A stretch of 50,977 bases of DNA from a virus: positions 1 to 50,977 of the IMG/VR virus record IMGVR_UViG_3300024278_000005. One strand, written 5' to 3'. A program made the translations under genes and the position numbers. Positions 1 to 50,977 of this stretch are shown here, one piece after another (positions within the stretch are counted from its first letter, which is position 1; each line of letters starts with the position of its first letter). The notes below the pieces were generated by a model that had not been told where the DNA came from, searched no databases, and saw only the letters and a program-made list of their open reading frames with translations.

Positions 1-466
1 ATGCGTCGATCGCATCCCCCTCATGGGGGAAAGGCTTGGGGGGGCTGGCGATGATGGAATACTCAGTTTCCAAACCCTTGCCCTTGCGGGTGAGGGTTAG
101 GTCATAACCAATCGGGTTGCCATAGTCCTCGTGAGAGGCATAGGCATCGATGCCCTGCAAGATGCTTTTCTGCGTTAACTGGCAGATTTGCACTGCCCCA
201 TCGGGGTAAGACCACACAGGGAAAGCGGCGAAAAACTTCACCTTTTCGGGCTTCCCGTCCCGATACCGGATGTCGCTAGGAAGGGCTGACGGGGCTTTAG
301 CTAACCGGACGGGCTTGCCATCGGTATTCCAGTATTCCCAGCCCTCAACGGGGATGCCAAGGATTCGGAACTTGATGGACTGCCCATCCGTGAGCTTCCC
401 AGGGTTCAAGTATCCCCCGGTAGCGTTACTGGAATAGATGGCTTCGGTGTTTTGAAAGAAACTCAC
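1..466 (-). CDS. Phage ssDNA-binding-like protein (3' end missing)
   Basis: An open frame of 155 codons runs off the left edge of the window, so the C-terminus is missing. The likely start is GTG at 466, with GAGG about 10 nt upstream; no ATG lies in frame before it. The protein opens with a short glycine-containing region, then a stretch reading VWSYPDGAVQICQLTQKSI and DLTLTRKGKGLETEYSII. This K-V-Q-I, then R-K-G-x-G-L-x-T-x-Y, pattern resembles the core of gp32-like single-stranded-DNA-binding proteins in many phages. If so, it would coat ssDNA during replication and recombination. The assignment rests on that pattern only. It could also be an unnamed replication accessory protein. Confidence 0.5.
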   Translation of the reverse strand, partial: MSFFQNTEAIYSSNATGGYLNPGKLTDGQSIKFRILGIPVEGWEYWNTDGKPVRLAKAPSALPSDIRYRDGKPEKVKFFAAFPVWSYPDGAVQICQLTQKSILQGIDAYASHEDYGNPIGYDLTLTRKGKGLETEYSIIASPPKPFPHEGDAIDA

Positions 467-671
467 GGGTCTTAACCTCGCTTCATTGCTTTGTACCCTT
501 TCAGTATAGCAGATTAAAAAATAAAGTCAACTAGGCAATCTAGGTTCTCACAAAATTATTTTCCCAGAGGCACCCCTAAAGCGGATGTTTCACGAGACCC
601 CCTAAAAATCGATTTTAAGGCGGGTCTAGCGGGCTTCAGGTAGTCTGACATGGTGGGGCGCTTTTTAGGGG

Positions 672-741
672 GCTTATCGGGGCATAAATGGCTAGATAAG
701 TGGAGCTTATGGGTGAATATAAGCTGGGCTTATAAGCTGGG
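672..741. repeat. Cluster of GCTTAT/ATAAGC repeats
   Basis: GCTTAT occurs at 672-677 and 705-710, and GCTTATAAGC at 728-737. AGCTTAT (704-710) pairs with ATAAGCT (719-725), and TATAAGCTGGG is repeated with a 13-bp period. The spacing suggests protein-binding iterons or a structured region. Confidence 0.5.
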
Positions 742-807
742 GCGGGGCGGAACCATTTTTTTTAAATTTACGATCGTAGGTTTTATTTTTTTGAACAGAG
801 AAAAATC

Positions 808-1032
808 TTAGGCTCCTCTCCAGGAAAAATATTTTTTACTTGCCCATAAAAAATAAAAAAGAAAAAAGTAGCCGCAGTCGCCCTCTTCTACCTCTTCTCT
901 TTTATTTTTTCTTTTATTAGTCTTGATTAGATCAGTCTTAATAGGGGGGCGGTTTTCCAGATGTGGAAAATCGAGATCTGGAAAAACCCGCTCAGGGCAA
1001 GGGTTTTGGGTATTTTTACCTAAAAAACGCAC
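808..1032 (-). pseudogene. Decayed fragment of a replication-initiator-like gene
   Basis: This 74-codon frame contains PDLDFPHLENRPPIKTDLIK. It nearly matches residues 139-158 of the initiator encoded at 27599-28753 (PDLDFPHLEKHPPIKTDLIK). The underlying DNA also matches (about 905-980 against 28265-28340). Over the first 21 or so matched codons most differences are third-position and synonymous (CAC/CAT, CCA/CCT, ATA/ATT, ATA/ATC), so both copies probably once evolved as protein-coding. After the match the frame degenerates into Lys-rich and then Phe-rich low-complexity sequence, and no winged-helix domain precedes it. It is best read as the relic of a second initiator gene. A functional DNA element that happens to lie in both places is the alternative. 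Confidence 0.5.
905..985. repeat. Copy 1 of an ~75-bp segment shared with the initiator gene
   Basis: This sequence is closely similar to 28265-28345 in the same orientation. Both copies hold TTAGATCAGTCTT, a run of G, and an inverted repeat TTTTCCA-n4-TGTGGAAAA-like core (954-971 here) followed by TCGAGATCTGG. Confidence 0.7.
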
Positions 1033-1040
1033 CCCGGCGC

Positions 1041-1069
1041 TTGACGCTTCCCCGAAGGTCTGTTATACA
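1041..1069 (+). promoter_or_regulatory. Strong sigma70-type promoter with no adjacent gene
   Basis: TTGACG (1041-1046), a 17-bp spacer and TATACA (1064-1069) give a near-consensus promoter. The first plus-strand gene downstream starts only at 1444, after a region antisense to the 1225-1422 gene. The transcript could be a small or antisense RNA, or a long leader. Confidence 0.5.
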
Positions 1070-1152
1070 TATAAACTCGCCCTAAAGATTGCGCTATTTG
1101 CTAACAGTAACTTAGTCTACAGCTAGGCGTTATCCCAATCCCAACCGCCACT

Positions 1153-1201
1153 AAAAAGGGCTTTTCTGCTAACACAAACCCGCATCAGCCCAAAAAGCCC
1201 T
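1153..1201 (-). terminator. Intrinsic terminator of the 1225-1422 gene
   Basis: On the minus strand, AGGGCTTTT pairs with AAAAGCCCT across a loop of about 27 nt and is followed by TTTTT. It lies just after the stop codon of the minus-strand gene. Confidence 0.55.
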
Positions 1202-1224
1202 CAAACCCTTACCCCGCAAGGCTT

Positions 1225-1422
1225 CTAGATGAACCGCCCGGTTCTGGTACTAGCTATCGGGGCATGGGGGATCACGGGCACCTTATACTCCGAGGATCCC
1301 CGCTTAACCGTGAGGTAACTGCCTTGGGCGAGGGGGGCGGTGGTGATGGTGGTCTGGTTGGCTTGGATGAGTTTTTCCAGGCGCTTGAGTTGAGCTTGAA
1401 CTAGGGGTGATAATGGAGCCAT
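1225..1422 (-). CDS. Hypothetical small protein
   Basis: A 65-residue protein starts at ATG 1422 with TGAGG 8 nt upstream. The N-terminal half looks helical (PLVQAQLKRLEKLIQANQ). The C-terminal half holds a likely beta segment (GSYLTVKRGSSEYKVPV). It is divergently transcribed from the gene at 1444, only 21 bp away. An intrinsic terminator follows. No family was recognised. Confidence 0.6.
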   Translation of the reverse strand: MAPLSPLVQAQLKRLEKLIQANQTTITTAPLAQGSYLTVKRGSSEYKVPVIPHAPIASTRTGRFI

Positions 1423-1443
1423 GGGTATACCTCAGGAGTCGTT
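1423..1443. promoter_or_regulatory. Divergent start region with overlapping ribosome-binding sites
   Basis: The 21 bp between two divergent ATGs carry CCTCAGGAG. It reads as AGGAG for the plus-strand gene and TGAGG for the minus-strand gene, so the two ribosome-binding sites overlap head to head. Promoters for each gene must lie inside the opposite gene. Confidence 0.6.
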
Positions 1444-1647
1444 ATGCTATACAGCCTAGACCAGCCCCTAAAGGTTGGCACCGTAGTCATCCCCACCAAC
1501 AGCCCCCATCAATACGTCGTCATAGAGCAGGAATCGGGAGACGGGTGCCTACTGCGTCGTCTTGCCCCGGATGAGAAGTTTCCCCACTGTGCCGTGACAA
1601 GGGTTCCTAGCCCTGTACTGCCCATTGACTTGCCAAAATGTCTGTAA
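1444..1647 (+). CDS. Hypothetical small protein
   Basis: A 67-residue protein starts at ATG 1444 with AGGAG 5 nt upstream. It looks like a small beta-rich domain (GTVVIPTNSPHQYVVIEQ, then GCLLRRL). Its fold resembles a generic small barrel, but no family was recognised. It precedes the terminase genes and is separated from them by a region with an inverted repeat. Confidence 0.6.
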   Translation: MLYSLDQPLKVGTVVIPTNSPHQYVVIEQESGDGCLLRRLAPDEKFPHCAVTRVPSPVLPIDLPKCL

Positions 1648-1709
1648 CATCCCGTAATCTTTGACAAAATGACAATCCGTGCCTGACATTTTGGCGGGTG
1701 TGCTAGTCT
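1632..1709. promoter_or_regulatory. Inverted repeat and probable promoter ahead of terminase
   Basis: GCCAAAATGTC (1632-1642) and GACATTTTGGC (1685-1695) form an 11-bp inverted repeat. A third related half-site, CAAAATGAC, lies between them. TTGACA (1661-1666) and CTGACA (1683-1688) are possible -35 boxes, and TAGTCT (1704-1709) a possible -10. Spaced half-sites across a promoter suggest a regulator-controlled terminase operon. Confidence 0.45.
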
Positions 1710-1736
1710 AAAAGGGCTGAACACTGGAGCTAGTCC

Positions 1737-2276
1737 ATGATTTCCCCTGAAAAGCAAATGGCTGGAGAGAAGGTTCAGGCGTGGGTTGCTTTCCAGTATT
1801 GGAGAGACATGGAGTCCCCACGCCGGATCACTGACCTTGTGGCCAAGATGCCCCAGCCTGCACCCTCAGAACGAACCCTGCATCGGTGGAGGGCTGATTT
1901 CCACTGGGATGAAAGGACAGCGGCATGGGATTTGTATCGTGCTGCGGTAGAAGAGGGGTTGCCTGAGGTTCAGATTCAGCCCGTAGCCGAAGAGATAGGC
2001 CCTAGATGGTGGGCAGAACACGATCGCAAGATTCAGGAGCTACAGGACTTTTACGTTAAAGCCGGGAACCATCTTGCGGCCATGGGCATCGCTAACCTAG
2101 ACCAGGTGCATCGCATGAGTCGGGATGGCGACCTCAACAGCAAGCTGGAGAAAGCCAAGATTTCTGAAATTGCATCTTGGGTGCAAGCCAATATCAAGCT
2201 TGTGGAACAAGGCTTAGCCCTGCGGGAACGTGCTTTAGCCGTAGATGAAATCTGCAAAGGGGTGATCAAGGCTTGA
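1737..2276 (+). CDS. terS: Terminase small subunit
   Basis: This 179-residue protein has an N-terminal helix-turn-helix-like region (residues ~15-55, with PAPSERTLHRWRADFHWDER). The pattern resembles HTH domains of phage packaging small subunits, which bind the packaging site on the DNA. A long helical region follows (residues 70-175), likely the oligomerisation part. GGAG lies 7 nt before the ATG. Its stop codon overlaps the start of the large terminase, which is the usual terS-terL order and the strongest support for the call. An inverted repeat and a probable promoter precede it. Confidence 0.75.
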   Translation: MISPEKQMAGEKVQAWVAFQYWRDMESPRRITDLVAKMPQPAPSERTLHRWRADFHWDERTAAWDLYRAAVEEGLPEVQIQPVAEEIGPRWWAEHDRKIQELQDFYVKAGNHLAAMGIANLDQVHRMSRDGDLNSKLEKAKISEIASWVQANIKLVEQGLALRERALAVDEICKGVIKA

Positions 2277-3775
2277 CCCCACGCCTTCGCCTCAATGTTT
2301 TCGCCTCTCACCTCCAGCGCCAAGGCACTCGCACTCTATCCGCCCCCGTCTGGCAACCCCACCCCCAAAACGTAGCCCAACAGCTAGCCATGGCATCCCC
2401 AGCGGATCAACTGTTCTATGGTGGTGCTGCGGGGGTGGGTAAATCCGACTTGCTGCTAGGCTATGCCCTGACCCAAGCCAGCCATGGCATCATCTACCGC
2501 CGGGAATATCCCCAGCTACGCTCCCTGATTGAACGGGGCAAGGAAATCGCAGGGATGGCAGGGCAGTGGAATGGGCAAGCCAAAACGATTACTTTGGGTT
2601 CCCGTGTCCTAGAGTTTGGGGCTGTGCAATATGAGGAATCCGTTAATAAATTCCAGGGAAGGGCGTTCGATTTCCACGGCTTTGATGAACTGACCAGCTT
2701 CTCAGAGCGGCAATTCCGGTTCCTGATTGGGTGGAACCGTAGCGCTCATCCAGGGGTACGATGCCGAATCATTGCCACGGGAAACCCACCCACGACAGCA
2801 TCCGGGGAATGGGTACGCCACTATTGGGCACCCTGGCTGGATAAAGCCCACCCCCTACACCCCACGGAGCCAGGGCAACTGCTATGGTTTGCCACTATTG
2901 ACGGCAAGGATGAATGCTTTCAGACCCCGGAACCCATTGAACATAAGGGCGAGGTTATCGTGCCCCATAGCCGTACCTTCATCCCCGGCACCCTCTCCCA
3001 AAACCCCTACCTAGCTAACACCAACTATCGCGCCACCCTGCAATCTCTCCCCGAACCCTTGCGCAGCTTGCTTCTGTATGGCTTTGACGCGGCGGTGGAA
3101 TCTCTTGACGAGCCATACCAGTTGATTCCCAGTGCTTGGGTTAAAGCCGCTCAGCAACGCCACAACCAAGGAGAGTATCAAACCCATGGTACCCGCGTTA
3201 TTGGCATTGACCCAGCGAGGGGCGGGGGTGACCGCACTGCTATTGCCCTGAGAGAAGGGGATAAGGTAAGCCTTTGGCAATACCCTGGCTTAGGCACCCC
3301 CGATGGTGGATCCGTGGCCACACTAGCCCTAAAACACTGGCAAGAGGGCACGGGAATCAATGTGGATGTGATTGGGATAGGTTCATCGGTTTATGACGTG
3401 CTACGCGGCCAAAACCTACCCGTTACCGCCATCAATGTAGCCGCCACTAGCCATGCCCACGATCGCACGGGGCTGCTAGCCATGGCCAACCTCAGGGCTG
3501 AAATCTTTTGGCGGCTACGGGAAGCCCTAGACCCAGAAAACGGTGCCACCCTCGCCCTACCCCCTGACCCGGCGGTGCTAACGGAGCTAACCAGTTACCG
3601 CTGGAAACTAGAACACCGTGGCATCCAACTGGAGCCAAAAGAAGCCACAAAAAAACGCCTAGGCCGCAGTCCTGACCTAGGCGATGCTATTGCTTTGGCT
3701 TGCTATCTTCCCCGCGCCTATACCAGCGCTTTTGACTCAGGAGAGCCAGTACGAAATTACCGCAGGCAGTGGTAG
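2273..3775 (+). CDS. terL: Terminase large subunit (ATPase and nuclease)
   Basis: The packaging motor cuts concatemeric DNA and pumps it into the prohead. Visible motifs are Walker A GGAAGVGKS (residues 50-58), Walker B with catalytic Glu FDFHGFDE (132-139), a coupling motif ATGNPP (168-173), and an RNase-H-like nuclease beginning GIDPARGGGDRT (311-322, metal-binding Asp313). A later acidic pair, SPDLGDA, lies near residues 466-472. At 500 residues the length is normal. The start is TTG at 2273, overlapping the TGA of terS, with AAGGGG upstream. The first in-frame ATG (residue 40) would remove the segment before the ATPase, so TTG is preferred. It is translationally coupled to terS. Confidence 0.96.
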   Translation: MTPRLRLNVFASHLQRQGTRTLSAPVWQPHPQNVAQQLAMASPADQLFYGGAAGVGKSDLLLGYALTQASHGIIYRREYPQLRSLIERGKEIAGMAGQWNGQAKTITLGSRVLEFGAVQYEESVNKFQGRAFDFHGFDELTSFSERQFRFLIGWNRSAHPGVRCRIIATGNPPTTASGEWVRHYWAPWLDKAHPLHPTEPGQLLWFATIDGKDECFQTPEPIEHKGEVIVPHSRTFIPGTLSQNPYLANTNYRATLQSLPEPLRSLLLYGFDAAVESLDEPYQLIPSAWVKAAQQRHNQGEYQTHGTRVIGIDPARGGGDRTAIALREGDKVSLWQYPGLGTPDGGSVATLALKHWQEGTGINVDVIGIGSSVYDVLRGQNLPVTAINVAATSHAHDRTGLLAMANLRAEIFWRLREALDPENGATLALPPDPAVLTELTSYRWKLEHRGIQLEPKEATKKRLGRSPDLGDAIALACYLPRAYTSAFDSGEPVRNYRRQW

Positions 3776-3777
3776 GG

Positions 3778-4008
3778 CTAAGAGACGAAGTGATGCCGCC
3801 CACTAGCAGACAGGATAGAACATCCTGCGGGGACTTGGAGTATGGGAACCTCATGGCAGTCGGACTGAATTATCCCTAAGTAGTAGGAAGCAAAAATCCG
3901 CAAAGCTTCATCAGGGGAAGGGGCGATGATGTGCTGGGAAATGATATTTACGGGATTGCCATTGACTGTTTTGGTACCGCTGCACTTATAAACCTTGAAA
4001 GTGGCCAT
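3778..4008 (-). CDS. Hypothetical small protein
   Basis: A 76-residue protein. The open frame could begin at ATG 4035. The inner ATG at 4008 is preferred, because a terminator-like hairpin abuts the outer ATG. The inner one also sits in the AACCCAAGC-ATG context seen at other small genes here. The protein begins MATFKVYKCSGTKTVNGN and looks like a small alpha/beta fold of the type that modifies residue numbering by DEALRIFASYYLG. It is convergent with terL. No family was recognised. Confidence 0.6.
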   Translation of the reverse strand: MATFKVYKCSGTKTVNGNPVNIISQHIIAPSPDEALRIFASYYLGIIQSDCHEVPILQVPAGCSILSASGRHHFVS

Positions 4009-4039
4009 AGCTTGGGTTGGGGTGAGGGTGGACATGGGG

Positions 4040-4058
4040 AAACCCCCGGAGGCGGGGG
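4040..4058 (-). terminator. Terminator-like hairpin after the 4067-4297 gene
   Basis: On the minus strand CCCCC pairs with GGGGG around GCCTCC and is followed by TTT. The T-tract is short, so termination may be partial and allow read-through into the next gene. Confidence 0.4.
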
Positions 4059-4066
4059 CGGTGGGG

Positions 4067-4297
4067 TTACAGATTAGCCATGGCCATGGAGATGGCGGCT
4101 ACAGCCATCCAATCTTCAGCGGTAAGGGCTTCCTGTGCATGGATCCGGGCTTGCTCTGGGGTCATGTTTTGCAAGCGATCGCCGTACTTTGATGCGAGTT
4201 CCGCAACCCGCTCCCCTTCGGTGCTAGTAGCCACTAGGTCAAAGGCTTTGCTCACTTGTAGGGGAAAGTGGTAGGCGAGGGATTTTTGGGTAGCCAT
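4067..4297 (-). CDS. Hypothetical small protein, paralogue of the 24528-24776 product
   Basis: A 76-residue protein starting at ATG 4297, with GGAGC 7 nt upstream. The frame is open to 4366, but that would start upstream of the promoter. The C-terminal half shares a pattern with the protein at 24528-24776. Both have AEL-x3-YGDRL, an Ala-rich helix, then W-x4-AI-x-M near the C-terminus. Both are on the minus strand, and this one is driven by a promoter module at 4334-4383. The function is unknown. It is probably a small host-directed or regulatory phage protein. Confidence 0.7.
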   Translation of the reverse strand: MATQKSLAYHFPLQVSKAFDLVATSTEGERVAELASKYGDRLQNMTPEQARIHAQEALTAEDWMAVAAISMAMANL

Positions 4298-4333
4298 TGT
4301 GTTTGCTCCTGTGTTTGCTCGGTTGATGCAACT

Positions 4334-4383
4334 ACTATAAAGCCTAGCGCGTGGAATTGTCAACACTTCAGGGAAAATATTTT
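4334..4383 (-). promoter_or_regulatory. Promoter module 1
   Basis: On the minus strand: AAAATATTTT (4374-4383), TTGACA (4358-4363), a 17-bp spacer and TTATAG (4335-4340). It drives the 4067-4297 gene. It belongs to a family of about twelve such modules in the window. The spacer here carries a poor CCCTAGGG match. Confidence 0.8.
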
Positions 4384-4394
4384 TTAGCCGCGCT

Positions 4395-5150
4395 CTACAG
4401 GGAACCCTCAGGCAGTCCTAGGATGGCCGCGTAGGTGGGCAGAAGGGATGGGTCTTTGCCCTTGAGGTAGGTCACGAATTTATCGGGGCGGTAGGTCACG
4501 TTAAACCAATGGCGGTACTCAGGCAAAAGCTTATCCACATAGATATTGGCATCCACTACCCGCCCATCGGGGTAGAAGTGGCGATACTTGCGAATGAGTC
4601 CAGGGTCATCGGTATTACGCCCCGTAGCCCGCAGATGCTTGCAAAAGCACTTTCCCACGGAAATATCCGGTACTGCATTCCCCGGCAAGATAATGCCATG
4701 GTCTTCCAAGTCTCCCACCAGGGAGTTGTTCAGTTCCTCAAAGATGCAAAACCATCCCGTGGGAATCTTGGTTTTGCGGCGGAATAGCTTGAGCCGTTCA
4801 GTCCAGGCATAGGTGAAGGTGGGAGTTTGGAGTAGAGCCTTAGCCTTAGAAAAGGCTTGGACAAGTTCAAGTTTGCACTGCACCACCTCTGGGGTGTTGC
4901 GGCTCAGGCTCATGATGAACGTGGCCTGGTCTTCAGTTAGTAAGTAGTAGCGGATAACGGTTGCCCCTACTGCCCGTTTTCTCGTCTCTGTTTGAAACAG
5001 GAATAAGCCAAACGCTTGCTCTGCTTGGGTTTTGTACTTCTCGATGGTCTGCACAAGGTTGTCATGGCGGATCCCTAGCCGTTCGGCTACGAGTCGGGAA
5101 TCCACAACTAAGACATTGCCATTGCCACTGGGTACTCTGGTAATATTCAT
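4395..5150 (-). CDS. Rha-type phage regulatory (antirepressor-like) protein
   Basis: A 251-residue protein with two parts. The N-terminal part (about 1-105) matches the Rha family, with VVDSRLVAERLGIRHDNLVQ and a later YYLLTEDQATFIM-LSRNT segment. Such domains are found in phage antirepressors and lysis-lysogeny or host-interference regulators. The C-terminal part (about 113-251) is nearly the same as residues 118-256 of the BRO-type protein at 22219-22989 (shared KTKIP-GWF, PDISVGK-FCK, HFYPDGRVVDANIY, LGLPEGS). The frame is open to 5219, but that upstream ATG lies in a folded leader shared with the 9766 gene. ATG 5150, preceded by GAAGG, is therefore the chosen start. Confidence 0.8.
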   Translation of the reverse strand: MNITRVPSGNGNVLVVDSRLVAERLGIRHDNLVQTIEKYKTQAEQAFGLFLFQTETRKRAVGATVIRYYLLTEDQATFIMSLSRNTPEVVQCKLELVQAFSKAKALLQTPTFTYAWTERLKLFRRKTKIPTGWFCIFEELNNSLVGDLEDHGIILPGNAVPDISVGKCFCKHLRATGRNTDDPGLIRKYRHFYPDGRVVDANIYVDKLLPEYRHWFNVTYRPDKFVTYLKGKDPSLLPTYAAILGLPEGSL

Positions 5151-5243
5151 TTGGTTAGCCTTCGATACGGGTTGACTGCGGTGGTATTGCAAGCCTAGGG
5201 ATTTGCGTTCTCTAGGCATTGCGCCGCTTTATCTATTTTAGCA
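5151..5243 (-). promoter_or_regulatory. Promoter and structured leader RNA of the Rha gene
   Basis: An extended -10 TGCTAAAAT lies at 5235-5243 on the minus strand. Immediately downstream is a leader that aligns with the leader of the 9766 gene. Shared blocks are AAGCGGCGCAAT, a CCTAG...CTAGG stem enclosed by GCAA...TTGC, ACCGCAGT, and GAAGGC-AACCA before the ATG. The stems are kept although the loop sequences differ, which suggests an RNA structure. Confidence 0.6.
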
Positions 5244-5250
5244 CAGCAAT

Positions 5251-5272
5251 AAAAACCCCCATTGCTGGGGGC
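5251..5272 (-). terminator. Intrinsic terminator of the 5280-5525 gene
   Basis: On the minus strand CCCCC (from 5271-5267) pairs with GGGGG (5260-5256) around AGCAAT and is followed by TTTTT. Confidence 0.75.
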
Positions 5273-5279
5273 TGATGAT

Positions 5280-5525
5280 TTATACAAAGTAATCAGTAGG
5301 TGAGGATCCGATGTCCCCCTCCAGCCATTGATTGCAGGTGTCTGGGTCTAGGGCACCCAGTCGATGGATAATCCCCCATCGGATCTCAACCACGAAATCT
5401 TCCAAGAATCCCATGGTCTCACAGGTATCATGAATGGCGCACAGGGCTTGAGTATCATCCATGGTTTTAACAATAGATTTGATCCGGTTGGATTTCTTGA
5501 CTTGCTGGGTGGTAGTGAGTTTCAT
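5280..5525 (-). CDS. Hypothetical small protein
   Basis: An 81-residue protein starting at ATG 5525 (MKLTTTQQVKKSNRIKS). The frame is open further upstream to 5606, but that would place the start upstream of the promoter's -35. The chosen start lies just after the hairpin leader and in the AAAGCAATG context shared with other units. The basic N-terminus is followed by an acidic helical part (DDTQALCAIHDTCETMGFLE). The middle resembles small unknown proteins that contain a Cys pair. No family was recognised. It is a single-gene unit with its own promoter and terminator. Confidence 0.7.
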   Translation of the reverse strand: MKLTTTQQVKKSNRIKSIVKTMDDTQALCAIHDTCETMGFLEDFVVEIRWGIIHRLGALDPDTCNQWLEGDIGSSPTDYFV

Positions 5526-5541
5526 TGCTTTAGTTGGGTAT

Positions 5542-5615
5542 GGGGCTTTCCCCTTGCTGATTACTATATTTACATACCCTAGGGGAATTGTCAACACCCA
5601 AAGCAAAAATATTTT
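5542..5615 (-). promoter_or_regulatory. Promoter module 2 with leader hairpin
   Basis: On the minus strand: AAAATATTTT (5606-5615), TTGACA (5589-5594), a spacer with CCCCTAGGG, and an AT-rich -10 near 5565-5571. The transcript then carries GGGG-AAAG-CCCC (5542-5553). The upstream box directly abuts the TAA stop of the preceding gene. It drives the gene ending at 5280. Confidence 0.8.
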
Positions 5616-5984
5616 TTACCCTGCCGCAAGGTAATCCTGCATAACCTTGCCCATGACTTCTCCCCAAGCAACTGCCTTATCTTTATGCAAGTCCATCTCA
5701 TCAGAAACAAGGGATTTAGCCTGATCCATCATATCCATGGTTTCCCTGGTAACCGCGATCGTGATCCGAATAAAGTCATCAGTAGGGTCGCCCCCAATAG
5801 CAGATGGATCCAATGAGTCCGGGGTAAAATTTTCGCTGAAACTATCCCAGTCCACATCCGCCAGTTTGATTATTTCTTCAAGTTCAGAGGAATCATAGGG
5901 AAGGGCATCCCCAGAGCCTAACAAAATCGGATGGGGTTCCAACCATAAAGCCTTCCCCTTGTATGGTTTGGGTAAAAATTTCAT
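5616..5984 (-). CDS. Hypothetical acidic protein
   Basis: A 122-residue acidic protein (DVDWDSFSENFTPDSLDPSA in the middle). Its C-terminal third is predicted helical (ITIAVTRETMDMMDQAKSLV, then DKAVAWGEVMGKVMQDYL). The start at ATG 5984 has AAGGAT upstream. The C-terminal part resembles generic ribbon-helix-helix-like or short helical tails, but no motif is conclusive. It is divergent from the 6021 gene, and the roughly 35 bp between them holds the start regions of both. Confidence 0.6.
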   Translation of the reverse strand: MKFLPKPYKGKALWLEPHPILLGSGDALPYDSSELEEIIKLADVDWDSFSENFTPDSLDPSAIGGDPTDDFIRITIAVTRETMDMMDQAKSLVSDEMDLHKDKAVAWGEVMGKVMQDYLAAG

Positions 5985-6020
5985 GTATCCTTAATGTAGT
6001 CATAGCAATGGAGTCAATAT

Positions 6021-6308
6021 GTGATCAAACCTTTTCTAGTCGGGTCAGTGTGTTACTGGCCTGACCTCACCCGCCAATCCGGGTCTCTAGCGGGTGGGAT
6101 TTTTCTCAGTTGTGCCCTGAAGTTGCGACCACAAAACCCGGATGACTGGATTGCCGTCCCTGATTTTGACTGGGTTGCCTATACTGGCATTTCCCAGGAT
6201 GAGCTAAGCACCATCCGCCGCGACCTTGAGCGCCAGGGGCTAATCTCCATCGCAGCGACAGAGAACCCGAACCTAGTCCCCATTAAACTCAATCTCCAGA
6301 GCAATTAG
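6021..6308 (+). CDS. Small winged-helix protein
   Basis: A 95-residue protein with GTG start at 6021 and GGAG 8 nt upstream. The pattern AGGIFLSCALKLR...DDWIAVPDFDWVAYTGISQDEL, then IRRDLERQGLISI, fits the winged-helix module seen in phage replication and regulatory proteins. In that module a first helix is followed by a Trp-containing linker, a recognition helix and a wing. It is likely DNA-binding. Followed by two closely spaced small genes, probably one operon. Specific function unknown. Confidence 0.65.
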   Translation: MIKPFLVGSVCYWPDLTRQSGSLAGGIFLSCALKLRPQNPDDWIAVPDFDWVAYTGISQDELSTIRRDLERQGLISIAATENPNLVPIKLNLQSN

Positions 6309-6321
6309 GAGCTACTGTACC

Positions 6322-6483
6322 ATGATCACCCTTGGACTTCCCGATGGGCGCACCATCACCCTAGACCCCAACGACATCACCGCCGCCCATATTGATGCCG
6401 TCATCCTAGGGGTGGACACAACCTTGGGCAAAATTCCACGCCGTGACTATCCCCAGCAAGTAGGCGGGCTGAGTATTGAGTAA
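6322..6483 (+). CDS. Hypothetical small protein (53 residues)
   Basis: A short frame from ATG 6322 with AGGAG 11 nt upstream. It reads MITLGLPDGRTITLDPNDIT and onwards, ending in TAA, and that stop overlaps the ATG of the next gene (TAATG). The composition (GLPDGRTITLDP, then AAHIDAVILG) is that of a small folded beta/alpha domain rather than random sequence. No family was recognised. Confidence 0.65.
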   Translation: MITLGLPDGRTITLDPNDITAAHIDAVILGVDTTLGKIPRRDYPQQVGGLSIE

Positions 6484-6857
6484 TGACACTTCAACCCATT
6501 GACCAGCCCTACATCTTTTCTGAGTCCGACATGGCTCGGCTCCAAAAAGTCTGTCAAGGCGGGGATGGCGACCTCATCATCTTTTCCATTCCCCTTTACG
6601 TTGAAGTTGCCCCCGTAGACCCCAGCCTGAACCTACCCCACCAAACCATCCCCTACCCCCGATTTATTGCCCTGCATTGGCTTTCTGGTGACATAGCGGG
6701 CACGGTTTCCACGGGTTCAGGGAATGGCTGGACTGTGCTAGGCACTTGGCACCATGCCCGGTTTACCGCTGATGATGCCAAGAATCTGGTGGGCGGGAAA
6801 GAGGCCATGATTCACACCCTTATCGACAATGGGTATCGGTGGGCTAACCCTGCCTAA
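6483..6857 (+). CDS. Hypothetical protein
   Basis: A 124-residue protein whose ATG overlaps the stop of the 53-residue gene, suggesting coupled translation. It contains a likely beta-rich core (DLIIFSIPLYVEVAPV, then RFIALHWLSGDIAGTV). A helical C-terminus follows (TADDAKNLVGGKEAMIHTLI). Its 3' end overlaps the convergent thymidylate synthase gene by 14 bp. No family was recognised. Confidence 0.65.
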   Translation: MTLQPIDQPYIFSESDMARLQKVCQGGDGDLIIFSIPLYVEVAPVDPSLNLPHQTIPYPRFIALHWLSGDIAGTVSTGSGNGWTVLGTWHHARFTADDAKNLVGGKEAMIHTLIDNGYRWANPA

Positions 6858-8274
6858 ACCCATCCCGTAGCAAGTGCGCCCGATGCACTTCGCCACCCAA
6901 GTAGGCCGCGTGTTCTGGTAGCATCCCAGGGCATTCGGCCATTATTTTTTTGAGCAAAGGCGTGGGAGCCTTGCCTGTCCATTGCCGGGTGGGGCTACCC
7001 TGGGGGCTGGTTTGGCTAACCCGGATTTCTTGGCCTACCCACTCCACAAGGAAATTGCCCACCGGGTCGCTGAAGTCGTTGGGAGCCTTATAGCGATCGC
7101 GGATCAGGGCATCGGCATTATCCCAGCAGTCATCATAGATGTGGGCGCTTTGGCTAATGGTGATTAATGGCCCCAATACCGTCGCCCCCTCCACCCGCTC
7201 AAAAATATGGCGCTGGAGTGCCCGCAATCCCATGGCGTTGGCTGGCCATGCGCTGAACATATCATTGGAGCGGAATAGCGCCGTGAGGGACAATTCCCCG
7301 GCTACCACCCGCACCCAAATATGATTGAGGCAGGGACTACCCCCGCGCTCATGGTCTAGCACATCCCACAGGGTCATCACGGCACTGGCCGCGTCAATTT
7401 CCTGGTTTAGCTTTTTGATGATCTGCTCAATCTGGTCTACCCCAAACCACGATCGCAACCGCTGACCATAGGTATATTTTACCCCTTCCTGCTTGGGGGC
7501 ATCCCCTAGGATTTGAGGGAGGTAGCCCTGGATAAAGGCAGGGTCACAGGGTAGGTAATTCGGCTCTGGAAAGTAAAAAGGTTCCGGCTCATCGGTCACC
7601 ACCGCCATCAGGTCAATCAATTCCTGCCAGTGCCCATCGTACCCCGTGGGGCGGATGGTGCCGGTGGTCTTAATGCGATGGATAATCTTGACCCAGGTTT
7701 CTGCCACGGTTTTCCCCTCAATCCGGTGCCCATAGCGTTGCCCTGGGAACACGCTAGGCAGGGGTTCTTTAACCGGAAACTCCAAGGGGCTGGGGTGCCA
7801 GGGGGAGCCACTGCTAGAGCCTAGGGCTTGGATAGTGCTGATCAGTTCCGCTTTATTGTTGCACCAGTGCAGGGTTACAGCCGTTCTAAGGCTAGTCAAA
7901 TACTCTAGGGGTATCTCAGGCTCAACATAGCCCGGAATCGCCCCCTGAATGACCCAGGCGGGCTGTCCCGTATCCGTCTGGCCTAGGGCAACCCCATGTT
8001 CCCAAAAGTCCCGCAGGCGGTGGCATCCTTGGGCGTTGGCATCTTCTCCCGTGGCACACAGCACCACCAAATCCAAAATCTGCGGGTTAGCCAAAAGATT
8101 GCGGCATAGGGTGCTGATGCCACGGGCGGGGCTGTAGAGTTGCCCGATCGCGGCATATTGGGAAGACTGGAGCCACCCGGCCACAGTTTTAGCCACCGTC
8201 CATCCGGTCACAATCACGGTGCTACCCGTGCCTAAGATTAGTTGATTGACTTTATAGCGTGGTGTGTATTGCAT
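6844..8274 (-). CDS. Thymidylate synthase, archaeal-type, with MtrA/DUF4346-like N-terminal domain
   Basis: A 476-residue protein in two parts. The C-terminal half carries folate-dependent thymidylate synthase hallmarks: a Cys motif SPCLNHIWVRV (Cys315 as the likely nucleophile), RSNDMF (335-340, phosphate-binding Arg and Ser/Asn/Asp), and SAHIYDDCW (376-384, the HxY that contacts dUMP). The usual GFNI-type Asn segment is replaced by PANAM. It would methylate dUMP to dTMP. The N-terminal part (about 12-125, with YAAIGQLYSPARGISTLCRN and LVVLCATGEDA) resembles the MtrA/DUF4346 domain that precedes archaeal and cyanobacterial synthases. The ATG at 8274 is the first in frame. With nrdJ it forms a dNTP-supply pair, although they are not in one operon. 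Confidence 0.82.
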   Translation of the reverse strand: MQYTPRYKVNQLILGTGSTVIVTGWTVAKTVAGWLQSSQYAAIGQLYSPARGISTLCRNLLANPQILDLVVLCATGEDANAQGCHRLRDFWEHGVALGQTDTGQPAWVIQGAIPGYVEPEIPLEYLTSLRTAVTLHWCNNKAELISTIQALGSSSGSPWHPSPLEFPVKEPLPSVFPGQRYGHRIEGKTVAETWVKIIHRIKTTGTIRPTGYDGHWQELIDLMAVVTDEPEPFYFPEPNYLPCDPAFIQGYLPQILGDAPKQEGVKYTYGQRLRSWFGVDQIEQIIKKLNQEIDAASAVMTLWDVLDHERGGSPCLNHIWVRVVAGELSLTALFRSNDMFSAWPANAMGLRALQRHIFERVEGATVLGPLITISQSAHIYDDCWDNADALIRDRYKAPNDFSDPVGNFLVEWVGQEIRVSQTSPQGSPTRQWTGKAPTPLLKKIMAECPGMLPEHAAYLGGEVHRAHLLRDGFRQG

Positions 8275-8328
8275 GGTTGGCTATAGTAGGGTTTCAGCCA
8301 TTACAAAATACAGCTTTTCATGGGCTTG

Positions 8329-8405
8329 AAAATATTTTTGCTTAAGGTGTTGACATTCCCACGGGATTAGGTTATATTAAGTACATAAGCAAAGGGGAGC
8401 GCCCC
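8329..8405 (+). promoter_or_regulatory. Promoter module 3 with leader hairpin
   Basis: AAAATATTTT (8329-8338), TTGACA (8350-8355), 17-bp spacer, TATATT (8373-8378), then the hairpin GGGG-AGCG-CCCC (8394-8405). The spacer has CCCACGGGA in the operator position, a variant of CCCTAGGG. It drives the 8422 gene. Confidence 0.85.
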
Positions 8406-8421
8406 ACAACCGAGCAAAAAA

Positions 8422-8979
8422 ATGACTACATTCGTTACCCATAAAGAAGCCGCTAAAATCCTCTCCAACATGATCCCAGGCTCCAAGCCCTGGACAAAGA
8501 ATAAGCACGAAAGCCGGGTCTACCTAAACGGTGGCTACCTGGCAATCGAAGCCACTATGCGACAAGTCTGCCCCTGGCTTAAAGCAGGTCAGTATAGCCA
8601 AGTAGACCCCATTATCGAGCGGTTTACCAGTGAATACAAGGTAGTACAAGACAAAGCGCAAGCCCAGTCCCAAGCCCCCCGCAACAAAAAAACATCCGTG
8701 CGACTAACCTTCCAAACGGCGGATCGGCCTAGCCACACTATCGAGATTGAGCAGGTTTCCAGTATCCTCCCTGACATCTATGCTGACCATCAATTCGGTT
8801 TGCGGTTCATGCTTGAGGGTAAAGCCTTTGGGCTACATAAGTACCTTCCCCTCAGCGGCAAGGTTCTTGAGGAAACCTACCATCGGACATCCGAGCCGAT
8901 TAGCGGCCCCTTCAACCCTGACTTTCAATATGATGGCCATCAAATCTGGCTAATTAGCCGACTACTGCTAGCGGCATAA
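8422..8979 (+). CDS. Hypothetical protein
   Basis: A 185-residue protein starting at ATG 8422, after promoter module 3 and its leader hairpin. No Shine-Dalgarno is evident (ACCGAGCAAAAAA before the ATG). The N-terminal ~75 residues look helical (HKEAAKILSNMIPGSKPWTK). A Gln/Lys-rich linker follows, then a probable beta-rich C-terminal domain (SVRLTFQTADRPSHTIEIEQ). It is closed by its own intrinsic terminator, so it is a single-gene unit. No family was recognised. Confidence 0.75.
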   Translation: MTTFVTHKEAAKILSNMIPGSKPWTKNKHESRVYLNGGYLAIEATMRQVCPWLKAGQYSQVDPIIERFTSEYKVVQDKAQAQSQAPRNKKTSVRLTFQTADRPSHTIEIEQVSSILPDIYADHQFGLRFMLEGKAFGLHKYLPLSGKVLEETYHRTSEPISGPFNPDFQYDGHQIWLISRLLLAA

Positions 8980-8987
8980 CCTACTCC

Positions 8988-9012
8988 AAGCCCCCTAGAG
9001 GGGCTTTTTTTA
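8988..9012 (+). terminator. Intrinsic terminator
   Basis: AAGCCCC and GGGGCTT pair around CTAGA and are followed by seven T. It terminates the 8422-8979 gene just upstream of promoter module 4. Confidence 0.85.
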
Positions 9013-9019
9013 TTGACTG

Positions 9020-9069
9020 AAAATATTTTCCCTAAAGGTGTTGACATTTTCTAGGGGTTGGGTTATATT
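9020..9069 (+). promoter_or_regulatory. Promoter module 4
   Basis: AAAATATTTT (9020-9029), TTGACA (9041-9046), 17-bp spacer with TCTAGGGG, and TATATT (9064-9069). The leader lacks the GGGG-CCCC hairpin found in six other units. It drives the 9111 gene. Confidence 0.85.
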
Positions 9070-9110
9070 AAGTACATACCAAGCAAGTACAAAAAAAAGG
9101 AACCCAAGCA

Positions 9111-9386
9111 ATGGCTATCCGCAACTTCCCCATCATCCATGACCAAACCTTTGAAGTAGGGGAGACCTACATCGCAAAAAACAACACATCCTTTGCCATC
9201 AAGGTGACACGCCGCACCAAATGTTTCGTCTGGACTGAGCGCTATATTGACGGTGTTTATAACCCTTACTTTAAGGGAGATGCTAAATGCAAGATTCGGG
9301 TCATCGGTGGCCGTGAGTACATTGATGGGGGACTATTTGAGTATTACCCCGATAAAGTACCCCACGAACTCCTTTCTGTAGCGTAA
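9111..9386 (+). CDS. Hypothetical small protein
   Basis: A 91-residue protein starting at ATG 9111 in the context AACCCAAGCAATG. It looks like a small beta-rich domain with alternating hydrophobics (FEVGETYIAKNNTSFAIKVT, then KCFVWTERYIDGVYNPYFKG). It is the first gene after promoter module 4, followed by a hairpin without a T-tract (9393-9413) and the 9444 gene, so read-through between the two is likely. No family was recognised. Confidence 0.7.
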   Translation: MAIRNFPIIHDQTFEVGETYIAKNNTSFAIKVTRRTKCFVWTERYIDGVYNPYFKGDAKCKIRVIGGREYIDGGLFEYYPDKVPHELLSVA

Positions 9387-9443
9387 ACCCCAAGCCCCTG
9401 CCAACAGGGGCATCTAAGTAAACCTACTCAACTAAAACAAGTA

Positions 9444-9635
9444 ATGAAAGCCACTCTGATCTCTAGCTCCCCCACCCTGTCCGGTGCTGTAAAGGCCATC
9501 AATGAGTTTTTCTTCTCAACATCCTACACAGTGGATCCTGAGTCTCTGGAAATCCTGCACCCGACTAAAAACATAGGTCAATGGTATCGAGTTCGCTTGT
9601 ACCGTGGGCGATACCGTTTTGAGTCAATAGACTAA
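9444..9635 (+). CDS. Hypothetical small protein
   Basis: A 63-residue protein starting at ATG 9444, in an ACAAGTA-ATG context with no clear Shine-Dalgarno. It reads MKATLISSSPTLSGAVKAIN and ends in a basic beta hairpin (WYRVRLYRGRYRFES). It lies 57 bp after the 9111 gene and before a strong terminator, so the two probably share promoter module 4. No family was recognised. Confidence 0.6.
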   Translation: MKATLISSSPTLSGAVKAINEFFFSTSYTVDPESLEILHPTKNIGQWYRVRLYRGRYRFESID

Positions 9636-9642
9636 CCCGCCC

Positions 9643-9665
9643 CAAGCCCCTCTAGGGGCTTTTTT
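9643..9665 (+). terminator. Intrinsic terminator
   Basis: AAGCCCC and GGGGCTT pair around TCTA, followed by six T. It ends the 9111-9635 unit and immediately precedes the promoter of the 9766 gene. Confidence 0.85.
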
Positions 9666-9675
9666 GTTGACTGAA

Positions 9676-9765
9676 TGCTAAAATAGAGAAGCGGCGCAAT
9701 CACTAGGGGGCAACGATCCCCCTAGGTTGCAGTTCACCGCAGTTCACCTCTAGAAAAGGCAAACC
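9676..9765 (+). promoter_or_regulatory. Extended -10 promoter and structured leader of the 9766 gene
   Basis: TGCTAAAAT (9676-9684) is an extended -10. The leader then holds CTAGGGGG (9703-9710) pairing with CCCCCTAG (9718-9725). An outer stem of GCAA (9696-9699) with TTGC (9727-9730) encloses it. Leader blocks and stems match those upstream of the Rha gene (5151-5243). The start codon is preceded by AAAAGGC. Confidence 0.6.
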
Positions 9766-10533
9766 ATGGTTAATCTAGCAAACTTTACCGGCGATTTCGA
9801 GGGGATGGCCATTCGGGTAACCGAAGATGGGCGGTTCTCTGTTTACGATGTGCTTGTGGCGTTTTTGAAGCCCACAAACCGCAAGGGTAGTGCAGGGGAA
9901 TCTATTAACCCTCGTCAGGTCTATAAGTCCCTCTCTGACAGAAATCCAGAAGTTGTCCATTTTGTGGATAACCTCAAATTCCCCGGTCGTGGCCAGCGAG
10001 ATACTCCTGTAGCCAATGAGGAAGGTATCTACCAAATCCTGATGCTGTGCCCTGGCAAGCGTGGGGCTGAGTTTCGGAGTTGGGCGGCTAAGATTGTCCG
10101 GGAACGCCGGGAAGAGGAATCCAACGGGGAACTCGCTTACACCCGTGGCCGAGATCGCGCTATCCGGGTCTGGAAGCGCCAAGGCTACACCGATCAGCAC
10201 ATTGCCGTGCGGATTAAGGGGATTGAGGCGCGATACCAGTTCACCGATACCCTGCAAGCCCATGGCGTGGACAAATCCTACGAATACGCCCAAATCACCA
10301 ACGCTATCTATCTGGAACTCCATGGCCAGACTGCCAAGGAACTTAAGGCGGAAATGGGACTTTCCCAGCGTGACAGTTTCCGGGATCATTGCTCCATGGT
10401 GGCCACAGCCGCCCACATGATGGCGGAAGTTTTGGCCACGGAAGACATTGAGGGCAACAATCTCCAAGGTTTCCGCCAATGTCGGGACGCAACCCAAAAA
10501 GCCGCTAGCCGGGTTGCACGAGTGTTTGAATAA
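9766..10533 (+). CDS. BRO/KilA-N-type antirepressor-like protein
   Basis: A 255-residue protein. The N-terminal ~115 residues have a BRO-N-like layout: a short beta segment (MAIRVTEDGRFSVYDVLVAF), a loop, then a C-terminal helix with GIYQILMLCPGKRGAEFRSW and KIVRERR. BRO-N domains bind DNA and occur in phage antirepressors. The C-terminal half (about 125-255) is helical with many Arg, Glu and Gln (YTDQHIAVRIKGIEARYQFT). It differs from the C-terminal domain of the other two antirepressor-like proteins. Its promoter and folded leader are shared with the Rha gene, so the two may be controlled together. Confidence 0.7.
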   Translation: MVNLANFTGDFEGMAIRVTEDGRFSVYDVLVAFLKPTNRKGSAGESINPRQVYKSLSDRNPEVVHFVDNLKFPGRGQRDTPVANEEGIYQILMLCPGKRGAEFRSWAAKIVRERREEESNGELAYTRGRDRAIRVWKRQGYTDQHIAVRIKGIEARYQFTDTLQAHGVDKSYEYAQITNAIYLELHGQTAKELKAEMGLSQRDSFRDHCSMVATAAHMMAEVLATEDIEGNNLQGFRQCRDATQKAASRVARVFE

Positions 10534-10543
10534 GCTACAATAG

Positions 10544-10577
10544 CCCCGGAAAGACAACCCTCCGGGGTTCATTTTTT
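10544..10577 (+). terminator. Intrinsic terminator
   Basis: CCCCGGA (10544-10550) pairs with TCCGGGG (10561-10567), followed by a six-T run. It ends the 9766-10533 gene. Confidence 0.75.
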
Positions 10578-10597
10578 GCAAGCAATGAGGGATTGAT

Positions 10598-10867
10598 ATG
10601 GCACGATATACCTACCCCGACAACGGGATGCGCTACGGCTCTACTTTTTGGACAGCCGATGGCAAAGCCTACCAAGTAGATGGCAATAGCCCTAAAGCCC
10701 TGCTTATGGAAGCCTCCGATAATGGCCAGGGCGTACCCCAATGGGTCATCGATGTGGCCGTCAAGGGCAAATTCCACGTCATCTCCAAAGGCGATGCAAC
10801 CCAGGGCTGGGAACTCGTAAACCTTGCCCCCAATGCCAACACCAAGCCAAGTATTGTGATGCCATGA
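10598..10867 (+). CDS. Hypothetical small protein
   Basis: An 89-residue protein starting at ATG 10598, with GAGG upstream. It contains a basic start (MARYTYPDNGMRYGSTFWTA) and a helical middle. Its TGA overlaps the ATG of the next gene (ATGA), so the pair is likely translated together. No family was recognised. Confidence 0.7.
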   Translation: MARYTYPDNGMRYGSTFWTADGKAYQVDGNSPKALLMEASDNGQGVPQWVIDVAVKGKFHVISKGDATQGWELVNLAPNANTKPSIVMP

Positions 10868-11427
10868 ATAACTATTACCAGGCCGTCGGAGCCGTGCGGG
10901 GCATCTATGCAGATGGCCTATTACATATCCGCCAAGGCCAATACCCTGCTATTCCCGTGGGGCTAGCCAAACGCAAGTTCAGCACCCTAGGCAGTAAACC
11001 TCAACGCTTCCTCATTTACCCGCGCTATGACCTGAAAACGGAGGCTCTGCGATTTCAGATTGTGGGCTGGACTCCCTTTAGTGGTGATGAGGATGAATGG
11101 AAGCTAGCAGGGCTATGGCAGTTCATTCCCCAGTGTCGTCGCCCGGTGTTAGCTATCCATCGCAATAGCCAGCGCTGGCGAGGGGATGAGCTAAAAAGCT
11201 CCTATGTGCCCTTTATTTGGACAGGGGATGACAGCCCCCGCCCTTGGCGCTTTGATCCACGGGTTCCCAAGGAAATGAGGGTCAAACCCACTTTCCTCAG
11301 TTGCACCGCTACTCTGGACAAAAAGCACCCCCGGTTCTTCCTGAAGGACGTGCTACACATCCAAGACCATCCCCCCGCCCGCGCCCGTCCTCCCAAAAAG
11401 CCCTATACTGCAAAAAGCACTCCGTAA
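10864..11427 (+). CDS. Hypothetical protein
   Basis: A 187-residue protein starting at ATG 10864, overlapping the previous stop by 4 nt. The frame is open upstream to 10741, but the extra part lies inside the previous gene and is Cys/His-rich noise. The start MNNYYQAVGAVRGIYADGLL looks natural. The protein is rich in Arg and Trp, with a basic Pro-rich tail (HPPARARPPKKP). An intrinsic terminator follows. No family was recognised. Confidence 0.75.
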   Translation: MNNYYQAVGAVRGIYADGLLHIRQGQYPAIPVGLAKRKFSTLGSKPQRFLIYPRYDLKTEALRFQIVGWTPFSGDEDEWKLAGLWQFIPQCRRPVLAIHRNSQRWRGDELKSSYVPFIWTGDDSPRPWRFDPRVPKEMRVKPTFLSCTATLDKKHPRFFLKDVLHIQDHPPARARPPKKPYTAKSTP

Positions 11428-11458
11428 ACTGGAGTCTGTCCTAACAAAGCAACTCGCC

Positions 11459-11486
11459 CTAAGCCCCTCCCCCAAGGGGCTTTTTC
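11459..11486 (+). terminator. Intrinsic terminator
   Basis: AAGCCCC pairs with GGGGCTT around TCCCCCA, followed by five T. It lies between the convergent 10864 gene and dnaN. Confidence 0.75.
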
Positions 11487-11490
11487 ATGC

Positions 11491-12567
11491 CTACCGCCGA
11501 ATTTGCACAGGCATCACCAGGCTACGGCTACGAGTGGCACCTAAGGGAGAGATGACCACCGGGCTAGTGGGGGTGTTGATTTGCAGGAAAGCTTCGGTCT
11601 CAGAGAAGCCCCGCAAAGCATCCGATAGATACTTAGGATTGACCGCAAAAGTCACCGGATCCCCAGTGGTCTGCACTGGTAGCAATTCCCGTGCGCTGCT
11701 ACCCTGGCTTTCCCCGCTTAGGGTGAGTTCATCCCCATTGATAGCCAGAACCACTACCCCTGCGGCCATGGCTGATACCCGGTCTAGGGATGCCAGTAGA
11801 CCCCGGCGATCGCACGCCACCGTTACCTTAAAGTTAGCTGGGATCAGGGCGTTGTAGTTGGGGTAAGCCCCGTCCAGTAATCGGCTAATGATGGCAGTGG
11901 CATCATAATGCAGCACTAGCTGACCTGCATCATAGTAGAGATGGGCTGTAGTGCCCTTGGGAAGCCCCGCTAGCGCCCGTGGGGGGACAGTTAGGGTCAG
12001 TTCATCATTCACCCCTTCCGCCGTGGCTGTATAGACCGCTAAACGGTGTCCATTGGTGGCCGCAAACTCCAGCCCCCCTTCCACGGAAGTCAGGTGAATC
12101 CCGGTCAAGATCTGCTTGGTCTCATCCCCTGACACCGCAAAGCCCACACCCCCAGCCCCTTCCGCTAGGGCATCGCTAGGCAGGGTTACCGGGGTTCCCG
12201 TGGCCTCTGGCAGGGCGGGGTATTCTTCCGGATCCATGACTCCTAGGGTGTAGCGACCGCTGCGGCTAATGAGGGTTGCCCCGGTGGGTTCTGCGGTCAG
12301 GGTCAGTACATCGGTTTTGTCCAGCTTGGCCACGATGCCCGCCAATAGGGATGCCGGGATCACGCTACGCCCTGGCTCTTCCACAGTGCAGGGGATGGTG
12401 GTACGGATGCCAAAGGCTAGATCATATCCAGTGAGGGTAATGGCACTGATGCCCGCCGTTTCTACCAGTACCCCCGCCATGATGGGATGGCTAGAGCCAC
12501 GCCCCACGGCACGGCACACAAGGGACAGGGCGGCATGAAGGTCTGCTTGGCTGATGAGGATTTTCAT
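11491..12567 (-). CDS. dnaN: DNA polymerase III beta subunit (sliding clamp)
   Basis: A 358-residue protein with the three-domain sliding clamp layout. It starts MKILISQADLHAALSLVCRA, as bacterial beta clamps do. Later parts include EVT-type strand patterns and the C-terminal hydrophobic core (NPKYLSDALRGFSETEAFLQ, then VISPLGATRSRSLVMPVQI). This end normally closes with MP-x-x, as in clamp C-termini. It would form a dimeric ring on DNA that holds a polymerase. No polymerase gene is seen in the window, so it may act with the host enzyme or with one encoded elsewhere. The divergent gene at 12621 shares the intergenic control region, and a TATAAA -10 lies near 12577-12587. No clear ribosome-binding site precedes the ATG. 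Confidence 0.93.
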   Translation of the reverse strand: MKILISQADLHAALSLVCRAVGRGSSHPIMAGVLVETAGISAITLTGYDLAFGIRTTIPCTVEEPGRSVIPASLLAGIVAKLDKTDVLTLTAEPTGATLISRSGRYTLGVMDPEEYPALPEATGTPVTLPSDALAEGAGGVGFAVSGDETKQILTGIHLTSVEGGLEFAATNGHRLAVYTATAEGVNDELTLTVPPRALAGLPKGTTAHLYYDAGQLVLHYDATAIISRLLDGAYPNYNALIPANFKVTVACDRRGLLASLDRVSAMAAGVVVLAINGDELTLSGESQGSSARELLPVQTTGDPVTFAVNPKYLSDALRGFSETEAFLQINTPTSPVVISPLGATRSRSLVMPVQIRR

Positions 12568-12620
12568 AGGGAACGCAAATGGGTTTATAGTGGCAATAGT
12601 ATCATTTTGATTGGTTCCCC

Positions 12621-12914
12621 ATGACTCCCTTAATCCCAGGAGAAAAAGAAGTGCCCGTATCCCCTAGGCTAACCAATCTAGTGGGCATCCATGAGGCCAT
12701 GTTTTTGGCGCGGGTGCATCAGGACGGCGGGGGCGGTTGGCTTGCCCGTTCCACTGGTGAATGGGCGGAAGTGCTGTCGGTTTCCTATTGCACCGTGAGG
12801 CGCATTGTGGAGACCTTGCGCTGTAAACAGATTTTGGCCTGTAGAAGGTCATGCCCCAACTCCTACCGCGTGGATTATGAGCGGTTGGAGCAATTTGTGG
12901 CAGGGCGGCGTTAA
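12621..12914 (+). CDS. Small winged-helix protein
   Basis: A 97-residue protein starting at ATG 12621. The pattern IHEAMFLARVHQ-GGGGWLARSTGEWAEVLSVSY, then TVRRIVETLRCKQIL, fits a winged helix of the type used by phage replication and regulatory proteins. It resembles the arrangement at 6021-6308. Two Cys near 78-83 follow (ILACRRSCPN). It is divergent from dnaN. The DNA target is unknown. Confidence 0.7.
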   Translation: MTPLIPGEKEVPVSPRLTNLVGIHEAMFLARVHQDGGGGWLARSTGEWAEVLSVSYCTVRRIVETLRCKQILACRRSCPNSYRVDYERLEQFVAGRR

Positions 12915-12968
12915 AACCCTGAGGGGCTTTTTGCTTACAATGGGGCGTACCCTCACACCGCCCCTCCC

Positions 12969-13472
12969 ATGCGACGCATTAAGTTTTGGCTGGTCGTTTT
13001 GGCCGCGATCGTTGTGGCCATCGCCATTATTCTCTATCCGCCCCTCATTGGCTCCAGCATGTCCCCAAAACCCGCCCAAACCGCTGGGGATCCTACCTCT
13101 TATATAATTATTGCTATGACCCTATTTGGCGCGGCATGGGTCTACAATGAGAAGATTGATGCCCGCCATGACGCTACAGAACGGGCTATTGATAAGCTAG
13201 TGGCGCAAAATGAAGCCCTAGCCAAGGAAATCAAGGACTTGCAGCAACTCCTGAACCATGAGGCCAACCACCGCCGGGTTATGCAGGATCACCTTGCTGA
13301 CCTGACAGAATGGGCACAGCGCCGCACTCCCCATGAGTTTCACGCCCGCAAACGCTACCGCAACACCACACTGCCACCGGGTAGCGTAACCGTGGATCCC
13401 GGAAGCCCTGCTGATTCCTCCGAACCTTATACCAGTCCCCTATCCCCATGGGCGCGTGATCCCAGACCCTAA
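12969..13472 (+). CDS. Membrane protein with coiled coil, possibly lysis-related
   Basis: A 167-residue protein. It has a basic start, a transmembrane segment at 5-22 (KFWLVVLAAIVVAIAIILYP) and a probable second one at about 45-60 (YIIIAMTLFGAAWVY). A strongly predicted coiled coil follows (about 70-115, KEIKDLQQLLNHEANHRRVM), then a Pro/Ser-rich tail. The membrane plus coiled-coil layout fits a holin, spanin or host-membrane protein, but no family is certain. It ends inside the EAL gene, which overlaps it by 17 nt. Confidence 0.65.
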   Translation: MRRIKFWLVVLAAIVVAIAIILYPPLIGSSMSPKPAQTAGDPTSYIIIAMTLFGAAWVYNEKIDARHDATERAIDKLVAQNEALAKEIKDLQQLLNHEANHRRVMQDHLADLTEWAQRRTPHEFHARKRYRNTTLPPGSVTVDPGSPADSSEPYTSPLSPWARDPRP

Positions 13473-14229
13473 CGCCTCTCTCTGGAATGCCATCTCTGAT
13501 AATCTCCTGTTTTTGGAGTATCAGCCCATCTGGGATATTTCCGGCTATGGCGTACCCCTGCTATACGGGGTAGAAGCCCTAGTGCGGATTCGCCACCATG
13601 AGGGAGGGACGGTACCCCCTGGGATGTTTTTGCCCCGTGTTTACGCAGAACCCGCCCTACGCAAGGCAGTAACAGAGCGGGTGTTTCAAATGGCCTTAGA
13701 CTTTGTAGCGCGGTGCCCGAATGTCTATTTTCGGGTGCATCTGAATGTGTGGGCGAGTGACTTTGGTGACCCGCACTTTATCGATTGGGCACGATCGCAG
13801 ATTTGGCAACGCGGCCTAGACACCCGGCGCATTGTTATTGAGTTGGTGGAAGTGGGTGATGCTGATGTGGGAGCCTTGGCTAACAGTGCCTTTGCTCTGA
13901 AATCCCAGGGGATTGGAATCGCCCTAGATAATTTTGGGGTGGGTTCCAATAACCTTGACCGCCTCACCCTAGCCCCGGAAATCCTCAAGGTAGATAAGGG
14001 TATGACCTTGGATTTCGTCAACCCCTTCACCTATGACTTCGCCATGGTGGTAGTGGCCATTGCCCGGATTTTTAGCTGTCGCGTGGTTTACGAGGGTATT
14101 GAGGACATAGAAGTGCTGCGGTTCCTGCGGATGCTAGGGATTGAATACGCCCAAGGTTTTGCCCTGTCTCGGCCTGTGCCAGAGAATGAGTTATTGGCTA
14201 GCCGGGTGCTGGATTTGCCCGCGTGGTAG
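13456..14229 (+). CDS. EAL-domain protein (cyclic-di-GMP phosphodiesterase family)
   Basis: A 257-residue stand-alone EAL domain without a sensor domain. It would hydrolyse or bind cyclic-di-GMP. Visible residues: EALVR (Glu40, Ala41, Leu42, Arg44), Asn97 (LNVW), Glu129 (IELVE), a DDFG-loop equivalent DNFGVGSNNL (Asp158 kept, second Asp replaced by Asn159), Lys178 (LKVDK), Glu213 (YEGIED) and Gln233 (YAQGF). Most catalytic and metal-binding positions are present. Only the second Asp of the DDFG loop is changed, so activity may be reduced or the protein may be a sensor. The start is GTG 13456, inside the end of the membrane-protein gene. An EAL protein is unusual for a phage. It might change host motility, biofilm or light responses. 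Confidence 0.85.
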   Translation: MIPDPNASLWNAISDNLLFLEYQPIWDISGYGVPLLYGVEALVRIRHHEGGTVPPGMFLPRVYAEPALRKAVTERVFQMALDFVARCPNVYFRVHLNVWASDFGDPHFIDWARSQIWQRGLDTRRIVIELVEVGDADVGALANSAFALKSQGIGIALDNFGVGSNNLDRLTLAPEILKVDKGMTLDFVNPFTYDFAMVVVAIARIFSCRVVYEGIEDIEVLRFLRMLGIEYAQGFALSRPVPENELLASRVLDLPAW

Positions 14230-14258
14230 GCTAGGGCAATCCCCCATCTCCCTAGCCC

Positions 14259-16916
14259 ATGGCCATCGTCCTCACTTTCCCGGATCCCGTCCCCGCTGGC
14301 ACCGGAAGCCCCGCCCCCCTTGGCACCGTAATTGGTTACGGTACCAGCGCTCCCCTTGCCAGCCTCACCCTATCCCAGGATCCGGCGCTAGCAACTACCG
14401 TTCCCATTCCCACCCCGGTAAACCCAGGGCAAACCCTCACCGTCACCCTGACCCCCCCGGAGGAATACGTCACCAGCCTCACGATCGCGGGGGTGCCCTA
14501 CAGCGATTACAGCTACAACCCGGCCACGGGGGTGCTGACAGTGCAGGTAACCCAGCCCCTCACCCTTGGCGACACCCTCACCTACACCGGGGTCACTGCT
14601 AGCCCTGCCTACCGTACCGACCTGCTACAGGAACGGCTCCCTGAACTGTTGACCGCGTGGAATGCCCATGGCACCGTGACCCTGCAACGGCAATTTGAGG
14701 GGCAACCCAGCGCCAGTATTGAGTTCACCACCCTACGCAGCAATGAAGCGGGGATCCGTAGCGCTTTCTTTTCAGGGCAACGGTTCAATCTATGGGGGAT
14801 GTTGTTTGTGTGTGACAGTGACCTCACGATTACCCGCCTCAGGAATTACACGGATCCGGGGGATGTGATTCAGGTATCCGTGACCCTTGGCGGGGCATGG
14901 GAGCCGAAGTCTAATGAGCCGGAAGTGCGGTTACTGGATGTAGGGCGGGTGGTGATTGCGGGTACTGAAAACTTTGAGGGAGAACGTGCCCTCAAAACGG
15001 GAAGCACTACCCTAGCCAAGCTTTTGCGCAAGCTAGATATTCCCTATGTCGGGCAAGGCTTCACTATTGATATTCCCGCTGACACACCCCTCACCACTGG
15101 AGTAGACCCCATCTCTCTGTTAACTGAACGCACCCGCAGTGCCCAAGGATTTGCCTTTTGGAGTAATCCCCTAGGGGCGGAAATTCGGCAATGGAATGGC
15201 ACCAGTGCCCATGGCCTGTCCATGGCGGATGTGCTATCAGAAATCCAGGTGAATTATGGCCTATGCCCCTACTACCGCAACACAGAATTGCAGTTAGACC
15301 GGGAAGAGGGGGACGCGGCGGAAGAGGCAAAAATCAATGAACGATGGACGATCGTGACGGGGGATGAAAATCCCGACAAAGTGCCACGGGTAGGAGCCAC
15401 CCGCTACAACACAGGAACCCCTATCAGCATCCGTAGCCCATCCATGGCCTTTGATGCCGGTGGCCCCGTAAAGGAAAGGGTTACTACAACCTACGTTAAT
15501 AGCACGGTAGTTGAGGAAAAGCGAGAAACCTATGGCTTCATGTTTACTAGCTTAGACGTGTGGCAACATTTCTCTAGCGTTAGCTACCCCCCACCGGGCG
15601 GCGGTACCCCAACCATCAATTCTTGGGGTGAATGGAAATACATGGGAGATGTGTTTTCACCCGTTTTTTGGAGTCCAGAACCCTACTGGCAACTGGTAGG
15701 GGAGTCCACGCTAGTCAATACCTATGATGAGGAAGGATATTTAACTGCCACGGAAACCACTGGGTGGAAATACAGCCGATTCCAACAGGAAGGGGATGGG
15801 AAGGAGTTACTGGAAATCCTGCGGGAATACACGGAGAACTACAACCCAACGAATGATCAAAACACCAATGCAGGGGAAGTCACACTGCGAATCCTTAACC
15901 GGATGATGGCTTATTCTTGGCGACGCACGGATACCACGGTATTCCTTTATCCCAGCAGCCTTAGCGCGGGATCCTCTTTGACTTACGAGATATTCCCCGC
16001 GCCCACATTGCGTTCCGACCTGCTACGCCTCCCTCAAAACGACTCCACAACCTACGAATTAGCCGATATGACCCGGTTCTACCCGGATGTGACCACAGAG
16101 GAAGGGGGCGTAGTGCCACGGTTTGCATGGAAAATCGAGCGTAGCCGCAATGAGTTCATTCAGGCTCCTAATCCCGATAGCACTGACGATGAACCCCTGC
16201 CACCCCTAACCACGGGGGAAGTCTACAGCGAAACTGAGATGGTGGGTGTGATTTTCCCCTTTGAGGGCATGAGCCAGAGTGAATGGGAGCCACGCAAGAA
16301 TGAAGAGCGGTTTATGGTGGAGTCCAAGCGCTCTAATGCGGAAGGGGCGGGACTGGACAACACTTTAGCGATCGGCACCAAAATCATCAACGCCGGTCGC
16401 CCATCGGTGCATGAGCGGCTAGAACTGTATGGAGAGGGGCGCGATGAGGAAGGGAACCTTGAGGGGGACACCCGCACAGAACCCCCCGCCGCTGACCTGG
16501 CATCGGCTCAACCAGAAGTAAGACTACTGATCAACTCTGGAGAAGCTACGGCGGTGGGATTTGGCTACCGCGCTCCCAACGATGACCTCACCCTACCGGA
16601 ATCAGGCAGTGTCAGCTATAAGGGCGCAGGAACCAAGGAAACCGCTTTATCGGCGGCTACGGTTGATGCTGCGATTCAGGCCACTGCTGCGGTAGAAGCC
16701 CTCACCCTCACCGTAGCCCCGACCCGCCGCTACCAGGAAGGTGACCGGGTGGTTTTTGAGGGGGTGTCTTACCGGGTCTGGAGTGTCACCGAACCCCGGC
16801 GCATTCAGGCAGGGCAACTGCGAACCGATGGCTGGCAGTTGGATTTGCGCCGTGAGTTTAACCCGCCTGTGGTGCTGTCAGAAGTGGATTCCGTTGCTAA
16901 GGAAGATGGGGGCTAA
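14259..16916 (+). CDS. Large tail or baseplate structural protein
   Basis: An 885-residue protein starting at ATG 14259. It opens with a Pro/Thr/Ala-rich beta-sandwich-like region (MAIVLTFPDPVPAGTGSPAP), typical of virion decoration. Mixed alpha/beta and long beta-rich regions follow. The middle (about 130-420) resembles phage tail-hub or baseplate assembly proteins in general character, and the C-terminus is rich in charged beta strands. No signal peptide or enzyme motif was found. Size, composition and the lone plus-strand position fit a virion component. The TAA stop lies inside the AAAATATTTT box of promoter module 5. Confidence 0.6.
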   Translation: MAIVLTFPDPVPAGTGSPAPLGTVIGYGTSAPLASLTLSQDPALATTVPIPTPVNPGQTLTVTLTPPEEYVTSLTIAGVPYSDYSYNPATGVLTVQVTQPLTLGDTLTYTGVTASPAYRTDLLQERLPELLTAWNAHGTVTLQRQFEGQPSASIEFTTLRSNEAGIRSAFFSGQRFNLWGMLFVCDSDLTITRLRNYTDPGDVIQVSVTLGGAWEPKSNEPEVRLLDVGRVVIAGTENFEGERALKTGSTTLAKLLRKLDIPYVGQGFTIDIPADTPLTTGVDPISLLTERTRSAQGFAFWSNPLGAEIRQWNGTSAHGLSMADVLSEIQVNYGLCPYYRNTELQLDREEGDAAEEAKINERWTIVTGDENPDKVPRVGATRYNTGTPISIRSPSMAFDAGGPVKERVTTTYVNSTVVEEKRETYGFMFTSLDVWQHFSSVSYPPPGGGTPTINSWGEWKYMGDVFSPVFWSPEPYWQLVGESTLVNTYDEEGYLTATETTGWKYSRFQQEGDGKELLEILREYTENYNPTNDQNTNAGEVTLRILNRMMAYSWRRTDTTVFLYPSSLSAGSSLTYEIFPAPTLRSDLLRLPQNDSTTYELADMTRFYPDVTTEEGGVVPRFAWKIERSRNEFIQAPNPDSTDDEPLPPLTTGEVYSETEMVGVIFPFEGMSQSEWEPRKNEERFMVESKRSNAEGAGLDNTLAIGTKIINAGRPSVHERLELYGEGRDEEGNLEGDTRTEPPAADLASAQPEVRLLINSGEATAVGFGYRAPNDDLTLPESGSVSYKGAGTKETALSAATVDAAIQATAAVEALTLTVAPTRRYQEGDRVVFEGVSYRVWSVTEPRRIQAGQLRTDGWQLDLRREFNPPVVLSEVDSVAKEDGG

Positions 16917-16990
16917 AAATATTTTGCTTAGGGTGTTGACATTTGCAGTAGCTAGGCTTTATAGTGGTAAACAGCAAAGGGGAACGCCCC
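16916..16990 (+). promoter_or_regulatory. Promoter module 5 with leader hairpin
   Basis: AAAATATTTT (16916-16925), TTGACA (16936-16941), 17-bp spacer, TTATAG (16959-16964), then GGGG-AACG-CCCC (16979-16990). It drives the 17009 gene. Confidence 0.8.
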
Positions 16991-17008
16991 ACACACTGCA
17001 ATGAAGTC

Positions 17009-17281
17009 ATGAACCGCAAAGCCGCTATCAACCGCCGCAACCGCCAATTTTCCCTGCACTGCCAAACCCTGACGCTGAACCCCGAACAGCGCCTTCACCT
17101 AGGCAAGATTGGTTCTGTCCCAATTGAGGAAACCTGCCTAGCCAAGGGCTGGGTAGGAGAGGGCTTTCGATGGGCAGCATACCTGCCCGTAGCCATGTCC
17201 CCAGAAGAGGGACAGGCTATCCAGGAAGCCTTGACCAGCCGACTGGGTACCGATGACTGGGGGTATGACACGCCCCAATAA
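17009..17281 (+). CDS. Hypothetical small protein
   Basis: A 90-residue protein starting at ATG 17009. An in-frame upstream start would lie in the promoter. A three-codon ORF (MKS) begins at 17001, exactly where the leader architecture places the start in sibling units, and its TGA overlaps this ATG. This may be a tiny upstream ORF or a shifted start. The product is basic at the N-terminus (MNRKAAINRRNRQFSLHCQ). No family was recognised. An intrinsic terminator follows, so it is a single-gene unit. Confidence 0.65.
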   Translation: MNRKAAINRRNRQFSLHCQTLTLNPEQRLHLGKIGSVPIEETCLAKGWVGEGFRWAAYLPVAMSPEEGQAIQEALTSRLGTDDWGYDTPQ

Positions 17282-17302
17282 TCCCGCTCCACCCTGACAC
17301 TC

Positions 17303-17327
17303 TAGCCCCTCCCTTGAGGGGCTTTTT
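17303..17327 (+). terminator. Intrinsic terminator
   Basis: AGCCCC and GGGGCT pair around TCCCTTGA, followed by six T. It ends the 17009-17281 unit. Confidence 0.8.
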
Positions 17328-17369
17328 TAGTGCTAGCCTAGGGGATGCAGTTTAGCTGACAACCAAACC

Positions 17370-19682
17370 ATGACATTCCCCGATAGTGCGCCTTGCGCAT
17401 TCCCTGTGTTTTACCGCACCTACAGCCGCAAAGACACTGCCACCCGTGAGACTTGGGATCAGGTGTGTGATCGCGCCCTGCGTGGCCTCAAGAAATTAGG
17501 ACGGCTTACCCCCCAGGAATACCAGCTAGTCCACGATGCCCTACGCGCCCACCATTCCTACCCTAGCGGGCGCTGGCTCTGGGTTGGGGGGACTCCCTGG
17601 GCTGAGGATGAACGCAACGTTTTGGGGGCTTACAACTGCGTTTCCATTGAGCCTGAGGGCTTTGAGGATTTTGGCTTGTTGGCAGACTTGGCCATGCAGG
17701 GCTGTGGCACCGGGGCGGTGCTGGAAGAAAGCGTGCTAGCCAAACCGCCCATCATTCAGCGCCAGTTGGCAGTGACCACGGTAGGCAAGCCGGGGGATGT
17801 ACCCGCCCGCGATCGCGCTAAAATTACCTTCACCAAAACCACTGACCCTGCCACCAATTTGACCATCGTGGTCGGGGATAGTCGTCAGGGGTGGGTGGAT
17901 GCCTACACCGCCCTACTCAATGCCGCTGTAACGCGATTTACGGCGGATAACGAGCCTTTGCCTGTCACGGTAGTTCTTGGCCATGTACGCCCCCTAGGAG
18001 AGCCTTTGAAGGGCTTTGGGGGCGTAGCCAACCCTGTGGAGCTACCCCCGCTATTTGGGCGGGTGGCCAACGTTCTCAATAAAGCCCATGGGCGGCGGCT
18101 AAACTTCATGGAAGCCTGTCTGGTAATTGATGAGATGGCTCGGACTATTGTGGCCGGGAACCTGCGGCGTAGTGCGGGGATCCGCCAAGGGGGTGAGGCT
18201 GCGGCTACCAGCAAGTTAGGGCTATGGAAGCAAGATGAGGATGGCAACTGGAGTATTGACCCGGAACGGGATGCCCTACGCATGGCCAACCACACCCGCG
18301 TCTTCCACCAAAAGCCCACGCTGGAGCAAGTCATCGAAGCGGTACGCAGTAACTACTACTCAGGCGAGGGTGCCATCCAATACGCCCCGGAAGCAATCGC
18401 CCGCTGCAATCCTGACCTGGTGCTAGACCGGGAGTTGTTCTTTTACGCCTATGAAAATGGAGAGGGAGCGGAATACCTTGCCCAATCTGCCCTAGAGCAA
18501 GGCATCGCCCTAGAGCCAGGAGAGCTAGAGCATCGGCTAGGGCGCTATGGCCTGAATCCATGCGGGGAAATAATCGGGAAGCGATTCGCTTGCAACCTTG
18601 GGGAAGTTAATCTCAACATGATTGACCCTCAGGATGTGACAGCCCAACTGCGGGCATTCGAGGCAAGTGCCATCAGCGTTTGCGCTTTGCTGTACCACAA
18701 ATTCCCTGACCCTGGGATGCAGCAATCCCGTGAATGGGATCCTATTGTGGCCGCGTGTCCTACAGGAATATTCGATATTTTTGTCAAGGCTTTCGGTCGG
18801 CGTTGGCTGGAATGGTGGCAAGCAGGGCGATCCAGAGACTGGGGAAAGATGGTGCTGTGGACACCGCTGTTTAGCTCTTTTAGCCAGTCCACATCGGAGG
18901 AAGTGTCAGAGTCGGAGTTTTTCCTGACCCGTGAGCGGGAATACTTGGCATTTTGGCGGGAAGTGGTTGAGGATGCTGTCACGGAGTTTTGCGATCGCCG
19001 TGGACTAAAGCGCCCCAACCGCTGTACATCGGTGCAACCCTCAGGCACCAAAGCACTACTCACCGGGGCTTCCCCTGGTTGGCACCCCCCCAAGGCCACC
19101 CGATTCATCCGCCGGATCTCCATGCGCCGGGGTGAGCCTGTGGCCATGGCCTGTCGGGACTATGGCTATAACATCGTCCCCGCCCAAAGCGCTAAAGATG
19201 AGGAAGGGAACCTGCTGAACGACCCCATGGATCCGCGTTGCCATGAATGGCTAGTGGAGATTCCCGTGGAGGTGCCATGGGCGGATGTGGCGGAAGGGAT
19301 TGATCTGAGCCAGTTTAGTGCTTTGGCTCAGTTCGACTTTTATATGCAGGTGCAACGCCATTACACGACCCATAACACGAGCGCCACCTTGGAGCTACGG
19401 GAACCGGAAATTGAACCCCTCGCCCAAGCCATCCATGAGGCCATGGGGAAAGGTTATATTTCTGCGGCTATCCTGGCGCGGTTTGATGACCTGGAATCCT
19501 TCCCCCGGTTGCCCTTTGAACCCATTGACCAGGCCACCTATCAAGTCCTATGTCAGGAAGTGCTAGCGCGACGGGTGGAACCGGATTTTGAGAAGGCATT
19601 GGCTAGCTACGATGCCCAAGGTGCTGTGCAGATGGTAGCGGGGCCAGCGCCCTGTGATTCTGGGGGCTGTCTCCTGAAGTAG
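17370..19682 (+). CDS. nrdJ: Class II ribonucleotide reductase, monomeric, B12-dependent
   Basis: A 770-residue protein of the Lactobacillus leichmannii RTPR type, which reduces ribonucleotides to deoxyribonucleotides using adenosylcobalamin. Visible residues: redox Cys90 (YNC), thiyl Cys398 and Glu400 in NPCGEI (396-401), the second redox Cys408 (FACNLGEV), and the C-terminal re-reduction pair Cys762 and Cys767 (CDSGGC, spacing five as in the family). No intein is present, though many cyanobacterial homologues have them. The ATG at 17370 is the natural start. A terminator precedes it and a bidirectional terminator follows. It supplies dNTPs during infection. Confidence 0.95.
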   Translation: MTFPDSAPCAFPVFYRTYSRKDTATRETWDQVCDRALRGLKKLGRLTPQEYQLVHDALRAHHSYPSGRWLWVGGTPWAEDERNVLGAYNCVSIEPEGFEDFGLLADLAMQGCGTGAVLEESVLAKPPIIQRQLAVTTVGKPGDVPARDRAKITFTKTTDPATNLTIVVGDSRQGWVDAYTALLNAAVTRFTADNEPLPVTVVLGHVRPLGEPLKGFGGVANPVELPPLFGRVANVLNKAHGRRLNFMEACLVIDEMARTIVAGNLRRSAGIRQGGEAAATSKLGLWKQDEDGNWSIDPERDALRMANHTRVFHQKPTLEQVIEAVRSNYYSGEGAIQYAPEAIARCNPDLVLDRELFFYAYENGEGAEYLAQSALEQGIALEPGELEHRLGRYGLNPCGEIIGKRFACNLGEVNLNMIDPQDVTAQLRAFEASAISVCALLYHKFPDPGMQQSREWDPIVAACPTGIFDIFVKAFGRRWLEWWQAGRSRDWGKMVLWTPLFSSFSQSTSEEVSESEFFLTREREYLAFWREVVEDAVTEFCDRRGLKRPNRCTSVQPSGTKALLTGASPGWHPPKATRFIRRISMRRGEPVAMACRDYGYNIVPAQSAKDEEGNLLNDPMDPRCHEWLVEIPVEVPWADVAEGIDLSQFSALAQFDFYMQVQRHYTTHNTSATLELREPEIEPLAQAIHEAMGKGYISAAILARFDDLESFPRLPFEPIDQATYQVLCQEVLARRVEPDFEKALASYDAQGAVQMVAGPAPCDSGGCLLK

Positions 19683-19685
19683 GCC

Positions 19686-19731
19686 ATAAAAAAGCCCCTG
19701 GGGTAGTTCCTAGGGGCTTTTTGCTTTTAGG
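19686..19731. repeat. 46-bp repeat, copy 1, containing a bidirectional terminator
   Basis: AAAAAAGCCCC pairs with GGGGCTTTTT, so the hairpin has a T-tract in both directions. It terminates nrdJ on the plus strand and the 19727-20113 gene on the minus strand. The same 46 bp recur at 20204-20249, and the repeat runs into the stop codon of the minus-strand gene. Confidence 0.85.
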
Positions 19732-20113
19732 CCATGCCGTATTTTTTCATAACCTCAAGACAGGCTTTGCTCTCTTTGGCGTATCGTTCACGCTTTTTAT
19801 GCTCACCTTCTTTGTCGGTAATGGGGGTTGCCCAACCTACCATTTTGCCCTCCCCGTTATAAAAGTACCAGCGTTTCATGCTGGTATTCCATTCGTAATG
19901 GGCATCTTCATCCCCCTGGAGACCTAGAAAGCTAGCAACTTCCGAGCCATTATTGACGATGGCATGAGATGCCCACTTTTTGGCCTTCGATGCCACGCGC
20001 CCGACATCTAGGGCATGATTAGGATCAAGGGAGGAAAGGCCATGGGCTTTGGCTTCGGTTTCGGTGATTTGCGCTTCGGTGGTGTTTTTAAAGATGACCA
20101 GGTTAATTAGCAC
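19727..20113 (-). CDS. Hypothetical protein
   Basis: A 128-residue protein starting at GTG 20113 (MLINLVIFKNTTEAQ). The frame is open to 20179, but that start would lie in the promoter spacer. AAGG lies upstream of the GTG. The product is charged and partly helical, with GEGKMVGWATPITDKEGE near the C-terminus. No family was recognised. It is the first of two cassette-like units that share promoter, leader and terminator. Confidence 0.7.
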   Translation of the reverse strand: MLINLVIFKNTTEAQITETEAKAHGLSSLDPNHALDVGRVASKAKKWASHAIVNNGSEVASFLGLQGDEDAHYEWNTSMKRWYFYNGEGKMVGWATPITDKEGEHKKRERYAKESKACLEVMKKYGMA

Positions 20114-20196
20114 TGCCTTTATCCTTTTGCTTGGGTTGATATGATTATTATAAGCCCTATCCCTAAGAACTGTCAACACACTAGGAAAAATATTTT
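20114..20196 (-). promoter_or_regulatory. Promoter module 6
   Basis: On the minus strand: AAAATATTTT (20187-20196), TTGACA (20171-20176), 17-bp spacer, TTATAA (20148-20153). The leader (ATCATATCAACCCAAG-AAAAGGAT) is nearly identical to that of module 7. It drives the 19727-20113 gene. Confidence 0.85.
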
Positions 20197-20203
20197 ATGG
20201 GCA

Positions 20204-20249
20204 ATAAAAAAGCCCCTGGGGTAGTTCCTAGGGGCTTTTTGCTTTTAGG
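20204..20249. repeat. 46-bp repeat, copy 2, containing a bidirectional terminator
   Basis: Identical over 46 bp to 19686-19731. It terminates the 20257-20442 gene on the minus strand and abuts the promoter box of module 6. A third, partial copy of its left arm lies at 20529-20545. Confidence 0.85.
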
Positions 20250-20256
20250 GATTAAA

Positions 20257-20442
20257 CTAGATTTCAGCGTTGGATTCAAACCAACCAATTCCCATGATCG
20301 AGATAACGCTGATCTCTAAATACTTCATTTCATCATTAATCACTTGGATTTGGTGGGCATTCCCCCATGCGTCATCAAGAGCCGCTACTAATTGGTTGTA
20401 TTTGTTCATCAGGGAGACTGCGTGTTGGGTAGCTGCGTTCAT
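20257..20442 (-). CDS. Hypothetical small protein
   Basis: A 61-residue protein starting at ATG 20442, with AAGGAT upstream. It reads MNAATQHAVSLMNKYNQLVA and is predicted helical. Unrelated to the 19727-20113 product, yet flanked by the same promoter, leader and terminator sequences. No family was recognised. Confidence 0.7.
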   Translation of the reverse strand: MNAATQHAVSLMNKYNQLVAALDDAWGNAHQIQVINDEMKYLEISVISIMGIGWFESNAEI

Positions 20443-20475
20443 GGGAAGATCCTTTTACTTGGGTTGATATGATTA

Positions 20476-20525
20476 CTATAAACCCAGCCCCTAGGAATTG
20501 TCAACACCCCTAGGGAAAATATTTT
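20476..20525 (-). promoter_or_regulatory. Promoter module 7
   Basis: On the minus strand: AAAATATTTT (20516-20525), TTGACA (20499-20504), spacer with TTCCTAGGGG, TTATAG (20476-20481). CCCTAGGGG also lies just upstream of the -35. It drives the 20257-20442 gene. Confidence 0.85.
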
Positions 20526-20533
20526 ATGGGCAA

Positions 20534-20557
20534 TAAAAAAGCCCCTAGGGAGGGGCT
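20534..20557 (-). terminator. Intrinsic terminator
   Basis: On the minus strand AGCCCCT pairs with AGGGGCT and is followed by six T. It ends the 20564-21171 minus-strand operon and abuts promoter module 7. Confidence 0.8.
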
Positions 20558-20563
20558 ACTGAG

Positions 20564-20785
20564 CTAAAACGGTGTAATCAAGCCCATGGCCGCAAGGCAC
20601 AGGATGTTGAGGTCATGGGATTCTGTGGTGCAGTGGGGATTCTCTAACCGCCAATAGCCCTCAGGAATCCACTCTAGGGTAGTATTGCCACAAACCCACT
20701 TGCGCCCATCCTTGACCCAGGATGCTTGCCCTAGGACGGGATGGCTCAGTAATTCATGGTTGGTGATCTGCGGGGGTCTAGTCAT
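20564..20785 (-). CDS. Hypothetical small protein
   Basis: A 73-residue protein starting at ATG 20785, overlapping the end of the upstream gene by 8 nt. It has a Trp-rich middle (ASWVKDGRKWVCGNTTLEWI, then YWRLENPHC). It is the third gene of a three-gene minus-strand operon. No family was recognised. Confidence 0.65.
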   Translation of the reverse strand: MTRPPQITNHELLSHPVLGQASWVKDGRKWVCGNTTLEWIPEGYWRLENPHCTTESHDLNILCLAAMGLITPF

Positions 20786-21002
20786 GGCTCTCGATCCCCG
20801 CTAGGCTGATCAGGGCATCGTCTAGGGTTTTGCCTGTGCCCTGGTGTCCCTGGGCTTCGATAACCCAGTCCTGAGAGGGCACCAGATAGGTGAGGGTACC
20901 CCAGTGACTGGTCATCACTTCAGCATCGGGGACAGCACAGAACCGCCATTGGTATTGGCGGAGGAAGGGGTGGCGATGCACCAGCATGAAGGGTTTAGTC
21001 AT
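20778..21002 (-). CDS. Hypothetical small protein
   Basis: A 74-residue protein starting at ATG 21002, overlapping the stop of the upstream gene by 8 nt. It begins MTKPFMLVHRHPFLRQYQWR and ends in a helix (TGKTLDDALISLAGIESHD). It resembles its downstream neighbour in having a Trp-rich beta core. No family was recognised. Confidence 0.65.
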   Translation of the reverse strand: MTKPFMLVHRHPFLRQYQWRFCAVPDAEVMTSHWGTLTYLVPSQDWVIEAQGHQGTGKTLDDALISLAGIESHD

Positions 21003-21171
21003 GGCTCACACCCCCTTGCACCCATTGGATACCACGGTTGAGCCGCGCAAACTGACGCACGGCACGGGGTTTAGCCGTGGGTAGGGTGATGACAACTTTT
21101 TCCCCATTACGATCTCCCACCATTAGGGCGCTGCGGGGGTTTTGTACGGTTAGGTTTTTCATGGGCTTCAT
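20995..21171 (-). CDS. Hypothetical small basic protein
   Basis: A 58-residue protein. The frame is open to a GTG at 21201, but that codon lies in the promoter spacer, so the start is probably ATG 21171 (MKPMKNLTVQNPRSALMVGD). AAGGA lies about 14 nt upstream. It is basic, with an Arg-rich end (KPRAVRQFARLNRGIQWV). It is first in a minus-strand operon. No family was recognised. Confidence 0.65.
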   Translation of the reverse strand: MKPMKNLTVQNPRSALMVGDRNGEKVVITLPTAKPRAVRQFARLNRGIQWVQGGVSHD

Positions 21172-21189
21172 TGCTGCGAGACTTTCCTT

Positions 21190-21280
21190 ACAGTAAAGCA
21201 CCCCAAAATAATTGTCAACTATAGGGGGTTGACATTCCCTAGGGATTATGGTCTAATAATAAATGTAAGGGGATAGCCCC
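21190..21280. promoter_or_regulatory. Divergent promoters (modules 8 and 9)
   Basis: The minus-strand promoter has TTGACA (21213-21218), a 17-bp spacer and TACTGT (21190-21195). The plus-strand one has TTGACA (21229-21234), a 17-bp spacer containing TTCCCTAGGGATT, and TCTAAT (21252-21257). Its leader has GGGG-ATAG-CCCC (21269-21280). The two -35 boxes are only 10 bp apart. Neither has the AAAATATTTT box. Confidence 0.75.
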
Positions 21281-21297
21281 ACAACCCAGCCAAGCAA

Positions 21298-21564
21298 ATG
21301 TTAACGATTCAGAAGATCCAAGATCTAACAGACGAGATCCGCCGTCATCACCGCCATGACAGCGCCGATGACGGCGGTATCATCATCGCCATTCTTCCTG
21401 GCGATGACGAGATTTTAGGGGCAGGCCAATGGCTTGTTCCAGTCCGGCATCTACTGCCTTCCTGGGGGAAGGAGTATTTTTATGACTTCATTCCCCCTGG
21501 ATGGGAAGAATGGGCAGAAAGTGACTACCCCTACTCCGATTATCTCATCGGAGAGTGGTTTTAG
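21298..21564 (+). CDS. Hypothetical small acidic protein
   Basis: An 88-residue acidic protein starting at ATG 21298, in the CCAAGCAAATG context with no Shine-Dalgarno. It has a His/Asp-rich loop (RRHHRHDSADDGGIIIAILP) and an acidic Trp/Tyr-rich C-terminus (PPGWEEWAESDYPYSDYLIG), which might bind a protein partner or mimic DNA. No family was recognised. It is a single-gene unit with its own terminator. Confidence 0.7.
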   Translation: MLTIQKIQDLTDEIRRHHRHDSADDGGIIIAILPGDDEILGAGQWLVPVRHLLPSWGKEYFYDFIPPGWEEWAESDYPYSDYLIGEWF

Positions 21565-21567
21565 CTT

Positions 21568-21595
21568 TTAGCCCCCTACCCTGGGGGCTTTTTTG
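21568..21595 (+). terminator. Intrinsic terminator
   Basis: AGCCCCC pairs with GGGGGCT around TACCCT, followed by six T. It ends the 21298-21564 unit. Confidence 0.85.
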
Positions 21596-21601
21596 TGGCT
21601 T

Positions 21602-21674
21602 AAAATATTTTAGGGATAAGTGTTGACATTCCCTAGGGAATATGGTTTACTAATAAATGTAAGGGGAAAGCCCC
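21602..21674 (+). promoter_or_regulatory. Promoter module 10 with leader hairpin
   Basis: AAAATATTTT (21602-21611), TTGACA (21623-21628), spacer with TTCCCTAGGGAA, a weak -10 near 21646-21653, then GGGG-AAAG-CCCC (21663-21674). It drives the 21691 gene. Its -10 to leader region aligns closely with module 9. Confidence 0.8.
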
Positions 21675-21690
21675 ACAGCCAAGCAAAACC

Positions 21691-22098
21691 ATGACCTGCT
21701 ACAACACTTTAATGATTGACCGCTACACTGATAACCGCGATGAGAGGGAACCTGAGCCAGAAGACATGAACTCCCCTGAGCGCCAACAGCTACGGCGCAT
21801 TTTGGGGGTTTGGGTTGTTTTCCACGGTCGGGACAGCATTATCCCTGATCTGCGGGAAATGTTTGGGTGGAATATCCTTTTGACCACGGAGGACACCCGC
21901 GCTACTAACCGCTACTTTGCGGCGCTGATTACCCCGACTGAAGGGGAGCTAGATCCCTGGTGGATTTGGGGACACAAAGACACCCTGCAACGCTGGGGGC
22001 TGGATACCATCCTTCAGGAATTGCAGTCTTTTGGGTTGCACCTACGCAAGCAACACCCCGACCCCTTAATGCGCCCGATGCCAGGGGAAGACTTCTAG
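21691..22098 (+). CDS. Hypothetical protein
   Basis: A 135-residue protein starting at ATG 21691. The N-terminus is charged and possibly disordered (DNRDEREPEPEDMNSPERQQ). It is followed by a hydrophobic and Trp-rich core (GVWVVFHGRDSIIPDL, then DPWWIWGHKDTLQRWG). No family was recognised. It has its own promoter module and terminator. Confidence 0.7.
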   Translation: MTCYNTLMIDRYTDNRDEREPEPEDMNSPERQQLRRILGVWVVFHGRDSIIPDLREMFGWNILLTTEDTRATNRYFAALITPTEGELDPWWIWGHKDTLQRWGLDTILQELQSFGLHLRKQHPDPLMRPMPGEDF

Positions 22099-22118
22099 TC
22101 CCACCCCATCCGCAAACT

Positions 22119-22144
22119 GCCCCCGCCCTAGGGGGCTTTTTTTA
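22119..22144 (+). terminator. Intrinsic terminator
   Basis: GCCCCC pairs with GGGGGC around GCCCTA, followed by seven T. It ends the 21691-22098 unit. Confidence 0.85.
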
Positions 22145-22218
22145 TGAGATAATATTGAAAAGCCCAGCGGCACAGTAAATGCCCTGGGATCGAGATAGTC
22201 CAAAATAGGAGACTAGCT
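22145..22218 (+). promoter_or_regulatory. Probable promoter and leader of the 22219 gene
   Basis: A -10-like ATAATAT follows the terminator, then AGCGGCACAG, weakly resembling the AAGCGGCGCA leader block of the two other antirepressor-like genes. ATAGGAG precedes the start codon. The similarity is partial, so shared control is only suggested. Confidence 0.35.
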
Positions 22219-22989
22219 ATGTCTAATCTAGCAGTTTTTAAGTTCAGTTCCAATAATGTCCGAGTTGTGATGATCAACGGGGAGCCGTGGTTTATTGCAC
22301 GAGATGTCCTAGAAGCGCTTGGGTCAAAAAGTCGCTCCAACGATGTAAAAGCCATGGTAGAAGAGGACTTGGGAGAGGGGTACGTTACTGTCGTACCCCT
22401 TGAAACCGCTGGTGGGGAACAGCAGGTGGTAGCCCTCTCCGAAGCAGCGCTAACCATGGTTGTGTCCCGTTCTCGGACTGAATTGGGTAAGGCTATGAAC
22501 CGCTGGATCCATACTGAGGTTCTGCCTAGCATCCGCAAAACCGGGGGTTATGGGAAGCAGCAGTGCAATCTAATCTGGTTTGAGCGCCTGAAGCTTTACA
22601 AAGCCAAAACCAAAATCCCCGTGGGCTGGTTCTCTATTTTTGAGGAAATGACCCATGGCCTAATCGCAGAATTTGAACACGCCGGGTACAGCTTGCCTGA
22701 TGGTTCGATCCCTGATATTTCCGTGGGTAAGCACTTTTGCAAGTATCTGCGGGGGCTGGGGTACAGCACTGAGAAGGGTTCTGATGTGGTACAGGCTTAT
22801 AAGCATTTCTACCCTGATGGGCGGGTGGTAGATGCCAACATTTATCGGGATGTGCTGTTGGCTGAATACCGGCGCTGGTTCCAAGAAACCTATAAGCCCC
22901 ACCATCTACCGCAATACATGAAAGGCAAGGATCCCGCCTCACTGCCCACCCTTTGCGGTATGCTTGGCCTACCCGAAGGCTCAGTCTAG
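22219..22989 (+). CDS. BRO-type phage antirepressor-like protein
   Basis: A 256-residue protein. The N-terminal ~105 residues are a BRO-N domain: FKFSSNNVRVVMINGEPWFI, ARDVLEALG, a charged turn, and a C-terminal helix with RWIHTEVLPSIRKTGGY. BRO-N domains bind DNA in phage antirepressors and related regulators. The C-terminal part (118-256) is nearly the same as the C-terminal part of the Rha-type protein at 4395-5150, including PDISVGK-FCK and HFYPDGRVVDANIY. The start codon is preceded by AGGAG. A terminator follows. It is presumably a regulator of the phage developmental choice or of the host. Confidence 0.85.
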   Translation: MSNLAVFKFSSNNVRVVMINGEPWFIARDVLEALGSKSRSNDVKAMVEEDLGEGYVTVVPLETAGGEQQVVALSEAALTMVVSRSRTELGKAMNRWIHTEVLPSIRKTGGYGKQQCNLIWFERLKLYKAKTKIPVGWFSIFEEMTHGLIAEFEHAGYSLPDGSIPDISVGKHFCKYLRGLGYSTEKGSDVVQAYKHFYPDGRVVDANIYRDVLLAEYRRWFQETYKPHHLPQYMKGKDPASLPTLCGMLGLPEGSV

Positions 22990-23000
22990 GTAGCCCATTC

Positions 23001-23022
23001 GCCCCCGCCTTTGGGGGCTTTT
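23001..23022 (+). terminator. Intrinsic terminator
   Basis: GCCCCC pairs with GGGGGC around GCCTTT, followed by TTTT. It ends the 22219-22989 gene. Confidence 0.75.
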
Positions 23023-23043
23023 CCAACCCAAGCAGGAGACACT

Positions 23044-23577
23044 ATGTACACGATTCCAGCAATTCCTACCCGGTACAACGGGGTTAACTTCCGTTCCCGC
23101 CTTGAAGCAAAATGGGCGGCTTTTTTTGACCTTTTGGGATGGCGATGGGACTATGAGCCTGTGGACTTCCCTGGATGGATCCCGGACTTCGTGATTTATG
23201 GCAAGCACAAGCAGGTCTATGTTGAGGTAAAGCCTGTTACTGAAATAGACTGGAATGTTTGCAAAAAGATAGGTCTCGCAGTGGGCGAGAATGACATGGA
23301 GCTACTTTTGCTTGGACAAACAATATTCCACTCTAATGATTTCGATGGTACGCCTGCTATTGGATGGTTAAGAGAGTGGGGCTACTGGAGTGAATGCGTT
23401 CTCAATGAGTTCGATGAAGATGGGAATCAACACCCGATAGGGTTTGTCCATGCAGAAATTGGCTGGACTGATCGGATCACGGGACTGCACTCTGCCCCTC
23501 CAGGATGCTTTTCTAACGTCGCAGACTTTTGGAAAGAAGCTGGCAATAAAGTCCAGTGGAACCCCCGCCCGTGCTAG
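23044..23577 (+). CDS. Putative PD-(D/E)XK nuclease-like protein
   Basis: A 177-residue protein starting at ATG 23044, preceded by AGGAG. The frame is open to 23011, but that ATG lacks a good ribosome-binding site. The pattern is RYNGVNFRSRLEAKWAAFF, WDYEP, WIPDFVI, then YVEVKP. This is typical of a widespread phage family with a restriction-endonuclease-like fold: an early Glu, then Asp in PDF, and Glu-x-Lys in VEVKP. It may cut or process DNA. The substrate is unknown. The rest of the protein is acidic and aromatic. It lies upstream of two small overlapping genes. Confidence 0.7.
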   Translation: MYTIPAIPTRYNGVNFRSRLEAKWAAFFDLLGWRWDYEPVDFPGWIPDFVIYGKHKQVYVEVKPVTEIDWNVCKKIGLAVGENDMELLLLGQTIFHSNDFDGTPAIGWLREWGYWSECVLNEFDEDGNQHPIGFVHAEIGWTDRITGLHSAPPGCFSNVADFWKEAGNKVQWNPRPC

Positions 23578-23606
23578 CCTTAACCTGTCGTCAACAACGA
23601 ACTCCA

Positions 23607-23846
23607 ATGGAAGCAACTACCATCACCAACCTACCCTTTGAACCCAGTGCCGTCTATCAGGCCGCTTTAAGCCACGGAAAGACCACCACCCTTGTAGTCC
23701 GATGGTACGACTGGTCAATACGCCCTGTAGCCCAAAAGCAGGGCATCTACAGCAACGATGATGCCACCACCTACGCCCAGCGTTTGCGGTTCTATCGCCC
23801 TGACCTGGGAATCCAAGTGCGCGGGGGTCGCCGCTTATGCCGCTAG
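23607..23846 (+). CDS. Hypothetical small protein
   Basis: A 79-residue protein starting at ATG 23607 (MEATTITNLPFEPSAVYQAA). The longer frame from 23556 overlaps the previous gene and lacks a ribosome-binding site. It has a basic C-terminus (LRFYRPDLGIQVRGGRRLCR). It overlaps the next gene by 10 nt. No family was recognised. Confidence 0.6.
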   Translation: MEATTITNLPFEPSAVYQAALSHGKTTTLVVRWYDWSIRPVAQKQGIYSNDDATTYAQRLRFYRPDLGIQVRGGRRLCR

Positions 23847-24070
23847 CCATCCGATACAACAATGGGATCCTGGTGTTTGGGGAGACCGGGCAAATTGTGA
23901 TTGAGGCGGTTCACCCGGACTGCCAACTGGTGTGGCGCAGCCTGATTTGCAGCGATCGCAACCTAGACGTGGTGCTGATGCGTGGCACCCGTGAGCAGTG
24001 TGAAGTGATGCTGCGTCGCGTGGAATGCGCGATCGCCCTAGGGGAGCCGTTACTGCATCTGGTAGAATAA
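23837..24070 (+). CDS. Hypothetical small protein
   Basis: A 77-residue protein whose ATG lies inside the end of the previous gene. It reads MPLAIRYNNGILVFGETGQI and has a beta-rich core followed by a C-terminal helix. Probably co-translated with its neighbour. No family was recognised. Confidence 0.65.
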   Translation: MPLAIRYNNGILVFGETGQIVIEAVHPDCQLVWRSLICSDRNLDVVLMRGTREQCEVMLRRVECAIALGEPLLHLVE

Positions 24071-24094
24071 ATCCAATTTCCTGACTGTGCAAGC

Positions 24095-24134
24095 GAAAAG
24101 CCCCTAGGCGTGAACCCAGGGGCTTGTTTTTTTT
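24095..24134. terminator. Intrinsic terminator, probably bidirectional
   Basis: AAGCCCC pairs with GGGGCTT around TAGGCGTGAACCCA. Eight T follow on the plus strand and AAAA precedes, giving a short T-tract on the minus strand. It lies between the convergent 23837 and 24143 genes. Confidence 0.75.
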
Positions 24135-24142
24135 GGGTGGGG

Positions 24143-24400
24143 CTACATTGCAGAGACTTTAGCTATCCCTTGCTGGACTAGGGCGGGAACATCAGCGAGG
24201 GGGTGCCAGTCGTAGCGGCTTTGCCGGGTTTCTTCCGTGTTGTGCCCAATGGGGGCAAGCAACACCACGCGGGCTTCTTGACTCAGGATGTCTACCATGA
24301 CAGCCCCCCCATTTTCTAGATTGACTTGAAACATAGACCAGCCTAGATGGCGGGTTTCGTAGGCTTGGGTGATGGTTTGAATTAGCTCTTGAGTAGTCAT
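24143..24400 (-). CDS. Hypothetical small protein
   Basis: An 85-residue protein starting at ATG 24400. It has a helical N-terminus (TTQELIQTITQAYETRHLGW) and a beta core (FQVNLENGGAVMVDILSQEA). Driven by promoter module 11 and followed by a terminator, so it is a single-gene unit. No family was recognised. Confidence 0.7.
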   Translation of the reverse strand: MTTQELIQTITQAYETRHLGWSMFQVNLENGGAVMVDILSQEARVVLLAPIGHNTEETRQSRYDWHPLADVPALVQQGIAKVSAM

Positions 24401-24432
24401 GATTATCTTGCCTTGGTTGTCTTACATTTACT

Positions 24433-24481
24433 ATTAGACCATACTCCCTAGGGATTGTCAACACCCCTAGGGGAAATATTT
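24433..24481 (-). promoter_or_regulatory. Promoter module 11
   Basis: On the minus strand: AAATATTT (24474-24481), CCCCTAGGGG upstream, TTGACA (24456-24461), spacer with ATCCCTAGGGAG, and TCTAAT (24433-24438). It drives the 24143-24400 gene. Confidence 0.8.
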
Positions 24482-24489
24482 CTAGCCAC

Positions 24490-24513
24490 AAAAAAACCCC
24501 CAGGGTAGGGGGC
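24490..24513 (-). terminator. Intrinsic terminator
   Basis: On the minus strand CCCCC pairs with GGGGG around TACCCTG and is followed by seven T. It ends the 24528-24776 gene and abuts promoter module 11. Confidence 0.8.
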
Positions 24514-24527
24514 TGAGAGGAGAAGAC

Positions 24528-24776
24528 TTAAACGCCGGTGACACTCATGGCTATGGCGGTCAGGTCAGCCCATAGCGGGGAATCATGGGTGAACTCCGGA
24601 TCCGACACGATAGCGCAGGCCATCTCATAGGCCACGTCATCACTCAACTGCTCTAGCCGATCCCCGTAGTCGGTCATGAGTTCAGCAAGTTGGGGGTGTT
24701 TTTCGCTGGTGAACTCTCCCGTTTTTGGGTCACGGGTGATGGGGAAGATTTCGGTTAAGGGGCGTTTGGTGGCCAT
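24528..24776 (-). CDS. Hypothetical small protein, paralogue of the 4067-4297 product
   Basis: An 82-residue protein starting at ATG 24776, with GAGG upstream. The C-terminal half shares the AEL-x3-YGDRL and W-x4-AI-x-M pattern with the 4067-4297 product. The N-terminal third differs. It lies downstream of the helicase gene with 33 bp between them. It may be read from the same transcript. No family was recognised. Confidence 0.7.
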   Translation of the reverse strand: MATKRPLTEIFPITRDPKTGEFTSEKHPQLAELMTDYGDRLEQLSDDVAYEMACAIVSDPEFTHDSPLWADLTAIAMSVTGV

Positions 24777-24809
24777 ATCTATGCCTCATTGCAACGCCCC
24801 TATTGTACC

Positions 24810-26573
24810 CTATGCCGCACGGCGGAACAAACTAGATTCTTGGCTAGCAGCCAAAGCGCCGTTTAGCTCCAGTGTGGCACTTTCTAGGAACTCAGGGGGG
24901 TAAAGGTCTACTAGCTTTATGTATTGTGCCCTGTACGCCTCCTGACAGGCTTCAGGGCTTGCGGTAGCTTCGATCCCTAGCACTTGCCACCATGGGGTGA
25001 ATTGGGGGGCTTGCTGGCCAAATTCTGCGGCAAGGTGATGCTGGAGCCAGCGATCGGCGTTGCGTTGGGGGGCGTGGCGGCGCAGGTACTCTAGAAATTG
25101 GTGTCGAGTGGCGCTGGAGGTACGCCGTCCTAAACAGGCGTTTAGGTTCCAGTCCAGCGGGGGGATGTGCCCAAATTCCCGGTGAAATTTGTCAGCGGGT
25201 ACATCCGGGCTAGTGCGCCCCACCCATGCTTCTTTACGCCATTTCCGCAGTAGTTTAACCTTGCGGCGGTCTACCTTGTCCAGGAACTCACCTAAGTCTT
25301 CAAAGAATAGGTCAGGCTCTGGCTTATTGGGGTCAATGGGGAATAAATACCCACAGCAGGGGCAAACCTTGGCAAACGTGAATGTCCAGGTCTCGCACTG
25401 GGGGCATTGCTTCTGGGGAGCCGGATCCCCTGGTTTCTTGGGTTCAATCCGGTAATCCTGCAAGCCCATGGGGTTGCCATGGCGGGCGAGGTTGCCCCCG
25501 AAGTCCAAAAGCTTGTATTGGATCTTGCCCCTGAATGGCCTTGACCCGCGCCCTGCCACTTGGTGGAACAAGGCACGGGATTTAGTAGCCCGCACAAAAA
25601 GGATGGCAGTCAGGCAGGGCATATCGAAGCCAGCGGTGAGGCAACCCACCGAACAGATGCCCATGGATTCCCCGGATTTTACCCGCTCAAAGATGGCTTG
25701 CCGCTCTTTTTGGGACACCTCCCCCACGATGGTCTCGCAAGGGATTCCAGCGGCCTTAAACGCCTGTTCTGTAGCCAGGGCTTGTTCAACGGTTGCCCCC
25801 ACCATCATGAATTTCTCCCCAGAGCAAAGCTTCTGGTATTGGCTCACCACAAAGGCAAGGGCTTCCGGGCTAGAGGCTTGCTGTGCCATTTGCCCTTCTT
25901 TGTAGTCCCCATCGGAGCCAGTGCCCACTTCATCTAGGTCTAGAACACCGCCGATCGTGTACCCCCGGCATGGCACGGCACAACCACGGGCGATGACATC
26001 CGGGGGCTGTAGGGGTACGATCGCTGTCTTGAAATGCTCTCCCAAATACTGGCTCCGCTTAAGCCGCCACGGGGTTGCGGTTAACCCTAGGACGGGCACA
26101 TGGGGAAAGGCTTGGTCTATGGCACGATATGCCTTGTCATAAGCTGTCTCGTGCGCCTCGTCTAAGATAATCACTCCCAAGGGTTTAGGCGGGTTCAAAA
26201 GGCTACCCTGGTCAAGCCCTAGCAATTCCTCCATGGATTGCTTTTTGAGCCGTGCTTGCAATGTGGGAAGCATGGCCACAATCACTGGAGCCGTGGGATC
26301 ATAGGGGCGGTCTCCCTGTAGCACTGTGCAGGGGATCCCTAGGTCGCCAAGGGTTTTGGTAGTTTGTTCAATCAAGCAGTTGAGATGCACTAGGAACATG
26401 GCCTTTTTGTTTCTGGCCACGCAATCCTTGATCACGCTAGCGGCGGTGATCGTTTTGCCAGCGCCCATCACAGCTACCGCTAGAGTGCGGTTGTTGCCAC
26501 TGCGGATCTCTTCATAAAATCCTTTGATTAGGGATTGCTGATAATCCCTCAGTTCAATCTGTCTACTAGCCAT
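24810..26573 (-). CDS. Superfamily 2 DNA helicase with zinc finger and J-domain-like tail
   Basis: A 587-residue protein (the frame is also open from TTG at 26585, residue 1 in the numbering used here). Helicase motifs: Walker A MGAGKT (40-45), DEAH-box LDEAHE (141-146), TATP (169-172) and motif VI QVAGRGSRP (342-350). A zinc-binding cluster follows, CPQC (394-397) and CPCC (408-411). A C-terminal segment (532-565) with WWQVLGIEATASPEACQEAY resembles a J-domain helix II/III pattern, but its HPD is missing. It probably unwinds DNA during replication or recombination, like UvsW or RecG-class phage helicases. It overlaps the upstream 26566 gene and is in the initiator operon. Confidence 0.9.
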   Translation of the reverse strand: MASRQIELRDYQQSLIKGFYEEIRSGNNRTLAVAVMGAGKTITAASVIKDCVARNKKAMFLVHLNCLIEQTTKTLGDLGIPCTVLQGDRPYDPTAPVIVAMLPTLQARLKKQSMEELLGLDQGSLLNPPKPLGVIILDEAHETAYDKAYRAIDQAFPHVPVLGLTATPWRLKRSQYLGEHFKTAIVPLQPPDVIARGCAVPCRGYTIGGVLDLDEVGTGSDGDYKEGQMAQQASSPEALAFVVSQYQKLCSGEKFMMVGATVEQALATEQAFKAAGIPCETIVGEVSQKERQAIFERVKSGESMGICSVGCLTAGFDMPCLTAILFVRATKSRALFHQVAGRGSRPFRGKIQYKLLDFGGNLARHGNPMGLQDYRIEPKKPGDPAPQKQCPQCETWTFTFAKVCPCCGYLFPIDPNKPEPDLFFEDLGEFLDKVDRRKVKLLRKWRKEAWVGRTSPDVPADKFHREFGHIPPLDWNLNACLGRRTSSATRHQFLEYLRRHAPQRNADRWLQHHLAAEFGQQAPQFTPWWQVLGIEATASPEACQEAYRAQYIKLVDLYPPEFLESATLELNGALAASQESSLFRRAA

Positions 26574-26952
26574 GTTTTTTCTCAATTGCTTGGATTAACT
26601 TGATTTGCGCGGCTCCCCCATCCGCTGACAACCGCCACGCCTTGGGGTCAGGGCTTAGCCCTAAAGACTTTGCCAGGTCAATCACCTGTTGCTGGGATAG
26701 CCCATAAAAGGCACGGGTGTCTGACAAAGTCTTTAGCTGGAGGTTTTTGTAGTAGGTGTCTGTTTTGGGGCAGGTCACGGGATGGCTCATGGCCTCTATC
26801 AGCTTGTCCAGTTCATCCCAGCCCCAGGCGTTAAAGTCCCGGCCAATACCTAGGGATTCCGCTAGGCTTAGGACTTGATCTTGAGTCCAGCCCGCATCCT
26901 CCCTCAATCTGCGAATGCGGTTAAACTCCAGCGCTAGGTGAGGGGCTACCAT
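26566..26952 (-). CDS. Hypothetical protein with two related helical halves
   Basis: A 128-residue protein starting at ATG 26952. Two similar halves (about 10-55 and 70-125) share L-x2-L-REDAGW/RAFYG, T/LSQQQV-LAESLG/DLAKSLG and a trailing helix. This may be an internal duplication of an HTH-like unit, as in small DNA-binding proteins. It overlaps the helicase start by 8 nt and the 26946 gene by 7 nt, so it is operonic. The function is unknown. Confidence 0.6.
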   Translation of the reverse strand: MVAPHLALEFNRIRRLREDAGWTQDQVLSLAESLGIGRDFNAWGWDELDKLIEAMSHPVTCPKTDTYYKNLQLKTLSDTRAFYGLSQQQVIDLAKSLGLSPDPKAWRLSADGGAAQIKLIQAIEKKHG

Positions 26953-27548
26953 GACAGGTCTTCCTCGGTCGAAGGGGGTAGGGCATGAGTGATCACATCC
27001 ACGTCGATCGCCCCATCGCGGGGTTGGCTACCGGGCATCTGGTAGTTTTCGTCCAAGATATGGAGCCTTTTTTTTGTCTCCATGATTTCCTGGTGCTTCA
27101 AGGCTTGCCCCTCAGGGGTTCTGTAATACGCCATGGCGTACTGTTCTTGTGTCACTAGCCAGTCACAAAGACCTAGCAGGGTGAAATTACCAGCAAGGTA
27201 ATCCAGAGTCATCGCCACGCACTGCGACGTAGTGGTTTGGCGAATGTACTGCCAATCCAGGGGGGGAATAGTGCCCACTACACCCCTTGAAGCTTCAGCC
27301 CCTAGTCGGGGAAGGGATTGCACCCCTTTATCGGGAACGTTCACCTGAACATAGCGCCCATTGCATCCCGTAGCCTCACAAGTCCAAGGGTAGTCTGTGA
27401 CTTGGTACTCAGGAATCAGCCATTTTTTCAACAACCGGGTTTGGATAAACCCGCTACCTGCACAGCACAAGCAGGGAATTTCTTTATCCGTCTGTTTAAT
27501 CTCACGGGGGCGGCAAATGTCCCGCCAAGTCATTCCAGGGGTGGTCAT
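26946..27548 (-). CDS. Hypothetical zinc-binding protein
   Basis: A 200-residue protein starting at ATG 27548, with GGAG 6 nt upstream. It contains a CLCC...CEATGC cysteine cluster (about 26-62) that could bind zinc. A helical middle and an acidic C-terminus follow. It is in the operon with the initiator and the helicase, so a role in replication or recombination is plausible. No family was recognised. Confidence 0.65.
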   Translation of the reverse strand: MTTPGMTWRDICRPREIKQTDKEIPCLCCAGSGFIQTRLLKKWLIPEYQVTDYPWTCEATGCNGRYVQVNVPDKGVQSLPRLGAEASRGVVGTIPPLDWQYIRQTTTSQCVAMTLDYLAGNFTLLGLCDWLVTQEQYAMAYYRTPEGQALKHQEIMETKKRLHILDENYQMPGSQPRDGAIDVDVITHALPPSTEEDLSW

Positions 27549-27598
27549 AAGGGCTCCATTGCTGTTCCCCTACAGTATAGCAGACCGTTAAGGGAAAA

Positions 27599-28753
27599 TC
27601 AATAGGGGCGGGCGTAAATAGAAGGATCCATCGCGGGCATAGCCGCAAACATACTGGAAACCGGGGGGCAATAACCCGATTCAATGGCACGGGACATCAC
27701 GGCATTGACCACATCCCGGCCATAGAACATCCGATGGTAGCTGTCAGGGTAAAATTCATCCGCGATCGCCTGTACTTTCTTATCAAACTCAACGTAGGTC
27801 AACCCACTATCAAAAAACTCAGACATCCGCTCCCATGCGACCTCGATGTTATGTGCCCGCAGTTCCGCCACGTCCATGGGCTTGGCAGGCATCTCCACAG
27901 CCTTGCGGGACTCCACAAAGGCAAACCATTCCCCGGTTACCTTGCCGATGTTGTTCTGGCTAATAATCCAGGTCATGAGCCGCCATAGTTCGTCCCCATC
28001 TAGGTTCCGCTTGGTGCGGAGCAGGTTGGCCACAAAGGAAGAAAACTCAGCTTGCTCATCCGTGGACTTCCATGGGGCGGGGGCTGGGGGGCTGGGGGGG
28101 GTAGGGGGGGTCAATTTTTCGGCGGGCGCGGGGCCATTTAAATTTTTCTGTGATCTCTCCGATCGTTTTATAGGTTTTGGCTTTTGATCAACAGGAGAAA
28201 TAATCTCTGGGATCCCCGGTTCTTGAAAATTAGAAAAAGTCGCCGTCGCCTCTACTACTTCTTTTTCTTTTATTTCAGTCTTTATTAGATCAGTCTTTAT
28301 TGGGGGGTGCTTTTCCAGGTGTGGAAAATCGAGATCTGGGTTAGAAAAAAAAGGCGGTATAGGGGCTTGACAAATTGGCGCGGGTGTTGTATTTTTAGCG
28401 GCCTTTGCCTTTTTTTCTTTTTTGGCTTTTGCGGGTTGAGCGAACCCCTGGGGCTGGCGGAAGACTTGAGCCTGCCATCTGTACACCTGCCCAAGCGAAT
28501 CTACCAGACGCTCCTTTACCAGATAGCCCGCCCGGTACAACTCTTCTAACCCACTCTGAATAGAGGCAACCCCATCAGCACTCATCTTGGCTAACGATTC
28601 AGCCGTGAACTGGTATTTGCCCCCGCCCTTCATACTCAGGATTGCACCGATCAAGCCTTTCGCTTTCCAGGACAACGCCTCATCATAAAAGATTCCATTA
28701 TTGACGATAGTGTAGTCTTGCGTGGGAAGCGGATCCATGTGTACAATGTACAT
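27599..28753 (-). CDS. Phage replication initiator-like protein (winged helix)
   Basis: A 384-residue protein starting at ATG 28753, with AAGGATG 8 nt upstream. The N-terminal ~95 residues are a winged-helix domain (TIVNNGIFYDEALSWKAKG, FTAESLAKMS, LEELYRAGYLVKERLV), as in phage and plasmid initiators and DnaD-like proteins. A Lys/Ala-rich linker follows, then PDLDFPHLEKHPPIKTDLIK (139-158). A long Pro-rich linker is encoded by G-tracts. The C-terminal domain (about 230-384) is helical and may bind the helicase or primase. Its first codons contain the palindrome TGTACA-A-TGTACA. A decayed partial copy lies at 808-1032. Confidence 0.75.
   Translation of the reverse strand: MYIVHMDPLPTQDYTIVNNGIFYDEALSWKAKGLIGAILSMKGGGKYQFTAESLAKMSADGVASIQSGLEELYRAGYLVKERLVDSLGQVYRWQAQVFRQPQGFAQPAKAKKEKKAKAAKNTTPAPICQAPIPPFFSNPDLDFPHLEKHPPIKTDLIKTEIKEKEVVEATATFSNFQEPGIPEIISPVDQKPKPIKRSERSQKNLNGPAPAEKLTPPTPPSPPAPAPWKSTDEQAEFSSFVANLLRTKRNLDGDELWRLMTWIISQNNIGKVTGEWFAFVESRKAVEMPAKPMDVAELRAHNIEVAWERMSEFFDSGLTYVEFDKKVQAIADEFYPDSYHRMFYGRDVVNAVMSRAIESGYCPPVSSMFAAMPAMDPSIYARPY
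28265..28345. repeat. Copy 2 of the ~75-bp segment shared with 905-985
   Basis: It lies inside the initiator coding sequence. The TTTTCCA-n4-TGTGGAAAA-like core (at about 28312-28327) and TCGAGATCTGG match copy 1. Phage initiators often bind origins inside their own gene, so this may be a functional DNA site. Confidence 0.65.
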
Positions 28754-28796
28754 ACGAAGTCATCCTTCATAAGGTTTACAACTGGTAGCATACCAG
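28740..28796. promoter_or_regulatory. Two palindromes around the initiator promoter
   Basis: TGTACA-A-TGTACA (28740-28752) overlaps the first codons of the initiator. CTGGTA-GCA-TACCAG (28782-28796) overlaps a TATGCT-like -10 on the minus strand. Both look like repressor or autoregulation operators. Confidence 0.45.
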
Positions 28797-28851
28797 ACCA
28801 CGCCCCCAAAATCTAGCCCTTGACCGGGTGGATTCTGGGGGCGTTGCATTT

Positions 28852-29061
28852 TCAGTGCAACTCAAACTCCACCCATCCCCCGGCCTCGCTATACTCCACA
28901 ACCCCCGCCACCGCCAACTTCCGCAGTGCCACGCGGATCTCCATGTCCTCCAGTCCTGTGGCCAGCCCTAGGGTAGACAGGGACACAATGCCCGCGCTCT
29001 GGGTTAAAGCAGTGAGGACTTTTTGGCGGTTAGGGGTGCAGTGGTAATTTTGGTGCAGCAT
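28852..29061 (-). CDS. Small winged-helix protein
   Basis: A 69-residue protein starting at ATG 29061 (MLHQNYHCTPNRQKVLTALT). It has the winged-helix pattern NRQKVL-LTQ, then LSTLGLATGLEDMEIRVALR, then a beta wing. The frame also extends to a GTG at 29115, which overlaps the MuF gene stop. No good ribosome-binding site helps choose, so either start is possible. Probably a DNA-binding regulator. Confidence 0.6.
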   Translation of the reverse strand: MLHQNYHCTPNRQKVLTALTQSAGIVSLSTLGLATGLEDMEIRVALRKLAVAGVVEYSEAGGWVEFELH

Positions 29062-29111
29062 GGCGGGGGGATGTATATTGCTTGATCTTTTGTAGCTTAC
29101 CCCAAGGATTT

Positions 29112-29792
29112 TCACACCATGGGCGCATCAGAGGGGAGAGCCGTGGCCTGACGGCGCATAACCGTTTCCGCCAACTTGGATACATCCCCCCCGCCCTGCC
29201 TGTACTTCACCTTGCATTTGCAGTTGCCCCCACAGCGACAGGCATACCCCGGTGGCACAATTTCACCAATGGGCACCCATCCCCTGGTCTCGTATCCAGG
29301 GCAGTCTGGGCAAGGGTGGGCAGATTCCACGGTACGCCACCCTTCCGCAAAGCCATTTTCAGCGCGGTTCAATTGTTCAGCCCGGTTAAAAGCTTGCGTC
29401 ACATTGCCCGCTAATTGCTCAGCACGCGCCGCAAACTGGGCTGGGGTTATCTCACCCCGCCGCGCCTGTAGAGTGAGCTTCCTGAGGCTCCCGTATGCCA
29501 ATCGTGCCTGAGTTCCCAATGTCCCCAACTGCCGATCGCTCATTTGCGACACACCCCCCGCCCCCAAGGTCGCCTGTCGGGTCAGAGCGGGCTTTAGGGT
29601 TTCCCTGGCTAGCCGGGAAAATGTATCAGCAGAAATCTCTTTCCGAGTAGCCGCTTCCGCCAGTTCCCTTAGGCGGGTGCCCACGGATTCCACTTCCCCA
29701 TCCCGTAGGGCAATCACCTGAGACCGGGGCACCATACGTCCGGTGTCTGTGTCCCAATAACGCCCTAGATTTGGGCTAAATGCGATACTCAT
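29112..29792 (-). CDS. MuF-type phage head protein (minor capsid/head morphogenesis)
   Basis: A 226-residue protein. The C-terminal part (about 165-205) carries AEGWRTVESAHPCPDCPGYE, then PGYACRCGGNCKCKVKY. This Cys-rich layout is typical of the C-terminal domain of Mu gpF-like proteins, which join portal and head. The N-terminal part is helical. No other head gene lies beside it, which is unusual, since the portal is far away at 43976. The ATG at 29792 is the natural start. Confidence 0.7.
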   Translation of the reverse strand: MSIAFSPNLGRYWDTDTGRMVPRSQVIALRDGEVESVGTRLRELAEAATRKEISADTFSRLARETLKPALTRQATLGAGGVSQMSDRQLGTLGTQARLAYGSLRKLTLQARRGEITPAQFAARAEQLAGNVTQAFNRAEQLNRAENGFAEGWRTVESAHPCPDCPGYETRGWVPIGEIVPPGYACRCGGNCKCKVKYRQGGGDVSKLAETVMRRQATALPSDAPMV

Positions 29793-29856
29793 GGCTGTTG
29801 ACCCTTTCCGAATAGTAGGCTAGGCTAAATACAAGAAACTGAGCAAAGGAGCAAGT

Positions 29857-30300
29857 ATGTCCCGAAAAACTTTAGACCGGATCCACCGGTGCCCCAAGTG
29901 TGGCGGCACCCATCCTTTTGCGGTGGAAGCCCGTGATCAGAGCGGCAATATCAAGCTTTTGAAATGCAAAGGCTGTGGCCGTAGCAGTAGTCCCGGCACC
30001 ATTGAACGGGGCACCCCACCCCCCCGTGCTGTGCCCATTGCTCCAGGAATTGACCGGTCGCTTTATAACTGGCGACTCAGGCAGGGCTGGGATCCCATCC
30101 GTGCGGCTACAGAGCTTCCCAAAAAGGCGGCAAAGCAGAACCCCCCTTGCCCTGACTGCGGTAAAGCCGCTTTCCGCCACACCACCAAACCCGGTCAAAA
30201 TCAGCGCTGGCGGTGCAAGCCTTGCCGCAAGGTCTGGACAGACGCGGGGCTTAATTCGACTTCGGCGGTTCTTGGGCGCTGGCTTGAAGGAACTGTCTAA
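29857..30300 (+). CDS. Double zinc-ribbon protein
   Basis: A 147-residue basic protein starting at ATG 29857 (AGGAG 7 nt upstream). It has two zinc ribbons: CPKCGG...CKGCG near residues 12-41, and CPDCGKAAF...CKPCRKVW near 98-126. Between them is SLYNWRLRQGWDPIRAATEL, a segment seen in some phage DNA-binding proteins and homing-nuclease-associated repeats. It probably binds DNA. Its 3' end overlaps a small antisense gene. No family was settled. Confidence 0.65.
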   Translation: MSRKTLDRIHRCPKCGGTHPFAVEARDQSGNIKLLKCKGCGRSSSPGTIERGTPPPRAVPIAPGIDRSLYNWRLRQGWDPIRAATELPKKAAKQNPPCPDCGKAAFRHTTKPGQNQRWRCKPCRKVWTDAGLNSTSAVLGRWLEGTV

Positions 30301-30412
30301 GGTCTGGAGGAGCCAAGGCAACAACGGCTAGCAGGTAGTTACGGTCAACAGCGGCATGGGCACGCATGACCGCTACGGGTTCCTCGGAGCCATCAATAAT
30401 CGGTTCTGCCAT
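30251..30412 (-). CDS. Possible small protein (53 residues), antisense to the zinc-ribbon gene end
   Basis: A frame from ATG 30412 to a TAA at 30251 encodes MAEPIIDGSEEPVAVMRAHA, then DRNYLLAVVALAPPDLRQFL. The composition looks like a real helical protein. No good ribosome-binding site was found. A minus-strand terminator lies just upstream, so it would need its own promoter. It overlaps the convergent gene by 50 nt. Confidence 0.45.
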   Translation of the reverse strand: MAEPIIDGSEEPVAVMRAHAAVDRNYLLAVVALAPPDLRQFLQASAQEPPKSN

Positions 30413-30461
30413 GGGGGTGCATCCGGTAGGGTTGTCGCCCCCATTATCCCCCCTAAACGGG

Positions 30462-30495
30462 AAAAGCCCCCAGATCTGCTGTATCCTGGGGGCTT
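30462..30495 (-). terminator. Intrinsic terminator of the 30541-31242 gene
   Basis: On the minus strand AAGCCCCCAG pairs with CTGGGGGCTT and is followed by TT (TTTT in all). It lies about 45 nt after the stop codon. Confidence 0.7.
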
Positions 30496-30540
30496 CGTGT
30501 ATCTAAGGATGTTCCCACCCCATCAGATGGGGCTGCAAGG

Positions 30541-31242
30541 TTATTCTACCGCAGGAAGGAACAAAGTTTTATCACTTCCCCAGCAAACTGTAGGCCGCAC
30601 TTTATTTAGCGGGGGATTGAACTTATTGATGAGTACCGCCTCCAGTTCCATCAGGTATTCCTTGGGGGTGCCGATGGGGAATGGCCAGCAACGGATTCCA
30701 ATCCATGGCCATTTGACCAAAGGCCAGATGATGTGATGTTCCTTAATTCGCTGCTCAAAGGGGCGGGTGGTCATACCTACATAAAGGGGAGCTAGGTGTA
30801 ACACGCTAAGGATCAGATCGTCGCCACCGCATGTATAACTTTCTGCAAAATAATTATGATCAAGACCTCCCTCTTCTATTTTTTTGTGGATTTCACAAGG
30901 AAGAAAATGAGAACCAGCTTTTTTGTCGTATGTTATTTTATTCACCAGCTTTACTAGCAAGCCTCCTTCAATAGCCATTTCTCTGTGTCCGGCATGAAGA
31001 CCCACACGAAAAGAACTCATCTCTAGCCCAACGATGTAAATTCCGCAAAACTCTTCAAATGTACATTGATCGGGGGATTGGAACCCAGATGTCATCATTG
31101 ATGGTTCCAACTCTTCCGCATTTCGCCAGTACTGCATGACCGTGCCTCGCTTGGTGTAAATTAGGGTTGCGTAATGTTCTACCCGCCTTAGCCAGTGTGC
31201 CGGGGCGGGTTTTGCGTTAGCGGCCTGAGCCACGTTCCTCAA
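30541..31242 (-). CDS. GIY-YIG nuclease-like protein
   Basis: A 233-residue protein. The C-terminal half (152-215) has the GIY-YIG signature: APLYVGMTTRPFEQRIKEHH (Tyr154, Arg165, His169) and, further on, LMELEAVLINKFNPPLNK (Glu201 and Asn/Pro). A GIY motif also appears at 67-69 (CGIYIVG), but about 85 residues separate it from YVG rather than the usual ~10. The intervening DNA is noticeably AT-rich, suggesting an insertion. The start is TTG 31242 or GTG 31233, which has GAGGA close by. GIY-YIG nucleases cut or nick DNA in mobile introns, repair or defence. Confidence 0.7.
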   Translation of the reverse strand: MRNVAQAANAKPAPAHWLRRVEHYATLIYTKRGTVMQYWRNAEELEPSMMTSGFQSPDQCTFEEFCGIYIVGLEMSSFRVGLHAGHREMAIEGGLLVKLVNKITYDKKAGSHFLPCEIHKKIEEGGLDHNYFAESYTCGGDDLILSVLHLAPLYVGMTTRPFEQRIKEHHIIWPLVKWPWIGIRCWPFPIGTPKEYLMELEAVLINKFNPPLNKVRPTVCWGSDKTLFLPAVE

Positions 31243-31421
31243 ATTTCATGCTTCACTCCTGTGGGGCTTAGGGCTATTACTTGGCTGATGGGGCGGGGGC
31301 TTTCCTGGCATTGCCGCAACTGCTGTATCCGGTTCCAGCGATCGCGGCAATCGTAAAAGGTTGGCTCTCGGTAGTCGGTGACGTTGCCATCCTCCCAATA
31401 AAGGTAAAGGTGCCACATCAT
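31239..31421 (-). CDS. Hypothetical small protein
   Basis: A 60-residue protein starting at ATG 31421, overlapping the stop of the upstream gene (ATGA). It is Trp/Arg-rich at the start (MMWHLYLYWEDGNVTDYREP) and its stop overlaps the start of the nuclease gene. It is in the HTH-to-nuclease operon. No family was recognised. Confidence 0.55.
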   Translation of the reverse strand: MMWHLYLYWEDGNVTDYREPTFYDCRDRWNRIQQLRQCQESPRPISQVIALSPTGVKHEI

Positions 31422-31558
31422 TCCAATCCCCCACGCTTCACCATCAGGGAGTCCATCACCAGCCCCTTGGTGGCCTTCTCTGCTAGGTCAGCTAGCCCCA
31501 GAGCAAGAGCCACCTGCACTACACAGTCTTCAGTTAACCCCATGGCCTCACAGACCAT
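31418..31558 (-). CDS. Hypothetical small protein
   Basis: A 46-residue protein starting at ATG 31558 (MVCEAMGLTEDCVVQVALAL), overlapping the end of the HTH gene by 11 nt. The frame is open further to 31642, but that part lies inside the HTH gene. Predicted to be helical. No family was recognised. Confidence 0.5.
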   Translation of the reverse strand: MVCEAMGLTEDCVVQVALALGLADLAEKATKGLVMDSLMVKRGGLE

Positions 31559-31856
31559 AGAGACCTGATGCGATTGCCAGGGGGTGATCTGGGGGCAATT
31601 CGGTAAGGGGAACCCACCGCTGTCCGTCATTGAAATACTCACGGTTGCCTACCTTTTTGATTTGTTTACGGAGCAATTCCAGGGAATAGGCATAAAGCCG
31701 TTCCTGGGCGAGTCGGGTGGGCTTGAAGGATCGTTGCTTGCGTGTCCATCCCTTTACGGTGTTTAGGGGGATGTCCAGGTGCTTGGCTAGGGTTTGCTGG
31801 GTCACTTCAGGATGCCGTTGCCGGAACTCGTGAATCCCTAGAGTGGGATTAGTCAT
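31548..31856 (-). CDS. Helix-turn-helix regulator
   Basis: A 102-residue protein starting at ATG 31856. The HTH reads FRQRHPEVTQQTLAKHLDIP, then LNTVKGWTRKQRSFKP, as in phage Cro/CI-like and plasmid regulators. The rest is helical. It is divergent from the 31995 operon and has an inverted repeat in the shared control region, so it probably represses its own promoter and possibly the neighbouring operon. Confidence 0.7.
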   Translation of the reverse strand: MTNPTLGIHEFRQRHPEVTQQTLAKHLDIPLNTVKGWTRKQRSFKPTRLAQERLYAYSLELLRKQIKKVGNREYFNDGQRWVPLTELPPDHPLAIASGLYGL

Positions 31857-31994
31857 GATGCTTTTCCATTGCTAGGTTACGGTGCTTATCCTAATCGTTC
31901 TACATCAAAAAGTGTCACTCTGACACTTTTCTAGTTTCGGTTTGATTTCAACCGGGTTAGATTGAGTTCAAGTTGAAACGGAGCAAACCAAGCC
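31857..31994. promoter_or_regulatory. Divergent control region with operator-like inverted repeats
   Basis: AAAAGTGTCA-CTC-TGACACTTTT (31908-31930) is a perfect 10-bp inverted repeat. TTTCAAC and GTTGAAA form another pair nearby. The first repeat overlaps a probable -35 of the minus-strand HTH gene (TAGGAT as -10). A GGAG ribosome-binding site precedes the 31995 start. It fits autoregulation by the HTH protein. Confidence 0.6.
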
Positions 31995-32651
31995 ATGACA
32001 CTCGCACCTAACCCCCTGTCCCCCTCTATTTCCCCTGTAGAAGCTGAAACCCTACACCCTTTGAATGAACTTGATTCCAATGTGCCGCCCAACTTTACGG
32101 CGGCGGGACAAGCCCTAGGGTTCACTTCTACTACCATCCAAAACCGCATGGTCTTGATCTCCAGCGTTCTGGAGCTACAGGACAGCGACCTATTCTCTGG
32201 CACCAACAGCAAGCGCCTCACCCCCTTGGGCTGGAGTATCTTGCGCCGGATGCCCCCCAAAAACCAAAAAGAATGGCTAGACATTGAAGCGCGGGTACTG
32301 TTCTCTAAGTGGTTGCCCCAGTCCAGTCCCGATGTATTTCCCGTGGAAATCCTAGATGAGGAAGACGGGCTAGAGGAAGAGGGTTGTAGCGCATTGGTAG
32401 CCGCGATCGACCACCAAACCTCAGTGTTAGCCCGTCGCACCCAATCTTCCTGTGAAGATGCTATCTCCCTCGTAGTGGACTTAGGCGACATTGGCAACTC
32501 CCTAGCCGACTTCCTGTATCAGCAGGGCTATAACACTGGCACCGAACTAGCCCAAAACTTTACCGAAGGGCTGAATACAGGAGTGCTAGACGAGGTGCAG
32601 TCCCTGCAAAGTCGATTGGGAAAAGGAGCCACCGCCAAAAGCCATGGTTAA
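31995..32651 (+). CDS. Hypothetical protein with possible HTH, first gene of the ATPase operon
   Basis: A 218-residue protein starting at ATG 31995, with GGAG upstream. The segment FTAAGQALGFTSTTIQNRMV, then TPLGWSILRR, resembles a MerR-like or winged helix. The later part is acidic and helical. It is the first gene of an operon encoding small membrane proteins and a P-loop ATPase. Its stop overlaps the next start (ATGGTTAA). No family was recognised. Confidence 0.6.
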   Translation: MTLAPNPLSPSISPVEAETLHPLNELDSNVPPNFTAAGQALGFTSTTIQNRMVLISSVLELQDSDLFSGTNSKRLTPLGWSILRRMPPKNQKEWLDIEARVLFSKWLPQSSPDVFPVEILDEEDGLEEEGCSALVAAIDHQTSVLARRTQSSCEDAISLVVDLGDIGNSLADFLYQQGYNTGTELAQNFTEGLNTGVLDEVQSLQSRLGKGATAKSHG

Positions 32652-32772
32652 ACTGCTTTTCGGCTCCGTGGCGGCGTTCCTTATCCTTCGCGCCGCCGTT
32701 CTTTCCATCCCCCCGTCCCCGCCGCAAGTATTGGAGATCCCAAGCAATGGAAGACCTACAAGAGTGGATTGA
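32644..32772 (+). CDS. Small membrane protein (42 residues)
   Basis: ATG 32644 overlaps the stop of the preceding gene. The product MVKLLFGSVAAFLILRAAVL has one transmembrane segment, then a Pro-rich end. It ends inside the next gene. It is probably part of the same membrane complex as the downstream products. Too short to classify. Confidence 0.5.
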   Translation: MVKLLFGSVAAFLILRAAVLSIPPSPPQVLEIPSNGRPTRVD

Positions 32773-33268
32773 TCAGAACCGAATGATTGCCGCTGGCATC
32801 GGCATCTTCACCCTAGGGGTGTTGATGGGCACCCCCAACATGACCCGCCAAGCTAGCCATCAAGCTCAAATCGCTAGCAGCGAATGGGCACTCCAGCAAA
32901 GCCAGGATCAAGCAGATTTACGGGCGCAACTAGCCGAAATGCGCTACCAGAATGGGTGCTTGGTTGTCATGGATGCCACCGGCACTAGCCCCGTGAACCT
33001 TGTGGCGGAAACCCCGGTAGTGGATGTGACCACTGGCATCGCCCTCCCTCTAGGGACTGAGGTTTGCGATGTCCATGGCAATACCGGGGTCATTAAGGCC
33101 AACCCCGACACCGGGAAACCGCAAATTGTGGACATGGCTAGAACCCCTAACACAGCAATCGTTAACGCCCGCGCCGTGCAAGTCCTAGGCCAGCCATCCG
33201 CCGCCACCGTAGCAAACCCTACCCCATCCCAAAGCAATGAAGCCATCGAAATCAAAGAGACCCGGTAA
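32747..33268 (+). CDS. Membrane-anchored protein
   Basis: A 173-residue protein starting at ATG 32747. It has a transmembrane segment at about 12-30 (MIAAGIGIFTLGVLMGTPNM) and a long helical stretch (about 35-66). A beta-rich domain follows, probably extracytoplasmic or cytoplasmic depending on topology. It is in the ATPase operon. No family was recognised. Confidence 0.65.
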   Translation: MEDLQEWIDQNRMIAAGIGIFTLGVLMGTPNMTRQASHQAQIASSEWALQQSQDQADLRAQLAEMRYQNGCLVVMDATGTSPVNLVAETPVVDVTTGIALPLGTEVCDVHGNTGVIKANPDTGKPQIVDMARTPNTAIVNARAVQVLGQPSAATVANPTPSQSNEAIEIKETR

Positions 33269-33440
33269 CCCTGTCCTCTTTTTTGCCACAGGTGTCTGTA
33301 TAGGCAAAATGATAATGCCTACAGAACCCGTTACCACCTACCCCTCTCTTGAATACCAGAATCAAGACCCCCAGACTTTCTATTCCTCATTCATCGTTAT
33401 CCCCAATGAAGCGCAACAAAACCAAGAAGCGTCAATCTAA
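33237..33440 (+). CDS. Hypothetical small protein
   Basis: A 67-residue protein starting at ATG 33237, overlapping the upstream gene by 32 nt. It has a basic start and a short hydrophobic stretch (PVLFFATGVCIGKMIMP), possibly membrane-associated. It overlaps the next gene by 35 nt. No family was recognised. Confidence 0.55.
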   Translation: MKPSKSKRPGNPVLFFATGVCIGKMIMPTEPVTTYPSLEYQNQDPQTFYSSFIVIPNEAQQNQEASI

Positions 33441-34080
33441 CTCCCTGACCGCCATCCGACTCGCCCAATTCCTGATCATACTTTTGTGCTTTGGCGTGGC
33501 ATACCTTGGGATTCAGCCTTACCTAAAACTAATCCTTCACATAGCCCCAGATCCCCAGGAAATGGTCACCGCTTTTTTACTGCGGATCCCCCCGGTGAGA
33601 TGGCTGATGGATTCCGTGGGCTACCTGCTTTGCCTTGTTCCAGCCGTTGCGCTTTGGGCAATGGTACAGGTTGCCGAGTTGCTTCCTAGCCTGATTGAGA
33701 CCGACCAGCAAAACATCCGCCACACCGTAGAGCAGTACCGCCAAGCCGCTGGAGCCAACTTTATTGAGGAACGGGAAGAGGATCCAGAGCTAATCAAGGC
33801 TCTTATCGATACCTTCAACAGCCTTCCCATCGCGTGGCTCCAAACCCTCTACAACTACCGCGCCGGGGCATTTATTCTAGACCTAGTGGTGACCGTTGCC
33901 GCCTATCCCCCCATTAAGGTGGGAGCATGGCAATTCCTCACCCGCCCTGCTTTTGAGGATGTCCACTGGCTCAACTTGACCATCACCCTGTCCTGCGTGT
34001 TTTTGATTGAGCAAACCCTAAAGCTTTTCCGGCACCTTGCCGCCGGTAACGTAATCCTCACCAACTTGGAGCCACAATAA
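33406..34080 (+). CDS. Polytopic membrane protein
   Basis: A 224-residue protein starting at ATG 33406 (MKRNKTKKRQSNSLTAIRLA). The frame is open further upstream, but that overlaps other genes. Three or four transmembrane segments are visible, for example FLIILLCFGVAYLGIQPYLK, LLCLVPAVALWAMVQVAEL, and LTITLSCVFLIEQTLKLF. Its stop overlaps the ATPase start (TAATG). It may form a membrane complex with the ATPase. Confidence 0.7.
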   Translation: MKRNKTKKRQSNSLTAIRLAQFLIILLCFGVAYLGIQPYLKLILHIAPDPQEMVTAFLLRIPPVRWLMDSVGYLLCLVPAVALWAMVQVAELLPSLIETDQQNIRHTVEQYRQAAGANFIEEREEDPELIKALIDTFNSLPIAWLQTLYNYRAGAFILDLVVTVAAYPPIKVGAWQFLTRPAFEDVHWLNLTITLSCVFLIEQTLKLFRHLAAGNVILTNLEPQ

Positions 34081-35249
34081 TGCAAGACACCAGACAGCTA
34101 GACCCCACCCCTATCCTCGCTGGAGCCGCTGCGGTGGGCTTTCTAGGGTTTGTCCTCACTGGGGGTGGTGTGGCAGGAATCCTGACTCTAGCCGGGGCGG
34201 CTATGGGGGGGCTAGGGTTAGCAGAGCGCCAGTCCACTAAAGCTAGAGCCATGCTCGCCCCCGCCCATCAGCCCCAAGTGCTTCCCTTCACAGCGTGGGT
34301 ACCCACGCCGGATCCCACAGTCAACATCAATTTCGCCCCGCAGATGACCCAAAGCGTGGAAACCACAGTGATGGTCAGCCCTGCTACCACCATTGCTACC
34401 CCTGTTACCGCTGTTAGCACAGGCCGGGGTAATAGCCTAGCCCAAGTTTCCCTGACTACCACCGCCCCCGTGGATGTCACAGAAGTTATTGCGGGAGCCT
34501 ACCAAAACGACCCCCAGTTCCCCGGTCATTTGCTGCTAGCGGCTCCGAGTGGTAGTGGCAAAACGACATTCCTGAGAGCCATGATCCGGCGATTAGTGGA
34601 GGGGAATGAGCTTGTGGCTATCTTTGTGTCAGACCCCAAAGGTACCGCGTGGCCACTACCCCCCGCAAACATTACCCGTATTTCTCATCCTACCCAGCCC
34701 GTTATCGCCCCCCTGGTTAGCCAACTCAAAGCCCTGGTCAATATCTTGGGTCAGCGCATCCAAGCCCGTGAAGCCACGGGGCAACCCACTACCGATTCCC
34801 GAATCATCTTCATTATTGATGAGTGGCTTTTGACCCTGGAAAAAGCTGACCAGGAAGGGCTTAGAAAAGACCTTGTTTCTTTGGTCAAGGCAATTATCCT
34901 CACCGGGCGAGAAGACAAGGTTCATGTCTGGGTTGTGGGGCAAAGCCATCAGGCTCAAGACATTGGGGGCAAAGACGTTAGCACCAGTATCCGCCAAAGT
35001 CTAGGAATTGTTTGCCTAGGCCATGGCACGGGGGTGGATGCAATCCACAAGGCCATCGGTGACCCCTACCTTGTCCCCACCGCTTTGAGACCCCAACTCC
35101 AGCAATCCCTAGCCCAGTGCAGCACCCAAACCGCTACCCCCATCTGCTATACCAACATTGGAGGGCACCGCGTCACTCCCTTGCCAGACCTGCGGGAATT
35201 TGTGCAGTGGTCAGCCGCAGACCCAGATTATGAAATACCATTGGACTAG
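34080..35249 (+). CDS. FtsK/HerA-like P-loop ATPase with membrane anchor
   Basis: A 389-residue protein. The N-terminus has two hydrophobic stretches (TPILAGAAAVGFLGFVLTGG, then VAGILTLAGAAMGGLGLA). The ATPase domain has Walker A APSGSGKTT (residues ~155-163), a Walker B IIFIIDEW (~243-250) and a following Arg/His-rich segment (WVVGQSHQAQDIGG). The layout fits DNA-translocating or secretion-type ATPases such as FtsK, TraD or HerA. With its membrane-protein operon it could drive DNA transfer, segregation or a virion-related step, and specific function is unknown. A terminator follows. Confidence 0.75.
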   Translation: MQDTRQLDPTPILAGAAAVGFLGFVLTGGGVAGILTLAGAAMGGLGLAERQSTKARAMLAPAHQPQVLPFTAWVPTPDPTVNINFAPQMTQSVETTVMVSPATTIATPVTAVSTGRGNSLAQVSLTTTAPVDVTEVIAGAYQNDPQFPGHLLLAAPSGSGKTTFLRAMIRRLVEGNELVAIFVSDPKGTAWPLPPANITRISHPTQPVIAPLVSQLKALVNILGQRIQAREATGQPTTDSRIIFIIDEWLLTLEKADQEGLRKDLVSLVKAIILTGREDKVHVWVVGQSHQAQDIGGKDVSTSIRQSLGIVCLGHGTGVDAIHKAIGDPYLVPTALRPQLQQSLAQCSTQTATPICYTNIGGHRVTPLPDLREFVQWSAADPDYEIPLD

Positions 35250-35257
35250 CATTCATC

Positions 35258-35278
35258 GCCCCGCCTAGGGGCTTTTTT
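35258..35278 (+). terminator. Intrinsic terminator
   Basis: GCCCC pairs with GGGGC around GCCTA, followed by six T. It ends the ATPase operon just before promoter module 12. Confidence 0.8.
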
Positions 35279-35286
35279 ATTGACTG

Positions 35287-35362
35287 AAAATATTTTTGCC
35301 TAGGGTGTTGATATTCCCTAGGGATAGGACTTAATATAGTAGATAGCAAAGGGGAAAGCCCC
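35287..35362 (+). promoter_or_regulatory. Promoter module 12 with leader hairpin
   Basis: AAAATATTTT (35287-35296), TTGATA (35308-35313), spacer with TTCCCTAGGGAT, TTAATA (35331-35336), then GGGG-AAAG-CCCC (35351-35362). It drives the 35380 gene. Confidence 0.85.
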
Positions 35363-35379
35363 GCAACCGGAATCAAGCA

Positions 35380-35562
35380 ATGACTACTCAACAGCAAGCT
35401 ATTCTTGCCGCCAACCTCCACCTAATGGAGGCGGTCACCTATCACGATGAAAACAGTCCCGCCGGGGTGTCTTGGCACTTGTGGCAAGCCGCCTTATCAA
35501 TGATTGAGGCTGAGCCTCGCACCCCAGACCCCGAACTAGAGGCCGCGCTAAACAGCCTCTAG
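35380..35562 (+). CDS. Hypothetical small protein
   Basis: A 60-residue protein starting at ATG 35380, in the ATCAAGCAATG context with no Shine-Dalgarno. It is helical and acidic (MTTQQQAILAANLHLMEAVT, then DPELEAALNSL). It is a single-gene unit with promoter module 12 and its own terminator. No family was recognised. Confidence 0.75.
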   Translation: MTTQQQAILAANLHLMEAVTYHDENSPAGVSWHLWQAALSMIEAEPRTPDPELEAALNSL

Positions 35563-35572
35563 AATCCACCCC

Positions 35573-35596
35573 AGCCCCTCCCCCAGGGGCTTTTTT
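35573..35596 (+). terminator. Intrinsic terminator
   Basis: AGCCCC pairs with GGGGCT around TCCCCCA, followed by six T. It ends the 35380-35562 unit. Confidence 0.8.
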
Positions 35597-36017
35597 ATTG
35601 GAACACTACAGCAGCACTGCGACACCGTTCCTGCCAAAACACTTTCCGCCCATCCCCTACAGCACTATAAGCCCCTTCCCGTGGGGTGCCGTCATTGCCA
35701 ATACCCTCAAACCACCCGCGCCCGGTGCTGCAATCCAGGTAAATCATGCGGCTACGCCAGCCCTTATTGTTTTCCCAGGCTCCAGAAAACCCCGCCCGCC
35801 AATAGCGGCGATCGTACATTAACCCAACGCCGTATCCCGTGGCATCGTCCCGTTGCCAGGAGTTAGTCCGAAGTGCTTTCATAGCAGGGGATTGAATATC
35901 CCCATCCACAACCCATATTGGGATCCCGTTGTAGGATTGCTGGGCTTGTGCGGGCAAAGGAGTGAGGGCAACCGCTAGGGAGATCGCTAGGTTCTTGGCT
36001 TGTTCTTTGAGCTTCAT
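35595..36017 (-). CDS. Secreted protein with signal peptide
   Basis: A 140-residue protein starting at ATG 36017. A signal peptide is visible: MKLKEQAKNLAISLAVALTP, then PAQAQQS as a probable cleavage site after AQA. The mature part is Trp/Tyr/Gly-rich with a few Cys (YLDCSTGRGWFEGIG, then WQERCRSAAVVFQ). It may act in the periplasm or outside the cell. No family was recognised. Confidence 0.65.
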   Translation of the reverse strand: MKLKEQAKNLAISLAVALTPLPAQAQQSYNGIPIWVVDGDIQSPAMKALRTNSWQRDDATGYGVGLMYDRRYWRAGFSGAWENNKGWRSRMIYLDCSTGRGWFEGIGNDGTPREGAYSAVGDGRKVFWQERCRSAAVVFQ

Positions 36018-36066
36018 GGCTTTTGCGTTAAACTTACTACATCAAGCATAGGAGCAAAACACAGCT

Positions 36067-36489
36067 ATGGGCAAGTTTTCCCGCGATAAAGGCGCAAGGG
36101 GTGAGCGTGAACTCATCCAAGAACTCAGCGCCCTGCTAGGCATAGAAGCAGGGCGCAACCTCAATCAAACCGCAGTAGGGGGTGCTGACTGTGTGGAGTT
36201 CCCTGGGATCTCCATTGAGATCAAGCGCTGCGAAACCCTAGAGATTGCGGCATGGTGGCGACAGTGTGTGTGCAATGCAGGAGACGCGGTTCCGGTGCTG
36301 TGCTACCGCCAAAACCGACAGCCCTGGACTGTCATGGTGCCGGTAACCACTCTCCCTGCCATTTGCGCCCCCGTTTACGCCCCCAGGGACAAGACCCTGC
36401 CCCAAGCCTACAAAATCACCCTAGAGGGCTTTGCGTGGCACTACCAGAAACATTTAGCCCCCCAATGTGCTAGACAGCGATCTCAGTAA
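36067..36489 (+). CDS. Holliday-junction-resolvase-like nuclease
   Basis: A 140-residue protein starting at ATG 36067, with GGAG upstream. Pattern: SRDKGARGERELIQELSALL, then VGGADCVEF and ISIEIKRCE. This matches the Hjc-type PD-(D/E)XK fold: early Glu, then Asp, then Glu-x-Lys. It would cut branched DNA before packaging. Its end overlaps the convergent tape-measure gene by 36 bp. Confidence 0.75.
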   Translation: MGKFSRDKGARGERELIQELSALLGIEAGRNLNQTAVGGADCVEFPGISIEIKRCETLEIAAWWRQCVCNAGDAVPVLCYRQNRQPWTVMVPVTTLPAICAPVYAPRDKTLPQAYKITLEGFAWHYQKHLAPQCARQRSQ

Positions 36490-39400
36490 AGCCAGTTGAC
36501 TGCGTTCCACCATGGCGCTGACTTGCCCCCCATCCGGTTGGTAGGTGTTGCGGATGGAGATTTGCTGACTGCCTACCCCTGGCCGCAGATTCCCTAAGAC
36601 GCTACGGATAGCCTTGAGTTCATGCAGGGTTTCCGTGGCGGGGGTGGGGGCGTAGATGTTGGGGCGGTTGCCTAGGAATTGGCTCATAAGCGCTGCGGTC
36701 TGATCCGCTGGGAGGATGCCCCCGCTGATACCAGGGGTAAACAGTTCTGGCCCCGTTTCCCCAACCAAATAAGTGGTTCCCGCTGACACTGGCCCCCCAT
36801 CCCGACGGGCGGGTAGGTTGCCTAGGTCTATGATATTGCCCGCTTTAGTGAATAGGTCAGCGATTTCCCGCGCCGTAGCTAGGTCAGCTTGGCGCTGGGT
36901 TTCCCGGTGGGTGGCATCGGCTTGGCGTTGGGTTTCTTGGGCACTGGATTCCGCTGCTAAGCGCTCCTGAAGCCCTGCATATTTCGCGTCTTCCTGTGCC
37001 TGTAGTTCCGCCTCTCGTGCGGTCATGGGGATGGCATCACGACTTACAGGGGCGGGGGGTTCTGGGTCAGGGCGGTTTAACTCAGCAGTGATGGCATTAG
37101 CGGATTGCTGTTCTGCGGCAATAGATTGAGATAGCGCGGCAATACTGGACTCCAGGGCTTTGATTTCCTCTGAGATGCCAGCGGTCTGGAAATTATACTC
37201 AGGGTTAGCCGCTGCCATGGCGAGGAAATCGCGCTTTTGCTGGACTTCCGACTGTAGCCCCTGTTGCTGTGATTGTAACTGTTGAACGCGGGTCAAGATG
37301 CCTTCCCGCTCTCGGATTTTGGCGATCGCTTCGGCATTTTCCCGGTCTAGTTTGCGTTGCTCAGCCCAAAACTCAGCCCAACGGTTTTGGGACTCCGTTT
37401 GGAAATCCGCCTGTAATTGGCGCTGGCTAGCCAGAAAGTCTAGTTCTGCCTTTTGTTGGTCACTGAGGAACTGGGATCTGTCTGTGGAAATATCCGATTC
37501 CAGTTGAGCGCGGTCTTCAAGGATGCCATCCTCAAATTCTTGACGGGAAGCATCCAATTCCTCTTGCTTTTGCCGTCGGTCTTCCGCCTGCTGATCCCGG
37601 AACGCGGCCAATTCTTCTTCTGTCCGACGTGCCTCTGTAGCGGTTTGGGTGTCATAAAGCCCTTTGCGCTCTGCCTCTGCCAAAAGCTGTGGTCGGCGGG
37701 CTTCGTTGAGCCTAGAAACCTCTTGCTGAACTTTTAATTCTTCAGCCCGCTTTTTGTCTTCCTCCGCAAACTGCTTTTGCAAATCAGCCCGTTCCTGGGG
37801 AGTCTTGGCCATCCTGAGCGCTGCATCCCGCTCATTTTGCTGGTCAATAATCCGCTCATCTTCAGACTTGCGCATATCAGCGATACGCTTTTGCAGGTCT
37901 AGTTCAAACTTGGCCTTGTCATCCGCCTGCTGTTTATTGAACTTTGCGATGGTGTCGCAATTATCCTTTTCAAACTTGCGGCGGCGGTCAATGACCTCCC
38001 CCTCAAATTTGCGACGGCGATCGATGACCTCGCCCTCAAAATCCAGTCTTTCCTGAGCCTGTTTGTCGTAAAATTCCTCTTCGTTATTTTGCAGGTCTCG
38101 CTGAAGTTTTCGCTCTTGCTCTGCGAGGTCTTCTTCTAGCTGAGTGCGTGAGTCTTCAGCTTCTTCTTTACGTTGAGCTTCTAGTTCCGCAATCTCTTTA
38201 AGTGCTTCCGCCGCTTTTTCTGCCTTTTCTATACGGATAGACAAGATGGCATCTTCATAGTTTTGGATGGATTCTAGTCTCGCTTGTTCTGCTTCAGCCG
38301 TGGCCTGTACACCCATGGCCTTGAGTTTTCTCATGCCATTGCTGTAAATCTTTATCCGGGCATCTACGGCTTCTTTCTCGGCTTGAGCCACGCTTGCATC
38401 TATGTCTCCCCCGAATGTCAGGGCATCCAATTTTGACTGGTTGAAAATGCGCTCAACTTCCTGTAATTGCCCTTCAATCTCTTCTGTATTTATTCCCAGT
38501 AATTCTTGATTAAGAGCCTGAATCTGATCCCGCGTTTCCTGTATGGTTTTTTCACGGGCAGACGGATCCCCAGCGATGGGGATACCTGCAAGGTCTTCTA
38601 GGTATTGCTCAAGATTGGCAATTTTTTCTTGAATCGCCTTTTCGTCAATGGCATTGACTTGAGATTCAAATTCCCGCAACCCACCGGAAAACTTAGCAAG
38701 GGCTTCGGTTTTTCGGGCGATAGCTTCCTCGTCAATCCCAGACAAAGTTTCTTCTAGGGTTTTGCCAAGTTTTACATCAGGGCGGATATCTACGGATTCC
38801 AGGTATGCCAAAGCATCCCGAAGGGCGTTGCCTTGGGCTTCTAGATCCGCGATCGCCTTATCATTTTCTCTTAAGGATTGCGGGTCTAGTAATTGCAATC
38901 GATTGCTACGCGCTTGGGTTAGGGCTGTTTCGATAATGCCGATAAACCCTTCTAGCTCAGATTTTGTTTTAGGCGTGGCTTCCGCAAGGTATTTACTAGA
39001 GCTATCAATGGCATCCGCAACCGTGCCTTGAAACTCTTCAAAAGAATCCACTACCGCCCGCGCCCGCCCTGCCTGTGGCCCAGCGCCAATATCTTGAGAC
39101 TCCAGCCAATCCTGAAGGGCTTGTTCGGACTCATTGGAAACATCCGGGGCAAAAGCAACCCGCCGGGTTACATTGTCGTTAAACCAATCCAGCCCATCAA
39201 TGGTTTTAGTGGCGGCTCCTTTTAGCCCTTGGTTAATATCCATGGACTCTACCCAGTTCCGTAGGGCTTCTTCCCCCCTAGAGTCCTGAGCCATTTGAGA
39301 CATCCGCCGACCCAAGTTCAGATTTTGCTGAAAGAACTTAGCTGGCCCTTCTACCATCTTGCTCCACCAGGACAATTCTTCCTGCATGGCTTCAATATTG

Positions 39401-42330
39401 GCTTTTGCCCGCGCCTCATAGGATGTAGTATCTTTCCCGGCAGCGGCACGGGCGGCACGAATGGCTTCTTCTAGATCCCGAATGCTCCCCGCAATTTTTT
39501 CGGTTTCTTCTGCAATGTTTTTTGCTGACTCATAGGTATCAGAGTAAACTGATGACAACCCTGCGAATGCAGCTAAGGCAGCGGTAATCAGAACCGTGGA
39601 CTTTGCAACCATGGCCATGGAGCCACGCAACATTGCCGCTGCTTTGGCGGCATCAGCACTAGCCGCTGCTTGTGCCCGAAGTCCAATGGCTACCGCAAAA
39701 GCTTCTTTAGCCATCTGTATTTGAGCCACAAGCACAGGCCCCATGGCAAGGCGTAGCGCAGCAAGGGATAGCCCTAGCCCTCCAATAATTCCAGTAAAAG
39801 CCCCTAGAGAGAGGATTGCGGCTTGTACCCCCGTGGGCAGATCAAGGAATGCGTTTAATAGAGAAATAATGCCATCTACGATCGGTTTGAGTGTCTCCCC
39901 AAAGACACCTCCCAACCCTGTCATGATTGCGTCAATCTGACCCGCCAACTGTTCTACAGAGATAAAGAATGACTGATCTAACACCCGGCTAGATTCGGCT
40001 GTGGTTCCTTCCGAGAATTGGATTGACTTGCGCAAATCATCAATCCGAGCCTGAGAAGTGTTGAGGATAGCGAGGAAAGCGTTTGCACCCTGGACTCCAA
40101 ACAAAGCCTGTAAAACCACATCCTTATCAGCCTCAGACAACCCCATGAGTTGGGCACGAATCTCAGGTAATGCGTCCAACAGTCCCACCATGGAGCCATC
40201 AGCGCTGCGGATAGTGGCTGACAATTGCTCAAAAGCTTGGGTTTGCTTAATAGAGCCTCGCACCAGCCCATCCAATTCGGTCTGGGCACCCGCACTGGCA
40301 ACCTTAAGTCGTGTGTAGACTTGAGCTAGTCCCGTCCCAGCTATTGAACCTACTTGACCTGCATCCCCAAGGACTCCGATTAGCGTAGTGGTGTCTTCTA
40401 AAGACTGCCCTGTCCCTGCGGCCTGGGATGCCACATAGGTAAAACTTTCCCCTAGGGACTCAATGGATACGTTTGTTTTATTGGCGGCTTGGGCTAAAGC
40501 ATCCGCCACTTTAACCGCGTCGGTTGCCCGCAACCCGAACCCTCGAATGGCTTCAGCAATAATTGTTGCGGTGTCGGAAAGGTCGGATCCCGTGGCTTGC
40601 GCAGCCAAAGCAATCCCTTTGAGGGCGGATACCTGCTCTTGACCTGTAAACCCCGTGCGAGACAGGTTCAATGCGGCATCTGCAATTTCTTCCTGGGTAA
40701 AGATAGTGCTTTGACCCAAGCTAATAATTTCGTCCCCTAATACTGCTAGAGCCTCTTTTCCTTCCCCAGACACCAGCTTGATCTGAGTCATCACCTCATC
40801 AAACTTAGTGAACTCGTCAATAGCATCTGCTAAAAATGATGTTAGCCCTTCAACAACATTCGCGCCCATCTCTTCCACGAATGTGTACAATTCTTCTGCG
40901 GCATCATGACGGGTTGCCAGTAGTTCTTCTTGCTGTTCCTGTATTTTCTTGGCCTGTTCCGCTTCAGCCTTAGCCGCTTTCTCTACTGCTTCAACCCGCT
41001 CTCTGGCAATTTTTTCTTCTTGTTCCGCAATTTTTCTAGCCTCTTCCCCGTAGCGAGCATTCCTGTCGGCAACGTAATCAATAGTATCGGCCAAATCTTT
41101 GTACTGATACTCCGTTAATCCCATTTCTTGGGTAAGGGTATCAAAAATTTCGGAAGCCTGCCGCCCCTGCTCTTTTAGTGTCGAGATTGCATTTGCGGCT
41201 TTTTCGATTTCCGATGCAGTTAACCCAGTACGGGATGACAGTTGTTCCACATCCTGCATCCGCCCGCCGATCGCGCCTGCCGCAGCAATACGCTGATCAT
41301 AGGTGTTCTCTTTAGCGCGTCGGGCAAAATCCAGTTTTTCCGCCTCTAGTTTTTGAGTGTCTTCTAGTCGTTGCTGGTAGTTCCGTAAAGCTATTTCCAA
41401 CTGCTGAAGGGACTCGGTGCTAGCCTGGATTTCAGGAGCAACAGCAAAGGCTTCCTCATGGGCTTGTTTAACCCTGGATAGCTCCCCTTCAATCATATTC
41501 TTGTATTCGGCATCGGCTTCGGAAATCCAGCCTGCCAATTCTTTTACTAGGGGGGTTGTCTTCCTAAAAGCAGACTGAGATTCTTCCAGATTTTCTAGGA
41601 TGCTAAAGCTAGCCCCTTCCTTGGCCAACTGCTCAATAATAGGGGCTAGCTTTTTAATTTCTGTAGCAGTTAACCCTGTTTGTAATGCAAGTTCCTGTAT
41701 TTCTTCGGATGTGGCGGCGACGGATTTTGCGACTTCCTCAAAGATTTTAGGAGAATTATCCGCCGCCCGCTTCTGTGCTACCCGCCATCGGTCTACAGCC
41801 TCAGTAAGCTTTTGGATCTGGTCTACAGTCATCCCTGTTTTTTGCCGCAAAAACGCAACGGCATGAGCAGCGTCAACAGTAGATGTATCTAGGGACTGCA
41901 TCCATTTTGCGGCGGATGCAACCTCACTTGCTGTCGCACCAATCCGATTAGCCATCTCTTGAGCTTCATTAGTTGTGATGCCCATGGCTTTTGCCAGGTC
42001 GATCACTCCTTCAGCGTCAAAATTCTTAACACTAGCCTTGGCTAAAATATCCACTAATTGTTTAGCCTGACCTTGCGATACCTGCATTGCATCCGCAAGG
42101 GCAGTAGCGGCGCTTTCTGCATTGGTTAAAACAGACGGAATCCCGCCCATTTTTTTGATAGCAGAAGCGACTTCCTTTGGAGTTTTTCCTAATTCTTTGA
42201 ATAGAAGTTTGGCCTCATCCGTGGAAATGCCAAGATATTCCGCAACAGACTTGATACTACCTTTTAATTTAGATAAGTTTTTCTCTACACTAGGGGTAGC
42301 TTGCGCCGATATTCCTATTACGAAATCCAT
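36454..42330 (-). CDS. Tail tape measure protein
   Basis: A 1958-residue protein that sets tail length. The N-terminal ~430 residues hold about seven related helical repeats, for example TGLTATEIKKLAPIIEQL and TGLTASEIEKAANAISTL. A TP901-type tape-measure core lies at about 500-800 (FTGQEQVSALKGIALAAQAT, VSIESLGESFTYVASQAAGT). Hydrophobic segments near 830-900 may be membrane-active. A long charged coiled coil runs from about 1300 to 1750, and a C-terminal Gly/Pro part ends the protein. By the rule of about 0.15 nm per residue, the tail would be near 290 nm. The start at ATG 42330 is adjacent to the neck gene. Confidence 0.93.
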   Translation of the reverse strand: MDFVIGISAQATPSVEKNLSKLKGSIKSVAEYLGISTDEAKLLFKELGKTPKEVASAIKKMGGIPSVLTNAESAATALADAMQVSQGQAKQLVDILAKASVKNFDAEGVIDLAKAMGITTNEAQEMANRIGATASEVASAAKWMQSLDTSTVDAAHAVAFLRQKTGMTVDQIQKLTEAVDRWRVAQKRAADNSPKIFEEVAKSVAATSEEIQELALQTGLTATEIKKLAPIIEQLAKEGASFSILENLEESQSAFRKTTPLVKELAGWISEADAEYKNMIEGELSRVKQAHEEAFAVAPEIQASTESLQQLEIALRNYQQRLEDTQKLEAEKLDFARRAKENTYDQRIAAAGAIGGRMQDVEQLSSRTGLTASEIEKAANAISTLKEQGRQASEIFDTLTQEMGLTEYQYKDLADTIDYVADRNARYGEEARKIAEQEEKIARERVEAVEKAAKAEAEQAKKIQEQQEELLATRHDAAEELYTFVEEMGANVVEGLTSFLADAIDEFTKFDEVMTQIKLVSGEGKEALAVLGDEIISLGQSTIFTQEEIADAALNLSRTGFTGQEQVSALKGIALAAQATGSDLSDTATIIAEAIRGFGLRATDAVKVADALAQAANKTNVSIESLGESFTYVASQAAGTGQSLEDTTTLIGVLGDAGQVGSIAGTGLAQVYTRLKVASAGAQTELDGLVRGSIKQTQAFEQLSATIRSADGSMVGLLDALPEIRAQLMGLSEADKDVVLQALFGVQGANAFLAILNTSQARIDDLRKSIQFSEGTTAESSRVLDQSFFISVEQLAGQIDAIMTGLGGVFGETLKPIVDGIISLLNAFLDLPTGVQAAILSLGAFTGIIGGLGLSLAALRLAMGPVLVAQIQMAKEAFAVAIGLRAQAAASADAAKAAAMLRGSMAMVAKSTVLITAALAAFAGLSSVYSDTYESAKNIAEETEKIAGSIRDLEEAIRAARAAAGKDTTSYEARAKANIEAMQEELSWWSKMVEGPAKFFQQNLNLGRRMSQMAQDSRGEEALRNWVESMDINQGLKGAATKTIDGLDWFNDNVTRRVAFAPDVSNESEQALQDWLESQDIGAGPQAGRARAVVDSFEEFQGTVADAIDSSSKYLAEATPKTKSELEGFIGIIETALTQARSNRLQLLDPQSLRENDKAIADLEAQGNALRDALAYLESVDIRPDVKLGKTLEETLSGIDEEAIARKTEALAKFSGGLREFESQVNAIDEKAIQEKIANLEQYLEDLAGIPIAGDPSAREKTIQETRDQIQALNQELLGINTEEIEGQLQEVERIFNQSKLDALTFGGDIDASVAQAEKEAVDARIKIYSNGMRKLKAMGVQATAEAEQARLESIQNYEDAILSIRIEKAEKAAEALKEIAELEAQRKEEAEDSRTQLEEDLAEQERKLQRDLQNNEEEFYDKQAQERLDFEGEVIDRRRKFEGEVIDRRRKFEKDNCDTIAKFNKQQADDKAKFELDLQKRIADMRKSEDERIIDQQNERDAALRMAKTPQERADLQKQFAEEDKKRAEELKVQQEVSRLNEARRPQLLAEAERKGLYDTQTATEARRTEEELAAFRDQQAEDRRQKQEELDASRQEFEDGILEDRAQLESDISTDRSQFLSDQQKAELDFLASQRQLQADFQTESQNRWAEFWAEQRKLDRENAEAIAKIREREGILTRVQQLQSQQQGLQSEVQQKRDFLAMAAANPEYNFQTAGISEEIKALESSIAALSQSIAAEQQSANAITAELNRPDPEPPAPVSRDAIPMTAREAELQAQEDAKYAGLQERLAAESSAQETQRQADATHRETQRQADLATAREIADLFTKAGNIIDLGNLPARRDGGPVSAGTTYLVGETGPELFTPGISGGILPADQTAALMSQFLGNRPNIYAPTPATETLHELKAIRSVLGNLRPGVGSQQISIRNTYQPDGGQVSAMVERSQLALLRSLSSTLGG

Positions 42331-42331
42331 T

Positions 42332-42874
42332 TTACAGCCTCACTTTATCTAAGCTTTTTTTGAGTGCGGGGACAAAAATACGAGCCATCAATGGGCTTCT
42401 CTGGAAATTTGGGTTAACGGGGTCTACCTCTAGAATATTGCGCTTGGTACGCCATCTTTTAGTCCCTTTTTTGGCGATAGACTTGGCCACGACAAAAGGC
42501 GGGATCCCTTTGCTTTCCGCCCATCTTGCTAAAGGTGTACCCTTGGCAAACGGAGGGAATTTGCCAGGGGCGCGACCTAAAATACGGGGCAAGCTAGCTT
42601 CCGCGTAGTTGCGGATAAATGCCTGAGCGTAAAGCTGGCCACGAACCTTCCGGCTAGCCTGGACTTCCCAGTTACCTGCCAAAGACTCGCCCACAGGGGA
42701 AACACCCCTAGGGCTATGGCGTTGCAGATAATCTGCCAATTCCAGCGCGGCATCATCCATGGCATATCGGTAGGCTTTTTGGATCCGCCTTTGCATGGCA
42801 GGGAGTTCAATCGTGGTCTTGATTTGCATCCTGAGGCCAGGAGCCATACCTAAATCCCAGAAACTTTGCCCCAT
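42332..42874 (-). CDS. HK97 gp10-like neck or tail-completion protein
   Basis: A 180-residue basic protein immediately upstream of the tape measure. It has an N-terminal helical part (KAYRYAMDDAALELADYLQR), a loop HSPRGVSPVGESLAGNW, and a C-terminal FKAR/KPR-type basic tail. The layout resembles HK97 gp10-type neck proteins, with an N-terminal helix, a conserved loop (PxxTGxLRxS-like) and a C-terminal helix. The start could be ATG 42874, or an inner ATG at residue 10 or 16. Position beside the tape measure supports the call. Confidence 0.6.
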   Translation of the reverse strand: MGQSFWDLGMAPGLRMQIKTTIELPAMQRRIQKAYRYAMDDAALELADYLQRHSPRGVSPVGESLAGNWEVQASRKVRGQLYAQAFIRNYAEASLPRILGRAPGKFPPFAKGTPLARWAESKGIPPFVVAKSIAKKGTKRWRTKRNILEVDPVNPNFQRSPLMARIFVPALKKSLDKVRL

Positions 42875-42940
42875 CCTAGCCCTGATCCGGCTGTGCCTCC
42901 CGTGGGATAGAATAGCCCTAGAGTTTGGGGGGATCCCCTG

Positions 42941-43252
42941 ATGAGTACAACTGATGAGTGGGGTCGCTATTACACCCCTAAAGCCCGCGACCTAATCCGC
43001 CGCGAAATGCTGAACCTGCATAGCCTCCCAACCCTCATCCTGGGGGTGTTAGATGAGGTGCCCCGCAGTGCTGCTGAGATTGCAGAGTTGGTGGTAGATG
43101 ACCTTTCGGTGTTTGGGGCAACCGCGCCCACCTATACCCCGCAACAGGTTTCTGTAGCCATGCGCCAATTGTCCCTTGTGGAGAAGTCTAGGGACAGCGC
43201 GGGGGTGTTACGCTACAGTTGCCCCTATGAGGACGCACCATGGCCATCCTGA
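42941..43252 (+). CDS. Small winged-helix protein
   Basis: A 103-residue protein starting at ATG 42941. It has MSTTDEWGRYYTPKARDLIR, then LPTLILGVLDEVPRSAAEIA and a recognition-like helix with QQVSVAMRQLSLVEK, then a beta hairpin. It resembles other small winged-helix proteins in this window. It is divergent from the neck gene and overlaps the connector gene by 13 nt. Target unknown. Confidence 0.6.
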   Translation: MSTTDEWGRYYTPKARDLIRREMLNLHSLPTLILGVLDEVPRSAAEIAELVVDDLSVFGATAPTYTPQQVSVAMRQLSLVEKSRDSAGVLRYSCPYEDAPWPS

Positions 43253-43875
43253 CCGCTGCTGATAAAGATTTGTACTTTCCCGATGTGTGCCAGTCTGGGG
43301 ATGCCCTGCTAGGGCTGATGGCACGGGCTGAAAACTTCCTGCAAAGTGCATGGGGGACAGACCGGATGCTGGAGCGCCGTAGCTTTACGGAGTATCGGGA
43401 CTTTGGGCGCATGAGCGATCGTTGCTATGACCAGCCCTACCATTACGGCGCTAGGGGTCACCTAAACTACCGCCATCTGTGGCTCAGTAATTTCCCGGTG
43501 GAACTCGCAGACCCAGCCCCGGTCATTCGCTACAAGGGGCGGATAAACCAAGGCTTTGGGCGGGGGGCGTTGCTGGAGTGGCAAACCCTAGAGCTTAGCG
43601 CCTACGAGTTGACCGTAGATGGGCGGCTAGACCTGGGGATGTCTTTGGATATGTCAGTCCTAGAGGTGACCTACACGGCGGGCTATGACTTTACTCAGGA
43701 AACCCCTGACACCATCGCCCTAAAGATTGCGGCGGGGTTATTGCTCCAGCGCCTAGCCCGCACTGACCCGGATGCCACCAAAAATCAAGACCTAACCCTA
43801 GAGCCGTTGCACCAATATTTTCAATCGGTGCTATTGCCTGTGCAGCGCTATCGGCGGCGGGTTGGGGTAGGATAG
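43240..43875 (+). CDS. Head-tail connector-like protein
   Basis: A 211-residue protein starting at ATG 43240, with GAGG upstream. The final third reads VLEVTYTAGYDFTQETPDTI, then ALKIAAGLLLQRLARTD. This VTYTAGY-P-x-I-x3-AG pattern is typical of phage head-tail adaptors (gp6-like/neck). It lies just before the portal, which supports the call. The first part is a mixed alpha/beta region. Confidence 0.6.
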   Translation: MAILTAADKDLYFPDVCQSGDALLGLMARAENFLQSAWGTDRMLERRSFTEYRDFGRMSDRCYDQPYHYGARGHLNYRHLWLSNFPVELADPAPVIRYKGRINQGFGRGALLEWQTLELSAYELTVDGRLDLGMSLDMSVLEVTYTAGYDFTQETPDTIALKIAAGLLLQRLARTDPDATKNQDLTLEPLHQYFQSVLLPVQRYRRRVGVG

Positions 43876-43907
43876 GGTAAGAGAATATGCAGATCACCCA
43901 AGAAGGG

Positions 43908-43939
43908 AGGGTGCCACGTCAAGGGGCATCCTTTTTTTT
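43908..43939 (+). terminator. Intrinsic terminator
   Basis: AGGGTGCC pairs with GGCATCCT (one G-T pair), followed by eight T. It ends the connector gene before the portal gene. Confidence 0.7.
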
Positions 43940-43975
43940 GGGCTAGGATGGGGGATTATTCCCCTACCCTTTGCC

Positions 43976-45100
43976 ATGACCACATCCACCGCCCTACCCT
44001 ACAGCCCTAGCTTCGGTGCCCGCTCTAATCGCTACATTGCGGCCACAGAAGCCTCTGAGTCGGAATATGCCACCCGTAGCCCTTGCCTTGCTCAGGAGCT
44101 AGCGGAAATCGTGGATTTGCCTGAGGTGGCCACGGCGCTAGAGATTACGGAGGAATACGCCCTAGGCTCCAGCGCGGGGGATGAGATTGGCTTTGGGGTG
44201 GAACTGGATAGCGCGATCGCCACGGGAAGCCCCCGCACCCATGACCGCCTCATCAAAACTTGCCGCCATGCCTTGGATGGGTTAGACGTGGATTTATTGG
44301 GAAGCGTCATCTTCCGGTTTCTGGCTTGGGGGGATTGCTTTGCCCTGTATGAGACCGATAACCAAGACCGACTGGCCATCACCTTGCGCCCCACTTGGCA
44401 GGTGTTCCTAGAGCCAGACCTGTACACGGGCAAAGTGGCCAAAGCTTTCCAGCTACCCTATGGCAGTACCGAGCGCTATGAGTTGCCCCTGGAGAATTTG
44501 ATCCACTGGAAATGGCGGGGGCGGCATCTCTATGGGCGGTCTCTGTTCTACAGTTGCCGGGAAGATGGGGAAGCCCTGCGGGAAGCCTCTGGGGATTTGC
44601 GCACTGCCACCCGCCAAAGTGCCATCCGCCCCCGCCTCCACACCATGCCCGCTGGCTCCGACAGCCTCTATAAGACCGCCTACCGCAATGACCATGAAAA
44701 CCGGATGCGCTCTGGGGTGGTGACGGATTACTACCTTGACCATGGGCAGGGAGTAGAAGTACCTAGCGGGGAAGGGGGACTGAGTGAGTTGATTCTGTCA
44801 GCGGATTGGCGGCGCAACCGGATTGCGTTGCGATCGCGGGTTCCCCTTTACCTTTTGGGCATTCAGCACCAGGGCGGGCAAGAACTGAGTATGCAACCTG
44901 CCATGGCATTCATTCAGCACGTTGGCCATGTGCGCCAGCGCCTAAGCTATGGGTTGCGCCAAGCTTTGGATGCGTACCTGCTAGCCCATGGATTCAAACC
45001 GCCCTTCCCCTACCGCTTTGTGTTCCCGAATATTGTGGTCAATCCATGGGCTAGCCCTGACCCGGACTTGACGACCCAGGGGGTGACAGATTTGGATTAG
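43976..45100 (+). CDS. Portal protein
   Basis: A 374-residue protein starting at ATG 43976. It forms the dodecameric ring through which DNA enters the head. Visible features are an N-terminal helical region (ASESEYATRSPCLAQEL, ALEITEEYALGSSAGDEIGF), a central beta segment (RFLAWGDCFALYETD, LAITLRPTWQVFLEPDLY, LIHWKWRGRHLYGRSLFYS), and a C-terminal helical part (QPAMAFIQHVGHVRQRLSYG). The GR-LFYSC motif (YGRSLF) is typical of SPP1/HK97-type portals. It is 40 kb from terL in this window, so head genes are not clustered. The stop overlaps the convergent 45097 gene. Confidence 0.8.
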   Translation: MTTSTALPYSPSFGARSNRYIAATEASESEYATRSPCLAQELAEIVDLPEVATALEITEEYALGSSAGDEIGFGVELDSAIATGSPRTHDRLIKTCRHALDGLDVDLLGSVIFRFLAWGDCFALYETDNQDRLAITLRPTWQVFLEPDLYTGKVAKAFQLPYGSTERYELPLENLIHWKWRGRHLYGRSLFYSCREDGEALREASGDLRTATRQSAIRPRLHTMPAGSDSLYKTAYRNDHENRMRSGVVTDYYLDHGQGVEVPSGEGGLSELILSADWRRNRIALRSRVPLYLLGIQHQGGQELSMQPAMAFIQHVGHVRQRLSYGLRQALDAYLLAHGFKPPFPYRFVFPNIVVNPWASPDPDLTTQGVTDLD

Positions 45101-46275
45101 GCTTCAGTGGCAAAGCAATACTCCCAAAATGGGTCGTAAGTAGGAGTGCCATAGCTTCTTAGTACCGTCATATTGGGCGGGGTGTATTTATAGATTTTCT
45201 CTACTGAAGGGTACTGGATACTACAAACAGTAGGACTGTTTTCCAAAACTTTGTGAATTTGGATGGGGTAGTTACCGGCGACATGAGGATCCGTGGTGAT
45301 TCCTGTTTCGTAGTATTTTCCTTTATAAAAGTTCTCGTCAGTGCTTCCATACCGCTGATAAAAACACTGATTACTACGGTTGGCTTCTGGCACTGGATCC
45401 GCCGTGGCAATATCTGGCCACTCCCTCATCCAGTCGTCATTAGCACCCACAAAACCGGGGTAAGAACCAAACCGCTGATGGGTGGGCAACGAGGTGCTTT
45501 TATAGGGGATTTTGTAGTAGAAAATCCCATGGCGGTCATTGATGGCATTCCCGGCAATCGCGTTGTAGAGATAGATATTTTTGCCCGCTAAAGCCATGGC
45601 TACTGCTTGGGTATCGCGGATCCAGAGTTGGAATGGAACCTCATCGTTGACAACAACGGTTGTAGACTCTTCCCCTCTTCTTACCTGGGTACCCTCAAGA
45701 GTCCATATATTCAGGTTGAAGGGTGGGGATTGTTCCCATCTCATAACCGTAACAGAAGGATTTATCCCTAGCCCATTCTCACTATAAGCCCCTATCTGAA
45801 CACCAAAGTCGGAGAGGGTTGCGCCTTGCTGTCCAACGCCAGTCCCTTCCCCGATTTTCGTCCAAGTGCGTGTTACCGGGACAGGGATCAATGTGTCGGA
45901 TCCTGTGTAAAGCCAGTAATCTATCTGCCTGTTATACCCAGGGAATGCCCCGTCAAAATTGCCCGCAGGAGAAGGGGGGAATCCCGTATCTATTGTCACA
46001 TCCCCGATAATCCCAGCCAATCGTAATACAGTTTTTTCCTCTACTTTCTTGCGCTGTCCCTGATGGAATCGTTCAGTGCGAGGGGGAAGGACGGGGCGGG
46101 CGGCGTTGGGGTCGCTGATGGTAACTTTGCCGCGATCGTCAATCATCACCGTGACGCGACGGCTAGAAATATTGGTGGTGGCCAGTGCCCTGAGGGTGCG
46201 GTTGCCCACGCTCACCCAGAGCCATTGCCCCGCAAGTCCTAGATTAGCAACGGTGCCCTGGGTAATCTGTGCCAT
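45097..46275 (-). CDS. Tail-fibre-region structural protein
   Basis: A 392-residue protein, last of the minus-strand tail-fibre cluster. Beta-rich, with repeated aromatic and Gly-rich segments (WTKIGEGTGVGQQGATLSDF, then GIFYYKIPYKSTSLPTHQRF). No signal peptide or enzyme motif is visible. The stop overlaps the convergent portal gene by 4 bp. Role inferred from position and composition only. Confidence 0.55.
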   Translation of the reverse strand: MAQITQGTVANLGLAGQWLWVSVGNRTLRALATTNISSRRVTVMIDDRGKVTISDPNAARPVLPPRTERFHQGQRKKVEEKTVLRLAGIIGDVTIDTGFPPSPAGNFDGAFPGYNRQIDYWLYTGSDTLIPVPVTRTWTKIGEGTGVGQQGATLSDFGVQIGAYSENGLGINPSVTVMRWEQSPPFNLNIWTLEGTQVRRGEESTTVVVNDEVPFQLWIRDTQAVAMALAGKNIYLYNAIAGNAINDRHGIFYYKIPYKSTSLPTHQRFGSYPGFVGANDDWMREWPDIATADPVPEANRSNQCFYQRYGSTDENFYKGKYYETGITTDPHVAGNYPIQIHKVLENSPTVCSIQYPSVEKIYKYTPPNMTVLRSYGTPTYDPFWEYCFATEA

Positions 46276-46276
46276 G

Positions 46277-47053
46277 TTATAGCTTGAATAGTTCTATGTG
46301 CATAGAGCCGATAATATCCGCCCCAACGTTAGCTGTAATGGTACTAATCTTAATCTGGGATTGGGCGGGGTAAGTAAAAGTACTACCTACTTCTGTTGCG
46401 TTGTTAGCGTTTAAAAATACAGCATCTTGGGATAGGAACACTCCTGGGGTCAAAGTACCATTGTAGCGGGTGACCGTAGCCCTCAGCACCACCTGAGCAT
46501 TATGGCTGGTGCCCATCCCAGTATTCCAATGGGTCACGAAGGCAAAGTAGCCCTCAGGGACGGTGTAGCGGCAACTAAGGGACTGGTTACCCCCCGCTTG
46601 GATGCGCTCATGGGTGACGGCTCCAGAAACCGTCCTGAGTATGATATTGCCCGCCGTGACCCCGCCGATGCCCACGGTTAGGCTGTGCATCCATTGCACG
46701 GCTTTGCAATTGGCCATAGCGGGCACAGCAACGGGGGTGAGTCCATTGAGGGTCACGTTGGCAGTCTGGGGGAGCCATGCGCTGTCTAGGTAGTGAATCT
46801 GCACAGACCTAGCCCCAGTTCCCGCTGCGGTGTCATTGGCGTTAGCGCTAACCACTTCCCAGGTCTCAGTTCCCGCTACTAGGGGGAAGCTAGGGGTTGT
46901 GAGCCAATCTGCCAAATCCTCATAGGCGGTAGTGCCCGTAAAGCTTAGTCGCCTGCCAATGATTGAGAAGCGCTTGATTTCCTTGCCCTGGTAGCTTTGG
47001 GCGTTGATGGCTTTTGCCAGTTCTAGGTCAGGGATGCGATTGAGGTAGGCCAT
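46277..47053 (-). CDS. Virion structural protein (decoration-like)
   Basis: A 258-residue protein starting at ATG 47053. It contains TWEVVSANANDTAAGTGARS, then NVTLNGLTPVAVPAMANCKA. This ND-AAGTGAR pattern recurs in virion decoration or tail-surface proteins of many aquatic phages. A beta-rich core follows. Its ATG abuts the end of the upstream gene, so it is operonic. It is probably a surface or fibre component. Confidence 0.6.
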   Translation of the reverse strand: MAYLNRIPDLELAKAINAQSYQGKEIKRFSIIGRRLSFTGTTAYEDLADWLTTPSFPLVAGTETWEVVSANANDTAAGTGARSVQIHYLDSAWLPQTANVTLNGLTPVAVPAMANCKAVQWMHSLTVGIGGVTAGNIILRTVSGAVTHERIQAGGNQSLSCRYTVPEGYFAFVTHWNTGMGTSHNAQVVLRATVTRYNGTLTPGVFLSQDAVFLNANNATEVGSTFTYPAQSQIKISTITANVGADIIGSMHIELFKL

Positions 47054-47463
47054 TAGCTGATATACCAGTTAGAAACAGAATCGGAATGCAGGGAGATGGA
47101 TTCCCATTGCCCTAGGGTTTGGATTGTCTCCCCGTCGATTAAGTCGGAGCCTGAGCGCTGAATGGTGACCGTGTTAGCGGTGGTGTCAATGCGCTTGAAG
47201 TGCAGAATTTGGTAGGGTGCGGCGGAAGCCAGAGGAAGGGTAAGGATGAGGTTCCCGCCAACACAGGCCACATGATAGCGGTAGGGGGATGTAATAGCAA
47301 TGGTGCCAGACTCACTGATGGGGTAGTAGGGCACAGTGCCAGCGGGAAGGGGTTGGGGGACATCCCCCGGTCTACCATAGGTGATAGTGCCATCATCGGC
47401 TACATAGAAGCGATAGCCTCCAGCTAGCCAGCCTTGATTATTGGGAAGAGAGTAAATATACAT
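47053..47463 (-). CDS. Tail-fibre-region beta protein
   Basis: A 136-residue protein starting at ATG 47463 (MYIYSLPNNQGWLAGGYRFY). A longer open frame reaches 47715, but that lies inside the LamG gene. The core is beta-rich and Gly/Thr-rich, with the pattern GNLILTLPLASAAPYQILHF, then NTVTIQRSGSDLIDGETIQT, common in phage fibre proteins. It is followed directly by the next gene. Confidence 0.65.
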   Translation of the reverse strand: MYIYSLPNNQGWLAGGYRFYVADDGTITYGRPGDVPQPLPAGTVPYYPISESGTIAITSPYRYHVACVGGNLILTLPLASAAPYQILHFKRIDTTANTVTIQRSGSDLIDGETIQTLGQWESISLHSDSVSNWYIS

Positions 47464-47468
47464 AAGGG

Positions 47469-48188
47469 CTAACCAATGGGGTATGGAACGGTGGGGACTG
47501 AAGTACCTGCTATACCGACCCCTTTGTAAATCTGTAAATGTGACAAATACCCCTGAACGTATGCGGAATCTAGCTGGTTGTAGCCAACTCTTAGTTCGTT
47601 GCTTGTTGTCAGATCTCCTGGGATGCTTTCGGATCCGCTGGAGGGCGTTAACTGATTTCCATCGACAAAGTAGGAAATCATCCCTGATACCCTCCTGACT
47701 AAAACATAATGCCAATTACCATCATTAATGTTCGTGCTATAGACTGGCTCTTGAACTCCGGATCCGGTTGTTCTAGCAAAATAGGTAGAATTCAGGCTGT
47801 TAAACCTGTTACCAATTCGCCAAGTATTCGCCTGGTTAAAATTACTTAATATGGTACCGACGATCATCGTGTACGAGCCTACTGCTGACCCTCTCCAAAA
47901 AAACCGCACGGTAAAGTCCCCGGTTCCCAGTTGAAATGCTGTATTATTGGCTATTGACAAATAATCTCCAGAGCCGTCTAAATAAAGACTGCTATTTACT
48001 CCCGTTAAAGCAGGTGCCTGAGCCGTAGAAATAACAGTATCACCATTCCGGGTAACAGCGTGGCCATACTGAGAAACGTCAGTGAAGGTGGTCTGACCAT
48101 TGGTTCCCGTTAGGGGAAGGTATAGGACTACATTACTCCAATAGGGATCTCCCGTCCCACCAAAAAAGCCCACAGGAAACGTAAACAT
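47469..48188 (-). CDS. LamG-like (concanavalin-type) tail protein
   Basis: A 239-residue protein starting at ATG 48188. It has a LamG/concanavalin-like jellyroll: YLPLTGTNGQTTFTDVSQYG, SLYLDGSGDYLSIANN, TVRFFWRG, then NWHYVLVRRVSGMISYFVDG. Such domains often bind glycans and occur in phage fibres. It lies between two fibre genes, fitting a host-receptor-binding role. It is operonic with them. Confidence 0.8.
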   Translation of the reverse strand: MFTFPVGFFGGTGDPYWSNVVLYLPLTGTNGQTTFTDVSQYGHAVTRNGDTVISTAQAPALTGVNSSLYLDGSGDYLSIANNTAFQLGTGDFTVRFFWRGSAVGSYTMIVGTILSNFNQANTWRIGNRFNSLNSTYFARTTGSGVQEPVYSTNINDGNWHYVLVRRVSGMISYFVDGNQLTPSSGSESIPGDLTTSNELRVGYNQLDSAYVQGYLSHLQIYKGVGIAGTSVPTVPYPIG

Positions 48189-50977
48189 TACTTAAAGTCC
48201 TTGGTTAGAGTGCAGTTTAGATTCCCCCCGCCAGCAGCGCAATAGCAGGTCAAAATATCTACCGCATTAGCCGCAGTGGAGAGGGTGGGGACGGTGCCAC
48301 CGGGGAATTTATAGTTGGTGCCGTAGGCCAAAGTACGCCCGCCTGTGGCATCCTGGACAATCCTGAAGACGTAGGTGAATCCGGCTACCGTATTGGTGGG
48401 ATTGGCGAGGGTGCGGTTACCGCCTAAGGTCACTGTAAAGCTATTGGATAGAGCCGCGTCAACGCTAATAGTGGCTCCGTCGGTTAGGGCGACTTGGGCG
48501 GTGCCTTGGGCGGCGGTGTAGGTCTGGCTGCGGCCTAAGACAGCAATCTGGTTATCGGTGCCGCTGGATTCTTCCCGGTATCGCAGAATTTGACTGGTGT
48601 TGAGCCAGAGGGTGGCTTCGTTGACTCCAGTAATAGGGGCTGAAGCTTGTTCTTGCAAAGTAAAAGTTACCCCGCCCGCCCCACCGGGAATATTGAGGGT
48701 GCCAACCCCAGCAGTTACCGCAAGGCTAGCCCCCGCGCCCGTCACATTCAGGGTCGTGATAGTGCCTTGGGCTATGCCTTCGTCCTGGCCTTGGATACCA
48801 CTGCCACCGGGAATATTGAGGGTGGCGGTACCACTGGAAACGCTTAAGGTGGCTCCAGCACCCGTGATGTTGAATGTGGTGACTTGGCCAGCGGTACCCT
48901 GGTTTACGCCTTCATCCTGCCATTGGATATCCGGTTGCTTTTCGTCATCTAGCTCTTGGATTGCAGCCTGGACGGTGGTAGCCGCGATGTTACCGTAAGG
49001 CGTTACGGTGACTTGACTAGCGTTATAGTCCCCATTGGCGGCGGTAACCACACCCGTGCGACCGAAAACACTGGTTACACCTCCCGCCGCGCCGATCGCG
49101 GTTAATGCGCCCGATGTGGTGCCAGTGCTGCGGTAAAGCAGGTTCGGGCTATTGTCTGTTTTCACATGAAGCTGGTTGGCTACCGTGGGGGTGAATCCCG
49201 TGGGATCCCCTGTGAAGGTGGCATATGCAGTGATAGAGACTTGAGTTTTACTAGCGTTGTCCGTAACAGTAACAGGAGAGCCTACAAAATTTAGGATATT
49301 GCGCTGAACTACGCTTATGCCTTCATCCTGCACGGTGATAGGGTTTGGCGCAGCAATTTGTATTTGCTCATTTGCGCCGGGGTTTAGTTTAGTTAAAACA
49401 ACCCCTGTACCAGCAATTAATTTATTCTCTAAATAGTTAATCGTCGTGTCAGCACTCGAAACATATAATCTGCCTTTATCAGCAAATAAATCCGAGAACG
49501 TCCCTTCCGCCTCAGGAATACAGCCATCATTGGGATCATGGCTGATGATAGTGGCACGGGTGTTGGGACTGGGGTAGTGCCACGCAATGGCCACTTCATA
49601 GCTCCCCGCCCCTAGACTGGAGCCGCTACCCCCACCGCTAGGCACGATCGCGCCGTAGCCATACAGTCCAAATCCAGGGCTAGCGCTGCTATTGGGTAGA
49701 GTTGCCCCGCTAGTCCACCCAGATAAACTGCTAATGGTGGTGGCGGTTTGGGTGCTACCGGGTGCCACGGTGAGGGGGGTGGGTAGTTCATAGATGATGC
49801 CCGACAGCCGCACAAACACCCGTATCCGTGGCACCGTGAAAGCGGCTACCGTCCCCGCTATCCGGTCGGGGTAATTACTGCGGATGGTGGTGGGGTGGGT
49901 GACGGTGATGGTGAGGTTTTGCCCTGGGGTGATAGCGATGGGAGTTTGCCAGGGACTAGCGGTGTAGGAGCCAGGGGTGGTGCTGACTAGGGCGCGTAGG
50001 GCTTCTGTGGGCAGTAGAGTGGCACCGGGGGAGCGTAGGGTTACTTGCGCCCCCAAGGTGGCATCCATGGCGATTTTCTGTAGGGCTAGGTCAGCGGTTA
50101 GCCCACTCAGGGATTGGGTATCGACTAAAGGGCTGGTGTAGCCCGCGATCGTGCAGACCCCGCCCTGTCGCTCTACCCCGGAAACCGTGGGTAGGATCCG
50201 CAGATACTCCAGCCCCGGATCCTGGTAGACCAGATTGCCAGTGATGTTGTAGGACGAATCATAGAAGCCCCTAGGGGGAATGGGAGTGACCAGAATTTCC
50301 ACGGCACTGCCATCGGCAAAGGGTTCCCCGGTGGCATTGAGTTCTTCGGCACTGACTTTAATGGCTACGCGGTAAGCGGCGGCAAAGCCACGGGCAAGGT
50401 CACGGGGTAACAGAATATTGGAGCCAACTAGCCGCCCGGTGCCACTACTGAGATAGGTGTAGGGCAATGCCGCGCCGGTGCCTGAGGGGGTGGTGTCGAG
50501 AATCCCTGTGGCGCGGTCAACATAGCCTAAAAGCGTGACATAGACCTTGCCAGAGAATCGGGTGGTTACGTCCTGACCTGCCACGAATAACTGAAAGGCT
50601 AGGGCAGTGCCTTGGGGTAGAATTGCGCCCCCCGTGGCAGTGAGGCCATTACTCAGGTCAATGCGTACCGGGGAAGCCTGTAGGGAGCCATCGGGGGTGT
50701 AGGGCAGTGGCTCAATGATGACGGCACTGGATAGCTGATTGAGGGGACGATCGCAACCCACCCGCCCGCCATTGGCATCAGCGGTGCTTGCCAAGTAAGT
50801 GCTAAAAGGTTTCAGCGTAGCAGTCCACAATCCATTATCCGCCTCATACCGCAATCCATCAGCGGTGACAGTGCGCATGGTGCCATCTAAAGGGCTAGCG
50901 GGTAAAGCGGCTACGGTGGCGGATGTACCCGCAAGGACAAAATCTTGATCCCGTGTTAGCTCTAGGGTGAGAGGTAG
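48188..50977 (-). CDS. Large tail fibre protein (N-terminus outside the window)
   Basis: At least 929 codons; the frame is open past ATG 50878 to the right edge, so the true start lies beyond the window. The C-terminal part holds FGRTGVVTAANGDYNASQV, then PYGNIAATTVQAAIQELDDE, which is typical of phage tail fibres. Two repeats with QDEGI-QGT, then ITGAGATLSVSSGTATLNIP follow (residues about 690-780 from ATG 50878). The N-terminal half is beta-rich and Thr/Pro/Gly-rich, as in fibre shafts. It is the first gene of the fibre cluster on the minus strand. Confidence 0.75.
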   Translation of the reverse strand, partial: LPLTLELTRDQDFVLAGTSATVAALPASPLDGTMRTVTADGLRYEADNGLWTATLKPFSTYLASTADANGGRVGCDRPLNQLSSAVIIEPLPYTPDGSLQASPVRIDLSNGLTATGGAILPQGTALAFQLFVAGQDVTTRFSGKVYVTLLGYVDRATGILDTTPSGTGAALPYTYLSSGTGRLVGSNILLPRDLARGFAAAYRVAIKVSAEELNATGEPFADGSAVEILVTPIPPRGFYDSSYNITGNLVYQDPGLEYLRILPTVSGVERQGGVCTIAGYTSPLVDTQSLSGLTADLALQKIAMDATLGAQVTLRSPGATLLPTEALRALVSTTPGSYTASPWQTPIAITPGQNLTITVTHPTTIRSNYPDRIAGTVAAFTVPRIRVFVRLSGIIYELPTPLTVAPGSTQTATTISSLSGWTSGATLPNSSASPGFGLYGYGAIVPSGGGSGSSLGAGSYEVAIAWHYPSPNTRATIISHDPNDGCIPEAEGTFSDLFADKGRLYVSSADTTINYLENKLIAGTGVVLTKLNPGANEQIQIAAPNPITVQDEGISVVQRNILNFVGSPVTVTDNASKTQVSITAYATFTGDPTGFTPTVANQLHVKTDNSPNLLYRSTGTTSGALTAIGAAGGVTSVFGRTGVVTAANGDYNASQVTVTPYGNIAATTVQAAIQELDDEKQPDIQWQDEGVNQGTAGQVTTFNITGAGATLSVSSGTATLNIPGGSGIQGQDEGIAQGTITTLNVTGAGASLAVTAGVGTLNIPGGAGGVTFTLQEQASAPITGVNEATLWLNTSQILRYREESSGTDNQIAVLGRSQTYTAAQGTAQVALTDGATISVDAALSNSFTVTLGGNRTLANPTNTVAGFTYVFRIVQDATGGRTLAYGTNYKFPGGTVPTLSTAANAVDILTCYCAAGGGNLNCTLTKDFK

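Follow-up and report, generated by a model that had tools for sequence, protein, structure and literature searches.

Between positions 4334 and 35,340 of the window (the whole 50,977-nucleotide stretch of DNA analysed here) lie 11 copies of a promoter-like module, each set before a small orphan gene. The usual order is an intrinsic terminator, the A/T box AAAATATTTT, 10–11 bp, TTGACA, 17–18 bp, a -10 box, a leader, the small orphan gene and a further terminator. The window holds most of the genome of an uncultured phage whose host is probably a cyanobacterium. A cyanobacterial host is favoured by the HIP1 octamer, which occurs 13 times against one expected, by the encoded thymidylate synthase fused to DUF4346, and by relatives in Nodularia and Planktothrix phages. 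The terminase has relatives of the BPP-1, AP1 and CL131 types at less than 46% identity. Proteins of the Rha and BRO types are also encoded; the proteins searched included no recognisable repressor or integrase and gave only Rha, BRO-N and weak HTH matches. The modules and their genes, with one divergent site that is not a member, are as follows.

4334–4383, minus strand: module 4363-; box 4374–4383, TTGACA 4358–4363, 18-bp spacer, TATAGT 4334–4339; gene 4067–4297, 76-aa orphan
5563–5615, minus strand: module 5594-; box 5606–5615, TTGACA 5589–5594, CCCTAGGG 5577–5584, 20-bp spacer, TATAGT 5563–5568; gene 5280–5525, 81-aa orphan, leader hairpin at about 5542–5553
8329–8378, plus strand: module 8350+; box 8329–8338, TTGACA 8350–8355, 17-bp spacer, TATATT 8373–8378; gene 8422–8979, 185-aa orphan, leader AAGGGGAGCGCCCC
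9020–9069, plus strand: module 9041+; terminator 8988–9006 directly upstream, box 9020–9029, TTGACA 9041–9046, TATATT 9064–9069; gene 9111–9386, 91-aa orphan
16916–16965, plus strand: module 16936+; box 16916–16925, TTGACA 16936–16941, 18-bp spacer, TATAGT 16960–16965; gene 17009–17281, 90-aa orphan, terminator 17304–17323
20147–20196, minus strand: module 20176-; terminator directly upstream, box 20187–20196, TTGACA 20171–20176, 18-bp spacer, TATAAT 20147–20152 (12/12); gene 19727–20113, 128-aa orphan with GTG start
20475–20525, minus strand: module 20504-; terminator 20540–20557 upstream, box 20516–20525, CCCTAGGG 20508–20515, TTGACA 20499–20504, 18-bp spacer, TATAGT 20475–20480; gene 20257–20442, 61-aa orphan
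21189–21218, minus strand: divergent site 21218-, not a member; faces the orphan operon 20995–21162, 20778–21002 and 20564–20785
21229–21257, plus strand: module 21229+; no UP box, GGGTTGACA, CCCTAGGG 21237–21244, TGG-TCTAAT 21252–21257 (TGn extended -10); gene 21298–21564, 88-aa orphan
21602–21651, plus strand: module 21623+; terminator 21570–21589 upstream, box 21602–21611, TTGACA 21623–21628, CCCTAGGG 21631–21638, -10-like TTTACT 21646–21651; gene 21691–22098, 135-aa orphan, terminator 22119–22136
24433–24482, minus strand: module 24461-; terminator upstream, imperfect box GAAATATTTC 24473–24482, TTGACA 24456–24461, CCCTAGGG 24465–24472 and 24446–24453, TGG-TCTAAT 24433–24438; gene 24143–24400, 85-aa orphan
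35287–35340, plus strand: module 35308+; terminator upstream, box 35287–35296, TTGATA 35308–35313, CCCTAGGG 35316–35323, -10 region TTAATATAGT 35331–35340; gene 35380–35562, 60-aa orphan, leader AAGGGGAAAGCCCC

The original prediction had counted about 12 near-identical modules and proposed a motif model with a scan of the whole phage genome. Such a scan, using a profile over positions -4 to +32, returned 11 sites as one sharply separated family, scoring 34.2–46.8 bits, with 21218- at 23.3 bits and the best remaining site in the genome at 11.2 bits. In leave-one-out profiles each of the 11 stays within the top 12 of 101,884 positions, and a model built from 10 modules recovers the same 11 (E from 4e-22 to 1e-8) and none besides at E≤1. 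The twelfth candidate, 21218-, was rejected: its leave-one-out rank is 16, the model misses it, and apart from TTGACA it has little in common with the family. It is paired divergently with 21229+, whose -35 is only a few base pairs away, leaving no space for an UP box, and by its sequence is best read as an ordinary divergent promoter or promoter-like site. Within the family, adjacent modules are the most similar (0.84 for 20176/20504, 0.82–0.90 for 21229/21623/24461 and 0.76 for 8350/9041).

The window contains 10 copies of the box AAAATATTTT, where 0.06 would be expected, and nine of these copies stand 10–11 bp upstream of TTGACA or TTGATA. An A/T box, imperfect in one case, lies at a fixed distance in 10 of the 11 modules, from -56/-55 to -47/-46, which agrees with the place of a distal UP element at about -57 to -46. 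It had been thought missing only at 21190 and 21229; module 21229+ indeed lacks it, but the box of 24461- is also imperfect. Six modules match the TTGACA/TATAAT-like hexamers at 11–12 of 12 positions, 20176- being a perfect TTGACA-18-TATAAT; the remaining modules are weaker, and two have poor -10 boxes. The shared plan was said to include a 17-bp spacer, which holds for five modules, but four or five have 18 bp and 5594- has 20 bp to its TATAGT.

The same plan, box-N7-GTGTTGACA-17-TATAAT, recurs in unrelated phages and bacteria. AAAATATTTT-N(5-10)-GTGTTGACA has 100 viral and 115 genomic occurrences with a spacing peak at 7, and a -10 matching at least 5 of 6 positions stands at 17 bp in 35 of the viral and 64 of the genomic ones. 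Because box, spacing and -35 are so widespread, the box requires no phage-specific regulator, and we rejected one. We conclude that the box occupies the distal UP position and that the two hexamers constitute a predicted sigma-A promoter. The single DNA-binding regulator originally proposed is not needed for box, -35 or -10, although the spacer palindrome could still be its operator.

A terminator lies directly upstream in six of the 11 modules, its T-run beginning at -34 to -36 before TTGACA, and an identical terminator is repeated near 19.7 and 20.2 kb. A stem and T-run follow 10 of the 11 module genes, nine of them within 24–45 nt. A Pfam search of these genes gave no match, and no Pfam or PHROG family is common to them; the earlier picture of one small orphan gene followed by a terminator is borne out. 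Leaders span 25–37 nt between -10 and gene, and six modules have AAGGGGANNGCCCC in common; this shared leader and the upstream terminators had been overlooked. The AAGGGGANNGCCCC hairpin was considered as a structured RNA and set aside: its fold energies fall within the shuffle range, and its stem is invariant, so that no covariation signal is possible. An Rfam search of the window, AAGGGGANNGCCCC leader included, found no family, and a pattern search through viral contigs brought up no leader like it.

The module model was run over 46 cyanobacterial 16S loci (196 kb) and 44 Bacillales-like and gamma-like 16S loci. It matched 15 of the 46, in the rRNA-operon promoter region and nowhere else, every match being 128–252 bp upstream of the 16S gene on the same strand, and only one of the 44. 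In a set picked by 16S alone the figures are eight of 30 cyanobacterial loci versus one of 44 (p = 0.0025). Across 386 cyanobacterial genomes the best chromosomal matches include 16S promoters, and GTTGACATTCCCTAGGGAAT, with one mismatch allowed, occurs twice, both times in 16S promoters of one genome. Module spacers resemble cyanobacterial rRNA spacers with z = 4.6 over all 11 modules and 3.5 when each subfamily is represented by a single module, as against z of 1.3 and -1.2 for the rRNA spacers of two other orders; the region between box and -35 is likewise closer to the cyanobacterial promoters. As read from these sequences, the spacer similarity, CCTAGGG included, is specific to cyanobacterial rRNA promoters among the three groups compared. 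A similarity of the leaders was dropped, since its z of 2.5 in a biased set fell to a non-significant 1.0–1.4 in an unbiased one. The closest rRNA promoter found agrees with the closest module at only 31 of 43 positions.

The likeness to cyanobacterial rrn promoters extends over an A-tract/T-tract box 10–11 bp before TTGACA, GGG or GTG before the -35, a 17-bp spacer with a TTCCnnGGGA-like motif and a TAnATT-type -10. In contrast to these promoters, the phage copies stand before small protein genes rather than an rRNA operon, and are reiterated 11 times, often after a terminator; their use of AAAATATTTT and CCCTAGGG is also more uniform. By analogy, the module would work like a cyanobacterial rrn-type promoter but is not one.

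We consider it probable that the cassette is a sigma-A promoter of the host's rRNA type, reiterated by the cyanophage before its orphan genes. We infer promoters that are very strong, early and possibly responsive to host rRNA control. The box would act as a distal UP element contacted by the α-CTD of the host's RNA polymerase, while the spacer carries the TTCCnnGGGA motif (here often CCCTAGGG) of cyanobacterial rRNA promoters. On entry of the DNA, host polymerase would load on the modules as on rRNA promoters; each orphan gene would be expressed at a high level as an isolated unit, made independent of its neighbours by the upstream terminator, and its activation would probably require nothing beyond host machinery. 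New copies may arise by local duplication or recombination, followed by divergence. The idea of a single regulon survives insofar as near-identical promoters precede small orphan genes that are probably co-expressed; one regulator is not needed for it.

The palindrome CCCTAGGG could nevertheless have another meaning. As predicted, it lies in several spacers and upstream of some -35s: perfect copies occupy the spacers of 21229, 21623, 24461, 35308 and, shifted by 2, 5594, and others precede TTGACA at 20504- and 24461-. Together with a CCTAGG-like site about 19 bp upstream it might be a dispersed operator through which a repressor or activator of the phage controls all modules, in the manner of P1 C1 or the L5 repressor. 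Five perfect spacer dyads and a second CCTAGG 18–19 bp upstream of the dyad, before the -35, in three or four modules speak for this, as do the Rha- and BRO-type proteins. So do further phages that share the box/-35 plan and place a dyad of their own at a fixed point of the spacer: G020 has CGTTAGGTAACG exactly in three of four modules and GTTAGATAAC in one, even beside a decayed box, G002 has GTCCCTAGGGAC twice, G008 has GTATCAGGATAC and L343/L089 have GTTTAA-N7-TTAAAC. The site is not at every promoter, however. CCTAGG is present in a sixth spacer (20504), but 9041 has only CTAGGGG and four spacers (4363, 8350, 16936 and 20176) lack it, so that CCCTAGGG may be an operator but need not be one. 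Its 18 copies in the window against 2.1 expected exclude chance, but eight fall in coding sequence, where synonymous shuffling predicts 1.5. The palindrome is therefore not limited to the modules, and a module-only signal was rejected; further palindromes are likewise enriched in coding sequence. The spacer motif also occurs in cyanobacterial rRNA promoters, and the proteins searched yielded no recognisable repressor. We regard a common operator as unlikely.

It is also rather unlikely that the modules are ordinary strong sigma-A promoters that have converged and bear no special relation to rRNA promoters. The occurrence of box, spacing and -35 in unrelated phages and bacteria would fit. A point against the rRNA reading is that many genome-wide matches in cyanobacterial genomes lie away from 16S genes, so a spacer of the rRNA kind might be common to strong cyanobacterial promoters in general. 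Against convergence, both the spacer and the box-to--35 region are closer to cyanobacterial rRNA promoters than to those of two other orders. The spacer motif is uncommon among phages at large, since a TTGACANTYCCTAGGGR scan of viral contigs gave only 10 stretches; another HIP1-bearing phage, G573, carries AAAAAAAAAGTTTTAAAAACCCC-TTGACA-TTTCCTAGGGTATCAGT-TATAGT. A mobile PeSL-like cassette, its copies kept alike mainly as recombination homology for swapping orphan genes with expression a by-product, would account for the terminator–promoter composite, the orphan cargo, the likeness of adjacent copies and the repeated terminator, but is improbable, as the conserved positions are exactly those read by RNA polymerase. 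Searches turned up no close relative carrying these modules before exchanged genes.

The modules have partial precedents, and the statement that no counterpart is described was too strong. P1 C1 operators are a short motif that recurs across the phage genome in association with promoters. The L5-type sites of mycobacteriophages (stoperators) are asymmetric and stop elongation (PMC6550527, PMC9283540). The modules resemble both in having one short, promoter-linked motif scattered over the genome; unlike the asymmetric L5-type sites, theirs is palindromic. It is missing from some modules, and the proteins searched gave no recognisable repressor. T4-type PeSL cassettes, reportedly treated by Arbiol in 2010 and Comeau in 2014, and T4 'uber' early promoters appear to be close functional counterparts. 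PeSLs are promoter–terminator cassettes, going by the discussion excerpted from PMC4503421, and the modules resemble them where a terminator directly precedes the presumably early promoter between orphan genes, which is clear in only six of 11; the terminase relatives do not point to a T4-type phage. The 'uber' promoters, in the available text of PMC2988021, are of the UP/-35/TGn/-10 type; as here, many promoters for host sigma combine an UP element, a strong -35, TGn in some copies and extra conserved positions before small genes. Phage type and host differ, the modules' early timing is only inferred, and that text describes no spacer motif of rRNA promoters for T4.

The comparison brings to light a spacer motif conserved among cyanobacterial rRNA promoters, of which we found no description in the literature searched. 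More speculatively, and with no great likelihood, the dyad may be a real control site of these promoters, recognised by RNA polymerase itself or by a host factor not yet described, and copied by several cyanophages to wire orphan takeover genes into the growth-rate control of ribosome synthesis. The modules also offer compact terminator–promoter parts for cyanobacteria, predicted to be very strong. If the reading is correct, candidate early orphan genes of phages could be listed from sequence by their reiterated rRNA-type promoters, and it would become testable whether takeover by the phage tracks host control of rRNA synthesis by light, nutrients and ppGpp.

Profile scoring over the -35, spacer and -10 places 11 of the 12 promoter modules of the original prediction in one family, with scores of 34-47 bits; the top unrelated site in the window under this profile scores 11 bits. 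The twelfth, 21218- (modules are named by -35 position and strand), is the back-to-back partner of 21229+ and does not belong with the others, scoring 23 bits and ranking 16th once excluded from its own model. The proposed scan of the phage genome with a motif model, here a profile from 10 modules, retrieved all eleven (E 4e-22 to 1e-8) and no other site. The A/T box upstream of the -35, AAAATATTTT, occurs 10 times in the window versus 0.06 expected, and nine copies stand at module distance from a -35. Its absence from the sites placed at 21190 and 21229 was confirmed and is accounted for by the back-to-back placement of these two promoters. The 17-bp spacer holds for some modules; others have 18 bp, and one has 20 bp. 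The observation was thus largely right. The tenth AAAATATTTT, at 826-835, has no promoter at the usual distance.

The small genes of unknown function followed by terminators were also borne out. Their products (60-185 aa) have no Pfam match and at best marginal PHROG matches, and a terminator follows 10 of the 11 genes, nine within 24-45 nt. Directly upstream of six of the eleven modules is a GC stem with a T-run beginning 34-36 bp ahead of TTGACA. Leaders, from expected start to ATG/GTG, are 25-37 nt long, and six share AAGGGGANNGCCCC. The most similar modules are neighbours, which suggests that the cassette was copied locally. Identical terminators (AAAAGCCCCTAGGAACTACCCCAGGGGCTTTTTTAT) at 19695-19730 and about 20205-20235, flanking a 128-aa orphan (19727-20113), may be a trace of such copying.

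The virus record of 50,977 bases is possibly a fragment, and the searches made found no near relative. Its terminase shares 37-46% identity with the terminases of the phages Acidovorax AP1, Bordetella BPP-1, Aphanizomenon CL131 and Planktothrix PaV-LD. We treat the virus as a putative cyanophage because the only annotated phages with relatives of a large protein (14259-16916) are those of Nodularia and Planktothrix, there are 13 copies of the cyanobacterial octamer GCGATCGC versus 1 expected, and a thymidylate synthase (6844-8274, minus strand) is fused to the pterin-binding DUF4346, a cyanobacterial domain; this fusion has no full-length counterpart among annotated phages. An AT-rich stretch (28300-28450) that holds one promoter-like site (TTGACA at 28367) and overlaps or lies close to an HTH replication-initiator-like gene (27599-28753) could be a control region or an origin.

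The box lies at about -56 to -47, where the distal UP element sits in E. coli promoters. UP elements are situated between -40 and -60 (PMC2988021). Public collections hold many cases of AAAATATTTT-N(5-10)-GTGTTGACA among unrelated phages and bacteria; the gap peaks at 7 (7-8 in the window), and 35 of 100 viral and 64 of 115 genomic occurrences have a -10 box (5/6 matches or better) at a distance of exactly 17 bp. Since plan, gap peak and -10 placement recur in this way, the arrangement is probably a general strong-promoter design. Sampled phages mostly carry one or two exact copies, versus the nine boxes at module distance here.

The module-model search found no multicopy family in 386 cyanobacterial genomes, and several of its best matches are rRNA-operon promoters. 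The model scored in 15 of 46 cyanobacterial 16S loci (196 kb), a set partly chosen through model matches, and every match was on the 16S strand, 128-252 bp ahead of the gene. In a retest on loci picked by 16S alone, it scored in 8 of 30 cyanobacterial loci versus 1 of 44 from two non-cyanobacterial orders (Fisher p = 0.0025). The box block is similar to rRNA promoters from each of the three groups (z 3.7-6.2); for the spacer block, similarity is confined to the cyanobacterial promoters (z = 4.6 in the unbiased set versus 1.3 and -1.2), with z = 3.5 when one module per subfamily is used (1 of 4000 shuffles). The consensus spacers are TTTCCTAGGGATTGGG (modules) and TTTCCAGGGAGGTTGG (full rRNA set). 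In the closest single case, TTGACATTCTCTAGGGAATTAGCTACATTAG lies upstream of 16S in one genome, versus TTGACATTCCCTAGGGAATATGGTTTACTAA at 21623; that genome's 16S promoters are the sole two one-mismatch matches to the 20-mer core, which has seven matches in the 386 genomes with two mismatches allowed. Several cyanobacterial rRNA promoters (16S upstream regions L377-L439) hold imperfect or perfect dyads within the 17-bp spacer.

Examples of spacer dyads upstream of cyanobacterial 16S
L407: AACTCTGGGGAGAGTT
L377: TCTTCAAAGAAGA
L419: TTCTCTAGGGAA

The palindrome CCCTAGGG varies in presence among modules, and as a module-only signal it is ruled out by the 8 of 18 window copies that lie inside genes, versus 1.5 expected when synonymous codons are shuffled. 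By the same shuffling, CTAG (260 versus 168), CCATGG (64 versus 26), GGATCC (48 versus 24) and GCGATCGC (12 versus 2.7) are also in excess in genes, so the signal reflects, in part, a palindrome habit of the whole genome, possibly a host signature. Each of the other phages sharing this promoter plan has a spacer dyad of its own.

Spacer dyads in other phage records
G020: CGTTAGGTAACG; one copy with GTTAGATAAC
G002: GTCCCTAGGGAC, twice
G008: GTATCAGGATAC

G020 (IMGVR_UViG_3300043442_001260, 34,198 b) has four dispersed promoters near 7697, 15729, 19632 and 30314, three with the AAAATATTTT plan. It is the better candidate for an operator regulon, because at 19632 the dyad has outlasted decay of the box. 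The HIP1-bearing G573 (IMGVR_UViG_3300049629_001293, 98,464 b) carries several dispersed rRNA-like promoters (AAAAAAAAAGTTTT...TTGACATTTCCTAGGGTATC), two with TTCCTAGGG in the spacer. Given these dyads, the palindrome may have an operator role added to an rRNA-type promoter.

A single regulator for all modules, as originally proposed, is only partly compatible with the data and is not needed, the box and -35 plan being general in unrelated phages and bacteria. Most likely, host polymerase carrying sigma-A, its alpha-CTD bound to the box, would start transcription at all modules without a phage protein, and each orphan gene, flanked by terminators, would be expressed strongly and as a unit of its own; we infer module activity, strength and early timing. 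T4 early promoters (PMC2988021) have the function proposed for the modules, and the PeSL promoter-terminator cassettes of T4-type phages (PMC4503421) have the same look. What appears new is a cyanobacterial rRNA-type promoter, spacer motif included, reiterated in an uncultured putative cyanophage: the module set is of a kind already known, with a new testable twist.
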